From Sphaerolaimus hirsutus (lineage: Eukaryota > Nematoda > Chromadorea > Monhysterida > Sphaerolaimidae), in NCBI GenBank assembly GCA_964036195.1, contig OZ038457.1, positions 11,063,147-11,127,146 of the forward strand: a stretch of 64,000 bases of DNA, read 5' to 3'. A model generated the notes under the pieces. That model searched no databases. It saw only the letters and a list, made by a program, of their open reading frames with translations, and was not told where the DNA came from. This document shows, in pieces, positions 1-64,000 of the stretch. The first letter of the stretch is position 1, and every line of letters starts with the position of its first letter. Position numbers and translations under genes: made by a program.

Positions 1-1158
1 TAGCTTGTTTTTATCTGCTGTGGAAGCATTGACTGAAATCGCCGCTGGTCCCGCGCGGTTAAGTTCCCCAGACCACTGGTGCAATAGCTGTATCATGCCC
101 GGGAAGGTCCAACCTTCTCTAGTGTACCCAGTGGTTTCCCTGCCCGGGTCCGCCGCGGTCGCCGCCGTCAGGATCTGGCCCGGCGTCACTTGGTTGGCCG
201 CCGCCGGGGTAGTCGTCACCGTTGTGAGCGTGGCCGGCGCGGTCGTCACACTCGAACCTGGGGGTGGGGTGCTGGTCATTCTACTTTGATTTATGGGAGA
301 CGGTCCTACGATTCTGCGCCGTGCTCTGTTCGAAGAGACACAGCTTTCAATCGAGCCTTGCGCAGATGCAAGCTCACGTGGTGTGGAAGAACTTCGCGGG
401 GCACTTAATTGAAGCTCCCCCAATGAATTTTCCGCCTCTTCGAGCTCTTCGGCTAACGAGGGAAATTCAATATTTATATCTGGGATCGCTACTGGGGTGT
501 CAATTAGATTTACGGAAGTCTCACCACTTCTACGCTGGTATGCAGACGAACTCACGGGCTCGTCTTCACCAGCGTACCCTGCTGAATCAGCCTGTGATCC
601 AGACCCTGTCGACACCGGGGAGCTACGGCCGCTTTTTCCCCACGGTCGTCGAAATAAACCCCACTTACTTGATTTCCGCTGCTCTCGCCCGGGCTCAGCA
701 CTTACTGGCCTGTCGGGTCGCAGGAGCGGACTATCTGGTGGGCGTTCTGTTTCTGTGCCTCCACTGGACGCTCGTCGAGCCGCCCCAGTCGGTAGCGCAC
801 CTGGCGCGCAAGCCGGCGTATCCCAACGGCTGCCGCCTGTTCCTGCACGTGCAATTCCAAATTGCAGCACTGGCCGGACGACGGGAGTGCTATCCTCTGT
901 GCGTCTGGTCCAAGTCGCTGCTTCCTGTGCGCGCTCGGCTTCCGCTTCCGCTTCCTGCGCACCTGCTTCAACTCTTACCTGTTCAACCTCAGCGTCCTGC
1001 GCGTCCGCAGTCTGCTGTGCCCTGCGCAACGCCGCTTCTCGGCGCGTGCGCTTCTGTAGCTGTTCTGCAGCTCTCCACACTTCCTCAACTGACCCTGGGA
1101 TCGACGCTGGCCCTCCTGACCGCAGCGTTTCCACCCGGCGCGACAGATCGTTTGTTAC
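1..1158 (-). CDS. Long open frame, possible retroelement gag, runs off the left edge
   Basis: On the minus strand the frame is open for 386 codons from just below tandem stops (TGA TAA at 1164-1159) to base 1, with no stop in the window. Composition is coding-like: an Ala/Glu/Arg/Gln-rich predicted helical stretch (about 1110-910), a polar Ser/Pro/Gly region, a Thr-rich stretch (about 275-180), then a more folded-looking end (GWTFPGMIQLLHQW). The first ATG is only at 279, so the 5' part would need an upstream spliced or non-ATG start; CAG/GTAAGA near 1000 resembles a splice donor. I recognise no domain. The upstream junction near 1244 looks like an LTR end plus primer-binding site, which is why I suspect gag; a host-gene exon is the alternative. 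Confidence 0.35.
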
Positions 1159-1230
1159 TTATCACTTAACGGCTTGGCGTTGATCAGGCGCCGCACCGTT
1201 CACTGAAGTGAATTAAGCTAACCACTCGCG

Positions 1231-1246
1231 TCTGCTACCAAGTTGT
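1231..1246 (-). other. Possible LTR 3' end with tRNA primer-binding site
   Basis: On the minus strand, TTCATGACA (a CA-type LTR end at 1244) is followed after 3 nt by TGGTAGCAGA (1240-1231). Those 10 bases equal the complement of the 3' end of metazoan initiator tRNA-Met; the match then breaks, and 10 nt is short for a PBS. The open frame starts about 70 nt downstream. The LTR would extend right over an AT-rich stretch, perhaps to the CATGTCACA near 2240, but no second LTR is in the window, so its outer edge is undefined. Confidence 0.3.
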
Positions 1247-3256
1247 CATGAATCCGTGTATTCAGCTGTTTTTCGATTACACGATTCACGAGGTTTCTTA
1301 CCGCACTTTTCCCTCTATTCCCACTTCACCGGCCGCTTGCCGCTGCAGTGCACTGCACTGGGCCCGGAGGTCCAGATTATAAATGCGTGTTGTAAATTTT
1401 AAGGAAACGTGTCCGAAGACAATAGGTTTTTCAGAACGTGCGATGAACCACTCGGTGGCTCACGCTGTTCCGTTTCCCGCAGCACGCACAGCACTTACAC
1501 TCAGCATAAGCAGCGCGGTAATTAGAGCAGTTGTTAATTAGCTAACTAAGGGAAAAAGTTAGTACTTAGTGCCAATACAAAAAGGGGTCCAAGTTGGGTT
1601 GAGAAGAGAGTTTATTTTTTTGGGCGATGGAAGAACAGTAGCGGCAGAGTAGAAGCAAAATTAGCTTACGTCGCATCGACGAAGTTGGGGGAAAAAACAA
1701 TTTCGGCTACTTATAAGGCAATCAAGACTACCATAATCGACTCGAATAAAAAGCTAAAAAAGACATAACATTGCGAAGTTACAAAATCACTTTCAAATCA
1801 CATAAGCTCTGATGTAAGCACTTAGTAAAATCGTACGTAACGCAACTGCTTATAAAAAGAGTACTAATTAAGATCGGCTAACAAAAGTAATTAAAAAGCG
1901 TCATGCGACATGGGGCTAAGCCTATAAGTTACAAGCTTATTCGGTGCAACAATTACTCACTTCCATAATTACCTATAAATCCCTACTTAATATAAAACGA
2001 CCTAAAACAAATAACAATGCAGTGCAACGCATTTTTACAAAAACAGAATGAACAAAATACGTACAAGGGCAATTACGGCATCATAATCCAACACAGCAAT
2101 TTAAGCTAATCAATAATTAGACAGCTAACACATGCTTACAATTAATGATAATTAATTAAGATACAGAACGATTAATTAAGCTCGTGGGAATGAAAGGCAT
2201 TGGCGTGAAACGATCTGTACAATAGTTTCTACATGTCACATGGAAACTTTGCTTGGGGGTTTTGTATTCATTAGTTACGGTAGCCAGAGAATGCTCGCGG
2301 GCGCGGAGTGCTTATCACCTCCAGTCCCGCGACCCACTATTGTGACTATCCGGTCAGCTAGCGCCCGTGAGAAAGGTTTCAGCCCGATGGCCACACCCTT
2401 CCGAGCGCGAGGAGATATTTATGCTAGGGCGGCGGAAAAGTATTTTTTGGACTGCGACTTGTCACTTGGGGCGTTATCAGAAGCTGTTCCTACCACCCAC
2501 CGATACTAGATGACGCACGACAATCTAGTCAACATGGGGAGGAACGCGGAACAGTGCTTTTGTATTTTTTGAGTGAAATTCATTGTTCCTGGCTTCCGGT
2601 CGCCACCTACCTGTCAGCCGTCAGTCTCCGCCTCTGCCCAAAGATAAGTAAAGGGTAGAATGTGCTTTAGACCGCCCAGAGAGTCACAACAGTGTGCCGG
2701 CGAGCCCAAAGGCGGCCACACGCCGCGCCGCGGCATTTCAAAGTGAAAAATGTGAAATTCCCCTCTCACCTTATGCCATGTGGAATGCAGTTACACCTAA
2801 GTTAGACATAACCTAGCTAAATTGACTTAAATAGATTTGGCGCACGAAAATAGTAATTAAAATTGGGGGGTAAGGAAACGAAATTGTGCAGAGCACTACA
2901 ACCACTATAAAACATGGCGAACTCGGTCAGCCCATGTAGCGGCGTCGATCTTGCGATGCAGTGCTCTGACGGGGTACTGCGCAGCCCACTGCAGGGCTGT
3001 GCATGCCATGCAGTCCCCGTTGCCGTCGAAAAGCCGTCGCAATGTCTGAGAAAGTTTGCCCAAATTTAGTTCACAACATACATAGTAGTTTACGTTCCGT
3101 GAATTATTATTGCATTTGTTTGTCTAAAATTTTGTGGGGTGGTGTTTTTCCCATCGTAAAAACGCTCTTACATAATCACACGTATACTTTTTGTACTGAA
3201 TAATCATAATTATACTAAACACGAGAGAAGAATTAAAGTATTGAGTTTAGTATCGA
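1247..3256. other. Non-genic stretch, possible LTR then unassigned sequence
   Basis: 1560-2230 is AT-rich and would be LTR/U3 if the retroelement reading is right. 2240-2510 is GC-richer, with an unrecognised 89-codon plus-strand frame that resembles no family I know. I see no splice-consistent exons here. Confidence 0.3.
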
Positions 3257-3271
3257 AATGCTGACAATTGG

Positions 3272-3511
3272 TATACTCCAGTTACTTTACACCCTGCACG
3301 CGTGGTTCCCGCTGGAAGCGTGCCAACGTTTTTTTTTAGCATGCGATTTTCATAATTTTTTTAAAAAAGTCATCTCTGTAATAATGCTATGCGTTAACTT
3401 ATTCACAACAATGATTCTTTTCATCTTTTATACAAAAATCGCATCATTGGCACGCTTCCAACGTGAGACATAAATAAGTGCGAGGGCAGAGTATCATGTT
3501 CGCCGAGTATA
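3272..3511 (+). mobile_element. Short TIR element, type T2 (TATACTCC ... GAGTATA)
   Basis: About 240 bp. It begins TATACTCCAGTTACTTTACA and ends CATGTTCGCCGAGTATA. Inner inverted segments (GCTGGAAGCGTGCCAACG against CGCTTCCAACGTGAGACA) give it a foldback form. Full-length relatives lie at 6058, 34495 (opposite orientation) and 42434. There is no coding capacity, so it is a non-autonomous DNA element. Confidence 0.75.
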
Positions 3512-4008
3512 AGTATTGAAATTGTTAAGATTGGAAGCTGGGTGGAATTGTGCATACACATGCGTGCACATACCCAGCTCAAATTTTCTATGGTAAGTTA
3601 CTACTGGTAACAAAATGGTAACAACTGGAATGCTATTAAAATGTCCAGTCACATAAATACAATGTATTTACTCGTACATATTTTTAGAGAATTCTAATGG
3701 AAATGGAATATGTGGAAATAAGTTGTGGATATACGGTGAACAAATTGAATAGATACAATAATTCAATTCATATTGCAGAAAATGCACATTTATGCAAATA
3801 ATATAATTATCAGTCAAGCATGGCAGTATGCAATGCATAATCACCAATGATGGGTACCAAAACATCAGTGCCACACATGTATAGTATTATAGTCACGGTG
3901 CAGCATACAGGCCTTCGAAAGCATTTTCAAATTTGAGTACAAAGGTGAAATTATAAGGATGGGAAACAGGCGCACCTTCACCCAAGCCACCTCACCAATT
4001 GTGGACGC

Positions 4009-7000
4009 CTAACACATTGGCAGGCCGACGCAGGGTTTCTTCTGCACCCCATCAAGCGTGCACTGGGCGCCCCGGTCACCGTGAACATGCCTGAATCTGC
4101 GCTGCTGCGGATAGCTGGCGTCATGCATTCTGCCGTGCGGCGCGCACGATTCCGAGCAGGGACCCCAGGCCGACCAGCGAGATGCGAAGCACATTGGCCG
4201 CGCTGCGATCGTTTCGAAGTTGTGTGTGAATTGATTTTAATGTGAGAAGTTTTGGTGACTCACGGCATGGACGCTGTCTGCACGCGCGTCGCTGCTGCAT
4301 GTTTTCCGGGCATGGCCGACCGGCGTTGCGAGCGAACACCTGTGCGATAGATGGATGATTAGATAAGTGTGTTCAACAAGGGATTCAGATTGAATAAATG
4401 TTTATGCATTGTATATCCTCGAATAAGTCCCTCCTCGAATAACTCTGCAAAATGTCAAATGTCATGCAGTGGAAAAAAGTGATGGAAATATTCAAACGTC
4501 CAGTGAAAAAAATAATTTTTTTAAAATTAATTCTAATGACTTTGTACTAGTGATGTAAGAGCGCCATGGCGCTGGTGCTTGGCGCTAGCGCCACAGCAAT
4601 AAGTGCCATGGCGTGATTGCCGCTAGGGTTTGGAAGAGCGCCATGGCGCTTAGCGCTATTTTTGCGTGATGCCAGTAACAAAACGCCTGGCGCTAGCGCC
4701 AAAGCAAAAAGTGCCAAGACGCTCTTGGCGCTTGGCGCTATTTTTCCAAGGTCGAAAAAGCGCCATGGCGCGGTTGGCGCCAAAGTCCTGGCTCTTTTCA
4801 CACCACTACTTTTGACACTGCATGACAATTCACATTTTACAGTGTCTGAAACTGAGACTAGCCCAAACACACTTTGACAGCCCTGGTCCTGACACGATTT
4901 CCATCATTGCCGCAGGTTCTGCTGCAGTCGGACCACGCGGACCACTCGGTCACCATGCAGTCGACCGGCTCGCCGCCGTCCGAGATGGATCCGTGCAGCG
5001 ACACGCCCAGTTCGGATGCCAGCGCGTTGTCGGGCACTGATTGTGACGGTTTTATTTGGGTTTGACGTGGGGATTATGTATTAAAACTAGTGATTGTGCA
5101 TGGTAATTGAACGAATACCTATAAGCAGTGCAAAGTTTGGTCGGCCCAACACGTTTTTCGCGCAGGTCGATTCTTTGCATCCGTTATTCTGCGATTCCCG
5201 ATTCAATTTCGCCCCGAGTTTCCAATCATAATATGGATCGTTCAGATATTATAAACAGTGTATCAGACCGCACGAAAAAATGTCGGGTCGCCTAGCCCCG
5301 TGTGTTATTTAGCTGTTATTTTGTGCCACAATGTGCCCGCACGCGCACATAGGTAGTTGGCAATCGAAATTTCCAATGCTGACAAATCTGTTTTGAACAA
5401 ATTTTAATTTACCAGAATGAATTACCGTATTACCTCGAAATACCCCCATGGGGGTTTATTATTTCGCCAGCAAAATTTGAGGGGGGTTAATTCGAGGGGG
5501 GGGGGTTATTCGAGGGGGGGTTTTATTATTTCGCCAGAAAATTTCGTGGAATTCGTAGCAAAGAATACGCTATTTCTTACACAAAAACGGTAATAAATGT
5601 GAGAATATAGGTTATATTGGGGCTATAGATGTACATCTGTACACAAATGAGCGTATAAGAGTAGCTGTGATGCAAATAAGTAGTAATAAATACATCATGT
5701 ACATTGCATACATGATGTGCATCATTCCGGAGGGGGGTATTTCGAGGGGGGGTTTATTATTTCCCCAGCCCATTTTGAGGGGGGGTTAATTCGAGGGGGG
5801 GGGGTTAATTCAAGGGGGGGATAATTCGAGGTAATACGGTATTCTTCATTTCTACTAACGAGTTGACAAACACACCATTCCGGTAAACTCAAAAGTAGCT
5901 TCAGAAATTTCGGTTGTCAACGGTGTGTGTAGGGTTGATGGACAACGAAAGGTTGGACAGTTATGAGTTGAGTGAAAAGAAGGGATCTGAAAAGCAACAA
6001 ATGGCCGCGGGTTGATTCTGAAGCGTCGAAGTCCACATTCCAAAAAAAATACCTCAATATACTCCAGTGACTTTACACCTTGCACGCCGTGGTTCACGCT
6101 GGAAGTGCGCCGAAAATATTTTCCTCCATCGATTTTCATAAAAAGAGAAAAATAACTGCTGTGATAGCGTTGTACGTTAACGTATTCACAGCAATAAATT
6201 TTTCCATCTTTTGGCAAAAATCGCGTGCTTTAGTTATCATTGGCGCGCTTCCAACGTGAAACATAAATAATTGCGCGTGCAGAATGTCATCTGACTGGAG
6301 CATACTAATAAAAATTCGGTTCGTTTGTCGCACCTGCCTCCCTTTTTCCCCTGGAACTCAATTCGTTACTCGAAATTTCCCTTTCGCTCAAAATGCCTTG
6401 CAACCAATGAGCAGCGTCGTTCGGTGATTTGGCACTTTCCTCAAAATTTTCAACTTTTTGTCGCTGCACCAACTCCACCCTATTTCCACGGATTCGATAA
6501 GTGGTTACTGGTCTCACTAACGTAGCAGTGATGTGGATCTATGCGTGGGCGGTAACGATGGCAAACAGAATTTTTTTTAGAGTTTTCGAGTTTACCTACC
6601 AGTTTACGCACACACACAAATTTGCCAAACTGGTAGAAGTTTTGGTAGAAAACAGTTGAAATGTTTGACAATATTCCGACGTAAACTGCTTCGTAAACTG
6701 ACGACAAACCACAGCAACACTTTTAACACAGCGTGCCATCTTTATGCAGGTAAAATAGCATGGATTAAAGGTCAAGGTTTTGTTATGAAACTTAACTCAG
6801 TTATCAATTTTAGACGTGGCAATTGAAATATTGTCAAAGTAAAGCAAAGCAACATATTGTCAAAGTAAAATACCATGCTCATGCAAATTGAAAAACACAG
6901 CATCTACGCCATGCACCAACCAGAGTGGCTGACTTATCATCCTCAGCCAACTCTTTTGAAGTTTGCATCATTTTCTCCACCAACGCATCATGAGTGTTTG

Positions 7001-10000
7001 CAACACTATTATTGTCCACGTGCACCAGCTTCATTGGTTTCACCAGACGCTGCGGCAGCATTGTCACCGGTGGTACATAAGTTGTCGTGCTTACGGTAGT
7101 CGTAGGTGCATAAGTGGCGATTTCTGATCGGCCGTGTCCATAAGTTGGCACCCAGTAACCCAAATCCGGTCTGGCAAGGTTGAAATGAACAGAAATTTCG
7201 ATCCCTTTCCGAGTAAACACGTATTAGGTATACTCAGCGGACCGCATGCTATGCATTTTTTGAAGGAAACACCCCATCATGACGTCATCGTTAATGAAAT
7301 AAATGTCCCAAACAAAAATAAAAAAACTTTTCAGGAAAAAACATTCGTCACTTATACGCGGCTGGGTGTAGTTACCATCCCAATGGAAACAGACGCCAAC
7401 ACACGCGCACTCAGTACTGGGAACGTTTTTATGTATTGATTCAGATCGACCTAAGTTGAACGTGCGTACGCACGCAATTACTAATTATTATGCCAATTCC
7501 GGTCGCATTATCTTACATTGTCTTTGCGTGAACTTTTGGGGCACAGGCGTGACATCAAGTGACATTTCTTTGTGTGTGTGTGTATTTGCGGCAGTTTGTG
7601 GTGCGTACTGAAATTACAAAATATTACAAATACGGTAATTTACATAATATACATAAATGTTCTAATACATTTCCTTGTACTCACCGCAAAATCCTAGCAG
7701 AGTGATACATGTTTGGATGTCATGAATTAAGTATACTCGGCGGACACTACACTTAGTATGGAAGCCTACCATAACACATGTGAATAATGAACCAAAATTG
7801 ATACAGTTTTTTCATCATAATATTTCGTTTTTGCTATGGAATAATTAATTACGAAATTAATCACAAGATTTTATTCATCAAATTATGGTCCGCCGAGTAT
7901 ACACACTTACAAAATGCCACAAAATAAATACACAAATGTCACTCAATCATGCCTGTACACTAAAGTTCACGTAAAGACAATGTAAGATAATCTTACCAGA
8001 AGCGGCTTTGATGCACGCCGCCGCTGACCTCTCAAATGCAAGACCAATTAAGGCGGAGCAAAAACTATAAAAAATCCCAGGTCCTAAGTGGGCGTGTGCG
8101 CTTGGGTCTCGCATTGGGATGGTAAGTGGAATACGCCTTATACGCGACTCTGCCTTTTTCTTTTTATAATATTTTTCTTTTTTGTGAAGTGCGTACATAA
8201 GTATCCCGTTCGCGCGTTATCGACTGAGACATAAATAATTTTGGGCGCATACTTTGCGGTCCGCCGAGTATAATTAGGTATTTTCGCTCAAATCACCTAT
8301 ACTCGTAGTATCTGTTTTTGGGCGCCGGCCGCCGCGTGGTGGTCGTGTAGCGACTGTCGTACACGGGCTGGAACTGCCAGTGCGGCGATTGGGTGCCATC
8401 TGTGTTGCTGCTCGCCAGCAGAGCGGGCACGTAGCCCTTGGTGCTGGCAGTGCTCGCACTCGATCGGCTGGCATCGGTTTTGAGGGTCACGGAGCGACAG
8501 AGGTGTGGCTAACTTGTTGCTTGGATTGACTGCACCAAACCATGCAGTTGTTGGTGTAGCCACACAGCACACACGCATGCGGCAAACATGAAAAGGATTC
8601 GCGGCCACGCACACTAGTACACAATCGAAATTTGTTGAACCCAGTAATCTATTTTGAACGCATTTGTGTTTACCACAATGAATGTTTTCTGATCATCGCC
8701 AACAGTAGTTGACGGACTCTTCGTTGTGGTAAACTCAGCTGTTCCCGAGACAGATTTCGAGTTCCCCGAATTTCAGTGGTGTACTAGTGTGCGCTGCGCC
8801 ATTCATGCTCGATTCACCTAGCATCTCCAACATAGGGAGCCGCCGGTGCCACGGTCCTCCTGCCATCCATGTAGTTATTATAGCCGACAACATTCAACAT
8901 GTTGTTCGGCGCCAAATCTTCGATCGCGTTCGATTCAACTTTGTGGAACTGTTCTGGCGAGGGATAATTGCGTATGGTGGATGGTGTTGTCGGATACGTG
9001 GTAGTTGTTGTTGTTGTCGTTGTTGTTGTTTTGGGGGTCGCTGGTATTGTCGTTGTTGTTGATGGCGGGGTTGTTGTCGTTGTGGTTGTGGTTGTTGGTG
9101 AAGTAGCTGTGACAGAATAGAAAATCTGCTCAATGGTGTGTTAGTTTAACATGAACACGGCAAGAAAACTCAGTGGCTTCTCATATTCAATCAGCTATTT
9201 AGAAAGAAGCAAAAATTTGCTTACCAAGAGCCTCAGAATTTGGATCATAGCCGCTCACGCATAGTTTCTTGCACTGTTCTTCCGTCTGGATGTAATTAGA
9301 AAGGAGTTGTTGATACAACAACTTTGATGAAAAAGAATTCAAGAAGTTATCTGTCACCTCAAACTGATTGTGATTTCCTTTACAGCCGGTGTATATGAAC
9401 CTGCGGCACTGGTTTGTCTCTTTGTCGTAGTAATACCGCGGGAAGGTGCCGTGACACTGACCAACGACCATCTCCAGGTCACACACATCTGCCATTAAAA
9501 TATGATAAGGTATACTCGACGGACATCACACTTTGCATGGAAACCTACCGTAACCAATCTGAATAATGAACCAAAAATTATACAGTTTTTTCCTCTAAAT
9601 ATTACGTTCTTACTTTGGAATTATAAATTAAAAAATTTCTCACGAGATTTTATTCATTTAATTATGGTAGGATGCTGTGCAAATTATGCGCTCCACTCGG
9701 TATAATCAAATGATGCAGCGAATTAATCGAACTTACCGGGTCCATAGTGATGGAAGAATCGTTGACACGTCTGCACTTCGCAATTATCCTGCTGCATCAG
9801 TTCCGTGTCGGGCTCGCACACGGCGCGGTGCTGGGCGAAGTGGAACAGGCGGGTGCGCACGCGCACGCCCGGCCCGCAGCTGGAGGACGAGAAAAGGGGT
9901 TGTTCATATAACAAAGTAGATTCTGGCCACTTTCAAATGTACCCAAGTGCTCTATTCTATTGATCTTTAACAAATCGCAAACGGTGTGAATTTTCTGAGT

Positions 10001-13000
10001 GAAAATTTTGAGGGGGTCAATTCGAGGGAGAGGGTATCTCGAGAAAATATGGCACCTATTTAGTTTTGACGCGTAACAGCATTAGTAAAAAAGGGTCTAA
10101 ATTTGTTTAGCCTCCGCCCTCCAATCTCTGTTCCGTCACACAGAATCGTTGTATTTTAAATACATGTACCTAAATAAATATTTAGGCTGCCCAGTCGAAT
10201 GTGGTTTCCATCGGCCCATTCTCCACAAATTCACACATTAACAAACCACGCCCCGCCCACAAGAACCGACCTGCTGGAGCACGGACTCCAATCACTCCAA
10301 GCGGTCGTCCTGCACCGAGGGTCCACATTCAACGCCTTCTCGCAATCCGACCCATGTTCGCCAGTACACGATTCTGTCGCTGCGAGCGCCACCTGGCAGT
10401 TTTGCGAGGAGGCAGTCGATGGGTCGGCGTAGTTTCTAGTGCTGCGTGTGAGGAAAACATGATCGTGAATGAACTGAAATTCAAAAGACGAATTGACGTC
10501 GCACCGAGTTCTGACGCCCTCGCCGCAAGTCACGGTGCACTCAGTCCATTGGGCCCACTCTTGCATGGCACAAGAGTCAACGTTGAATGCGTCCGATCCT
10601 TAAAGGGGGTTTAGAAATTTTACAAATGCGAACCGCAATATGGCCCAAACTTATTCATGCCTTAGTCAATAACGTGCGAGCAGGATACTTGTGTACCTAT
10701 GCACTTTCACAAAAAACAACAGATTTTAAAACGACAAAGGCGGAGTTGCGTACATGCGAGGAATGTTTTTTCCTGAAATGTTTTTCTTTTTTGCTGGAAC
10801 AATTTTGATATTTTCAACGATGACGTCATGATGGAGTGTTTCCTACAGAAAAATACATACTCACTACAAAATTGTTGAATCAACTACTACACAAAGAAAT
10901 ATCAAGAAACTAGCAGATGCCGTGATTATAAAAATACCGACCCTCGCAGACACTGGTGCGCGCATTGCAGAACTGCTTCTCAGTGACCTGCCGGTCACAG
11001 TTGAACATTTGCGCTTTGACGGGGAATTTGTAGACCCTGGAGCGCATGCGTATGCCCTTGCCGCACGTCGCCGAGCACAGACTCCTTCGAATAACGGTGA
11101 AATATTTACCCACAACAATACTTGATTGGAAAGAAAAGTTTCCACAGACCAATTCCGCAAAAGGAGAAGTGGAATGAGAAGTGAAGTGAAATGAGAAATG
11201 AAAAGAGGAGTGAAAAGTGAAGTGAAATGAGAAGTGACATCAGAAGTGAAAAGTGAAGTGAAATGAGAAGTGAAAAATAAAAATAATAAAAAACGAAAAG
11301 GGTGAATTTTGACTTAGAAAGCATTGTTTCTGATGACTTCACTTCTCACTTCTCATTTCACTTATCACTTCGCACTTCTCCTTTTGCGGAATTGACACCA
11401 AAGACGAACCAAGGCGTCCACTCGCCGACCATGCACTCGCGCCGGTTTCCGTATTCCTCGTCCTCTGAGTTGGCGCTGGAATTGGCCGCGATCACCTGGT
11501 ATTCCTGGACGGTCTTGCACGTCGACGGGTACACCTGGAAACAGTCAACACCGTATAAGCCCTTTTTACGTGGCAGATTGCAAAAAAATCATTCCAAATT
11601 ATGTGCCCTCCGCATTGTCGCTTGACAAGATGTGGCCTTGACGAAGTAGAACTTGTAAACCTAGACATGTAAACACGCTGGCTGCCCGCCTGACATGTGG
11701 ACCCGGCAGACATGTTGCGGCGTCGTACATGTTGCAACAAAAAATTCATTACTTGTCACTTTTCCACTTTTCTTCTTACTTTTCACATCCTGCCTGCTTG
11801 TATATGTACGCCCCACTACATGTCCACGAAGTCTACATTGTCAGTGGGTAGAAATACATGTCCTCCAGGTCTACATGTCCAGCTGGTTTACATGTCCAAA
11901 GGCACAGGGTCGAATTGACCGCGGCAAGAAATGACGACAAGTACACAAGTTACTTTTACAATATGCCTTCACGTCATTCAGGGCAAACTGACCATCACTC
12001 TGCGCAGAATCAGACTGGCCAGTGGCGGCATGGCGTCGGAGTCGGGATCATAAAACGGCGCCCTGGCGTCAGCTGGTTCTTTCGTCGTGATGGGCGATAT
12101 TTTGGCCCGTGGTACGGTCGGATTGTTGGGTGACTGAAACGGTGAATCGGGATTTGGTAAATTTATTGAATAAAAAACAATCTCAACGACTTAAGAGCGA
12201 ATTCCTACCATATAACTAATTCCGGAATCGGTACCCGCGTCCCAAGGGTACAAATCGAATCGCCTCTCGGGCGACCAGCTGCAGTCGGCCGTGCACAGAT
12301 TGATATCCGACACGCCGACGAGCCAGTCTGGACTGGGGCCGAACATCGACGCCAGCGACAGCAGGTGGTGATATCTGCAGTTGAATTCAGAATAACAACG
12401 GTTGGGGCTTGAATTACGAGCTATGAGGCTTGAATTCAATTTTGATTATTGATGTGGACAATTTATATTTGATTTCAAGGGCAAATACCAGACCCTGTAA
12501 AATGTCAAATGTCAAAGTGTCAAAAGTCATGTAAAATGTCATAAAAAATGTAAAACGGCCAGTAAAAAATGAATTAAAATTTGACAGTTTACATGGCATT
12601 TACATTACTTTTGACTCCTTGCACAACATCGACGTACTACGGTACTACAGGGTCTCTGAGAGTGGCACACAAACTTACTTGTCCACACGGAAGGCAGCTT
12701 TAGCCTGTCCCTCTACATTTGGGAACCATAAACCGCGAGCTTTGATGATCGTACGTATTTCCTTTGCTTTATCCCGCATTTCTCGCTCCATTTTGTAAGT
12801 ATTGCCCCATTCTGCCAGCTCTGTGGACGATAATGAGACGTGAAATTTCCGCAGTCTAACTACGCTACACATTCAGAATAAAGTTGGATTTTTTATACTT
12901 AGCAGACCAGATACCTTGCACAGATCGTTACCATAATTTGATGAATAAACTTCTTTGATGGTATCTCATTCCGACCGCAAAACAAGTGTGTAGATAAAAA

Positions 13001-15189
13001 ATCTAATGATTGGTTCAGAGAGTTATGGTGGATTAACAGTAGGTAATTACAAGTGCGCACTCGGCAGACTATACCTTTGAGTCCATCAGATGCGTAGGTG
13101 CCGAAGTGCCACATGGCGTAGCGGGGCGAGTGGCTTGCGCCCAGGATGTCGCTGAAGTGCGTCAGGTGCACCACTGTATAAAATAGTCTGTTTAGTTGCA
13201 ACGGAAACTACACTCAAAGTGGAAAAGTGTCATCTGGCTGCAAAAAAACTCACAATGTGGAAAGTCCTTTGGGTGCGTGTGTCTGGACCACTTGCCGTCG
13301 AACAGGAGCTCGTACTTAGCCTCGTCGCAGGCGCAGCACTCCTTGGCGCTGTCGTCGGGCACGCGCGCAGCGAAATTGGCTGTAGAATGTGACAAGTGGA
13401 ATGAGGTTGTGTTTTGATGAGTTTGTGAGAAGTGGAGAAGATTCAGAAAAGTATAACAAATAACAATTTCTGAAGTAGAATCTAACAGATAGATCGTTGA
13501 AAAAATGTAAACAGACCTTGACGGGCTTCTTTGCCGGCTAAAATATGTGCTAAATCGCTATCACGCTAGATAATTTATCACATTGTGATAATTCTTGTAT
13601 GCACTCTACATGTAAATAAAAAAGCACCATACACAGTGTACAGTATCCAATCCAATCTGACTGATCTATGAAAAACGAATTTTCAAATACCGTGTTTCCT
13701 CAAAATACCCCCTCAAAATGGACACTATGAATTTATAAACCCCCTGGGGGTATTTCAAGGAAATACGGTATTCCATCTTCAAACCACAACCAACCACTTG
13801 CACAAAATCTCCTGCTCAAGTGATCATCATCCATGTACCACGTGTTTCCATACTGCAACACGGCCGCCCGGAACGTGACACATCCGCTGTCTTGCACGGG
13901 CGCCGTCCAAGTCGCGTGCGCCTCTGTTTTGGGCGACAAACTGCTCTGGTGCACGCCGTAGGGGCACATGGGGTTCGTTGTGGACCCTGGAGGGTGGTGA
14001 TTATTGATGTAGGGTTTGAGTAGGGTAGGTTTTTTGTGGAATCTACTGTACACTTTACAGTGGAATCTACCATATACCTTTGAATAAGAGAACAAGTTTT
14101 TTATACTTTTCTCATCTTGCATTCACTTAACTGAATTTGGTGCAAAATGTATCAATGTAAATAGGTAGTATGGTCACATTCCCTCTAGTCAAATCAGCGG
14201 TCCGATCCCATAAGCTACATCCGATTTTGTAACAAATAAATAAATATCAACAATGATCAAAGTGTACACAAGTCGCCGTCCATGCTGTTTACTCTCTCTA
14301 ATGAATTATGGTAGGATTCTACACATGCTTTGCGGTCCGCCAAGTATACAATGAATCATTTGCCCCAATTTTAAAGCACCTGAATTATCCATGCCGTCCG
14401 CCTGCCTGCCGTCGGCTTGCGACTCGCCCTGGAACTGGCCCGCCGGGTTGCCGCTGTCGTCGAGCGCCACCAGAGTGAACGCGCGGAACGTTTGCACCGT
14501 GTAGCGAGTGGTGCGGCCCATCAGTTTCACTGGCAAGTTTTAAACATGTGTCAAGTTAACGAGTAATCGGCGGGCTAATTACAGACGTCTGGCAGTCATC
14601 CAAAACGTAAAGCTAGTCATCCCAGGAAACACGGCAATCAGTATAAAAAAGCTAGAACACCAAAAACCATCCACACAATCAATCCCGAATCTGACCAGTA
14701 TACATCTCTCCAGGGGCATATCCCTCCAATGTGACGTTGCCACCGGCGCCGTTTCCATTGGCGGTCATCATGTACGGCACGACCATCACCTGGAATCCGT
14801 TGGAGCCGGACATTTTCGACTTGCCCATGGCGCCCGCGGGCGTGCGGTCGCACCGATCCGCCTGGGAACGTGTCGAATCATATTTTAAAAAAATACACGT
14901 TTGTGAAAAGTGCGCCGAGTGTCAAGTGTCATGACAAATGAAAAGCAAAGTGTCAATTGTCATGACAAATGTAAAGTGTCAATTGTCATGCGAAGTTCAG
15001 TAAACATTATTCGTTTTTAATTGACATTTGACGCTTTTCACACTTCACAGGGCTCGCGACTGCTACCTGGTGTGTACAAACAAAGTTTCAACGTGCACAT
15101 CAAAAATTTGTGTATTTTCTTACCCGTTCATGCCGAGTGCAGGTAGCAACGTAAATCACCAAAAGCAGCAGAAACGCTCTGCGACACAT
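4009..15189 (-). CDS. SPON1: F-spondin (spondin-1): reeler, spondin_N, five TSP1 repeats and a Kunitz domain
   Basis: Secreted extracellular-matrix adhesion and axon-guidance protein. 22 coding exons on the minus strand: 15189-15124, 14861-14696, 14529-14380, 13986-13798, 13379-13254, 13173-13075, 12820-12679, 12374-12209, 12133-11993, 11534-11410, 11084-10942, 10598-10505, 10441-10271, 9879-9737, 9488-9358, 9285-9225, 9106-8818, 8467-8297, 7170-6917, 5036-4894, 4339-4264, 4202-4009. All have GT-AG borders and phases that close, giving 1079 aa and a TAG stop. Domains: signal peptide 1-18, reeler about 25-190, spondin_N about 195-400 (landmarks ECCACDEAKYELLFDGKWS, MFGPSPDWLVGVS, PWDAGTDSG), TSP1 repeats near 452, 517, 580, 970 and 1019, Kunitz 643-697, Thr-rich linker 705-745. 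Vertebrate F-spondin is about 807 aa; most of the excess is the Kunitz domain and the linker. The ATG at 15189 heads a clear signal peptide. Confidence 0.93.
4445..4850. mobile_element. AAATGTCA-word foldback split by a GGCGCC-word element
   Basis: The left arm (CTGCAAAATGTCAAATGTCA) and right arm (TGACAATTCACATTTTACAG) are inverted. Between them lies 4548-4808, which starts TAGTGATGTAAGAGCGCC, ends GGCTCTTTTCACACCACTA and is filled with GGCGC/GCGCC words. Flanks CTTTGTAC and CTTTTGAC could be a decayed 8-bp duplication (6 of 8). It lies in F-spondin intron 4340-4893. Confidence 0.6.
5424..5841. mobile_element. T1 element (ACCGTATTACCTCGAA ends)
   Basis: 418 bp with inverted ends ACCGTATTACCTCGAAATAC and TTCGAGGTAATACGGTA. 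The subterminal parts are G- or C-runs separated by TTATTTCGCCAG, and the middle carries TGTACATCATGTATGCAATG-like palindromic sequence. It lies with the T2 copy 6058-6305 in the large F-spondin intron 5037-6916; the rest of that intron shows nothing recognisable. Confidence 0.8.
6058..6305. mobile_element. T2 element
   Basis: It begins TATACTCCAGTGACTTTACA, contains TCACGCTGGAAG and GCGCTTCCAACGTGAAAC, and ends GACTGGAGCATAC. It is thus a TIR pair of the CCAGTGA type at both ends, slightly different from the 3272 copy. Confidence 0.65.
7229..8272. mobile_element. T4 element filling an F-spondin intron, with a nested T3 copy
   Basis: Outer ends TATACTCAGCGGACCGCATG and GCGGTCCGCCGAGTATA are inverted repeats. 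A single shorter copy at 58617-58860 gives the uninterrupted form (CATCATGACGTCAT-like left part; CGTTATCGACTGAGACATAA right part). Here it is expanded by an inner inverted pair (CATTGTCTTTGCGTGAACTT near 7517 against its complement near 7970) and by the T3 element at 7732-7901. It occupies 1044 bp of the 1126-bp intron. Confidence 0.65.
7732..7901 (+). mobile_element. T3 element nested in T4
   Basis: 170 bp, TATACTCGGCGGACACTACA to GGTCCGCCGAGTATA, nearly perfect terminal inverted repeats. Inner CCTACCATAACACATG and TTATTCATCAAATTATGG match other T3 copies. Confidence 0.75.
8609..8792. mobile_element. 184-bp inverted-repeat element (ends GCACACTAGTAC)
   Basis: Ends GCACACTAGTACACAATCGA and GGTGTACTAGTGTGC are inverted. 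The inner stretches CCACAATGAATG and TTCGTTGTGGTAAACTC pair. A related inverted pair flanks 16130-16735, and a fragment is at 5355-5410. It lies within F-spondin intron 8468-8817. Confidence 0.65.
8818..9106 (-). other. SPON1: F-spondin exon 17: threonine-rich mucin-like linker
   Basis: The exon encodes ATSPTTTTTTTTPP, then runs of Thr with Ser/Pro, and later a mixed polar segment (NYPSPEQFHKVESNAIEDL). It separates the Kunitz domain from the C-terminal TSP1 pair. Thr/Pro tracts of this kind are usually O-glycosylated (known); that role here is inferred. On the DNA the Thr tract is an ACA/ACC-rich simple repeat (9000-9100) and so is likely length-variable. Confidence 0.85.
9225..9488 (-). other. 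SPON1: F-spondin exons 15-16: Kunitz domain interrupted by a 72-bp intron
   Basis: Exon 9488-9358 has five Kunitz cysteines to the GC core (VCDLEMVVGQC, PRYYYDKETNQCRRFIYTGC, GNHNQFE). Exon 9285-9225 supplies TEEQCKKLC. The intron 9357-9286 (GTGACAGA ... ATTACATCCAG) is also a multiple of three without stops. The residue at the usual P1 position (after GQC) is His rather than Lys/Arg, so trypsin inhibition is doubtful. Confidence 0.88.
9511..9704 (+). mobile_element. Short TIR element, type T3 (TATACTCGACGGACATCA)
   Basis: 194 bp. It starts TATACTCGACGGACATCACA and ends CCACTCGGTATA, with the T3 inner landmarks CCTACCGTAACC and TTATTCATTTAATTATGGTA. It fills most of the F-spondin intron 9489-9736. 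Relatives lie at 7732 and, inverted, at 21771. Confidence 0.7.
10442..10504 (-). other. SPON1: 63-bp stopless in-frame intron inside TSP1-2
   Basis: GTGCGACGTC ... TTTTCCTCACACGCAG. Its length is a multiple of three and it has no stop, so it reads through as 21 extra residues. Removing it restores CGEGVRTRTRNYADP, the normal TSP1 spacing. Confidence 0.8.
11144..11400. mobile_element. Word foldback (AAGTGAAATGAG arms) next to an F-spondin splice donor
   Basis: Arms made of GTGAAATGAGAAGTGAAAAG-type words are inverted across the centre near 11290. Ends are CCAATTCCGCAAAAGGAGAA and its complement, close to those of the element at 20475. It occupies nearly all of intron 11085-11409 and stops about 9 bp from the donor. 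Confidence 0.65.
12489..12656. mobile_element. AAATGTCA-word foldback with AGACCCTGTA ends
   Basis: It starts CAGACCCTGTAAAATGTCAA and ends CTACAGGGTCTCTG. Repeated ATGTCAAA words fill the left arm and their complements the right. A near twin lies at 53848-53946. It is in F-spondin intron 12375-12678... i.e. between exons 7 and 8 of the minus-strand gene. Confidence 0.6.
13689..13770. mobile_element. Very short T1 element (82 bp)
   Basis: ACCGTGTTTCCTCAAAATAC and TATTTCAAGGAAATACGGTA form inverted ends with almost no interior. It lies in F-spondin intron 13380-13797, 27 bp from the donor. Confidence 0.7.
14915..15050. repeat. GTGTCAA-word inverted repeat in F-spondin intron 1
   Basis: AAGTGTCATGACAAATG words recur three times, followed by complementary ATTGACATTTGACGC. 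It belongs to the same style as 12489 and 53848. Confidence 0.5.
15124..15189 (-). other. SPON1: F-spondin exon 1: signal peptide
   Basis: 22 codons, MCRRAFLLLLVIYVATCTRH then ER, followed by the donor GTAAGA. A basic n-region, a hydrophobic core LLLLVIYVA and a small residue before cleavage (around VATC) make a standard signal peptide. The phase-0 end joins ADRCDRTP in exon 2. Confidence 0.9.
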
Positions 15190-16040
15190 CTCGCAATGAA
15201 ATGGCACACTGGCTAATGAAGTCCAGTTTCAAATGTGCCAGTAAATACAACTGAAATGAGCAATAATAAAATTGGACAGAGCTGCGGGGAATCGCTTTAT
15301 GCCAGCCAGCTAATGGGATGAGCCATTAGGTTGCAATCAATCATCTTGTTGTCCAAAAGTAAAAGCATCCACATTCACACCCCTGTAAACCAAACATGTT
15401 AAAAGTGTGTTCATCGGCGGAAAAGGGTAGACAAGTGTGTTGGGCTTACAATAATGGAAATGGATTTCACATTTCACATTTACGTCTCATGAAATTTTAT
15501 TACAATACAACCCAAAACATCCATAGTACTCAGAATTGTGCGATTAGTAAGGACACCGCGAAATGACATGCTTGCTTTTCTATTTTGGGTAAATATATCA
15601 AAACGCAGTTAAAAGAAAATTCTCCGCCGCCGTACCGCACAGAAGTGTAGGCAAAGGTAAGGCCTAAATACTGCGGCGTGCGGTAGAGACGCATAAAGAA
15701 CAACCATTGCGGGAATAGGAATGTGAATGGCGAACTATTCCATCATAAGCACACAAAAGTGAACTTAGAGAACATAGCTAGGTAGTTTTTCCACGGGCGA
15801 TTCAACATTTTCGAATTTTAGGTGTGCAAACCTTCCCGGCAGCACTTAAGATTCCATGGCGCAGCTGGGCATCTGTATAACTTCGGATCAGCTTTCAATC
15901 CGACTTTATTTGAAATGCAAACACCCACAACCGGTGAAGCGCATGTGGAGCGCATCGTGGCAATAGAAAGATGGAGCATCCCAAAAACCGATGGGTCACG
16001 CAAACCGACCATAGCGCGGCGACAGCCGATCGCGTTATCC

Positions 16041-17059
16041 ACCGTATTTCCTCGAATTACCCCCCACGGGGGGGGGGGGCGGGTATTTTTTCAGTAAATT
16101 TTACGGGCAGGTTAAAGGTGGGGGGATTGTGCCTGCACACACTAGTTTCCACACGAAATTTCGGAAACTCGCAAATCAGCTTAGAACACATTTGAGTTTT
16201 CTACAATGCGGTGGCCGGCAACGACTGAGGCCTTCTGTGCATGTTTACCCGGTGTGCATGTAGACCCTAATTTTCACTCAAAATCGCTAATTTTCATACC
16301 CTTTTTGTAGATTTTCACCTTCAAAATCACTAGTTTAAGTGTTTAATTGTCTATTTTTAGCTGTTTTTTGTAATATATGTGCTTATATACCCATTTTTAG
16401 TAATTTTTCACTTACTTTTGGCGATTTTTCTGCATTTTTTCTACATCTTGAAAAAGCATATATATTGAACCCCTGCGAACCCCCAAACCACCCAAAAATT
16501 ATTTCCCTGCTATCTATCCCTCTAGAGGAGCGATTAGCCATCTATCCGACCCCCTGGAGGGTCAAAATCTAGAATACCCCTGACATGCACAGCGGGTAAA
16601 CATGCACAGAGGCACAGGCCCGCCGGCAACTACAGTTGACGGAGATCAAAAAGGACTCATTGTGGAAAACTCAGTTCAAAGCTCATTTATGAGTTTTCGA
16701 AATTTCGTGTGAACACCTGTGTGCGCAGGGCCATTTCGAGTGGGGGGGGGGTATTATTTCGCCAGAATTTTCTTGAACTCCCAGTACTATTATACCTAAT
16801 TTGTTGTTTGTCACGTACGCTGATGTAAAAAAATGCAACAATAAATGCCATGTATAAGGGTCTAAAGACTTAGGTATAAACCGAAGTATGTAGATGATAT
16901 TTTATAAACCTTGTTGTAACGTAACACAGTAATTATTTTTAACGTGTGTTCCGCATTACCAAGATCACAAACCGCAACTTTTGTTGTGCGTGTTCTCTTC
17001 ACACTCAATATGGGGGGTATTTCGACGGGGGGGGGGGGGTATTTTGGGGAAATACGGTA
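16041..17059. mobile_element. Large T1 element with nested repeats
   Basis: Ends ACCGTATTTCCTCGAATTAC and GGGGAAATACGGTA are inverted. Inside, a second inverted pair (CACACGAAATTTCGGAAACT near 16151 against its complement near 16700) encloses a CTATCTATCC-type repeat (16255-16590) also seen at 23700-24010 and 34215-34400. Confidence 0.65.
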
Positions 17060-17427
17060 TTCACCATCTTTCTCCTCTGAGACTACTTTTGCAGGTGAAC
17101 GTTGAGAGAAGTGCTGAACGAAGGTGAAGCCGCTCAGCTGGGCCGCAGTTGGAGCGGTCAAAGTTGAAATGCGATCCGGAAAAGAACATCGAGCCAATGA
17201 TTGATCGCAAAGAGTCGAACGCAGAGCAACCGGCTGGCTATTTTAATACTGAGAATCCAAGAGTAGTGCTCACAGATATTACACGGCCTGGACATAGGCT
17301 AACGATTGCGAAAAAAACAAGGATATGGCGATTTCGGGCTCGATGCCACGGTACTGCATACGAAACCCGTACAAAGCGGCCCCTTTGATGTATGGTTTTT
17401 TATGTTTACTAGAATTCGGTCCATGTT

Positions 17428-17590
17428 GGGCCCCCACACGCTAGTTGACATCGACACCAAATGTCAACTGGTGCCGATCCCGATTCAAAGCTTGCTGACG
17501 ATCCGACGATCGACGTTCAAACGCTTGCTTTGAATTGGGAACTGAACCAGTTGACATTTGGTGTCGATGTCAACTAGCGTGTGTGGGGCC
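17428..17590. mobile_element. 163-bp MITE with long TIRs
   Basis: GGCCCCCACACGCTAGTTGA and its near-perfect complement bound the element; the pairing runs over 50 bp (CATCGACACCAAATGTCAAC). A diverged second copy is at 52009-52171. Confidence 0.85.
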
Positions 17591-17751
17591 GTTATTGGGT
17601 TCTTTCTCGACAGGTGTAAAAACTATCGTTCAGTGCCATATCATTTTATCGCTCATATCATTCGGTCACAAGTTTTCGGTTTACAAAGCAAAACACCGAA
17701 AAAGATCCATCACAATTCATTGTAAATGACTAACACATTTGGATACCAATT

Positions 17752-18176
17752 ACCGTGTTACCTCGAATTATCCCCCCTTGAATCAACCCCTCCCTCAAAA
17801 TACCCCCAGGTCTGAGCGAGCTGGGGAAAAAAAACTCCGCCCCCACTCGAAATACACTCACCCAAGTTGAGTGTGAATAGAATGTAAATAGAAGTTTACA
17901 TAAGAAATACCGCAGTTTGTGATCATTGTTGAGTGAGTGCAGAACACACATTAAAACAAATGACTGAGTTACATTATGGCAGGGCTTATATGTATACACC
18001 CTTATATATGCCTATAAACACTTATTTACATCTCTGTTATTATTGGATTTTCCTACGTCGAGTATGTGGAATTTCATAATTTTTTTTGGCGTAATAACAC
18101 CCCCTTCGAATTACTCCCTCAAAATTTCCTGGTGAAAAAATAAACCCCCACGGGGGTGATTCGAGGTAATACGGTA
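17752..18176. mobile_element. T1 element
   Basis: ACCGTGTTACCTCGAATTAT to GATTCGAGGTAATACGGTA, with CCCCC/GGGGG subterminal runs as in other T1 copies. The middle resembles that of the copy at 33097. Confidence 0.8.
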
Positions 18177-18289
18177 GATGAAATTCACTATTTGCACAGT
18201 TTGAAAAATGTCACCGGTCAACAGCTAACACATAGACAGAGAATTTGCACTGTACACTTCTGTAATCTATACTCCGTATGCTCTTACTA

Positions 18290-19491
18290 TTAGGTTGTAA
18301 ACTAATGAAGTGTCTTTTTTTCGATTTCATACAAATTTACATTTGTGCATCCCACATTCTTTTGTACGTTGACCGATTTTGATGCCATTTGAGTATGTTG
18401 GGGTTTGGGGTCTGGGCTATGAAGAAATGTTTTTGTTTCCTCGAATAATCCCCCAGTCCCGAGATAAGGGGGTCTATATAAAGGTGGTCATTTTGCATGG
18501 CCGATCTACACATTCACTTTGAACCTTACTCACTCAGCCATTTCTGGGCCAATTTGGATCGTTCGACACTTAAAATGATCAGCACAACCAGTAGATTCCA
18601 TTTTTGTGGTCGGATTAGTGATGTCTAAATTACGTATGCCGATTTGACCCAGTTTTTAAACACCAAAAATAAATTTTTCTAAACATGCTATCATATACTT
18701 TAGACAATGGCGATTCATATACCACAAAAATTATTTCAATATCTCTTTCCAATCAAAAGTGATAGAACTTTAAACTTCCGCCTCCCATATATGTAAATAA
18801 CTAATCAAGAACGATGAATACAGATAACCTGAGCATAAAAATGAAACTTACAGGTTTTTCTGATCATTTTAAGTGTTCATTGGTGGAAATTGGCTGAGAA
18901 ATGGCAGAGATATGGATTTCTGAAGTCACATGCATTTGCTTGTCATGCAGATTTTTCTATTTATTGTTGGGAGGCGAATGTTTAAAGTGATATAACTTTT
19001 GACTGGAGAGAGATATTGAAATAATTTTTGGGCCATATTTATTCTTTTTGTCTATAGTATATGATAGCAACTTCAAAAAAAAATTGTCTTGAAAAATTAT
19101 AATTACGATTATTTTTCATGTTCAAAAACCGGGTCAAATCGGCATACGGGATTAAGACATCACTAACTCGACCACAAAAATTGAATATGCGGATTGTCCT
19201 GGTTTTTTTAAGTGTTGAACGATCCGAATCGGCCCAGAAATGGCTGAGTTATTAAGCTTCAAAGTCAATGTGCATATTGGCCACGTAAAATGACCACCTT
19301 TTTATAGACCCCCCTTATCTCGGGACTGGGGAATTATTTGAGCAAACAAAAACATTTCATCATAGCCCAGACCCCAAACCACAACATACTCAAATGGCAT
19401 CAAAATCGGTCAACGTACAACACAATGGAAAGCACAAATGTATATTTGTATGAGATGGCGAAAAAAGACACTTCATTAGTTTACAACCTAA
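18290..19491. mobile_element. 1.2-kb palindromic foldback with mariner-type ends and TA duplication
   Basis: Both ends read TTAGGTTGTAAACTAATGAA inward and are flanked by TA, as expected for Tc1/mariner. The two halves are inverted copies for over 500 bp each (GATGCCATTTGAGTATGTTG, CCCAGTCCCGAGATAAGGGG, CAGCCATTTCTGGGCC all recur inverted). There is no transposase frame. Divergence between the arms means it is old, not an assembly hairpin. Confidence 0.85.
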
Positions 19492-20474
19492 TAATAATCC
19501 TCAGGAATTCTATTATTGAACATGGCTAGCATTCCAAAATCGGTGATTTTTTGAAAACAGAAACAGAGATAAAAAAAATCCCAGAAAATTTCTCAAAACA
19601 AACATATTTATAATAAATGTCCCGGCGGTTAAAATGTGCCAAATTCTCAATCTATTTACTTATATCAAAGACGTGCGTGCCAGGAATATGTAATAATTAC
19701 CGGGATACTTACATAAACAAAAATTGAGAGAATGGACGTATATGTATTTATCGCTTTGCACCTGGGCTAGCCCTCCCGCGCCTTGTAAAGTGTCACATAA
19801 ATCTGTATATGTAAAAAAGTCCGTAAAAAATTTCTGTTGCGTTTGACGAGCATTTGAAATGTTACCTGAAATCTGCGGATTTGTTTCACCAACTTTTGCA
19901 AGGGGCGGGACTGGACTTTCAGGTTTTTGTGCGGAATGACAAGAAAAATCAAAGGTCTTAAAAAAGTGTTATCTTATAAAGAAATCATTAGAGTGAAAAA
20001 TGAAAAATTTCACTTGACAATACAGCAGGATTGAAACTGTGCAAACATTTCCAATAAACCTATAAAATGACAGCCAATTTCAACCATCCTGCATTTATGT
20101 ACCGTACATAAACACCTGGTTTCTTCATGGTCAGAGTGGTATAATGACAATGAAAAGGATTGGACTGGTACCAAGATTTTTCGAACAAACCACGCTGACA
20201 AACATGGTGAACAAACCAGAGCACGTTGACAATGAGCAATGACAGTTCTGATGTAAATACTCCCGCACCGCATAAAATGTGAAATGGCACTTGATTTTGC
20301 AAGATGTGCTGTAAAATGTAAGGTGACCGGCAAAATTTCATTTTGCGTTTTACCTACGTTTGCGTCAAATTCCACATCAAATTTGACCAATATTATCTGA
20401 CATTTTATAGAGTGCGGGACCGGTCCCGACTGAAACAAAGAAAACAGAATGATGAGGGTAAACTGGCCAACCAC

Positions 20475-21255
20475 CAGGGGCCAGTTCCGCAAGTAGACAA
20501 GTTAAGAGTTAAAAGTTAAGAGTTGAGTAAAATGACAAATGGCAAGTTAAGAGTAAAGTTAAAGTTTAAGAGAAAAGTTAAAGTTTAAGAGTTGAGTTAA
20601 AAGTTGAGTTAAATGTTAAGAGTTGAGTTAAAGGTTGAGTCAAAAGTTGAGTTAAATGTTAAGAGTTGAGTTAAAGGTTAAAAGTTGAGTCAAAAGTTGA
20701 GTTGAATGTTAAGAGTTGAGTTAAAGGTTAAAAGGTGAGTTAAAAGTTGATTTAAAATACAAATGGGTCATTCGTTGCAGAAGCGTGATACGCTGATCTT
20801 CGATCATACTTTGTCCCCACATGGCCATTCTGAAAAAATGTTCCGCGATTTTTTCTTTTTTTAGCGATAATTTTTTTGGATACGTTATTTTCAAATGTCG
20901 TGCATACAACATTGCCAGCATGCCAGCGAACAGCCGTATTAATACCAATTTCACATTTTTATTTTTTAAATATTTTTTTACTATCATTTTCCACTTGTCT
21001 CTTAACTCTCAACTCTGAACTCGACTCTTAACTCTTAACTCAACTTTTAACCTTTAACTCAACTTTTAACATTTAACTCTTAACTCAACTTTTAACCTTT
21101 AACTCAACTCTTAACATTTAACTCAACTTTTAACTCAACTCTTAAACTTTATCTTTTCTCTTAAACTTTAACTTTACTCTTAACTTGACATTTGTCATTT
21201 TACTCAACTCTAAACTTTTAACTCTTAACTTGTCCACTTGCGGAACCGGCACCAG
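20475..21255. mobile_element. GTTAAGAGTTGAG-word foldback
   Basis: Left arm (20500-20755) repeats GTTAAGAGTTGAGTTAAAG. The right arm (20995-21235) is its complement. Ends are GGCCAGTTCCGCAAGTAGAC and the complement of GGTGCCGGTTCCGCAAGTGG. The centre (20760-20990) is non-repetitive with no recognised gene. Flanks CCAACCAC / ATAACCTC agree at 5 of 8 positions, so a duplication is unproven. Confidence 0.75.
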
Positions 21256-21770
21256 ATAACCTCATTCAATTTAACTATTTGAGTTCCAAGAAGACCTGAA
21301 TCTGAAAAGAAAAGCTAAAGACAGAAGGCACAGGATGTTCAACCATGGTGACATAAATCAGTCTGCGTACCATTTAAACAATACCATTTAAACGCGTCAA
21401 AACGCCGCATTTACATAAAATACCTTCAACTTTCAAATCGTGATATCAGCCAACGCAGATAAGCGTCATACCACAAAAAAATAAAATCACAAATTACTGC
21501 GAAGCACCGCAAGTAAATACAACAATCAAAAAGTGGTTAAATAAAGGACAAAAAAATCTTTTACGTGACGATATTCTTACAATACGGCGGAGAATGGATG
21601 GTCCAAACAGAAGTAACCGAAAAAGTCTGCATAACAACCATGGCGTGCTCAAATCGCCTCCTCGTGATCATCATCATCGTTGATGAAGCTCAAATAATTT
21701 TCATTTAACATTGTCGTGTGGTGACCTACAGTGAATGAATGTTAAAACATTGAAAAGTGAAATATTGAAA

Positions 21771-21963
21771 CTCGACGGACAGCAGGTATGTATTTACACA
21801 ATCCTACCATAATTGAATGAATAAAACCTTGTGATAAATTTCGTAATTTATTATTCCATAGTGAAAATAAAATATTATGACGAAAAACTGTATACTTTTT
21901 GGATCCATTATTCAGATGGGTTACGGTAGGTTTCCATACTAAGTGTGATGTCCGCCGAGTATA
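21771..21963 (-). mobile_element. T3 element in the GDPGP1 3' end
   Basis: Inverted T3 copy: CTCGACGGACAG ... GGTTTCCATACTAAGTGTGA, TCCGCCGAGTATA. It begins 9 bp after the GDPGP1 stop codon, so it probably supplies the 3' UTR. Confidence 0.75.
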
Positions 21964-21972
21964 TTAAGCAAC

Positions 21973-24900
21973 TCAAAAATGCAGCGCCGAACCTGATATG
22001 GACTGGCTCCAGCTGTACCGTCTGGACTTCAACTCGACGTCGGTGTCTTTGGGCGGCATGACGCCGGTCTTGAGGTACAGCGTCAAGCTCTGCTCCAAGC
22101 TGCGGTACACGTCCACGGGCATGATCGCGTCGTCTTGCATCATGCGCATCACCCACTTTTCGTTCATCGACTCGAAGAATTTGTAATCTGAGAAGGGTGG
22201 GTTTTTTACATCAAATTTATTTAGTATCCGTTAAATAATTATGTAGAGCGCAGTGCAGATTTGGTGTTTCGGTGAACTGGTGCGTGATAGAGAGCACATT
22301 CGGACATATCCGCTCCCAACACCACTCACAGTTTTGGCAATAATGGTTTTTAGATCGAATTTGAAAATAAAGTTTTTTTCACCATTGAAAACGTCAACCC
22401 CGCTGCACACAGGACAAAAGAATAGCCAAATAACAACGAACGAATAAACTCACTGTAAACAAGAAGATGGCCGGCCAGCTCGGCGGCGGCGGGGGAGAAG
22501 TTGACGCAGGGCTTGGCGCCGGGCACCGGCTTCCGCGGGAATATGTAGCACGTGACGTACAGAGGCTCGTGGGGTGGCGGCCGCTCCCTGGTGTAATGAC
22601 GGAGGGATAATGAAAGTGCCAGCGAATGCACTGGTGTTGCGCACTCCAGTTGACCGTTGCAAAAATGTCCAACTGATAAAGTGCGAAGAAACAAAAAAAC
22701 TCACAAATCGCGTGTAGTGATGTGAAAAGCGCCAGGAATTTTTTCGCCAGGCGCCAATGGCGCCACAGAAACTTAGCGCCAAGCGTCAATAGCGCCATGG
22801 CGTTTACTAGACCACGGCGCCAATGGCGCCAGAGGACAGTGGCGCCAAGCGCATTCACTTTACTCATTCATCAAGTATTTCACAATTGTATACATCCGCC
22901 CACCCCAGCATGAATTATCAACCCACCAGGGCGGCGTGGCTCTGCCATCATCCTCATTATCAGTGTTGCACTTGTCGCCATCGGTCTGGCTGGCGGAGCG
23001 TCTGCGGTGGTGCAGCAGGTGCGCCCGCCCCATGAAGATGTTGTGCGCCACGTTGTGCGAGTGCAGGTATTTGATTACCGATGTGATTGCCCTGCGTGTG
23101 ATGTGATGGTTGTCAGTTTCATTTTGGTATTTGGCTGGTGAACAATGCGTAGTGTATATCCTCGAAATATCCCATCAAAATGGCCACTATGAATCAATAA
23201 ACCTCCCTCGAAATACCCCCGTCTGGAGTGATGTACATGATGTATTCATTGCTGCCAGTTTGCACCGCAGCTACATATATTTATACCAGAATTAATTGTG
23301 TAGCGAGTGACGTAGTTGATACGTGCAAATAGATCATATTTTGACACATTTATTACCGGTTTTGACTAGTTCAAAGCATATTCTTTACTATGAATTTCAC
23401 AACAAGTTCTTTCAAAATACACCCCCTCGTTTGACTCCCCTCAAATTGTGCACTAAATATGAAAAAATAACACCGGGCGGTATTTCGAGCAAACACGGTA
23501 GTTGTAATTACACACGACTACAGGGGTCTCCTAGGGGGGGGCTGGGGGGGGGGGCTGCCCCCCCAAATCCGCCAGCTATCTATCTATCCCGGAGGCCGCT
23601 CAGCTATCTATCTATCTATCTATCCCGAGGCAAATTTTTTGCCTACTACCCCTAAAGACCCCCCCCCCCAAATCGCTCGGCTATCTATCTATCTGGAGTG
23701 GTTTTTGATAAATTTTGCCCCAATTTTCGCTCAAAATCACTAATTTTTGCACCTTTTTATAGTTTTTCACCTTCAAAATCGTGCTCTCCGGCTATATGCC
23801 TGTTTTTAGCCATTTTAAACCTACTTTTGGCCATTTTTAACTGATTATTAGCGATTTTTTCCCCTTTCGGCCTTCTATGCACTGAAAAAGCCTTTATATT
23901 TTGCCCCCGCGAGCCCCCCCCCCAGAAAATTTTTTCAGCTATCTATCCCTCCGGAGGAGCGATTTGCTATCTATCCAGCCCCCGCGAGGGCATTAACCTT
24001 GGAGACCCCTGCTCGACTCACTCGACGAATCTTGTCAAATCTTCTCTGAGGAGCAACTGGACTACGTAAGCCGGACAGTACCACTCGTCTGGCGCGTCGA
24101 TCACATTTACCAATCCGTGTATAGGTCGCACGCGCTGAAATCAAACGACAGCGTCGGTTTTCAAATAGACGTGATTAGGGTTGGAAAAAAAACGTTTTTT
24201 TAAACTCGATGTTTAAAAAAAACAACGTTTTTTTTATAAAAAAACGTTTTTTTTAAATAAAAAACGTCTTTTTTAAAGCTCCCAGATATGACCTTGTGTC
24301 AACATATATAGGTATATCAGACAGTGGCAATACTCTGTGATGTTATATATGACCATATGTCTGTGGAGCCATGGGATAGCATTATAAGTGGTGATTTGTG
24401 TCAAAAATATCCATTTTTCGTCGACTTATCGTCCGTATATAGCCTTATAGTCGAATGTTCGTGACTTCAGGTAAAGTTTGGCACGGAATAGTGATGAAAC
24501 AAGGTTATAAAAGGAGGTTGTTACTTTGGGAGTGAAGTTACACACTGTGGAGGTACATGGACATGGTACGTGCACATTACCTCAATATCATAAACTACAG
24601 CAACATATCACGGCTTATTAACCCATGGTAGCACATAGAAATGGATACTTTGATACTAAAAATGCCACAAAACCAATGAAAACAACCACCAATGTCAATT
24701 TGTGTGAAATTGCGCGCTTGCACGCAAAATTTTTGCAAAATACCTAGTGCTTAGTATAGTCGGCAGACATGATATTATATAGGTTTGGTCCACTTATGTT
24801 TCGCTTCGCTGAGCGTCAATGAAATTCAACATCTTACTGAACAGCGAAGTGCGATACATCTTAAATACGGTAGAAAAACGGTGCACAGTGGGTCGTAAAT

Positions 24901-27900
24901 ATGTCAATATGTATAGTCGACGGACATATCATTCTACAAAATTGGAAAGTTATATTTTGTTCTTGTAGAGCAAACGAGAAAGGAATTTAGTAAAAAAGAA
25001 AATATAAAGATAGTAAGAAGGAAAATAAAAATGTGCTGTTCTTTACGCACTCGTTTACTCCAATTTTTGTGCCGATAGGTGCTGCAAATTTTTGATTATA
25101 CGTTTACCTACGTTTAATCTAATTCATATTTAGAAAAGTTACACGCTATCGATTCATTTTGACGAAAACTTGTTACGTTCAAAATTTTGAATTCAGAAAA
25201 CGTTCCCGCTTTGTATTTATTCAGATCCAGACAACGCTTGGATGGCATCATGCCAAAAAACTCAACTACACTTTGACGGGGGTTTGAATTGTGCGGGCAC
25301 AATTGAATAGTTTCATTCCGTATATGCGTAAGCACGAGTCACCCAAACAGAGTTCTACGGGTTGGATACAGCGTGCATGATATGACATCATGCAACTCAT
25401 TGTATAGTATCATGTCTGCCGAGTATACTAAAAATTTCGGCCGATGTTTTTTTATAAAGAAAAACACATTTCGGACGTCATGTTTTTGAAAAAAAACCTT
25501 TTTTTTTAAAAAACGTTTAAAAAAAACATCGGCCAACCCTAGACGTGATGTGAAGCGTGTTTGTATTCAGTCGACAAGTTCTCGGGCAACCCGAAAAACA
25601 AATGTGTCCGACAAACAAAATGCCATACCAAAATAGGCAGCGCGCAACCAACCGCCTTGGTAATAGGACTGGTGTAGGGGTAAAAGAGCATGTGGAAGTG
25701 CAGGTGGTTGACACTGGCGAACGCCATCAACGAGTTGTACAGCAAGTGCAGTCTGGGGTTGCGGCACAGCAGCATTATGTCGGCCATTAGTCGCACCGCA
25801 TCACGGTTCATCACCTGCGGTGCGCCAGCCAAATTGAATGGAAAATTAAAGTGATTGCGTTCATTGACACACAAGTGGTTTTATTATTTCATAATTACGA
25901 GACGAGCAGAGGTTACCAGTGAAAGGCCTTTAGAAAAAGAGGGGATCGTTGTTTACAATTGATAGTATTTATCTTACCGTACCGTACTACCTAAAATAAT
26001 TCGTAACGACAACAATGTTCTCAAAATCTAACCACCTTAGTCCCAATGGCCCCTTAGTCTGGAATTAGAAGTTAGTCTTGGAACCACGCAAACAAAGTAC
26101 AAACGGTAGAAGAGGAATCCATTCAACGTCCCAAAAAGTGTGAAATTCTGTGCAGTGTCAGCAATGTTTCTGCAATCACATACTCCACAAGTACCTACGC
26201 TATATACATGATAAATACAATGTGACACATACGTATAACCGTATTAGTAGTGGACCATCCGGCGTATTACCGTATCTACAAAAGTTCCTGTGCGTACGGC
26301 CATAAATAGTGGCTAAAAATACCATTACCAAACCTGATGCAGGCATCTGTTGATGCTGGGAATGACGAGACAGTGGTTACGCTCGATCGGACTCGAATTG
26401 ACCAGAACCATGTGCCTGTCGATCGTGTCGCCAACCCGACTGTCCGAGCACCGCAAATCGAACAGGATCTGACAAATGATTCTGGCACGTTTCCAAGAGA
26501 TTTGAAAGTTTTGAAAGGTGTTTAGAAATGAACCAACCTCCTTTTGCCTGATCTTGTTGTAATTGAATCTGCGACTGTCGAACGGTTCACGCAGACTTCT
26601 GAAGGGCAGCGGCCGCCGACGCAGCACGCCGCGTTCCACGTTGAGCTGCGAATTGCGGAAGTTGAAAGGGGGTGTACGAAATCGGACATACCGTCTATCC
26701 TCGAAAAAGTCCCCCCTCGACAAACTCCCCTTTGTTAAGCGAGTGAGGAAAAAGCAACCCGTCCCCTCGAATAACTCCCCCATAGGAAAGACGTCATATT
26801 TAGTTTATGAAGAATGTCTTCTGTCTTCTGTATAATAAATATACGTAAGTATTAGGTTGGAAAGAAAGTTCTGTCAGTTCTTGGATTGTTGGGTTTGCTG
26901 GTCCGGCTTCGTTTCTAGAAACTGACATAACTTTTTTTCCAACCTAATATATATTCTGCCATTGGTGCTCATAAATATAGATTTTATTGCTTCAATTGTC
27001 GAATTTGTATACCAACTTATGATTTATGTAACTTATTTTACCCCATTTACACAGTAAATTCATTACTCATTTTTCGAAGAATTCAGACAGAAAAATAATT
27101 TCTCCCCTCGAAAAAATTCAGTCTAAAAAATCTGACAAAAAACAACTCCCCTGGGGAGTTATTCGAGGGTATACGGTAGCTTAAAAAAATTCAGCCACCT
27201 ACTTGTGCAGTGAAGCCATAGTGGCCGGGCAGTAACTTGTACATCAGGTTCAAGTCATACTTGACGGCCTTCTGTTTCTGCATGGCGCTCCACCGCTTTG
27301 CGACTTCTTTCTCAAACTGCAAAAAACGAGCGTTGTAACATGTGAAGTGATAAAAATGTGCCTTAAAAAACCACGAGCCTACCTTTGTATCGTCATTTGC
27401 CCAGGCACAGGAGCAGGCGTCCAGCCCGCCAGATTTATTGCAGATGGCCACATTGAATTCCTCCGTTGCATAGTGGTAGGCTGGCGTCGCCGTGTTCTGG
27501 GTGGGGTGGGGGATATAGCAGGGCTCGTTAGGGGTCTCCTAAATTTTGACCCCCGGGGGTTGGATAGATAGCGAATCGCTCCTATGGGGCGGTACATAGC
27601 TGAACAATTATTTTTTGGGGGGGGGGGGGGGCGAGGTTGCGTGGCTACCCTATAGAGGATTTCTCAAGGTGTAGAAGGAAGAAAACGGTGGAAATCGCTA
27701 AAAAAGGTAATAAGCAACATGAAGTAGTGAATGATAACCGCGCGATTGGGGTGGGGGGGGGCGTTCACAGGATAACAGCCAAAAAATTCCTCCAGGATAA
27801 ATGAATAGGTGAGCGCCCTCCAGGACAGATAGATTTCGCTCAACACACAAATCTGACACCCAGGTGTAACAATATAACCCACTAAACCACCCAACCCCAC

Positions 27901-30900
27901 CTTCTGGTCCTCCGCCCCATAAGCCAGCGTGCCCATAATATCCGAATACCTGCCGTCACCCCTCTTGTCCAAATTGCTCTGGCCCCTCACTGCAGCCGAG
28001 GGGGTCGGCTCTTTGTGGCTAGACTTCCTCACTTCCAGCTGCCGCTCGTAGCCGGGCGAGCGCGACCGGTCGCGTCGGATTGGCGGAGGGGTGTAGCTGG
28101 ATTGGGGGGGGGGGGGTTGATGGCAGTGTGAGAGTGTGGGGGTTATTTGAGGGACAGGGTGGTCGGATTTAAAGCGGTGGGTGGATGTTAAGGGCAGTGC
28201 GATGAATGCAGTTGGCAATTATGAAGGCTTTTGGTGTCACTGAAGGGTGATTGAGCTTGATTTTCTGATCAATATTATCAGTATTCCGACCAATATCAAA
28301 GTGAAATATCGTGACAGTAAATCAGAGTTGCCTAAATAATCACTTACTCAACCTTGAAAATAAGAAATATAAAATGCCTACAACGAACAAGCTTCACTAA
28401 TTCAGCAAGGTCTGGATAAAACAGCAGATACATCCGGAACCAAGAAGTCACGGTTTCGTTTCAGAAATGGAAAACACAAATATTTACAGAGAAACAGGTG
28501 ATAAGAGACTAGTAGAAATAGTGATGGAAACCTTTTTTCAACATCATGAAAACTTCGAGCATTGTGTGGATCCCACTTGGGGTTGGGTCCTTTGAGGGGT
28601 GGGGAGGTTGTGATAAGTTCGGGGTATACTAATATTCAAAAAGTTTGATTTAATTTAAAAAAATTTTTTTGCAAAAATTCCCCAATTTTTAGTTATTGCA
28701 CATGCCCCGACACCCTATGTTCACGCTGAGCAAAATCTGGGCGATGTTGCTCCTTTCCCATTGTATATTTACCAGAGGAAAAATTGAAGAAAAAAATTCG
28801 TTATCCAGCTGTGGGGGCACCGCCATACTGAACGCCATTCCCACAGCTTGCATATGGGGTGCATGAGATTAATTAAAAATTTTATGAGATCATGTTCCAA
28901 AGTATATTTGTCACCAGTTTATGTGATATCTAACCAATGTGCTTCCACACACGTCCAGTGTGAAACAACACTCTCAATGTATTAACCTCCTCACATAACC
29001 TATACTCTTACATGCCCAATTGATCTTGAAGTCACAAACATTCGAGAAAAAGCGATATACGCGACTAGTAGTCAACATAAAATTTAGTCCTTCGATAAAA
29101 TCACCACTTATAATGCTGTCAAAACGGCTCTTCAGCCATTGCATGGCTATATCTAAAAATCAGAATGTAGTGCAACTTGTCTGATTTACCTGTAGTTTAC
29201 TCATGAGGTACGTTCCTTGTGTCCTACAGCTTATTAATGCCTGCAAGAATTCAGGAAGTAAAAGGAAACTACACCATCAAATGTGGAGCAATAATCATAA
29301 AAACAACGACCATGAATTTCTCCGTGTGAGTAGCCAGTGGTTTTTGCAAAATTCATATAAAAATATCTGCTGGCGGTTTAGCATTGTAAGAGTAGCTTCA
29401 AACAGCGGGCGATCCCTAAGCAGAAATAGAAATCATGGATAGTTTCAAGCATCACAGCATCTAAGGATTGCTTACGCAATTATCAAGGTATAAACAAGCC
29501 AATTAAGTAAAGGAAACGCCAATTAAGTAAGGGAATTAGAAAACTCACCACTTCTCAGGGTGAGAACGGTTGAAGTGAACGGTGCACTTTGAAGAGCCCC
29601 TTAGCTATCTGTGTTCTCTCCGTTTTGCCGTCTATCACATAGGCAACGCTTGGGAAGTATGTAGGGGCGTTGGGAAGTAAGCGCCAGGTGCCAGTGCGAA
29701 CATGGGACCCAATTCAAACGCGCATTTATNNNNNNNNNNNNNNNNNNNNNNNNNNNNNNNNNNNNNNNNNNNNNNNNNNNNNNNNNNNNNNNNNNNNNNN
29801 NNNNNNNNNNNNNNNNNNNNNNNNNNNNNNNNNNNNNNNNNNNNNNNNNNNNNNNNNNNNNNNNNNNNNNNNNNNNNNNNNNNNNNNNNNNNNNNNNNNN
29901 NNNNNNNNNNNNNNNNNNNNNNNNNNNNNACACTAATGTGGTTGACAATGTGAAATAAGCATGAAATATCCTCTAAAAAATATCTTATCCGACCTAAAAC
30001 TGCCCACCACACAAACCCCTCCCCCAAGTGGGTGACAAAAAAATCACTTTTTACAACTTTTTCATTAGACACTTGAACTGCTGGTTTACAATGATTTATA
30101 GAGGAGGGTTAAAGGTATCAAATTGTGTAAAAAACCTTACCTCAAAAATGCCTTCATAAGAAAATTTGCTGGGGGTGAATTTCAAATTGTAAAAATAACA
30201 TCATTGCAGGAACAAAAATAGGCAAAATTTATAATTTTAAATTTACCCCCAGCAAATTTTCTTATGAAGGCATTTTTGAGGTAAGGTTTTTTACACAATT
30301 TGATACCTTTAACCCTCCTCTATAAATCATTGTAAACCAGCAGTTCAAGTGTCTAATGAAAAAGTTGTAAAAAGTGATTTTTTTGTCACCCACTTGGGGG
30401 GAGGGGTTTGTGTGGTGGGCAGTTTGAGGTCAGATAAGATATTTTTTAGAGGATATTTCATGCTTATTTCACATTGTCAACCACATTAGTGTTAAAACAA
30501 CACAAAAGTGTTCATTTTTTGAAATTCAATTGGATGCTGGACTTGTGTGTAGGGTTCAAACGGGATTGACTTTTCGGGATCGGGATCGGGATCGGGATTC
30601 ACTTTTTGAGATTTCGGGATCGGGATCGGGATTGGGGTTTCGGGATCGGGATCGGGATCGGGATTGGTTTTTTTGAGATTTCGGGATCGGGATCGGGATC
30701 GGGATTGGCCGGGATTGGGGTCACGGGATCGGGATTGGGATTGGCATTTTTCCGGGATCGGGATTGGGTTCTAGGGATAGAGATTTTGGCCATTTTTCTG
30801 GCATTCACAGTTGTTCATAAAGGTCTCAAAACACTGTTGGATGCCAGAAAAGTGGCATAAAATTGACACTTGGGGTTTGCATCCACTTTTTTGCATGCAA

Positions 30901-32865
30901 AAACGTCATTATTTCACTTTTTTTTATTTCCACAAAATTTTCCGGGATCGGGATCCCGGACTTGGGAGTTTCTCGGGATCGGGATCGGGATTTGAAAATT
31001 TTCGGGATCGGGATCGGGATTGGTATTTATGGATTTCGGGATCGGGATCGGGATCGGGATTGGGGTTTCGGGATCGGGATCGGGATCGGGACTGGTAAAT
31101 CCCGGAATTTCACGGGATCCGGGATCGGGATCGGGATCCCGTTTGAACCCTAACAGTAACAGTTGGACAGTAACATTTTAATAAATTTTGAACTTTGCAC
31201 CCCACACTGTGGTGAGTTGCTAAAGACCGCCTGGCCAGTGTATAGAAGGGGAGGGGTGTTGGCAACACATCCCCAAAATTGTAGATTTATACCCCTCCCA
31301 CAGGTGGAGGTACGGCACCCGCAGTGAAAGAAATCAGTGGGGGCCGGACCTGTGTGGGACACTAAAAAAGCTGCAAAATTTTTTTGCACTCGGCGACCCA
31401 CCCTGTAGAGGGTCGCCGCGACCCCTTCAATTCATGTGAAGTAGAGGGGGTTGCGCCAATATCTACCCCAAGTTTTAGCTTCTGGCGCGTCCTAGAACTG
31501 TAGATAGGACGGCAGAAGTAAAATAAAAAATTGGGGGCCGGACTTGATCGGGAAGGTGTTTATGTATATTTACATATAAGTGATTTTGGTGCCAGTGCCA
31601 ACGCCAACGCCAACGCCAATCGCGCCACGGCGTGGGCCCCATGAATGGCGCTATTTCATCACCATTTAGGTAAAATTTTAGAGGGGGGGGGGGGTTGAGC
31701 CCCCCTCGTTCGCCGGCCTCCGTAAACAAGCAGCCCCCCTCCGCTCAAAAATCCTGGATCCCTGAACTGATTGATTACCTGCGGCTAGGATATACCCCCA
31801 TTGCTTTAATTAACAATTAATTGTAAATCTTTTTAATCTGATCTTTACTGTCCCGATAATAGTTATTTGTGGGTCACTTCAACCGACTGAAAAGCCTAAA
31901 ACACATCCACTTAAAGTACCTTATAAATGTACGCGTTTATGTATTTACCGCTAAAATATAAAAACACGCGCTAAGGAAGCGGATATTCATTCCTCCAGCC
32001 TTGAGCAACATAATTACGGGAAAGGGCGATGACAAACTGAATAAGTAATGAGACGCAACACATCTGCCTCGACTCGAGCGAGCTGAAGCGCTAAACGAAA
32101 GTAGAATCAAACAAGAAAGCGCCATGCAAACTTCCATGCACTTAGCTCATTAGTTTCTTTCGTGGCCGGCCGTATTATTTTGATGAATTAATTAGTATTA
32201 AGCAGGATGCACGCATTAAAAGGCAACAGATACTAAATGTGAGGAGAAAAGCGAACCGGTGCAACGGAAATCGTCCCAAAGCACATGAAATGACAGGCTG
32301 GGAATTATCAATTATTACGTATTTACTCGTGTATTTATCAATGACCAAAAAGTTCAACAACATGGCAATTTACAGCGGGGATATTATCCGCCATCAACGA
32401 CGAGGCGATTGAGCCATGTGGCGCTAGCGCCAAAAAGTGTGCTCTGGCTAGGGTTGGTCGGCTAGGGGGGGGGGGTATTTCGACCTGGCTAGGGGGTATT
32501 TCGAGGAGGGGGGGGGGTATTTCGAGGGGGAATTTCGAGAAAATACAGTATAATACATTGTATACTGTGCGTTTGCGCTACGAAATTTTTTGCCAGTTTT
32601 TTATTAAAACGCTTGCCAACCCTAGCCGTAGCGCTACTTCTTCTGATAGCGCTACTGAAACTTTTGGTAACGCCACACCGCCAATGGCGTCAACGCCATA
32701 AAACCCAACACCTCCCCAGTCACTTTGGCTCACTATAATATCATCCAACCCTCACCTGTGCTCAAACAGAATCTTTCTAAATCTATCCATTTCCATCGCC
32801 GATGGCGACGTCGCCAGGTGGTCCACAGTCAAACTGCTGCCCGCTTTTCCGACTGGCATTTTCAT
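21973..32865 (-). CDS. GDPGP1: GDP-D-glucose phosphorylase 1 (HIT/GalT-like)
   Basis: Cytosolic enzyme that phosphorolyses GDP-D-glucose to GDP and glucose 1-phosphate, a metabolite-repair role known for the family. Exons (minus): 32865-32756, 28096-27901, 27496-27383, 27316-27203, 26645-26538, 26468-26334, 25814-25653, 24134-24022, 23091-22927, 22587-22454, 22187-21973. Phases close; TGA stop; 521 aa against about 385 in human. Landmarks: LLPGHYGFTAQ joined to LNVERGVLRRRP, FNYNKIRQKE, ILVNSSP-type strand, ASVNHLHFH (residues 293-300; the HxHxH catalytic signature), VAHNIFMGRA, AAELAGHL. The first exon is joined only by phase and lies across a gap; the second encodes an Arg/Ser-rich disordered segment. 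From 27496 on, homology is clear. An Asp/Asn-rich insert (DGDKCNTDNEDDGR) follows the AHNIF strand. Confidence 0.9.
22715..22855. mobile_element. GGCGCC-word element
   Basis: Left end TAGTGATGTGAAAAGCGCCA, then GGCGCCAATGGCGCC words. The right end near CATTCACTT is less clear. It lies in GDPGP1 intron 22588-22926. Confidence 0.6.
23153..23500. mobile_element. T1 element
   Basis: GTATATCCTCGAAATATCCC to TATTTCGAGCAAACACGGTA; decayed ends, with CCCCCTC/GGGCGG subterminal parts. Confidence 0.6.
23521..24011. mobile_element. CAGGGGTCTCC foldback abutting a GDPGP1 splice donor
   Basis: Ends CAGGGGTCTCCTAGG and CTTGGAGACCCCTG. CTATCTATCTATCCCGAGG-type repeats occur inside. Flanks CACGACTA (23513-23520) and CTCGACTC (24012-24019) match at 6 of 8, consistent with a decayed hAT duplication. 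The right flank overlaps the donor GTGAGT of the exon ending at 24022. Confidence 0.65.
24022..24134 (-). other. GDPGP1: GDPGP1 exon 8 (short, no Met)
   Basis: Acceptor TGATTTCAG, then RVRPIHGLVNVIDAPDEWYC, PAYVVQLLLREDL and donor GTGAGT, phases 0 and 2. It fills the family segment between the HxHxH strand and the AHNIF strand. It is easy to miss because it is only 113 nt. Confidence 0.85.
24176..25541. mobile_element. hAT-type element with AAACGTTT-word arms, perfect 8-bp TSD
   Basis: Ends TAGGGTTGGAAAAAAAACG and the complement of TAGGGTTGGCCGATGTTTTT. Flanking 24168-24175 and 25542-25549 are both GACGTGAT. Arms are runs of AAAAAACGTTTTTT. The core carries GCGCGCTTGCACGCAAAATT (24713) and the dispersed segment around GGAGCCATGGGATAGC (24366). 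No transposase frame. It sits in GDPGP1 intron 24135-25652. Confidence 0.9.
26690..27178. mobile_element. T1 element filling a GDPGP1 intron
   Basis: ACCGTCTATCCTCGAAAAAG to GTTATTCGAGGGTATACGGTA. It covers 489 of the 557 bp of intron 26646-27202 and contains the mariner MITE at 26852. Confidence 0.75.
26852..26947. mobile_element. 96-bp mariner-type MITE
   Basis: TIRs of about 28 bp (TTAGGTTGGAAAGAAAGTTC, mirrored as AACTTTTTTTCCAACCTAA) flanked by TA on both sides, as for mariner. Confidence 0.85.
27530..27690 (-). mobile_element. Truncated CTATCTATCC-type repeat
   Basis: It starts TAGGGGTCTCCTAAATTTTG and contains GGATAGATAGCGAATCGCTC; one end only. It lies in the GDPGP1 intron between 27497 and 27900. 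Confidence 0.5.
28900..29230. repeat. Dispersed repeat R6 (core of word elements)
   Basis: It shares AATGTGCTTCCACACACGTC, CTTGAAGTCACAAACATTCG and ATCACCACTTATAATGCT with copies at 24300-24500 (inverted), 36010-36250 and 51430-51745. Confidence 0.65.
29730..29929. other. Assembly gap (200 N)
   Basis: Exactly 200 unknown bases at the edge of a palindrome, where assembly would be expected to fail. An exon of GDPGP1 could be hidden. Confidence 0.99.
29930..30494. mobile_element. Palindromic foldback beside the gap
   Basis: The left arm from ACACTAATGTGGTTGACAAT is repeated inverted, ending ATTGTCAACCACATTAGTGT, centred near 30212. Inner landmarks (GCTGGTTTACAATGATTTAT, CCTTCATAAGAAAATTTGCT) are homologous to the inner arms of 36949-38115. 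The arms probably continue into the gap. Confidence 0.85.
30550..31152. mobile_element. GGGATC-word element (TAGGGTTCAAACGGGAT ends)
   Basis: Arms of GGGATCGGGATCGGGATT words (30575-30780 and 30945-31140) flank a 160-bp core. Ends TAGGGTTCAAACGGGAT and ATCCCGTTTGAACCCTA are inverted. No matching 8-bp flanks. Shorter relatives lie at 44039-44192 and 45190-45365. Confidence 0.8.
31190..31565. mobile_element. Half copy of the GGCCGGAC palindrome
   Basis: GGGGGCCGGACCTGTGTGGG and GGGGGCCGGACTTGATCGGG in the order seen in the right arm of 36949-38115, with GGTGTTTA at the end. Confidence 0.6.
32449..32624. mobile_element. TAGGGTTGG-ended short element with G-runs
   Basis: TAGGGTTGGTCGGCTAGGG and GCTTGCCAACCCTA are inverted ends. 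Inside are T1-like GGGGGTATTTCGAG units. No matching flanking octamers. Confidence 0.5.
32756..32865 (-). other. GDPGP1: Candidate first coding exon of GDPGP1
   Basis: ATG at 32865 opens MKMPVGKAGSSLTVDHLA and continues to FRKILFEH before the donor GTGAGG, phase 2, which matches the acceptor at 28096. No homology supports it; the alternative is a start in an exon hidden in the gap 29730-29929. Confidence 0.5.
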
Positions 32866-33096
32866 AACCTTCGGTCCGCAAACCGGTGATTTTCGGGTAC
32901 AATCAATTGTTAGGGAGACTAATTGAAATCAATTGTATTTTGAAACAGTCTGCAAAATGGGGTTAGAAGAAAATCAACTGACATAAAACGGGTGGAAATA
33001 AGGGGCGTGATGCACTAAACAAACATATATATTTGTATGGATGTTCTACGTGAGTTTCTATTGGAACAGCGACATGTTCTGCGTCGAATTATATTT

Positions 33097-33489
33097 ACCG
33101 TATTTCTTCGAAATATTCTTCGGTCTGAGCGAGCTTACGAAAAATCCCCCCCCCCCCTCTCAAAATACCCCCACCAGAGAAAGAGAATGTAATTGCCAAA
33201 AACAACAGTTTGTGATCTGTGTAATGCAGAGCACACGTTAAAAATACTCACTGAGTTACGTTAGGATAGGGCTTATATTTACCATCTACATCCTCTTACG
33301 CTTATACATGTCGGTTATTGTTGCATTTTTCTACGTCTGCTTACGTTGCAAAGAACGAATAAGTACTTCAGAGTTCAAAAAATTGTGGCAAAACCCCCTA
33401 GAAATACCCCCTCCTTCGATTAGCCCCCTCCTCAAAATACGCACTCTGAAAAATAAACAACTCTGGGGGTATTTCAAGGAAATACGGTA
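33097..33489. mobile_element. T1 element
   Basis: ACCGTATTTCTTCGAAATAT to GTATTTCAAGGAAATACGGTA, with CCCCC-rich subterminal parts and an interior similar to 17752-18176. Confidence 0.75.
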
Positions 33490-34494
33490 AATGCAAAAAG
33501 CATACATATTGACAAGGCATACAAACATGGGACGCAGATTGCCTTGACGCAGATAATATTATGTATTTTAGTTCAACTAGAACCGAAAAAGACCCCACAA
33601 AAAATTCCACCACATGCAAATTTAAAAGGCTCTAAAATATAATTTTTGCTGAAAGATACATGTAGAAACAGCTTAATTCAGGTAAACATGTATTGAAGAC
33701 GACCAAAAGAGTGTTCACAATCAACCCAGTCGTTAATTCATTCAACATTAAAAAAATCAAAAATGTTCAAGTTCACTTCAAAAATGTCACTTCACATTCG
33801 TCCGATTTCATCACAAAACGCACAGCGACAAGTGCGCGCACTTGAGACACCAGCGGCGACAATATCTTTGGACCCCATCTTCCACTAGAAGAAATGGCCG
33901 CAATTCTAGAGCTAGTTCCAGGATATGACGGAAGCAGCCGCCAAAAAGACATAACGAATTTGAACTTTACAAGCCTGTCGTCAACAACACAACACGTGGT
34001 TCTCCTCAAAAGAATTTTTTCAAAGTTCAGTCGCTGCACATAAAATTTGTTATGTTGAGCCAGGGACAAAACTTTGAAGGTAGAAAAATAGACTTGCGTG
34101 CCAGTGTGTTATCTGTAGCGGCGGTGTACACAAGAACTTACAGATACTTTATTTTAGACTGATACTGTAAGCGATTTTTATATAATTAATATGTACACAG
34201 AATTGAGACAGGGTCTGCTGCAAAGTTCTGCCTTCTACACCTGCCCTTTTCTGCTTTCTACACCTTGAAAATATCTATATATTGAACTCCCACCCACCAA
34301 AACCCCCAAAAATTTTTTTGCAATCTATCCATCCGGAAGAGTGATTTGCTTTATATCAAGCACCCCGGACGGGCGAAATCTGGAATACCCTGCAAACATC
34401 TGAATATTGGAGGGGGGACTGCCCCCCCCCCCCCCTACAGGACAAACTGAACTTGAAAGCACACTAAATAATACTGCATGTAAATATACTCGGC

Positions 34495-34740
34495 GGACGT
34501 GATACTCTGCCCTCGCACGGATTTATGTCTCACGTTGGAAGCGTGCCAATTATGATAAAGCGTGCGATTTTTGTATAGAAGATGAAGAAGTCATTGTTGT
34601 GAATAAGTTAACGTATAGCCTTATAATAGAGATGAGTTTTTGCTTTTTTGAACTGTTTTAAGGAAATCGCATGCGTAAAAAATCTTTGGCACGCTTCCAG
34701 TGGGAACCGCCCGTGCAGTGTGTAAAGTGACTGGAGTATA
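34495..34740 (-). mobile_element. T2 element, inverted
   Basis: TATACTCGGCGGACGTGATACT to GTAAAGTGACTGGAGTATA spans the T2 structure in reverse, with CACGTTGGAAGCGTGCC and GCACGCTTCCAGTGGGAACC inside. Confidence 0.75.
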
Positions 34741-35398
34741 CATACGTATTTACAAAATTGGCAAAGCTGCTGAAATGTGAGCTGGGACTGCAAATTCAAT
34801 AAATTTTATGTCTTTCTCCCGCCCTGATTACATAAATAGTAGAGTTAGGAAGGTGAAAACGCATGTATGCATTCATCTGATATTTAGAATGTGAAATGCA
34901 AGTGAAAAAATACGAACGTCGTTGTCATAAATATGTACACCACATTTCTCGCAGTACAAAATGCTACCCAAATAAAATTGTGTATTATATGTACCTACGT
35001 GCCAACTATGGGCTTGCGCATACTTCCACAGGCCATTGCTGTGCGGTGCAGAACGCGTCCAAGACATTTTGCACGCAAGCACATGAATAATGAAAGCTAT
35101 TTCTCGGCAGCCAGACTTCGCAAAAACACCCTCATAGTGCTAAATCTCATTAAAGTGAAAAAGCACGGTCTGTCTCCCGTGTCCCCTTTCGCAATTGCGT
35201 TAATAATTGATCACGTTCAAATCAGGACTAACGACGAACTTCAACTTCACACCACAGAAAAAAAGTATTTTCAAAATTTAAAAAAGAAAATCAGCAGCAA
35301 ATTGGGCCATTTAGACCATTTAGTTATGATGTTAGGGCTGAAAAAATCCACATAAAAAATCTTTTCAAAATGACCAATGCATTGTTCTGTATATTCTG

Positions 35399-36250
35399 TA
35401 GGGATGCCAGACAGTTTCTTAAACTGTTTTCTATGAGAAAACATTTTTTATGCATAGAAACCCTTTTTCATGACAGCCGAAATTTTGAGTACTGATTTAC
35501 TATGTGTTTTTTTGCAAATTTTTCGCCTTAAAATAGGCACTTTCACATACAAATAAACATTGGCGGTGTTTTCATTAGTTTTGTGGACAGGGTAAGAGCG
35601 AGGGGGGGGGGCAAATTGTATACCGCGCCCGGCGAAAGGGGAGGGGCATCTCTAAACCCATACCCAGTAGAATAGCCAGGGGTGGTCGACCCCACCTTCA
35701 TGTCGAAAATTAAAAAATCGAAAACTTCTACCGAAATTTATGAGATTTCAATCAGCAGAAATCTGCTTAAAAACAATAGAAAGCTCAATGGCGACATTGA
35801 AAAGCGACTTGAGAATACAAAATCATTTACAACAAAAGTTTTCGTGACTGATCAGCAAATGTATCACCCCCCTTCCCCAGGCTCCGTAAACGATCCGCAC
35901 CCCCGCTCAAAAATCCTGGCTACGCCACTGTCTATACCCCCTTAGAGGTAGGTGATTTCAAAAATAAGGTAATCAATTTTTATGGCTCCCTACTAGCATT
36001 TAAGAAAAAAACAACCTAGATGTGCTTCCACATGCTTATGAAGTATGAAATATCACTCTCGGTGTACCTACATTCTCTTCTAAGCTTCTAAAGACTATTA
36101 CAGGTCATATTTTCATTTCGCAAGTGTTGAGCTGACAATTTTTTTGTTTTTGGCAGAAATAATCGCTCTAATGCTATCGCATGGCTCCACAGTCATTATG
36201 TATTTAGCTGTATCAAACATCACTAAGTACTGTGATGGCGTTTCACATGA
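35399..36250. mobile_element. Decayed word-type element with R6 core, invaded by another element
   Basis: Left end TAGGGATGCCAGACAGTTTC, followed by AGTTT/AAACT words. The core segment ACATTGGCGGTGTTTTCATT matches the core of 24176-25541, and an R6 copy is at 36010-36250. About 35590-35932 is a second insertion ending GGCTACGCCACTG, a common hAT terminus. The right end is not found. Confidence 0.5.
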
Positions 36251-36948
36251 GGGAATCTCGAATATCATTAACAATCTCGATTGGTAAGAGCCAGTGTTTA
36301 GATTTTTAAGCGAATTAGATTAAATTTTCAATGTAGTGATAGTATATGTAGATATTTAAGTGATAGTATATCGCTTTTTAACCGAACTGTCTCGATATTT
36401 AACCCACATGTGTACATAATCATACATAACAAATGACTGTGTGTATTTACATAACAATACATGAGAGAGTTAAATACCAATAATACACCAATCGAAAACA
36501 AAACAAAAACTCAACGAAAAATTGCATGACACATATGAAAACAAAGATGATAGAGCTGTGTACTGTAATGAATAATTAAGTAAAAAACACTTTTTCATGC
36601 ATGAGGTACCCCCCACAACCGGCATGATGTCTGTTGACTACATCACTTTGCAACACCAACCATATCCTTGATAAACTTAATCACTACATAAACTCTCCAC
36701 ATGTGCATAGACACATTATGGTCCTTTAAAGAACGGTTCTGATCATCCTTTAAAAATAAATCAAAAACGTCTAACTATAAAAAGGTTTGAAAAAATACCC
36801 ACCATTCAGGCAAATATGAGGCAAGACAGTCATCTAGTCGTCATGAATGCAACCCAGGGATAATCAACAAAATAAATACACACAAAACACAAACAACAAT
36901 TTTTGTGTACTTTTTTCGTGTTTGATCAAGCCTGTGAGGCCTTGGTCA

Positions 36949-38115
36949 TAAACACCTTCCCGATCAAGTCCGGCCCCCTATTTTTATTTTCACTTCGCAT
37001 GCCCTATCTCAGGTTGTGTGAGGGGTGGAAAGCTAATACTTGTGGGGTATATAGGTGCAACCGCCAACCCCCCACTACCCCTCATGAATAAATGGGGCAG
37101 CGGCGACTCATTATAGAGGGGGTCGCTGTGAATGTGACAATTTTTTTCGGAGTTTTCACTGTCCCACACAGGTCCGGCCCCCACTATATTTCTTACGCTA
37201 CGGCTCGTAAAAGGGGCGTCAGATGCCAATAACGCCACAGGGAAAATGGTGCTAAGTGCTAATGACCTTCTCAAATGGCGCCAGTGCCATGGCGCCGCCA
37301 TTATATCACTAATCCCAATGCCTCGATATTTATTCCCAATCCCAAACCTTAAATTTGAAAAGGCTTTTTTCGCTTTTATTTTGTGACAAACTTGACCCGC
37401 TGGTTTAGGGTGTTTTATAGAGGAAGGTTTAAGGTACCAAATTGCGTAAAGAACTATACCCCAAAAATGCCTCCATTAGAAAATTTACTTGGGGTTAATT
37501 CAAAATAGAAAATTTTGACAATTTTTGTTCCTGTAATGGCGTAATTTTGACATCATAAAGTTCACCCCAAGTAAATTTTATAATTGAGGCATTTTAGAGT
37601 AAAGTTTTTTACGCAGCTTGGAACCTTATACCCCACTCTTAAAAACATCCTAAACCAGCGTGTGAAGTGTGTAAAAAAATAAAAGCAAAAAGTGGATTTT
37701 TAAATTTGAAAAGTTCTTTTTCTTGTCTGCTGCTTAGGGGGTGGGTGTTTGTGGAATGTTTGTGGCTTAGGGCCATGGCACTGGCGTCATTTGAGGTAGC
37801 CAAGTGGTGCCACGCCATGGCACCTATTTCCTGTGGCGTTATTGGTGCCTGACGCCCCTTTTTCAAGCCATAGCGTGACAAATAAACTGGGGGCCGGACC
37901 TGTGCGGGACAGTGAAAACGCCGCGAAATTTTTTCACATATACAGCGACCCCCTCTATAATGAGTCGCCGCTGCCCCATTTATTCATGAGGGGTAGTGGG
38001 GGGTTGCACCTATATACGCCACAAGTATAAGCTTTCCACCCCTCACACAACCGGAGATAGGGCATGCGAAGTGAAAATAAAAATAGGGGGCCGGACTTGA
38101 TCGGGAAGGTGTTTA
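36949..38115. mobile_element. 1.17-kb nested palindrome (GGCCGGAC type)
   Basis: Outer arms TAAACACCTTCCCGATCAAG to CTTGATCGGGAAGGTGTTTA are inverted over about 240 bp. An inner pair (CCCAAGTAAATTTT, TTTAGGGTGTTTTATAGAGG) is inverted around 37520. GGCGCC-like words lie between the pairs on both sides (37200-37310, 37770-37880). No coding frame. Confidence 0.85.
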
Positions 38116-41100
38116 GTTGGTTGATTGTACAATTAGCTTAATCAAGAGGCTTCAGAGCCGGTGTCGCCAAAAGTAGGGACTTTGAGTAGGTCGATTTAAT
38201 ATAAATAGATACTCAACAACACATTCGGATAGATAAATAACTGTTGGTGCATGGTTTATTACCTACTTCCTTAATTACTTGTTTTTTTCATCAGGTCAAG
38301 GGGGAAAAGCAGGAAAAACGACTTAAAATGGGCGCAAAGAACATTGTTCATAAAAAGATTGGCGAAAATAGTTGATGTATTGTGCAAAAAAGCAAATTTG
38401 AGGGAAAAACGTTAGCGTAAATCGGTGTGAATCGAAAAACGAATAACTACCTTCATCTGGTGGATGGGAATTTACCACATGTCTTTAACTATCATTTTTT
38501 TGAAATTGCACTTTGGTTTTTTATTCTTTGGCAGTAAAAATTTAATGATATTTATGGATTCCATCGTTTGATTTATAGACTTCCTCCCTATTTTCATTAT
38601 ATTTACAATTAATAAACAATCATACAGCAAACTGATAGCGAAAACAACTGCTTCCTCCGAATCAATCCCAGTTGAAAAAGTCAGATGGAATAATGGATCC
38701 CCTAGGGATTCAAAGATTTGTGGTATGTATACCTACTAATTCTTTATTGGCCAGTGATCCTTTATGACAATCTGTCCTAGCGACTCTACATAGGTATTTA
38801 AGAAAGCCTATTTCAGTCACATTCCACTCATCAGTACCTTTCAGCTAACTAGCCCATCCGGACAGACACCAGCCACCATCTCGAAACACGATCAAACAAA
38901 AATCGTCACTGGACTTAAGTCTAACCGAAAATAACATAACCATCGATTTTTTCGGGGGGGGGGGGACTGTTTGTATACAGAGCCCGGCGAACGGGCGTGG
39001 CTCCTAAAATTGTCCCTACAGACTGTTGGACAGGCTCAATGCCGCTGTCGGCATTTTAAAGGCATTTTACATTCTTTTTGACACTTTGCATGACACTTCA
39101 CATTTTACGGCTTTAGAAGTGGCACCTGAACCCCACATGGGTCCAAATATAAAAGGCGGCCGTTTACACAAAAAAAACACAGACTACCTAGGTATGGCAC
39201 CATCAAGGGTTATGTTATTTGTTCAACTTTTGCACGGCGACGATCATTGCTTTGCAGAACATAGCCATTATGTAGTAGTTAATAAAGACATCAATTCAAG
39301 GCATTTCTACAAGACACAGCCACAACACTTCCACAACAACGACCCTTCACCAGTTTAGTTGACAAGAAACATTGAGCGAGACAGGTCAAACTCAGGCACG
39401 AGGATCGCAAATATGAACGGTAAAATATACTTGCGTATAAAAAAGAAACGTACCAGTCAGCGGCCGCACATACATAAATGTTGAATTTGGTGATGGTCAC
39501 ACTCGTGTCGATAGTAGTCGATGTCGCATCAATAATCGATAGACCTGTAGTAAGCGATGAGACTTTTACAACTTCAAATGAATCGATGGCTAAAGATTGC
39601 TCAAACATTGTCTATCGTGGCGCAACCACTACGTGCGATTTCATCAGGTTTGATTCTTCTACTTTTATATTCTTTTTCGGGAAAATTGTCACGCTTGAGC
39701 AAGATTACATCCGCGTAAATGTTAGAAAAAAAGTTGGAAGCATGGCGACACGGAATTACAAACAATCGTGTATTGTTGCGTGTACATATGTTCTGTTCCA
39801 TCGGTACTTACGTGGGAGGATTGTAAGCGATCTATGGAAAAAAAATTCCGGACGTTTACCAGAATTTGTACAAATGCATGCTTTGGAAAAGTTCCAAAGT
39901 GTATAGGGTCATATACGTTAATTTGGCCCACGTCCAAGTTACCGGTTGGTATTGTACGAATGGTAGTGAAAGCTCACAATTAGCTACAAATCGGTAAAAT
40001 TCGCTCCATTTTACCAATTGTACCTTCATGATCCCTATTTTCATCTATTTACACACCTATTTTTCAAAAATTCATAGCTATTTCGAAATTGTTGGCTGGC
40101 TGCCAAACTTCACATAAGTAGTATTTGCGGGTCTAAAGTAACCAATTGTTGCGTTATATTTTGGCTAAACTGCATGCACATAAATATTTCCGGCGATACA
40201 GCGGCACGTAATATTTACGTCAGCCAAGTGCATACATTTCAATTCAAGGTTTCAACGCATTGGAAGTTTCCCTATTAGCTGGAAAATTGCTGGGAGGCTG
40301 GAAAACCGTTACCAACTTTTAACCATTGTTGTTGTTTATTCCAAAATGACAAAGCATTAATTTATGCATAACTTTATTCGAGGTCAAACATGCTTGCGTA
40401 ATTGCCTGCGTACTGAAGCTGAATATGTACATCTAGGTAGTTGTTCATACTTTTCTAGCAGCGGGGGAGTGTCTGCATGGAAAGCTGATAACCATGGACT
40501 CTTTAACATGCCTATCTTCGCTATAGTCACAATATTACAGTTGTACATTGTATTTGTGCTACGTCAGTGAATACTTCATACATTGAGTGCGTTATTGAGA
40601 GGATTTCTGGCACGCAGCCAAATACTGCTGCGCGGGTCAGCCGCAATACTTATGATCGTGTACCACACTTGGTGCATGCATTATGCGCGTAGAGTTTTCT
40701 TTGTGCGATCCTCGTACTTGTTACTTGGTTATGAAAAATTTATAACGCATACCCCGCCATACTGGTAAAGCACGTGCTTTTTACAAGCCCTATAGTTTAG
40801 ACAAATATGAAAATTATTACGAAAAAGAACACGTGCTCCGCGCGCGGTCCGGTCTCGTGGGCTAACCTTGTCAAAAACCCAAACGTGATGTGGGTAAATG
40901 AAAAATCAATGTAACTATTCGGCAGTCACGCGTTCGTCACGAAATGGCGGGATTTTTTGCAATTGTATCAAAATCAGATACTCAGTCACCCAGCTCGAAC
41001 TTTTGAGCAATATCAATTGTACTTTTCAGACTCGATGATAAAATTCATACTTTACTGGACCCGAAAAGTGTCATTTTCGGACAATAATGCTGATTGTAGA

Positions 41101-41381
41101 GAAAACACATTTACGTTGGAATGCACCCGGCTGCCGTCACAGTTAATTACCTTCGTACCAGTCTGTAAACTAGACCCTTGTGAAAACGACGCGAGAAAAA
41201 AGTTAAAAACTTTTTTCTATCCACTCGCAGTTGGCAGCGCTAGAACAGCGGCGCGGCCGTTCAATAAATAGTTTCCATTTCTTATCGACCGCGGCCGTTT
41301 ATGCGTTCTTGAACTTACCTATTCCTATTTAGCTCGAAGTGTGAGCACTTTGAACTGGTATATTTGTGAGTGGATTAATGC

Positions 41382-44300
41382 ATGGACAAGGAAGCAGTGA
41401 TACACTTTGTTGCCGGCGCGTGAGTGACTTTTTGGGTGTCTAGGGGTGTTTTAGTGGATCTAATTTGGGTGCACGTGTATTTCACGTGACGTTGATCTGC
41501 GGAAAATGTCAATTTAATTAGCCGCAACAACATTAAATGGCGACATTTTGCGAAGGAAAGTCTCGTGACGGATCGATTTTGTATCATAGTCATTTTTTAA
41601 CGGTTTTAGAACAGACTCTTCCAATGATGGTTTCCCGCAAGGTGCACCTCTATGTCAAATTGCATTTCTAGTGTAGATATGCGTTTTCTCATATTCAGGG
41701 CGGGCGGCACGGCGGGCACAGCGTGCACGTGTCCGTTGGAGGTGGTCAAAGTGCGACTGCAGTCGTCTTTATACACTGCCGGTCCAACTGACAATGGCAC
41801 TGGCTCCAGGCAGCCCAGCACCAGCAGTGCTACGCAGCACATGCCCGCAACGAACAGATCCGCTAATGGTGAGGGTTTTTTTATTGTTTTCTCGACCAAG
41901 CAACGTATCAAATTCTTTTTGTGTTTTTGTAGTATATAAACACCACTACAAATGTACCGCGGTGCGCTTTTCAATATATTTAAGGAAAATACGTATTTAT
42001 GTATGCGATAAGGCCATTACGTGTAAAACGACTGCGTTTTTATGGTCCCCCTTATTCCTCGACTGGGGGATTATTCGAAGAAAAAAAGACTTCGACTAAC
42101 GTAATGACACGCCGCTGAAGCCTGGTGGACCCCCCCCCCTAAAATTCTACCCCCAGTTTATTATATCTATTGTATAAATACTTTTAAATAAATACGTATT
42201 TTTCAGACAGCCGCATGCAGTCGTGGAAGGTGCGGAGGCCGTCAGTTTATGCGCCAATCATCGACAGAGCATTAGGTTGGCTCGCTACTTCTCTATTTCC
42301 ATCTTGCACGGTCAGGGACGTAGCCAGGACCTTTGAGCGGAGGGGGGTTGTATACGGGGCCAGGCGAACGGGGGGGGGGGCGCCCCCTAGAAATGGGCAT
42401 TGGCACGAAAGACCTCTGTAGATGTATGTATTTTATACTCCGGTTACTTTACACCTTGCACGCGTGGTTCCCACTGGAAGTGTGCCAACGATGGTTAACG
42501 CGTGCGAGTTTCATAAAAAGGTGACAAAATTGTTTGTGTTATAATGTTATTCATTAACATATTCACATCGATGAATTTTTTTCACATTTTGACGGAAAGC
42601 GCATGATTAAATAATCATTGGCATGCTTCCAACATGAGACATAAATCAGTGCGATGGCAGAGCATCATGTTCGCCGAGTATACATACGTATACAGCGGCG
42701 TGGACGCCTTGAGTATTATTGCATATTATTTTTGGCTGCCGAGACAGGTGAACTGAAAACATCTGTCGTGTCAACGAAACTGAAGAAAATACCAGCCCCC
42801 TGGCCACGTCCTTGTGCCCGATGTGACCATTCACGATAGCTCGACGGTCAACTGGTTCCCATTCCCAATCCACAGACACGATGGCGCGCGGCCGCGGCGC
42901 GGTGGCGTGCTGCCAGCCTAACCGCATTCCGGTGCTGCACTGCGCGGTCGCCTGCTGCTCCACCCAGTCGACCACCACCGCCGTGCCCCCCAACAGACTC
43001 AGACTGCACAGATTGCTTTTCTATCATTTCAGGTGGGTCGCTAATTCGAGTGGGAGTAGTGGTGGAGAAGCGCCGGAAAAGGGGCGCCATGGCGCGGTGC
43101 CTTTTGGCGCCCTCAAATGGCGCCAGCGCCACGGCGCCATTCCAATGGATGGGATGGCGGGGGGGGGGGGGCGGGTGTGTTTGCGATATCTATCTATCTA
43201 CCTGGAACGATTTACTATCTAAGATATATCAACCTCCGCAGAGGTCCAAATCTTCAAGATCCCTGCGAGGGAGTTCAATACATGGGCTTCTTCAAAGCGA
43301 TCAATGACAATTTGGACTTACTTTTCTATGCTCTATCACATTTCAATTCATTTAATTTGGTTTCATTCGGTTACCCCTTCGCAACGCAGGGACATGGTGC
43401 GTTTGGAGGGGCCGTCGGCCTTGTTCCGCGGCCTGGTGCCCAACATCATCGGCGTGGCGCCGTCCAAGGCGGTCTACTTCTACACGTACAGCAGCAGCAA
43501 GCGATTGCTCAACGACTTCTTTGTGCCCAACACGCCCGTGGTGCACATGTGCTCCGCCGCGGTGGGAGGTTGGTGCCTTGGATATTCTTATTTTATTTTA
43601 TTGTTATTCAATTTTATAACAAGATTATAATTTCTTAGAATAGCTTTACGTCAACTTAATGTGTTTATATCGCCTTTTATCGAAAAGCTGTGGCTTCATC
43701 TCAATATAGGCTTGAAGCGAGAGTGCATACATTTAAGTGGTTCATGCTCCATAAGCATTTTATGTAGCCGCGCGCTTTTTGAGCCCCTGGGACATCTAAA
43801 ACCGTAAACAATTGCATCACTAATTAGACGTTATTGCTGCCAACTGCGCTAAAAAACCTCATTTCAGGTTTTGTCGCTGCTTCATTCATCAATCCAGTAT
43901 GGCTGGTGAAAACTCGCTTACAATTGGATAGACAGACTGGCACAGAACGACTCACCGTTGCCAGGTGTATTCGCATAGTGTACAAAAGTGACGGCTTAAA
44001 GGGATTTTATAGGGTCAGTTCGGTTTAGTAGTGAAAATTGGGGTTCAAACGCGATCCCGATCATTTTCGGGATTTTGCGGTCCCGATCCCGAAGCCCCAT
44101 ACCCGATCCAGAAAACGTTAAACCCAATCGCGATCCCGAAAGCTAAAAAAAACGAATCCGATCCAGGAAACTCGATCCCGTTTGAACCCTACTGGTTGTT
44201 CAAAGTTACAATTTTCCGTCCTTGGGCTGGCACATTGTTTACTTTTGTCATTGAGCTGACATGATTATATATGATAGCGCATTTTTTTAACATAATGACA

Positions 44301-47300
44301 GTTTTTGAAGCTGTTGCGGTTGGCACGTGTTTTGCTTCAGAACAGATAACGATAAATGCGAACGTTGAAAGTCGCGGAAACGCTATAAAATAATAAAACG
44401 CTTGCCTAAAAGCAGCAATAAAACTCAGCAGGGGATGTCACATATGTTTGTTTACAGTTTTACACTTTTCTTGACGGAAATTTACGTTCCAGGGCGTCAC
44501 TGCTTCTTACGCGGGTATCGCGGAGACGATCATACAGTTTGTACTCTATGAATACTTCAGATCTGTGGTATTTGATCGCATCCAGCGTTATTATGGAACA
44601 GGTTGGCACTTTTTGGATTCGTCGAATCAATACAGCGTGGGCAGAATACCGTATCTTTTTGATTTAGAGTCTTACGTCATATAACAACCATTGTGGACAC
44701 TTTTGTGAACATACCGGTGTGGAACAGATGTGGACTTGATATGGGAACGAGTGCGACCAGTCGTTCCATTCCGGAATATGACCATCAAAGGACATAAGTT
44801 GTTATGACGTCATTAAACATAAGTCGCTGTAGATCAAACATATCTGGTATTCTCTCCGCGCACAGTTCATTACAGTGACCATTCCCGATCCTATGCAGAG
44901 TCGACCACGTGGTCAGACGACGGTGAAAACGGGGACACTTCACCGGCGGCGGACAGTAACGCCAGCTCGAACAACGGGTCGGCGGGCGCGCACGTCAAGG
45001 CGCTGGTGTTCATGATGTGCGGCGGCGTGAGCAAACTGTTCGCCACCACTGCCGCCTATCCACATGGTTGGTTTGCGTGCTTGGGGCTATTTGGTGGGGT
45101 GGGTTAGCGAACTGTGGACATAAATGTAGTGCGTATTCATTGTGTACTGTGCGCCGCTGACTTATGGTCACTAGCAAGATGTTCTCTGGACCTCGGTTGG
45201 GATTTAACGAGATCCCGAATCCCAAAATTTTTAGGAATTTTACGGTCCCGATCCTGAAGCCGCAATCCTGGCCCGGATCCCGATCCCGAAAGTTAAAAAA
45301 ATGAAACCCGATCCCAGTCCTGAAAATTTTCAAATCCCAATCATTATTCCGGAAAAATTTCATTAAATCCCATTTTTGCACTAACAATTAGTTAAACCTA
45401 TGGTCACTTGAGTTGGGGCACTTGAAAAATTCTGATAAGTTTCATTTTTGTGCCAGACTGCGGGCATCCTGGGAAACTTGGGTGGTATCAAAAGGTAGCC
45501 CTAACATTTGTATCAAAGTTCCCTGGGACACCCCCCAGCTGTACCCCCTGTGGGCAGTGTAAATGGCCCACAGGGGGTACAGCTGGGGGGTGTCCGAGGG
45601 AACTTTTAGACAAATGTTAGGGCTACCTTTTGATACCGCCCAAGTTTCCCGGGATGGGATGGATCAGGCACAAAATTCAAATTTATTGGAATTTCAAATG
45701 TGTCCCAACTCAAGTGACCATAGGTTTATGTTACATTACAATTAACCAACATTCTGTTATTTCAGTGCCATTTTTATTTGGGTGCAACAGGGTTTTTTAT
45801 AAAGCACTTTGTGACAGATTTTAAAATCTGATAACCTCGGTCAATAATGAGAACTGCATGTTGTGAATGTTAATGCAGACAATCGTACCAGAGCACGCAT
45901 TAGTAAATATTGTTCATTAAATACAAATAGGGTTGTACAAATTAAATATGAAGTCAGTATTGATAGTAGGTAGGGGTCTAGTTAGGGGGAAATGCTCCAG
46001 CTATATACAATCAGCTATTTATCGATCACAAAGCAAAACTTTTGGCTACTACACTCGATACCCCCCTCTAGGGTGGCAGAATTTACCGTACCGTACCGCA
46101 TTTTTGGGAAATTTACCGTACCGTACCGTGCCGTTTACCGCATTTTTAGAAATTTACCGTACCGTACCGCGTACCGCATTTTCTAAAATTTACCGTACCG
46201 TACCGCGTACCGCACTCATTTACCGCAGAAAATGCGGAAATTTTTACTCAAATTGCCCTTAAATATGGCAATTTTTTGATGAAAATAGCTGTGGTGTTCT
46301 GAAAAATTTTGGCGCGCAAGCGCGCGAATTTCACAACATTGTTTTCCTGTTTGAAGCCCTTCCATTTCTACATGCACAATTGTTATAAGTCATGAGTTAC
46401 ATTAGTATAATGTGCTTTATAAATCATCCCATGTGCTTCAAGATGCTCTAAAGGTGTGATACATCACCTGGACTGTTTGTGCTATTGTGCCATAATAGCA
46501 GGATTCTCTCTGACCTTCGGTCGGGTTTTGTGGTTCTCTACAATTAATACCATTGGAGAAAATATGATACTTTAGTTAAGTTTGCCCACATGCTAGGCAT
46601 GTGTTTTGAAATGCAGTATGTAATGTACCAACAATAACAAGACCAATACCAAAGATGCAATGTTTTGGAATGGATTTTTGTAAACTTGGTTGGTAAAATG
46701 TAAAACTGTTAACTGTAAAATGGTTGGGCATGAAACTCGGTAGTAAAATGTGGACAGTTTGCGATTTGGTATGATGGTGTGCAGTGCATTCTGTGTGGTA
46801 TAGGTTTTGTGATATGATAGTGTGGTTTTTGCAAGGTGTCAAACTTTGTTGTAATCTTCAATTGGTTACATTTGTGCTTTGCTGTTCTTTTTGTGTTTGT
46901 AAATCCTTGTGGTATTAATTGTAGAGAACCACAAAACCCAACTGAAGGTTGGAGAGAATCCTGCTATAGGTACCCACTACTCAGAGGCTTGCAAAAACTG
47001 ACACCCCAATGGGGACCCCCCTCCAAATGGCACCCCCCGGGGAACCCCCCAAAAGTGGCACCCCTTGGGAACCGCCCAAAAATGAGACCCCCTAGGGCCC
47101 CACAAATATGGCACCCCCTGAGGACCACCGAAAAATGGCACCCCTTAGGGACCCCCCAAAAATGGCACCCCCTTGGGACGCCCCAAAATAGCACCCCCTG
47201 GGGACCCCCCAAACATGGCACCCCCTAGGAACCCCCACAAAAATGGCACCCCCTGGGGACCCACCCAAAGTTGGCTCCCCCTGGGGACTCTCCAAAAATG

Positions 47301-50300
47301 GCACCCCCTGGGGACCACCCCAACATGGCACCCCCTTAGGACCCCCCTGCAAAAAAAAATATAGCACCCCCCTGAGGACCACCAAAAAATGGCACCCCTG
47401 GTGACCACCCAAAAAATGGCACCCTATGTGGACCCCCTTGAAATGGCACCCCCATATGTACCTCCAGAAAATGGCACCCCCTGGAGACCCCCCAAAAATG
47501 GCACCCCATGGGGACCCCCTCTAAATCCTGTAAACACAGCCCCTAGTTTGGAAACTCCTGTAAACTCAGCCCCTAATTTGGAAACTCCTATAAACTCAGC
47601 CCCTAACTTGCAAACTCTCGTAAACTCAGCCCCTAACTTGCAAACTCCCATAAACTCAGCCACTTATTTGTAAGCTCCCATAAACTCAGCCTCTAATTTG
47701 AAAACTCCCATAAACTCAGCCCCCAATTTTGGAAACTCCTGTAAACTCAACCCATAATTTGGAAACTGCTGTAAACTCAGCCCTAATTTGGATACTCCAA
47801 TAAACTCAGCCCCTAATTTAGAAACTCCCATAAACTCAGCCCCTAATTTGGAAACTCCCTTAAAATCAGCCCCTAATTTGGAAACTCCCATAAACTCAGC
47901 CCCTAATTTGGAAACTCCCGTAAACTCATTTTCAGGTTTATGGTAATGTAGTGTGAAAATGGTATGAATATTTCAAAAAATCACTATCATCAATCCACAA
48001 ATGCATCAATTCACAATTTTCAATTTTTTAGCCCCAAGGGTTAGACTTAAAAGGTTATGGTAATGTAGAGTAGAAATGGAGTGCACATCTCAAATCACTG
48101 CAATAAAAGACCCACAAACGCATCATTTCACAAATTGAAAGTTTTTGTGCCCAGGGGTTCATTATCAGGGTTTTAGTAATGTGGTGTCAAAATGGAGTGC
48201 ATATTTGAAATCGCTACAATCAGAAACCCACAAACACATCATTTTATGATTTGAAAATTTTTGGCCCTGGGGGTTCATTTTCAGGGTTATGGTAATGTAG
48301 TGTCAAAATGAAGTGCATATTTCAAATCAAGGCAATCAAAAAGCCACAAATGCATCATTTCACAATTTCTAATTTATTAGCCCCATGGGTTCAATTTAAG
48401 GCTTACAGTAATGTAGAGTTGAAATTGAGTCATTTCAAATCAGTGCAATAAGAAACCTGCAAAATGCATCATTTTACAAATAGAAATTTTTGGGTCTAGG
48501 GGTTCAATTTCAGAGTTTTAGTAATGTAGTGTCAAAATGGAGTGCATATTTGAAATCGCTACAATCAGAAACCCACAAATGCATCATTTTATGATTTGAA
48601 AGTTTTTGGCTTAGGGGGTTCATTTTTATGGTTATGGTAATGTAGTGTCAAAATGAAGTGCATATTTCAAATGAGTGCAATCAGAAACCTGAAAATGAAT
48701 GATTTCACAAATTGAAAGTTTTTGGCTCCAGAGGTTCATTTTCAGGGTTATGGTTATGTAGTTTTCAGGGTTATGTAGTGTCAAAATGGATTGCATATTT
48801 CAAATCAGTGCAATTAGAAACCCACATCGAATCATTTCACAATTTCTAATTTTTTAAGCCCTGGGCATATTTGAAATAGCTACACTCTGAAACCCACAAA
48901 TCCATCATTTTATGGTTTGAAAGTTTTTGGCCCAGGGGGTTCATTTTTAGGGTTATGGTAATGTAGTGTCAAAATGAAGTGCATATTTCAAATGAGTGCT
49001 ATCAGAAACCCGAAAATGCATCATTTCTCAAATTGAAAGTATTTGGCCCCATGGGTTCATTTTTAGGGTTATGGTAATGTAGTGTCAAAATGGAGTGCAT
49101 ATATCAAATTGGTGCAATCATAGACCCAAATTTGAAATCAGTGCAATCAGAAACCCAAAAATGAATGATTTCACAAATTGAAAGTTTTTGGCTCCAGAGG
49201 TTCATTTTCAGGGTTATGGTTATGTAGTTTTCAGGGTTATGTAGTGTCAAAACGGAGTGCATATTTCAAATCAGTGCAATTAGAAACCCACATTGAATCA
49301 TTTCACAATTTCAAATTTTTTAAGCCCTGGGCATATTTGAAATCACTACACTCAGAAACTCACAAATCCATCATTTTATGATTTGAAAGTTTTTGGCCCA
49401 GGGGGTTCATTTTAGGGTTATGGTAATGTAGTGTCAAAATGAAGTGCATATTTCAGATGAGTGCAATCAGAAACCCGAAAATGCATCATTTCTCAAATTG
49501 AAAGTATTTAACCCCATGGGTCCATTTTGAGGGTTATGGTAATGTAGTGTCAAAATGGAGTGCATATATCAAATCAGTGCAATCAGAAACCCAAATTTGA
49601 AATCAGTGCAATCAGAAACCCAAAAATGCATCATTTCACAAATTGAAATTTTTTGGCCCCAGTGGTTCATTTTCAGGGTTATGGTAATGTAGTGTCAAAA
49701 TGAAGTGCATATTTCAAATGAGTGCAATCAGAAACCTGAAAATGCATCATTTCTCAAATTGAAAGTATTTGGCCCCAGTGGTTCATTTTCAGGGTTATGG
49801 TAATGTAGTGTCAAAATGGAGTGCATTATATATCAAATCAGTGCAATTAGAAACCCACAATGCATCATTTCACAATTTGAAAATTTTGGCCCCATTTTGG
49901 GTTCAATTTCAGGGTTATTGTAATGTACTGTCAGAATGGAGTGCATATTTCAAATCATTGTAATCAGTAACCCACAAATGCATTATATCACAATTTATAT
50001 TTTTTAGCCCCGGGGGCCTCACTTAAGGATTATGGTAATGTTATTGTTAACTCCCATAAACTCAGCCCCTAATTTGGCAAACACCCATCAACTCAACTCC
50101 CATAAACTCAGCCTCTAATTTTTAAACTTGTGTCAACAGCCCCTTATCTTTAAACTTCTGTCAACTCAACCCTAATTTATCAACACCCATCAACTCAACC
50201 CTGAATTGTAAACTCAGCCCCTAAAAACTCAAGTCAACCCCCTATACATGTGCAATTGCATTCTTGGGAAGCAACTTTGCCATCTACTAACTAGGGTTCA

Positions 50301-52429
50301 AACGATATCACTTTTCGATATCGATATTCGATATTCGATATTTTTTCAAAATTTTCGATATCGATATTCGATATTCGATATTTTTTCAAAATTTTCGATA
50401 TCGATATTCGATATTCGATAGTTTTTCGAAATTTTCGATATCGATATTCGATACGATATGGACCCTCGATATCGATATTCGATATTCGATACTAAAAAAT
50501 GGTCGATATTCGATATCGATATTTTTGATATTTTCGATATTCGATATTTAGCTTTTGGTATAGCAAGGCATATTTCAAGCAGCATGTTGTATTTTCATAT
50601 GGTTGCAAACATGGTTGATTATCTCTTACTGATAAGTACAATTGATTTTAACAAGGTTTACAATGGTCAGAATGAAAAAATCGAAGAAAAAACATGACAA
50701 ATCAAATTGTATCAGACAAACAAAAATTGGTAGATATAACAATTCATACTTATAACCCTATTGTTTAAGGGCATGTTGCAAAAAAGCAGCATATCAGCAT
50801 TTTCTGGCTTCAAATATGAGGTAGGTAGTTCAGTAGGTATGTGGCCAAACCAAATACAAGAAATGTGGAGTAAGCACTCCAACAAAGATAACATTAAATA
50901 CTTTACTTTTACTCATCAACTTAGATACTATAAGCAAATCAAATTAATCACAAATATCTCAAAACAAAAATAATAACTTAATTAAGGACATTATACAGGT
51001 TCGATTTATCGAAAATATGGTCGATATTCGATATCGATATTCGATATTTTTTCAAAATTTTCGATATCGATATTCGATATTCGATATTTTTTCAAAATTT
51101 TCGATATCGATATTCGATATTCGATATTTTTTCAAAATTTTCGATATCGATATTCGATATTCGATATTAAAAAATGGTCGATATCCGATATTCGATATTC
51201 GATACGATATATCGTTTGAACCCTACTACTAACCCTGTTTGTCAAGATTGTGGATCGTGTTTGTAAAGGGCATTTGTACTAATAAATAGTGACTGCATTG
51301 TGTGCAAAAACACACACGAATCGGGCACAATGAGGCCTGTGATTGTGCCTCCTATCTTTTGCATTGAAGCATCCTTAGCGTGCAGTTCTTTCGAAATTGT
51401 ATAGGTGGAGATAAGCCATGACATGTTAGTGTAGTATATAATATCCAGTCAATGTGCCTCCATATAGTTGTACAGTGTGAAATATCACTTAAAATGAATT
51501 AGCCTTCTATTGTTACCTAATTTAAACACTATTCCATGGCCAACTTCACTTGAAGTCACAAACATTCAACAAAAGCTGATATATGTATTAAGTCAACATA
51601 AAACAGATATTTTTGACAGAAATCACCACTTATAACGATATCCCATGGCTCCACAGCCATTCTGTGACTATATATAACACCACAAATTGCTGTCACCTGT
51701 CTGATATACCTGTTATACTCATAACCATATCTGAGAGCTTTTAAAAAACCCACTAAAAACAGTTTTTCCATCCCTAGTGCGCAGACAGATATCTCTAACC
51801 TGTTCCCACATTTTGATTCCTGCCTCCAATGAAAAAAATACTCCATTCAATTCAGCGCCGCTGCTGTCTCTTCTTTCTAGTCCATCGACTCCGCACAGGT
51901 GCCTTGGTCGATTCCGAAACGTTCAGAACGTTCGAACGCTGAACGCAAATTTCAGCGTGCAAAAACGTTCGAACGCTGAACGCAAATTTCAGCGTGTGGT
52001 GCGGCAATGACCCCCCACACACTATTTGACATTTACATCAAATGTCAACTGGTTCGTATCCCAATTCCAAGCTTGCATTTGAACTTCGTTCGTTGGCTTG
52101 TCAGCAAACTTTGAATTGGGATCGGAACCAGTTGAAATTTGGTATCGATGTCAACTAGTGTGTCTGGGCCCATTGAGCCTTGATATTTAGAACACATCGC
52201 TTCCAACCAAACAAAAACCTCGCACTTCGCAGAGGTGGCGCGCACGCGTCTGCGCGAGCCCGGCAACAAGTACACGGGCCTGTTCCAGTGCTGGCGCCTG
52301 GTCGTCAGGGAGGAGGGCGTGGCCGCGCTGTACAGGGGCCTGTTCGTGCATCTGCTGCGCACGGTGCCCAACACGGCCATCACCATGGCCACCTACGAGC
52401 TGGTGCTGCACGTGCTACTGCCCGGATGA
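41382..52429 (+). CDS. SLC25A36: Mitochondrial pyrimidine-nucleotide carrier (SLC25A33/36, Rim2 type)
   Basis: Inner-mitochondrial-membrane carrier; in this family it exchanges pyrimidine nucleotides for mitochondrial DNA/RNA synthesis. Exons: 41382-41419, 41699-41868, 42876-43032, 43390-43568, 43868-44013, 44493-44601, 44866-45066, 52233-52429; phases close to 398 aa and TGA. All three carrier signatures are present: PLEVVKVRL (residue 25), PVWLVKTRL (191; Trp in the signature is typical of this subfamily) and PHEVARTRL (332). Other landmarks: [68 protein letters not shown]. Hydrophilic inserts follow repeat 1 (residues about 35-105) and precede repeat 3 (about 267-310, Ser/Asp/Asn-rich), longer than in human. 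The ATG at 41382 gives [13 protein letters not shown], matching the family N-terminus. Confidence 0.92.
42207..42275 (+). other. SLC25A36: Candidate cassette exon of the carrier gene
   Basis: Acceptor TATTTTTCAG, 69 nt, donor GTTGGC. Phase 1 in and phase 1 out, so inclusion adds 23 residues ([17 protein letters not shown] within) without a frameshift, in the variable insert after repeat 1. No homology; optional status is inferred. Confidence 0.4.
42434..42682 (+). mobile_element. T2 element
   Basis: TATACTCCGGTTACTTTACA to TGTTCGCCGAGTATA, colinear with 3272-3511. It lies in the carrier intron before exon 3. Confidence 0.8.
43054..43165. mobile_element. GGCGCC-word sequence
   Basis: TAGTGGTGGAGAAGCGCCGG then GGCGCCATGGCGCGG words, in carrier intron 43033-43389. 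The right end is lost in a G-run and ATCTATCT repeat. Confidence 0.5.
44039..44192. mobile_element. Short GGGATC-word element
   Basis: TGGGGTTCAAACGCGATCCC to CTCGATCCCGTTTGAACCCTA. CGATCCCGA words fill it. It starts 25 bp after the donor of carrier exon 5. Confidence 0.65.
45190..45365. repeat. Decayed GGGATC-word arm
   Basis: GATCCCGAATCCC-type words without a clear TAGGGTTCAAAC end; next to the palindrome at 45400. Confidence 0.45.
45400..45728. mobile_element. 330-bp near-perfect palindrome
   Basis: AACCTATGGTCACTTGAGTT and its complement bound it. Arms pair through AGGTAGCCCTAACATTTG and CACCCCCCAGCTGTACCCCC, with a loop of only about 14 bp near 45560. Confidence 0.85.
46069..46480 (+). 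mobile_element. TACCG-word element, left part
   Basis: It begins TAGGGTGGCAGAATTTACCG, then repeated TACCGTACCGTACCGCATTT words to 46225. The core GCGCGCAAGCGCGCGAATTTC (46311) matches the cores of 24176 and 57670 elements, followed by R6-like GTGCTTCAAGATGCTC. No right end is identified before the MITE at 46498. Confidence 0.6.
46498..46966. mobile_element. 469-bp MITE
   Basis: TIRs of about 60 bp: AGCAGGATTCTCTCTGACCT with TTGTGGTTCTCTACAATTAA, mirrored at the right end. AT-rich non-coding interior. Confidence 0.8.
46990..47530. repeat. Minisatellite, about 27-bp unit (AAAATGGCACCCCCTGGGGA)
   Basis: About 20 diverged tandem units of AAAATGGCACCCCCTGGGGA plus CCCCCC. It produces spurious Gly/Pro-rich open frames on both strands. 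Confidence 0.9.
47531..47935. repeat. Minisatellite, about 30-bp unit (AAACTCAGCCCCTAATTTGG)
   Basis: About 13 tandem units of TAAACTCAGCCCCTAATTTG plus GAAACTCCCA. A short second block recurs at 50048-50240. Confidence 0.9.
47936..50047. repeat. Satellite array, roughly 110-125-bp unit
   Basis: About 17 units built from GGTTATGGTAATGTAGTGTC, AAAATGGAGTGCATATTTCA, AATCAGTGCAATCAGAAACC and GCATCATTTCACAAATTGAA. Some units are compound, suggesting higher-order duplication (48710-48980 resembles 49190-49450). Confidence 0.9.
50292..51225. mobile_element. hAT-type element with CGATATCG-word arms, perfect 8-bp TSD
   Basis: Ends TAGGGTTCAAACGATATC and ATATCGTTTGAACCCTA. Flanks 50284-50291 and 51226-51233 are both CTACTAAC. 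Arms (50315-50555, 51005-51210) are TTCGATATCGATATTCGATA words. The 450-bp AT-rich core has no recognised frame. It has the same terminal 12 bp as the GGGATC element at 30550. Confidence 0.92.
51430..51776. repeat. R6 repeat with a word-type terminus
   Basis: CAATGTGCCTCCATATAGTT, CACCACTTATAACGATATCC and GCTCCACAGCC are the R6 order. It ends AAAACAGTTTTTCCATCCCTA, a TAGGGATGG terminus with G/T words, so it is the inner and right part of a relative of 24176-25541. Confidence 0.65.
51915..51995. repeat. GAACGTTCGAACGCTGAAC word cluster
   Basis: CGTTCGAACGCTGAACGCAA occurs twice with self-complementary AACGTT and TTCGAA. Short; no ends defined. Confidence 0.45.
52009..52171. mobile_element. 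MITE, second copy of the 17428 family
   Basis: CCCCCCACACACTATTTGAC to GATGTCAACTAGTGTGTCTG, with AACTGGTTC/GAACCAGTTG inner pairs as in 17428-17590. Confidence 0.8.
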
Positions 52430-53847
52430 GTGTACATACCGTGTGCCATTGAATTGCCTGCAGATTTTACCGCGCCATTGTCGCGATTTGTTGTTTCCGT
52501 ATGCTTATTTAGGTGCCTATATGGGGGACGCGGGTACACCGATTTTGGGATATGAACGAGTTCTGCGGATTTCGCGGACGTACCCGGGACTTCTTCACGG
52601 GGGTGGTAGTTTACAGAGCCCAAGAATGGGGGTGGGTGGGTGGGTGGCGCCCTCCAGAAAATATAGACTCCTGTAGTAAGGGCATATACCGCTGTATAAT
52701 GTCTGTATTGTATATAAACTTCTTTACATACTTACGCGGCGACAGGGACTCAATTTAGTTATCTAAGTAGAGACAGCTGCTAAAAATGCCGTTGGTGTAA
52801 TATCAATATGCGCGCTGGCGCGCAAACTGCAAAACATTGTTACATGGTACCGGAAATTATATTTCCTTCCATTCGTATCTCCCACCCCGGAACGTGCGTG
52901 AGGCGCCCCCCCCCCGGGTACGTCCTTGGTAGATTTATTCATTTCCTCAAAAGCTTGCCGGTGTACTTAGCTTACCGCACTGCCTGATTCCCCCAATTTA
53001 CACGACGTTTACTTGTTGCTGTTGCTTCGGACTGTTTTTCCTCTGATATTTATTCTGTTGCATTCATTTGATTGTTATACCTTTTTCTGTATTGCGAATG
53101 TGCCAAATGCTCCACATTTGCAGGGAAAAATGAGGGTATACATAGGGCCTTCCTGGCTTCTGTTTACAACCGGCACCTCTTGATAATGTCTCGAATTTAC
53201 CTGGATGTTACTCATCATATCGCATACACTACTTCACTAAAATTTTTCCATGACCACTCAGTGTGAAGTTCATTGTGAAAATCATCTAAAATTTTCAAAC
53301 ATTTGATTTTTTGAGGTAAATCATATGTGCATTTTCTCTATTTTATTGGTCACTCTAGAATACTACACTTTTCACTCCAACTGATTTTCGTGAAGTAGTA
53401 ACAGTCACACTAATATATCGTTAATGTGTCTATGAATATGTTTGTGGTATGCAGATTGAATCTAGAGTAAAAAAAATCGGTGAACTTCTAATGTATGTGA
53501 TGCTAATGTAAATGGTACAGTCTATGATGGCTTGAGAGGGCAGGGTGGAATAAGGGTGGCATGTGCCTTTGTTGTGGTGGCAGCCGCGGCTGCAACAACA
53601 AAGGCACAATGACAACGATGATACCGGTGCTGTGGTAAGTGCACTTGCCCTCCACTCACCGCTGCGTCCGCAAGTGCACTTACACTCCCCTCCCCCCCCC
53701 CCCCCTGCCGCTGCTGCGCTCGCTTGCACAACTTGTCGGTGAACGATGTGGTGCACTAAATTCTGCCACACTAGCCCGCAGTTCGCTCAATCGGTGCTGC
53801 TTGGACAACTGCAGGGCGCGATGCCTAACAGGCGCCAATCCTAGACC

Positions 53848-53946
53848 CTGTAAAATGTCAAACGTCATGCAAAGTGTCAAAAGTCATGGAAATGCCCTGC
53901 AAAATGGCAACTCGGTTTGACATTTCACAGGTCTTTTTACAGGGTC
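53848..53946. mobile_element. AAATGTCA-word foldback with AGACCCTGTA ends
   Basis: TAGACCCTGTAAAATGTCAA to TTTTTACAGGGTCTGG; the same ends and words as 12489-12656. Confidence 0.65.
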
Positions 53947-54225
53947 TGGGAGTGCCCCCAGAACTCTAGTTACCTAGTCAACTTTTTTGACTTTTATCGG
54001 TTCAAAGCGGCAACCTGTTGATTGTCTACCAGTCCAACTTTCTTCCGCGTAGAATGTTTTCATGTTTTGTGTTTTGTTCCCGCCCACCCAACCTGTTGCA
54101 GGCAATTCAGGCCATCGCTGTCTAGTGGGTTACTAATTGGGGACTCGAAAATGTTATAGTCTCCCAATTAACATGTGACTGGCCTGACTGCAATTTTCAC
54201 GGCTGCAAGTCAACTTTTCGAATTT

Positions 54226-54700
54226 TGGTCAACGCCAGTCCCGCAAGTTGAAAAGTAACTTTTGACTTTGCTCTTGACTTTAACTTGACTCTTGACTTTG
54301 TCATATGCAGAACTGGCACCTGGGGCGGTTCCGAAGTATCAATTGTGTATCTAAATCTTGTTTTTTTCGTATCCAAATCTTATCTTCAACTATTGGATAC
54401 ACATCTGACACTTTGTGACTGCTCCCTGGTGCCGTTTCCGCATGTGGCAAAGTCAAGACTGAAGTTAAAAGTCAAGAGTAAGGTATACTCGGCGGACACT
54501 ATACTCTACAAAGTACAAACAGATAGGACTTGTGTCTTTGGCCGGCAAACGGCCAGCCGAAAACTTATGGAAGACGTGATGGCGAGAGATGATGATGGCG
54601 ACGAAAGTGATGACGTCATGATTGAGTGTTTCCTCCGGGAAAATGTACGGTGTAATGTCATCCGAGTGTAATTACTTGTCAACTTGCGGGACTGGTAGCA
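54226..54700. mobile_element. Composite AAAGTCAAGAG-word element
   Basis: Outer ends GCCAGTCCCGCAAGTTGA and TCAACTTGCGGGACTGG are inverted. Inner ends GAACTGGCACC and GGTGCCGTTTCCGCATG recall the 20475 family. A T4-like fragment (GGCGGACACTATACTCTACA, TGATGACGTCATGATTGAGT) lies at 54483-54660. Confidence 0.55.
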
Positions 54701-54950
54701 CATGATGAAGCGGAAGTGTTCTTAAATAAACTTTTCGAAAATCACCGCTCTTCGGAATTTTATTTGAAGCCCTGTGCCAAGTAATGCATCTAGCAGCTGC
54801 TGCGCATGCTGATTGCTATGGTCAAATGATTGAACGTATGACATCAAATGTTTTGCTCAAACTATACCTTGCCCGTATTGTAGTTATGATACTGCTCAAC
54901 ATTACTGATCAGTTTGCTTATAATGGAGCAACATTACCAACAGAATATCT

Positions 54951-55320
54951 ACCGTATTACCTCTAATTATCCCTCCTCGAATTAACCCCCCCCTCGAATT
55001 AACCCCCCCTCGAATGACCCCCCTCAAAATGGGCTGGGGAAATAATAACCCCCCTTCGGAATGATGTACATTATGTATGTTACTGCTAATTTGCATTGCA
55101 GCTACACAGACTAGTTTGTGTAGCTATCCACGTTTTTATGTCCAAATATACCCTGTTTGGACACATTTATTACCTGTTTTGGGTACGCAAATGCCTACTT
55201 TTTACTACGATCCTTACTAAAATTTCTGACGAAATAATAAAAAAACCTGGAATTAACCCCCCTCAAATTTTGCTGGCGAAATAATAAACCCCCATGGGGG
55301 TATTTCGAGGTAATACGGTA
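54951..55320. mobile_element. T1 element
   Basis: ACCGTATTACCTCTAATTAT to TTTCGAGGTAATACGGTA; the interior resembles 62034 and 62669. Confidence 0.8.
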
Positions 55321-55515
55321 TCTGGATAACACCAAAAATTTATCAAAAAAATATGAATTGCGAAAATTTAGATGAGAAAATATTTTCTACCTATTTATGC
55401 CGTCCTATTTATATACCTAGTTTCCAAAACATGTAAAAATAATGAAAATAGGGTGTTGGTGTTATATAGTTGGTGTTACACTAAATCTAAACATTTTCTA
55501 AATATTTAACATTTA

Positions 55516-55858
55516 CCGTAAATCCCCGAAAAAGTCCCCGGGGGAGTTATTTTTTCGTCAGAATTTTTTGAGGGGGGAGTTAATCGAGAGGAGGAGTTTT
55601 CGTCAGAATATTAGGTACATTGCATGATCAAAAAATTGTATGAATGGGGTTAAATTCAACCATTTTTAATGCAATGGAATCAATGCTGGTGAACAAAGCT
55701 GCAAACGAATACGTTCAGTTTAATGTACACAGATTACATTAACAGGTTTTTTTTACATGTACGCCGTTCCTACCCATAAAGTAGGGGGAGTTAATCGAGG
55801 GGGAGTTATTTTTTCCTCAGTCAGCTAACAGGAGGGAGTTATTCGAGAGGGGGGCTTG
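55516..55858. mobile_element. T1-like element, right end decayed
   Basis: ACCGTAAATCCCCGAAAAAG, then GGGGGGAGTTAATCGAG units; the right side ends in GGAGTTATTCGAGAGGGG. Confidence 0.5.
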
Positions 55859-56254
55859 TTCGTTTTTTTTTACGTTGACCCAGGTATTTTCAAAGTATTT
55901 TACGCTTTTAGTATAAATACTCAAATTTTCAAAAATGTATTTTTACTTACGTTTTCCAAAAATACTAGCATTCTAACAACTCTGCCTCAAGCTGACCATC
56001 TTTCAAAAATTGCTCTGATGAATCATGAATTGAATTTCTAGCAAATAAATGTTTTACGTTTGTTTACTGTAGATAGCAATCCGCGTGCAGACCCCAGACT
56101 ACGCCGTATTGTCACATTATGGTGCAATGTTGTTATTGACGCTTTTGCCTGAATTTATTTTCACACGGTTTATTTTGTTTTCACTCAGATGCTGCTCAAA
56201 GGCTTGTCTATTAATTATCTACACACTTTTTGAGCTGCTTGCTCGCTAGTAAAA

Positions 56255-59200
56255 ATGCAGATGGACAAGGAAATACAAAGACTACTGATTTCGGTCAAAC
56301 CGAGAAGGCCGACGGATTTCGAAAGTGCCAACGATGCGAATTTAGTTTACCCTGGCATTTATATAAGCTCGTGGTTAGTGCCTTTTGCATTCATTGGCGA
56401 TTTGCTGTCCGTTTGGTGTTGCCTCTTGTCCGGATTTTCTTCTCTTCCTTTGATGTAAGGAACCGCTGAGTCTGGTGTGGAAATAATGACTTTCCGGTAC
56501 CCGTATATGTATACCGTAATTCTTCGAAATACCCCAGGTTTTTTCGAGCTGAGGAAAAATTTCCACTGCAAAAATAAACCCTCTGGGGGTATTTCGAGGA
56601 AATATGGTAAATATAAAGAAACATCAAAACATTACACTCGCTTGTCAATTGCTTGTGACTACCATTATCACCTATCTAATCGGTGCGCAGTTACCACCTA
56701 TTTATGATATCACCACACTTATTGATTGATCTATCATAAGATTACCGCTTTTGACTGCATTCCTAGTCTGTATGTGCGGGAACAAAAACTCAACTGATCA
56801 GGACCCTGGCCCGCAACCTGCGGCAGCTGAAGTCTGCGGGCGTGACGCACGTGCTCAACTGCGCTGAGGGTTCTGGTTTCGGACAGTGCAGCGCCGCCGC
56901 TCAACGGGTTAGCGGGTGTCTCGGAAATTGATTTATCGTCACAAAACTCCATATTTGCTTGAACAATCCCCCCTCGAATAGTTCCCCCCTGATGTATATG
57001 ATCAATATGTTGTGTTCAATTTGGACAAAAACTGCATTTTATTTGTTAATCAAACATATTTTGTGGAATGAGTGGAGAAACATATGCTTGAAAATTTTGA
57101 CGAAATAAAAATCCCTCCCCTTGAACATTCCCCCTCGCATAATTCCCCCTCAAAGAAGTCTGAGGGAAGAATAATTCCCCAGGGGGATTATTCAAGTAAA
57201 TACGGTATTCAAGAATAATGTGCCTGGGTGTAGAAAAAGTTTCACGATTTTGTGAAAAAAATCGTTTGTTCAATCGATGTACCTATGCTATATCACAGGT
57301 GGAGTATGAAAAGTCTGGCATAAAGTATTTAGGAATCGCTGCCAATGACGTCATGGGATACGATTTGAAGCAGCACTTCGAGCAAACGACCGCGTTCATA
57401 AAGGAAGCTAGGACAGATGAGAAAAGTTGGTTTGGATGAAAAACGTTGTTAGCTTGACACCCCACTTTTAAGCAATTTTCACGTATTTAAAAATAATAGC
57501 ATGAAATCTCATTAAAAAATTGCAATATTGCTAGCATTTTGAGCAAATTTGTCGAATTTTGAAAGCAGGTAAGTTGAGAAATAAATAGTTTTTTTCCGTT
57601 CCATACCGGACCACAATTTTCATCGCGTATAAAATTTGCCTTTTTATATATGAGGTCCTTAATTGTGAATAGGGTTGGCAAGCTACTTTTTTAAGCGATT
57701 TAAAAAAAAATTAAGATAAAAAAAAATCGCAGCCCCTGCACCGATTTTTTTTTAATCGCTGGGGAAAAATTTGGTATTCACGCACTAGGTAAAATGCGAA
57801 AATTTTGCGCGCATGCGCGCAATTTCATGCAAGCAATCCACCAGTTGCTTTTTTCATGGCTTTTACAAGCAATTTGGTGGTTTAGCACCCATTTCTGTGT
57901 GCTGTTAAGCATGTAAGATAGGCTGTGAATCATTGGGGGGAAGTATACATTGTTTTGCTATGTGTTTTCATATCAAACATGAATGGAAATGCATCCATGT
58001 TCACTTCAACAATGATTTTTATTGTGTTCTCAGCAAAAACATGCAATTTCTGCAAACAAAATTGCAATTGGTCGATGACATTTTGTTCACGCAGCAAATA
58101 CAACAATTTTATAACGTTTTAACTTCAAAATAACTTACTTTTAAGCTTTTACAACAGCTTTTAAGCTCTACAGTACTTATATTACCACAGAAAGAATAAC
58201 TGTGCACTGCCTATCAACTTACATGTCTTTTATTACCCTCAGAGGCGATTTTTTAGAGAAATGGGACTAACTTTGACCGCAGCGATTTTTATTTAAAAAA
58301 TCGATTTTTTTTTAAATCGGGGTCGGTAAAAAAATTTTTTGGGGTCGATTTTTTTCCAACCCTAATTGTGAAATTGCATTTTTGGCTAAGAGTGAACACT
58401 ATTTCTCACACGGAAAAGAGTGTATCTTATCGGATTTCGAGCACACATCTTCGACATCAAAACGTTCCATTATCTTGTTTCTATTCAAATCTTGTCATTT
58501 TTCAGACATCGTGTTGGTGCACTGCTACATGGGTTATTCGAGATCTGCCGCCATTGTGCTTGCCTACCTAATGATCGACAAAGGTCAGTCTTGTTAGCTT
58601 ATCAAAGTAAAGTTTGTGTACTCCGCAGACCGCACGGTATGCATTTTTCTGAATCCATCATAACGTCATTTTTAATCAAATCAAATTTGTTCAAAAAACG
58701 TTTCAGGAAAGAAACTTTTGGCGCTTTTACACAAACCCGCTTTTAAAATAGGTATTTTTCTTTTTTGTAGTAGTGCATGCAAAAGTATTTATCCTTCTAG
58801 TCCGTTATCGGCTATGACATAAGTAATTTTGGATGCATATTTTTTCGGTCCGTCGAGTAAATCGAAGTTTGCTACCGTTCCTATAAAGTAGTGATGGAAT
58901 GGCGCCATGGCGCTGGCGCCATTTGAGGGCGCCAAAGGGCGCCGCGCCATGGCGCCCTTGGCGCTTGGCGCCCTTTTTCTGTGGCGCCCTTGGCGCCTGG
59001 CGCCCACATTCTGAAAGGCGCCATATGGCGCCCTTGGCGCTTGGCGCCCTTTTTCCGTGGCGCCCTTGGCGCCTGGCGCCCTGCTTTGAAAGGGCGCCAA
59101 AAAGGCGCCACCAGCGTTTCAAGGCGAGTCCTGTGTAAATGAAAAAAAGCGCATCCGTGGATGATCTAAATTCACCAGAAAATGGACGAAGTGGTGTGAG

Positions 59201-59986
59201 TGGGTGGAAATCGTTCATCCAACGGTTGATCTGATGTGTCTGACGGATCAGAAGACAAGAATGATGGACCGTCCTGGTCCTACTAACAAAATCATAAATA
59301 AACGGATTCAAATCGTTGCAATTCGTTTTTGTCCATTTCAAGGAAACATTGATTGGAAAAGTCTATTTGAAGTGAATGGATTGTTGTCAGATGACAACTT
59401 CCATTGTGTTCGAATTCGTCATGTTTTTGTTCATTACAATTTGGTTGCTAGTTTTGTTTTTGTTCATTACATTCTGGTGAACGCGAATTATGAAGTAAAT
59501 GCGTATCCACGGTGCCCTAGCAACATGTTTTGCACTTGCAGGGTGTTGTAGGCACTTATTTATCCTGGCGCCCTATTTTCCAAATGGCGCCCTTGGCGCT
59601 TGGCGCCCTCTTTCCGTGGCGCCCCTGGCGCCTGGCGCCCACTTTCCGAATGGCGCCATGGCGCCCTTGGCGCCCTTTTTTCTGGCGCTTTTCCATCACT
59701 ACTATAAAGCAAGGAGTTATCCTAGCGGGGTGTGGGTGGTGAATGGAGCTTCCGGAATGGGAATGTAATTGGTGAACCGCTTCCGCCAACCGTAGAAGAT
59801 CGTGGATAATTCTGTGTGATACAGTGACATATCTGTGTCTTTCCGTTTTTAGGAATGACCTTGGGAGATGCCGTGAACACGGTCCGATCCAGCAGAGATG
59901 TTCGACCAAACAATGGCTTTATGAAACAGTTGACACAGTTAGAAAGTGAACTCGGTTATGCTCAAAAGCCTGCCGCTTCATTGTAA
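56255..59986 (+). CDS. Atypical dual-specificity protein phosphatase (DUSP3-like)
   Basis: Removes phosphate from Tyr and Ser/Thr of proteins; in this class (DUSP3/13/26) MAP kinases and STATs are typical targets. Exons: 56255-56373, 56802-56907, 57299-57425, 58506-58583, 59853-59986; phases 2,0,1,1 close to 187 aa and TAA. The P-loop HCYMGYSRS gives Cys124 and Arg130, and AAND gives the general acid Asp92. These are the numbers of human DUSP3 (185 aa), so the length is canonical. Landmarks: NLVYPGIYISSW, GVTHVLNCAEG, YEKSGIKYLGIAANDVMGYD, VRPNNGFMKQL. No targeting signal or extra domain, so a cytosolic/nuclear single-domain enzyme is expected. I cannot assign it to one vertebrate paralogue. 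Confidence 0.92.
56514..56609. mobile_element. Short T1 element (96 bp)
   Basis: ACCGTAATTCTTCGAAATAC to GTATTTCGAGGAAATATGGTA, in phosphatase intron 1. Confidence 0.7.
56960..57206. mobile_element. T1 element
   Basis: CTTGAACAATCCCCCCTCGA to GATTATTCAAGTAAATACGGTA. It fills most of phosphatase intron 2 (56908-57298). Confidence 0.65.
57670..58364. mobile_element. hAT-type element with ATCGATTT-word arms, perfect 8-bp TSD
   Basis: Ends TAGGGTTGGCAAGCTACT and TCGATTTTTTTCCAACCCTA. Flanks 57662-57669 and 58365-58372 are both ATTGTGAA. Arms carry A/T-runs with ATCG (TTTAAAAAAATCGATTT). The core contains GCACTAGGTA and TTTTGCGCGCATGCGCGCAA, homologous to the core of 24176-25541 in inverse orientation. 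It lies in phosphatase intron 3. Confidence 0.9.
58617..58860. mobile_element. T4 element, uninterrupted copy
   Basis: TGTACTCCGCAGACCGCACG to CGGTCCGTCGAGTA; colinear with the outer parts of 7229-8272 (CATAACGTCATTTTTAATCA, CGTTATCGGCTATGACATAA). Confidence 0.7.
58889..59701. mobile_element. hAT-type element with GGCGCC-word arms, perfect 8-bp TSD
   Basis: Ends TAGTGATGGAATGGCGCC and GGCGCTTTTCCATCACTA. Flanks 58881-58888 and 59702-59709 are both CTATAAAG. Arms (58903-59115, 59565-59690) are GGCGCCCTTGGCGCTTGGCG words. The 450-bp core (CGTCCTGGTCCTACTAAC, TTTTTGTTCATTACA) has no recognised gene. It lies in phosphatase intron 4. Confidence 0.92.
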
Positions 59987-60531
59987 TGTGTCATTAGCCG
60001 AACTACTGGGATGAAATGTCCGACCGGGTTTTTCGGAGATTACAAATGTTACTCTCCGGTAAATTCAAATGTGTTAAAGCCTGATGTACCTATGAGTTTT
60101 CCAAATTGTGGTAAATTTCAGTAACAAACTTGTGCGTGTAAGCACATTACAAGAGAATTCGTGTAGTCGCTTCTATTCGTCGGGTTTACAGATGACTTTA
60201 TACTTTTCATCCGGTTTGTATTATATTTCTGCATATAAATGGTAACATATTTATTTAGGTACTTCAAATTTTGTAAATCAGTATTTAGCCAGTGTAGCAC
60301 AATTTTAAGCGTAAAAATCTTATTTCATTTTACTAACTCATAGACATTGTTTTACTTTGAGTCGTTTACCTAACATGCTCATCCATTAACATGCTCAAAA
60401 GCTCTTTGGTAGAAAAGTATTCACATATGTATATTCTGAACCGACACGAATTGAATAATCGAAATAACCAGGTTGAAATAATTGAAATGGAATTGTCTGC
60501 TGGGACCTGATCCAACTGAATATTTATTAAA

Positions 60532-60934
60532 GCCGCGTTTACACTGCGACTTGTGCCAACAATTGTAAAAAGTTCCATAATTTTGGAATAAAGTTCCATA
60601 TCTGCAAGAAAATGCAGTGAAGCATACTCACCAGTTAAGTGCACTCACATGCCAATTAGCGGATAAATCGTCCATGTCGTTCCACAGTTATAAGCATTTC
60701 AAAAATCTTTCGCTTGTCGGTTCGCTTTTTTGGATCGAAAACCGAAATATTTTTAAAATGCTTATAACTCTGGAACGACATGGACGATTTATCTGCAAAT
60801 TGGCATGTGAGTGCAATTAACTAGTGAGTATGCTTCACTGCATTTTCTTTCAGATATGGAACTGGATACCAAAATTATGGAACTTTTTCACTTTTCGAAT
60901 TGTCGGCACAAGTCGCAGTGTAAACGCAGCTTAA
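60532..60934. mobile_element. 403-bp palindromic MITE
   Basis: AAGCCGCGTTTACACTGCGA and its complement (GTGTAAACGCAGCTT) end it. The arms pair almost throughout (GAACGACATGGACGATTTAT, ATAACTCTGG), centred near 60735. TTAA lies at both junctions but cannot be separated from the ends. Confidence 0.85.
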
Positions 60935-60989
60935 GCGGACCAAGCGTAATATAAGTTTACTCGTAGTTTTTTAATGACCGCATTTGCTT

Positions 60990-61392
60990 CAATTCTTCCC
61001 CCTTGAATAATTCCCTCCTCGAATAATCCCCCCTGTTAGACGCGTGAGGAAATAATGATCCCCCCTGTTAGACGCGTGAGGAAATAATAATCCCCCCCCT
61101 GTTAGACGCGTGAGGAAATAATACCCCCCCCCCTGTTAGACGCGTGAGGAAATAATAATCCCCCTCCTCTTGGATAATTCATCCCCTTAAGTGATTTTAT
61201 CAATTTGTTGTCCTTATTTTTTTACAAAAATGGCACATTATTGTGTTAATAAAGCATATTTTATAAACAGAATTGATAGAAACATACATGAAAATTTTGA
61301 CGAAATAATAACCCCCCTTTCGAATAGTTCCACCCTCAAAAAGGTCTGACGATATGATAATTCCCCAGGGGAATTATTCAAGCAAATACGGT
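60990..61392. mobile_element. T1 element with internal tandem repeat
   Basis: Right end GGAATTATTCAAGCAAATACGGTA-type (last bases ATACGGTA). 61030-61165 contains four tandem units of CTGTTAGACGCGTGAGGAAA plus AATAATCCCCCC. Confidence 0.7.
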
Positions 61393-61534
61393 AGTTTTCC
61401 TTTTTTGTCACATTTCTGCGTGTTGATGACACGATACCAATATCATAGTAATTTCAAATATTTATTTGCACCAACCTGACGAAAAGTGACCCAAACTAAC
61501 AAATAAATAAAATAAAATCACAAAAATACAATTA

Positions 61535-61745
61535 CTGATGGAGTGGCGCCAGTTGAGGGCGCTAAACGGCACCACGCCATGGCACCATTGGCGATTGGTG
61601 GCCTTTTTCCCGGCGCCTTTTCAATTTTGCCTTTCAAATGGCGCCAAAAGCGTTGCCACCATTTTAGAGTAATTTACATTAACAGTTACCATTTGCGGCC
61701 GAACACATTGGCGCCCTTTATTTGAACTAAGCCTCGGCGCCACTC
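61535..61745. mobile_element. GGCGCC-word sequence
   Basis: ACTGATGGAGTGGCGCCAGT, then degraded GGCGCC/CATGGCACC words; the right end is uncertain. Confidence 0.5.
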
Positions 61746-62033
61746 GCGATTAGTTCCCTTCTTTCGACGCGGTCTTTGTACCCTGGCGCTGATCGCATTT
61801 CTCGTACGGTGCTAATCACCACCTACAATCTATGTACCTATTTATGCGTGACTGACTCTATGCGACTTTGCGAAATGTGGTCATGTTGTGTCATAAATGG
61901 GCACATTTATTATGGGTAAAGTCATTCATTGTCTTAATTTTTTTGTGAAAATAAAAATAAAAATATGTTTACGTGACCTAAATAGCATATTACAAATATG
62001 TTATTTACTTACCTGCCGATAGAAAATCAATAT

Positions 62034-62633
62034 ACCGTATTACCTCGAATTAACCCCCCCTTGAATTAACCCCCCCCCCCCTCGAATTTACCCCCCTCAG
62101 AATGGGCTGGGGAAATAATAACCCCCCCTCGAAATACACCCCTCCGAAATGATGTACATCATGTATGCAATGTACCCCCCTCGAATTAGCCCGCCCCCCT
62201 CAACGGTATGATACAATCAGCATTCACTTCGTCGTTCAGTTTTTGAATGAGTTTTCAAATTGGAACCTTGAAAACTGGCTTGTGTGGCCACAAAATTAGC
62301 TGGAGAAATAATAAACCCCCCCTCGAAATACCCCCCTCCAGAATGATGTTCATCATGTATACAATGTACATGATGTATTTATTATTGATAATTTGTATCG
62401 CAGCTACACGTCATAGACTTGTTTGTGAAGCAATCTACGTTTTTATGTCAAAATAGATCCTATTTGGACGCATTTATTACCTGTTTGGGGTACGAAAATG
62501 CCTACTCTTTACTATGATCTGACGAAATAATATAAAAAACCCTCGAATAGACCCCCCTCGAATTAGCCCGCCCCCCTCAAATTTTGCTTGCGAAATATAA
62601 ACCCCCATGGGGGTATTTCGAGGTAATACGGTA
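62034..62633. mobile_element. T1 element, apparently a tandem or composite copy
   Basis: ACCGTATTACCTCGAATTAA to TATTTCGAGGTAATACGGTA. Two TGTACATCATGTATG-type inner segments suggest one T1 inside another. Confidence 0.8.
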
Positions 62634-62668
62634 CCTAAATACTTTAGGAAATCTATATTTACATATGT

Positions 62669-63090
62669 ACCGTATTACCTCGAATTAACCCCCCCCTCGA
62701 ATTACCCCCCCCCCACCCTTAAAATGGGCTGGGGAAATACGAAATACCCCCCCAACATCGGAATGATGTATGTCATGTACATATTATATAAAAAAAAAGT
62801 CATGTATGCAATGTACATGATTCATATTACTGCTAATTTGCATTGCAGCTACACATAGACTAGTTTGTGTAGCTATCTACGTTTTTATGTCCAAATACAT
62901 CCTATTTGGACACATTTATTACCTGTTTTGGGTACACAAATGCCTGCTATTTACTACGATCCTTACGAAAATTTCAGACGAAATAATAAAAAAAAACCCT
63001 CGAATAAACCCCCCCTCGAATTAACTCCCTCCTCAAATTTTGCTGGCGAAATAATAAACCCCCATTGGGGCATTTCGAGGTAATACGGTA
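62669..63090. mobile_element. T1 element
   Basis: ACCGTATTACCTCGAATTAA to CATTTCGAGGTAATACGGTA, 35 bp from the previous copy in the same orientation; the interior is nearly identical to 54951-55320. Confidence 0.85.
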
Positions 63091-63616
63091 TATTGGTACA
63101 TCAGAATCGTGTCACGAAAGGCAACGTACCTGCAGCCACCCAAATCCAAAGCAACTCAGAGAGGAATGGGTCCTGTCCGAGTCAAAACTGTCAACTTGCG
63201 TTGTCGTGTGCTACATTAAATTGTTTGTGAAACAAGGGGACATATATAAGAAAAAATACAATATTTCGTGCTATTTACAAAGGGCCACGTTGTCCCAGAT
63301 CACGGAATTCCAAATAAGGTCATATCAAATGATAGTTAGCTTCAACATCGGCCCACTCTGGCTAGATTCCGCTTTTGTCGCAGACAAATTTTGCCAGCAG
63401 TGGCATGAAATTGCCCAGATGCGCCAATGTCAGCACACTGTTCACGGAAGCGGGTGCCGGCTCGCCCAGCCGCCAGCACCCATCGCGTTATTTACTTCCT
63501 CATTTCCGCAGAGCGGCAAATTGGTATTATAGCATACGATCCCTCAAATAGAGCCCATCATAAAAATCATGCCTGCACGGTCGACAACCCTATCCCAGGG
63601 TCAGGGAACCCTCCGG

Positions 63617-63853
63617 TCATTTGCCCAATTCGCTGGTAATAAAATTAGCCGCACTATTATGCCCGGCCGCGTTCAAATCGGCCATGTCGCTGGCGACGCT
63701 GGCGCACCTGCTGCCGAACATTCGGCTGCGCTGCGAGCCGCCGTGCGCCTTGTCGCCCGCAGTCCCGCCGCTGCAGCTGCCGCGGTGCTGCCGCCGGCCC
63801 AGCATGGCGCAGCACCGGTAGAACACCCGGCGGTATTCGCGCTGGAACTTTTT
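63617..63853 (-). CDS. Last exon, GPCR-like cytoplasmic tail (partial gene)
   Basis: An acceptor with a C-run (CCCCGCGCACAG) is followed by 78 codons to TGA at 63617. The exon starts KKFQREYRRVFYRCCAMLGR, which has the form of GPCR helix 8 (F-x-x-x-F/Y with basic residues) followed by a Cys pair typical of palmitoylation. The rest is Gly/Ser/Arg-rich. The seven-helix part would lie right of the window. Phase 0 acceptor. Identity as a GPCR is inferred from this short motif only; it would be a rhodopsin-class receptor. Confidence 0.45.
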   Translation of the reverse strand, partial: KKFQREYRRVFYRCCAMLGRRQHRGSCSGGTAGDKAHGGSQRSRMFGSRCASVASDMADLNAAGHNSAANFITSELGK

Positions 63854-64000
63854 CTGTGCGCGGGGGGGGGGTGGTGTTTGGGTAAATAAAATATTTAAAC
63901 TACCTAGTCTGGCTTTATTGCGAAACACGCTCAGCTAGCTGCCGAGTGAGTATTGACAGTTAAATTTCTTCCCAGAAAAATTCTTGTCGAAGTATGCGAG

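Follow-up and report, generated by a model that had tools for sequence, protein, structure and literature searches.

Related hAT-type element families of Sphaerolaimus hirsutus differ in one short subterminal word at nearly every position of both arms

The subterminal AAACGG repeats of maize Ac/Ds form arrays of short transposase-binding words, and we know of no rewritten sister arrays in this system. Repbase hAT consensus sequences of other animals carry words such as CGATATCG, so parts of the families described here may already be represented in Repbase. In goldfish Tgf2, the 50-bp left-end probe comprises an 11-bp terminal inverted repeat (TIR) and five subterminal repeats (PMC4890040). Tol2/Tgf2 resemble the present elements in their 8-bp target-site duplication (TSD), CAGAG-type terminus and adjoining short repeats, with a BED finger needed for good binding, but the sections of that paper drawn upon here describe a single element, without sister families of the rewritten repeat (PMC4890040). 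In Hermes, AAG(T/C) is the site of the BED domain, whose fingers belong to an octamer and bind a quasi-palindromic pair cooperatively (PMC10368747). The inverted pair beside the right ends of the CAGAGTTG family described below resembles this cooperative pair. According to the relevant part of the same report, the Hermes repeats are irregular and few are bound, whereas the arms described here are regular, with AAGT and AAGC found in separate families (AAGTGTA contains AAGT, AAGCGTA contains AAGC). For Herves, four CGATTCAT copies suffice for binding and two variants bind weakly (PMC3143072); the short motif repeated at both ends, the sufficient tetramer and the weaker variants are points of likeness, but the portion of that study used here concerns a single element with a single motif. 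In open-licence papers, we found no reports of rewritten subterminal words.

The window analyzed here is a stretch of 64,000 nucleotides from the S. hirsutus genome. The original prediction described four insertions with perfect 8-bp duplications, matching ends and one-word arms (A to D below), and this description was borne out, all four TSDs being exact. It also named GGGATC (30550) and TACCG (46069) as further members: the ends of the former (E) match while its TSD is missing, and the latter (F) has one end only. The features are as follows.

24176..25541, + strand: element A, hAT-type insertion of 1366 bp with a perfect 9-bp TIR TAGGGTTGG and an arm word of the AAACGTTT type.
24168..24175 (left copy) and 25542-25549 (right copy), no strand: TSD of A, GACGTGAT, exact match.
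24754..25428, + strand: unrelated repeat nested within A, TIR GTATA.TCGGCAGACATGATA, TA flanking both sides (positions derived from element bases about 579-1253).
50292..51225, + strand: element B, 934 bp, 17-bp TIR TAGGGTTCAAACGATAT, CGATAT in both arms, exact TSD CTACTAAC.
57670..58364, + strand: element C, 695 bp, 9-bp TIR TAGGGTTGG, word of the AATCGATT type, exact TSD ATTGTGAA.
58889..59701, + strand: element D, 813 bp, 11-bp TIR TAGTGATGGAA, word GGCGCC, exact TSD CTATAAAG.
30550..31152, + strand: element E, 603 bp, TAGGGTTCAAACGGGAT at both ends, word GGGATC.
46069..46225, + strand: element F, single arm with a TAGGGTGGCAG end and TACCG words, inner limit set by eye.

Since the repeat nested in A recurs at at least 38 other places (98-99% identity) without A's arms, A proper measures ~690 bp. 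By sequence comparison, A and C have a partly common skeleton, and B and E share one as well. The flanks of E, compared for an 8-bp TSD, do not match (CTTGTGTG versus ACAGTAAC), and a second end of F was not found with the single pattern tried, the only match of which lies at 63133. The window contains 9 pairs with an exact TSD and a TIR of at least 7 bp, compared to 0, 2, 0, 0 and 2 in five mononucleotide shuffles taken as the chance level. The combination of an 8-bp TSD and a short TIR is present in the TAGGGTTGG elements A and C and the TAGTGATG element D, and in further copies too. The predicted hAT identity is upheld for the B type and the CAGAGTTG type, for which TSD-bounded copies with a hAT dimer domain exist, while the A, C and D types, with TSD and TIR, are putative members; at the nine loci corresponding to 10 of the 28 listed PF05699 matches, no dimer domain was found within A-, C- or D-type elements.

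Genome-wide, one arm pattern of the CAGAGTTG family occurs at 4599 places, and the family divides into the word classes GTGTAA (GT), GCGTAA (GC) and ACGTAA (AC). Among 100 left (5') arms listed, 79 carry the same word three times (33 ACGTAA, 25 GCGTAA and 21 GTGTAA), compared to 9.8% one-word left arms expected from independent slots; a left-arm word tally from one set of 100 rows had 83 rows entered and 72 matched. The word is also equal in both arms: in 55 of 62 arm pairs, four of which lie just 57 bp apart, both right-arm words match the word that holds the majority in the left arm, in six a single right-arm word is off by one base (two of these being GTGT in a GC element), and the last reflects a neighbouring element, its nearer partner agreeing. 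Mixed copies exist, amounting to 5 of the 100 left arms listed (two or three class words) and, for GTGT/GCGT mixtures, to 3 of the 85 right arms entered out of 100 listed. L021:8708 carries GTGTAA near its end and GCGTAA/GCATAA deeper inside, the sixth word is GCGTAA in all four ACGTAA arms L069, L070, L071 and L074, L053 has ACGTAA at the sixth word amid GCGTAA, and GCGTAA elements keep GTGTA at one reverse site. Free variation of the words within a burst, which would have counted against the original prediction, was not what we observed, the words being few, mostly uniform per copy and equal in both arms. As a separate observation, the words of the second CAGTGTTG element in L034 (4379-4848) are decayed and mixed, with a weak AC-type BED relic; this element was left out of the counts.

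The TAGGGTTCAAAC family, to which window elements B and E belong, behaves similarly, with the words CGATAT, GGGATC and GGGACC. The pattern TAGGGTTCAAACG...TTTTCG occurs at 6079 places in the genome, and 90 of 100 listed places carry the same word at both positions read (55 GGGAT, 23 GGGAC and 12 ATAT), while the number of word units differs among copies. PF05699 matches lie in two loci of this family, L036 (5.3e-11; TSD with one mismatch) and L037 (7.6e-12; second end unpaired). Overall, the genome contains thousands of small hAT-type elements with one-word ends, related families differing in the word at nearly every such position in both ends.

The difference between classes is concerted and sits on a common skeleton. 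Comparing 8 GT with 11 GC arms, and counting only those differences that hold for 75% or more of the arms in each class, 7/7 words differ, always at word base 2, together with 0/35 other word columns and 2/98 spacer columns (Fisher p 2e-10); because 15 of these arms (7 GT, 8 GC) were preselected on their first three words, just the four inner words test the swap independently. The 16 arms L038-L053 came from places with pure first three words, and in the 15 arms compared the four inner words agree with the class except for one ACGTAA in L053 and one GTTTAA in L041; L043 and L051 have lost word slots by deletion. The GT count of 8 leaves out L039, which has GTGTAA words and a terminus mutated to CAGTGTTG, and the mixed L021. 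Between GC and AC (4 arms), 7/7 words differ at word base 1, along with 11/98 spacer columns. In the 3' arm, a GT copy is set apart from two GC copies at 8/8 words, reverse-oriented ones included; over the last 135 columns, the GT copy shows 7 and 6 other differences from the two GC copies, which differ mutually at 8. Within classes, the words are better conserved than the spacers (0.994-0.996 versus 0.958-0.975 within GT and GC, 0.976 versus 0.893 within AC).

One explanation for uniform arms would be that tandem words grow and shrink by replication slippage and that every class arose in a burst from a single founder with whatever word it happened to carry, the words being meaningless to the enzyme. 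The variable unit number among TAGGGTTCAAAC copies fits this scheme, as does the resemblance of the classes to recent bursts (mean identity within class 0.969 for GC and 0.980 for GT), and slippage could be the source of unit number in the tandem families. The CAGAGTTG words, however, keep to fixed slots, with unique spacers between several of them, and all 5' and 3' words compared show the difference at one and the same base. Slippage cannot move a change across spacers or between arms, and we regard this explanation as decidedly unlikely.

Mutation bias offers a different origin, in which deamination of methylated CpG turned GCGTAA into GTGTAA without selection. The base that differs between GC and GT is precisely the C of a CpG, and several odd words listed (GCATAA, ACATAA and ATGTAA) are CpG decays. 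Such decay yields TG and CA alike, however, and a pure GCATAA class is absent among the 100 listed arms; moreover, the CCGG of the same arm is retained in the 8 GT copies counted, the reverse-oriented words differ on the opposite strand, the GTGTA kept at a reverse site by GC copies is a hint that GT is older, and the difference between GGGATC and CGATAT is left unexplained. We consider CpG decay very improbable. Strand-specific deamination was likewise judged unlikely for the CAGAGTTG family, as were CpG decay and slippage on its own.

The CAGAGTTG family further retains parts of its transposases. Exact 8-bp TSDs were found in L018, L022 (two), L027, L034 and C3:40743-46748, and the PF05699 match at C7:9378601 (1.4e-10) lies inside the CAGAGTTG element of L034 (639-1904). 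The 6.0 kb copy C3:40743-46748 (TSD CCTTGGCG) carries PF05699 at 4.9e-17 (L033) and a zf-BED match at 4.3e-5 (23.9 bits versus a cut-off of 20.6) when two exons are joined at a guessed splice. BED sequence was read in exon 1 for AC and GC, whereas the exon 2 readings cover the C3 copy together with two lineages on C1. Among the best 150 of 808 candidates of the GC BED-exon search, all 7 C1 loci within the range of the arm list, the query's own among them, sit in GCGTAA elements (these being all listed matches below 14.1 Mb, with two at 14.08 Mb counted once), and further GC-type relics, likewise in GCGTAA elements, occur at L081, L082 and L084. AC-type relics, the BED exon among them taken from the best 150 of 533, lie in ACGTAA elements in all eight cases, as BED exons at L080, where exon 1 adjoins the ACGTAA right arm, and L083, as C-termini at L034, L069, L070, L071 and L074, and as a weak C-terminus at L018. 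Since the relics are copies within few deletion-derivative subfamilies, counted among the best 150, they do not represent independent events. The predicted association of word and transposase lineage holds for ACGTAA versus GCGTAA. The swap is cleanest in the GTGTAA class, for which no transposase relic occurs among the matches listed.

Other lineages were less simply placed. The BED-exon lineage at C13:26549061 is about equally near AC (58%) and GC (59%). L072 has a C3-type arm and a C-terminus at 54% identity, while the ACGTAA relics are at 49-59%; its BED match of 71% groups it with the C3 copy. Searched for across the genome, PF02892 had 8 matches, six of them clustered at C1:7466186-7488779 and none of the 8 near any listed dimer match; the low number may reflect a BED finger split by an intron, as in the C3 copy. 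The CAGAGTTG end is absent from the stretches examined around the two C1 BED lineages (L076-L079) and relic L073.

An association of word and transposase is also what plain descent alone predicts, with arms and transposase diverging jointly and the words differing merely because everything differs, without any code. The 11/98 spacer differences between AC and GC and the GCGTAA word tolerated in the ACGTAA subfamily are in line with this possibility. Against it, GT and GC differ almost solely in their words at the 75% level, and words are better conserved than spacers within classes, so that we consider plain descent unlikely.

We read these results as hAT lineages having changed word and transposase together. 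In the model that we favour, with a probability of about 70%, the arms would be arrays of subterminal repeats to which the N-terminal BED zinc finger of hAT transposases binds, each hAT lineage employing one main word; once the preference of the finger shifts by one base, selection for transposition would lead to the word being rewritten at nearly every site of both arms (~15 sites in the CAGAGTTG family), leaving the spacers unchanged. The word would thereby mark a lineage composed of an autonomous element and many short non-autonomous followers. Three parts of this model are inferred, namely reading of the word by the BED finger, selection as the driver of its change and mutual exclusiveness of the words. 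Mutation of the inner putative sites of Hermes did not strongly reduce activity in the experiments cited here (PMC10368747), and selection on all 15 sites is therefore not obvious. More tentatively, and at somewhat less than even odds, hAT elements may split into mutually exclusive lines through one-base word changes spread over both arms, the word acting as a swappable address whose change lets an autonomous element shed non-autonomous copies feeding on its transposase.

How a transposase can change along with binding sites that each element carries many times over is puzzling, as one protein change would need many DNA changes. Here, the genome supplies thousands of copies of sister families differing most in the word, and does so in two hAT families; mixed copies may represent intermediates, and relics of the transposases are still present. 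This makes the co-change question directly testable. For genetic tools, these families also offer naturally occurring sets of transposon ends that may not interfere with one another.

Finally, every arm word had been described as containing a palindrome, which holds for the six words of the window and fails as a general rule, because the genome arrays GTGTAA, GCGTAA, CGGAAA and GCACC, checked for a palindromic 4-mer, contain none; a random 6-letter word holds one in 29% of cases. When palindromes of 6 bp are counted over the outermost 250 bp of either side and set against 200 shuffles per element, C (14; shuffle mean 9.9, max 19) and E (6; mean 5.4, max 13) fall within the shuffle range, while A (25; mean 10.2, max 20), B (31; mean 13.0, max 24) and D (31; mean 7.6, max 15) exceed all 200 shuffles.

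The window lies on contig C13 of a 348-Mb genome. The four insertions with one-word arms that the original prediction had placed in it (elements A, B, C and D) proved real, each having an exact 8-bp TSD, perfect terminal repeats (9, 17, 9 and 11 bp, respectively) and arms composed of a single word. Of the two further members proposed, E (at 30550) has matching ends and the word GGGATC but no duplication, and F (at 46069) shows one end. An inverted repeat noticed by eye beside F (GGATTCTCTC...TGTAGAG; 46500-46570 and 46910-46970) perhaps belongs to another mobile element. Element D sits between two stretches that, by eye, resemble exons of a dual-specificity phosphatase (58500-58600 and 59850-59900), and the length of A is inflated by an unrelated nested TA-flanked repeat of ~675 bp (24754-25428), present in at least 38 other places at 98-99% identity. 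Alignment of B and E revealed a common skeleton (TAGGGTTCAAACG...ACTTTTCG...), in which CGATAT in one is replaced by CGGGAT in the other, suggesting, as judged from sequence, that the changing part is the word and not the surrounding frame. A and C provide a weaker case of a kept frame, with TAGGGTTGGAAAAAAA and TTTAAATAAAAA common to both around different words. Given the common skeleton and swapped word of B and E, the search was widened beyond the window.

Scanning 20 unselected 10-kb stretches (200 kb in total) for TSDs, and reading the scan list by eye, we found 22 word-arm elements, 21 with exact TSDs and one with a mismatch, whose termini were TAGGGTTGG, TAGGGTTCAAAC, TAGTGATG, TAGGGTGTCA, TAGGGCTCGAA and CAGAGTTG. 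Elements with the TAGTGATG terminus carry GGCGCC (GGCACC in one sampled copy). The most telling were those with the CAGAGTTG terminus, in which one arm occurs with three alternative words, GTGTAA, GCGTAA or ACGTAA (GT, GC and AC classes). More TSD-flanked elements, with ends TAGGGTTGGGAA and CAGGGGTCTCC, were seen at L024:5308-5498 and L016:9296-9801.

Genome-wide, the CAGAGTTG arm pattern was found at 6210 places with up to three mismatches, and a 14-base stretch of this arm with an open word slot at 4599 places (reversed controls, 0 in both cases). Words were read at 100 places among the matches listed for the open-slot search, all on contig C1, where three words fill most cases. Seventy-nine of these 100 left arms were pure, that is, had one word in all three slots, compared with 9.8% expected under independence of the slots; 14 carried a single word with a one-base change, and five mixed two or three class words, four of the five being also among the 14. 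A CAGAGTTG arm in L021 (from 8708 onwards), with GTGTAA as outer words and GCGTAA or its decay GCATAA as inner words, could be either an intermediate form or a product of recombination. Of the matches listed, 72 rows had a counterpart in the list of termini; in these, CAAATACT skeletons always bore ACGTAA (27/27) and AAAATACC skeletons bore either GCGTAA (25) or GTGTAA (16).

The difference between classes is concerted. In an alignment of 8 GT, 11 GC and 4 AC left arms, scored at the 75% level, GT and GC arms differed at the second base of all seven words, at none of the 35 other word positions and in 2 of 98 spacer columns. Between GC and the four AC arms, differences fell on the first base of 7/7 words and in 11/98 spacers. 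As 15 of the arms had been chosen by their first three words, only the four inner words form an independent test, and these agree with class except for one word each in L053 and L041; L043 and L051 have lost word slots by deletion. Inside each class, the spacers vary more than the words do. In the right arm, one GT copy differed from two GC copies in 8/8 words, in both orientations, while other GT-GC differences in the last 135 columns numbered 7 and 6, not exceeding the 8 between the two GC copies.

The right-arm pattern occurred at 3787 places (control, 0). Sixty-two right arms among the matches listed had a left arm in opposite orientation within 3 kb (four pairs only 57 bp apart), and in 55 of them both right-arm words equalled the majority word of the left arm. 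Six pairs had one right-arm word off by one base, two of these being GTGT in a GC element, and the last discordance stemmed from a neighbouring element. The same word in both arms excludes a process confined to one array as the cause. By eye, the interiors of four compared CAGAGTTG elements were unlike one another.

Mostly uniform words also characterize the family of B and E, whose TAGGGTTCAAAC terminus pattern was found at 6079 places (control, 0). Among the matches listed, the same word filled both positions read at 90 of 100 places (GGGAT 55, GGGAC 23, ATAT 12), and the remaining ten include one clear switch (GGGAT then GGACC). Twelve arms read had an inter-word frame common to GGGATC and GGGACC elements, with a variable number of units.

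The original prediction had further tied each word to a transposase lineage, which held for ACGTAA versus GCGTAA, whose relics sort by word; among the relics read, none was found in a GTGTAA element. Nine loci, holding 10 of the 28 PF05699 (hAT dimer domain) matches among those listed, were opened. The domain lies inside TSD-bounded elements with TAGGGTGTCA (L029, L030, L032), TAACGATGG (L031) or CAGAGTTG termini, the latter with ACGTAA (L034), and in TAGGGTTCAAAC elements with CGATAT (L036, whose TSD has one mismatch, and L037, of which a single end was seen); L035 has no element assignment. L033 and L075 together make up a 6.0 kb CAGAGTTG element (the C3 copy) with an exact TSD (CCTTGGCG), the dimer domain, a split BED finger and probable introns. 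C-terminal relics 49-59% identical to this copy resided in ACGTAA elements in 5/5 cases read (L034, L069, L070, L071, L074), and its own arm type was found on four other relics read, of which three have 90-94% identity and the fourth, L072, has 54%; L072 matches the C3 BED exon at 71%; no element end was found in the stretch read around relic L073. The sixth word is GCGTAA in all four relic-bearing ACGTAA arms L069, L070, L071 and L074, indicating that a single site can differ stably.

Relatives of a BED exon adjoining an ACGTAA right arm (L080) likewise fall into groups: the only one read at 74% adjoins an ACGTAA arm (L083), and four read at 42-61% adjoin GCGTAA arms (L081, L082, L084 and, by position, L085). 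Among the best 150 of 808 candidates for the GC-type BED exon, 7/7 C1 loci within the range of the arm list, the query's own locus included, lay in GCGTAA elements; these loci are related by descent and thus carry the weight of one or a few events. Six of eight BED-finger matches among those listed fall in a 23-kb cluster (C1:7466186-7488779), perhaps a transposase-derived host gene array.

hAT elements are known to carry subterminal repeats, and a search of open-licence paper listings retrieved no account of sister families in which the entire repeat set is rewritten. In the excerpts consulted of structural work on the Hermes transposase, BED fingers read short repeats, several together (PMC10368747); in those of the Herves study, four repeats of a short word suffice, and its authors hold that unlike binding sequences secure each enzyme's specificity for its own transposon (PMC3143072). 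We infer that the words described here are read by BED fingers and are mutually exclusive. The arms would then most likely be arrays of short repeats for such reading, as in Hermes and Herves, and if the preference of the finger shifted, copies richer in the new word would be favoured until nearly all sites matched. The Hermes motifs AAGT and AAGC recur inside the words AAGTGTA and AAGCGTA, respectively. The right end at the CAGAGTTG terminus is an inverted word pair (AAGTGTAAATACACTT; L022:3535-3564), likewise in aligned GCGTAA and ACGTAA copies, and resembles the quasi-palindromic pair of Hermes.
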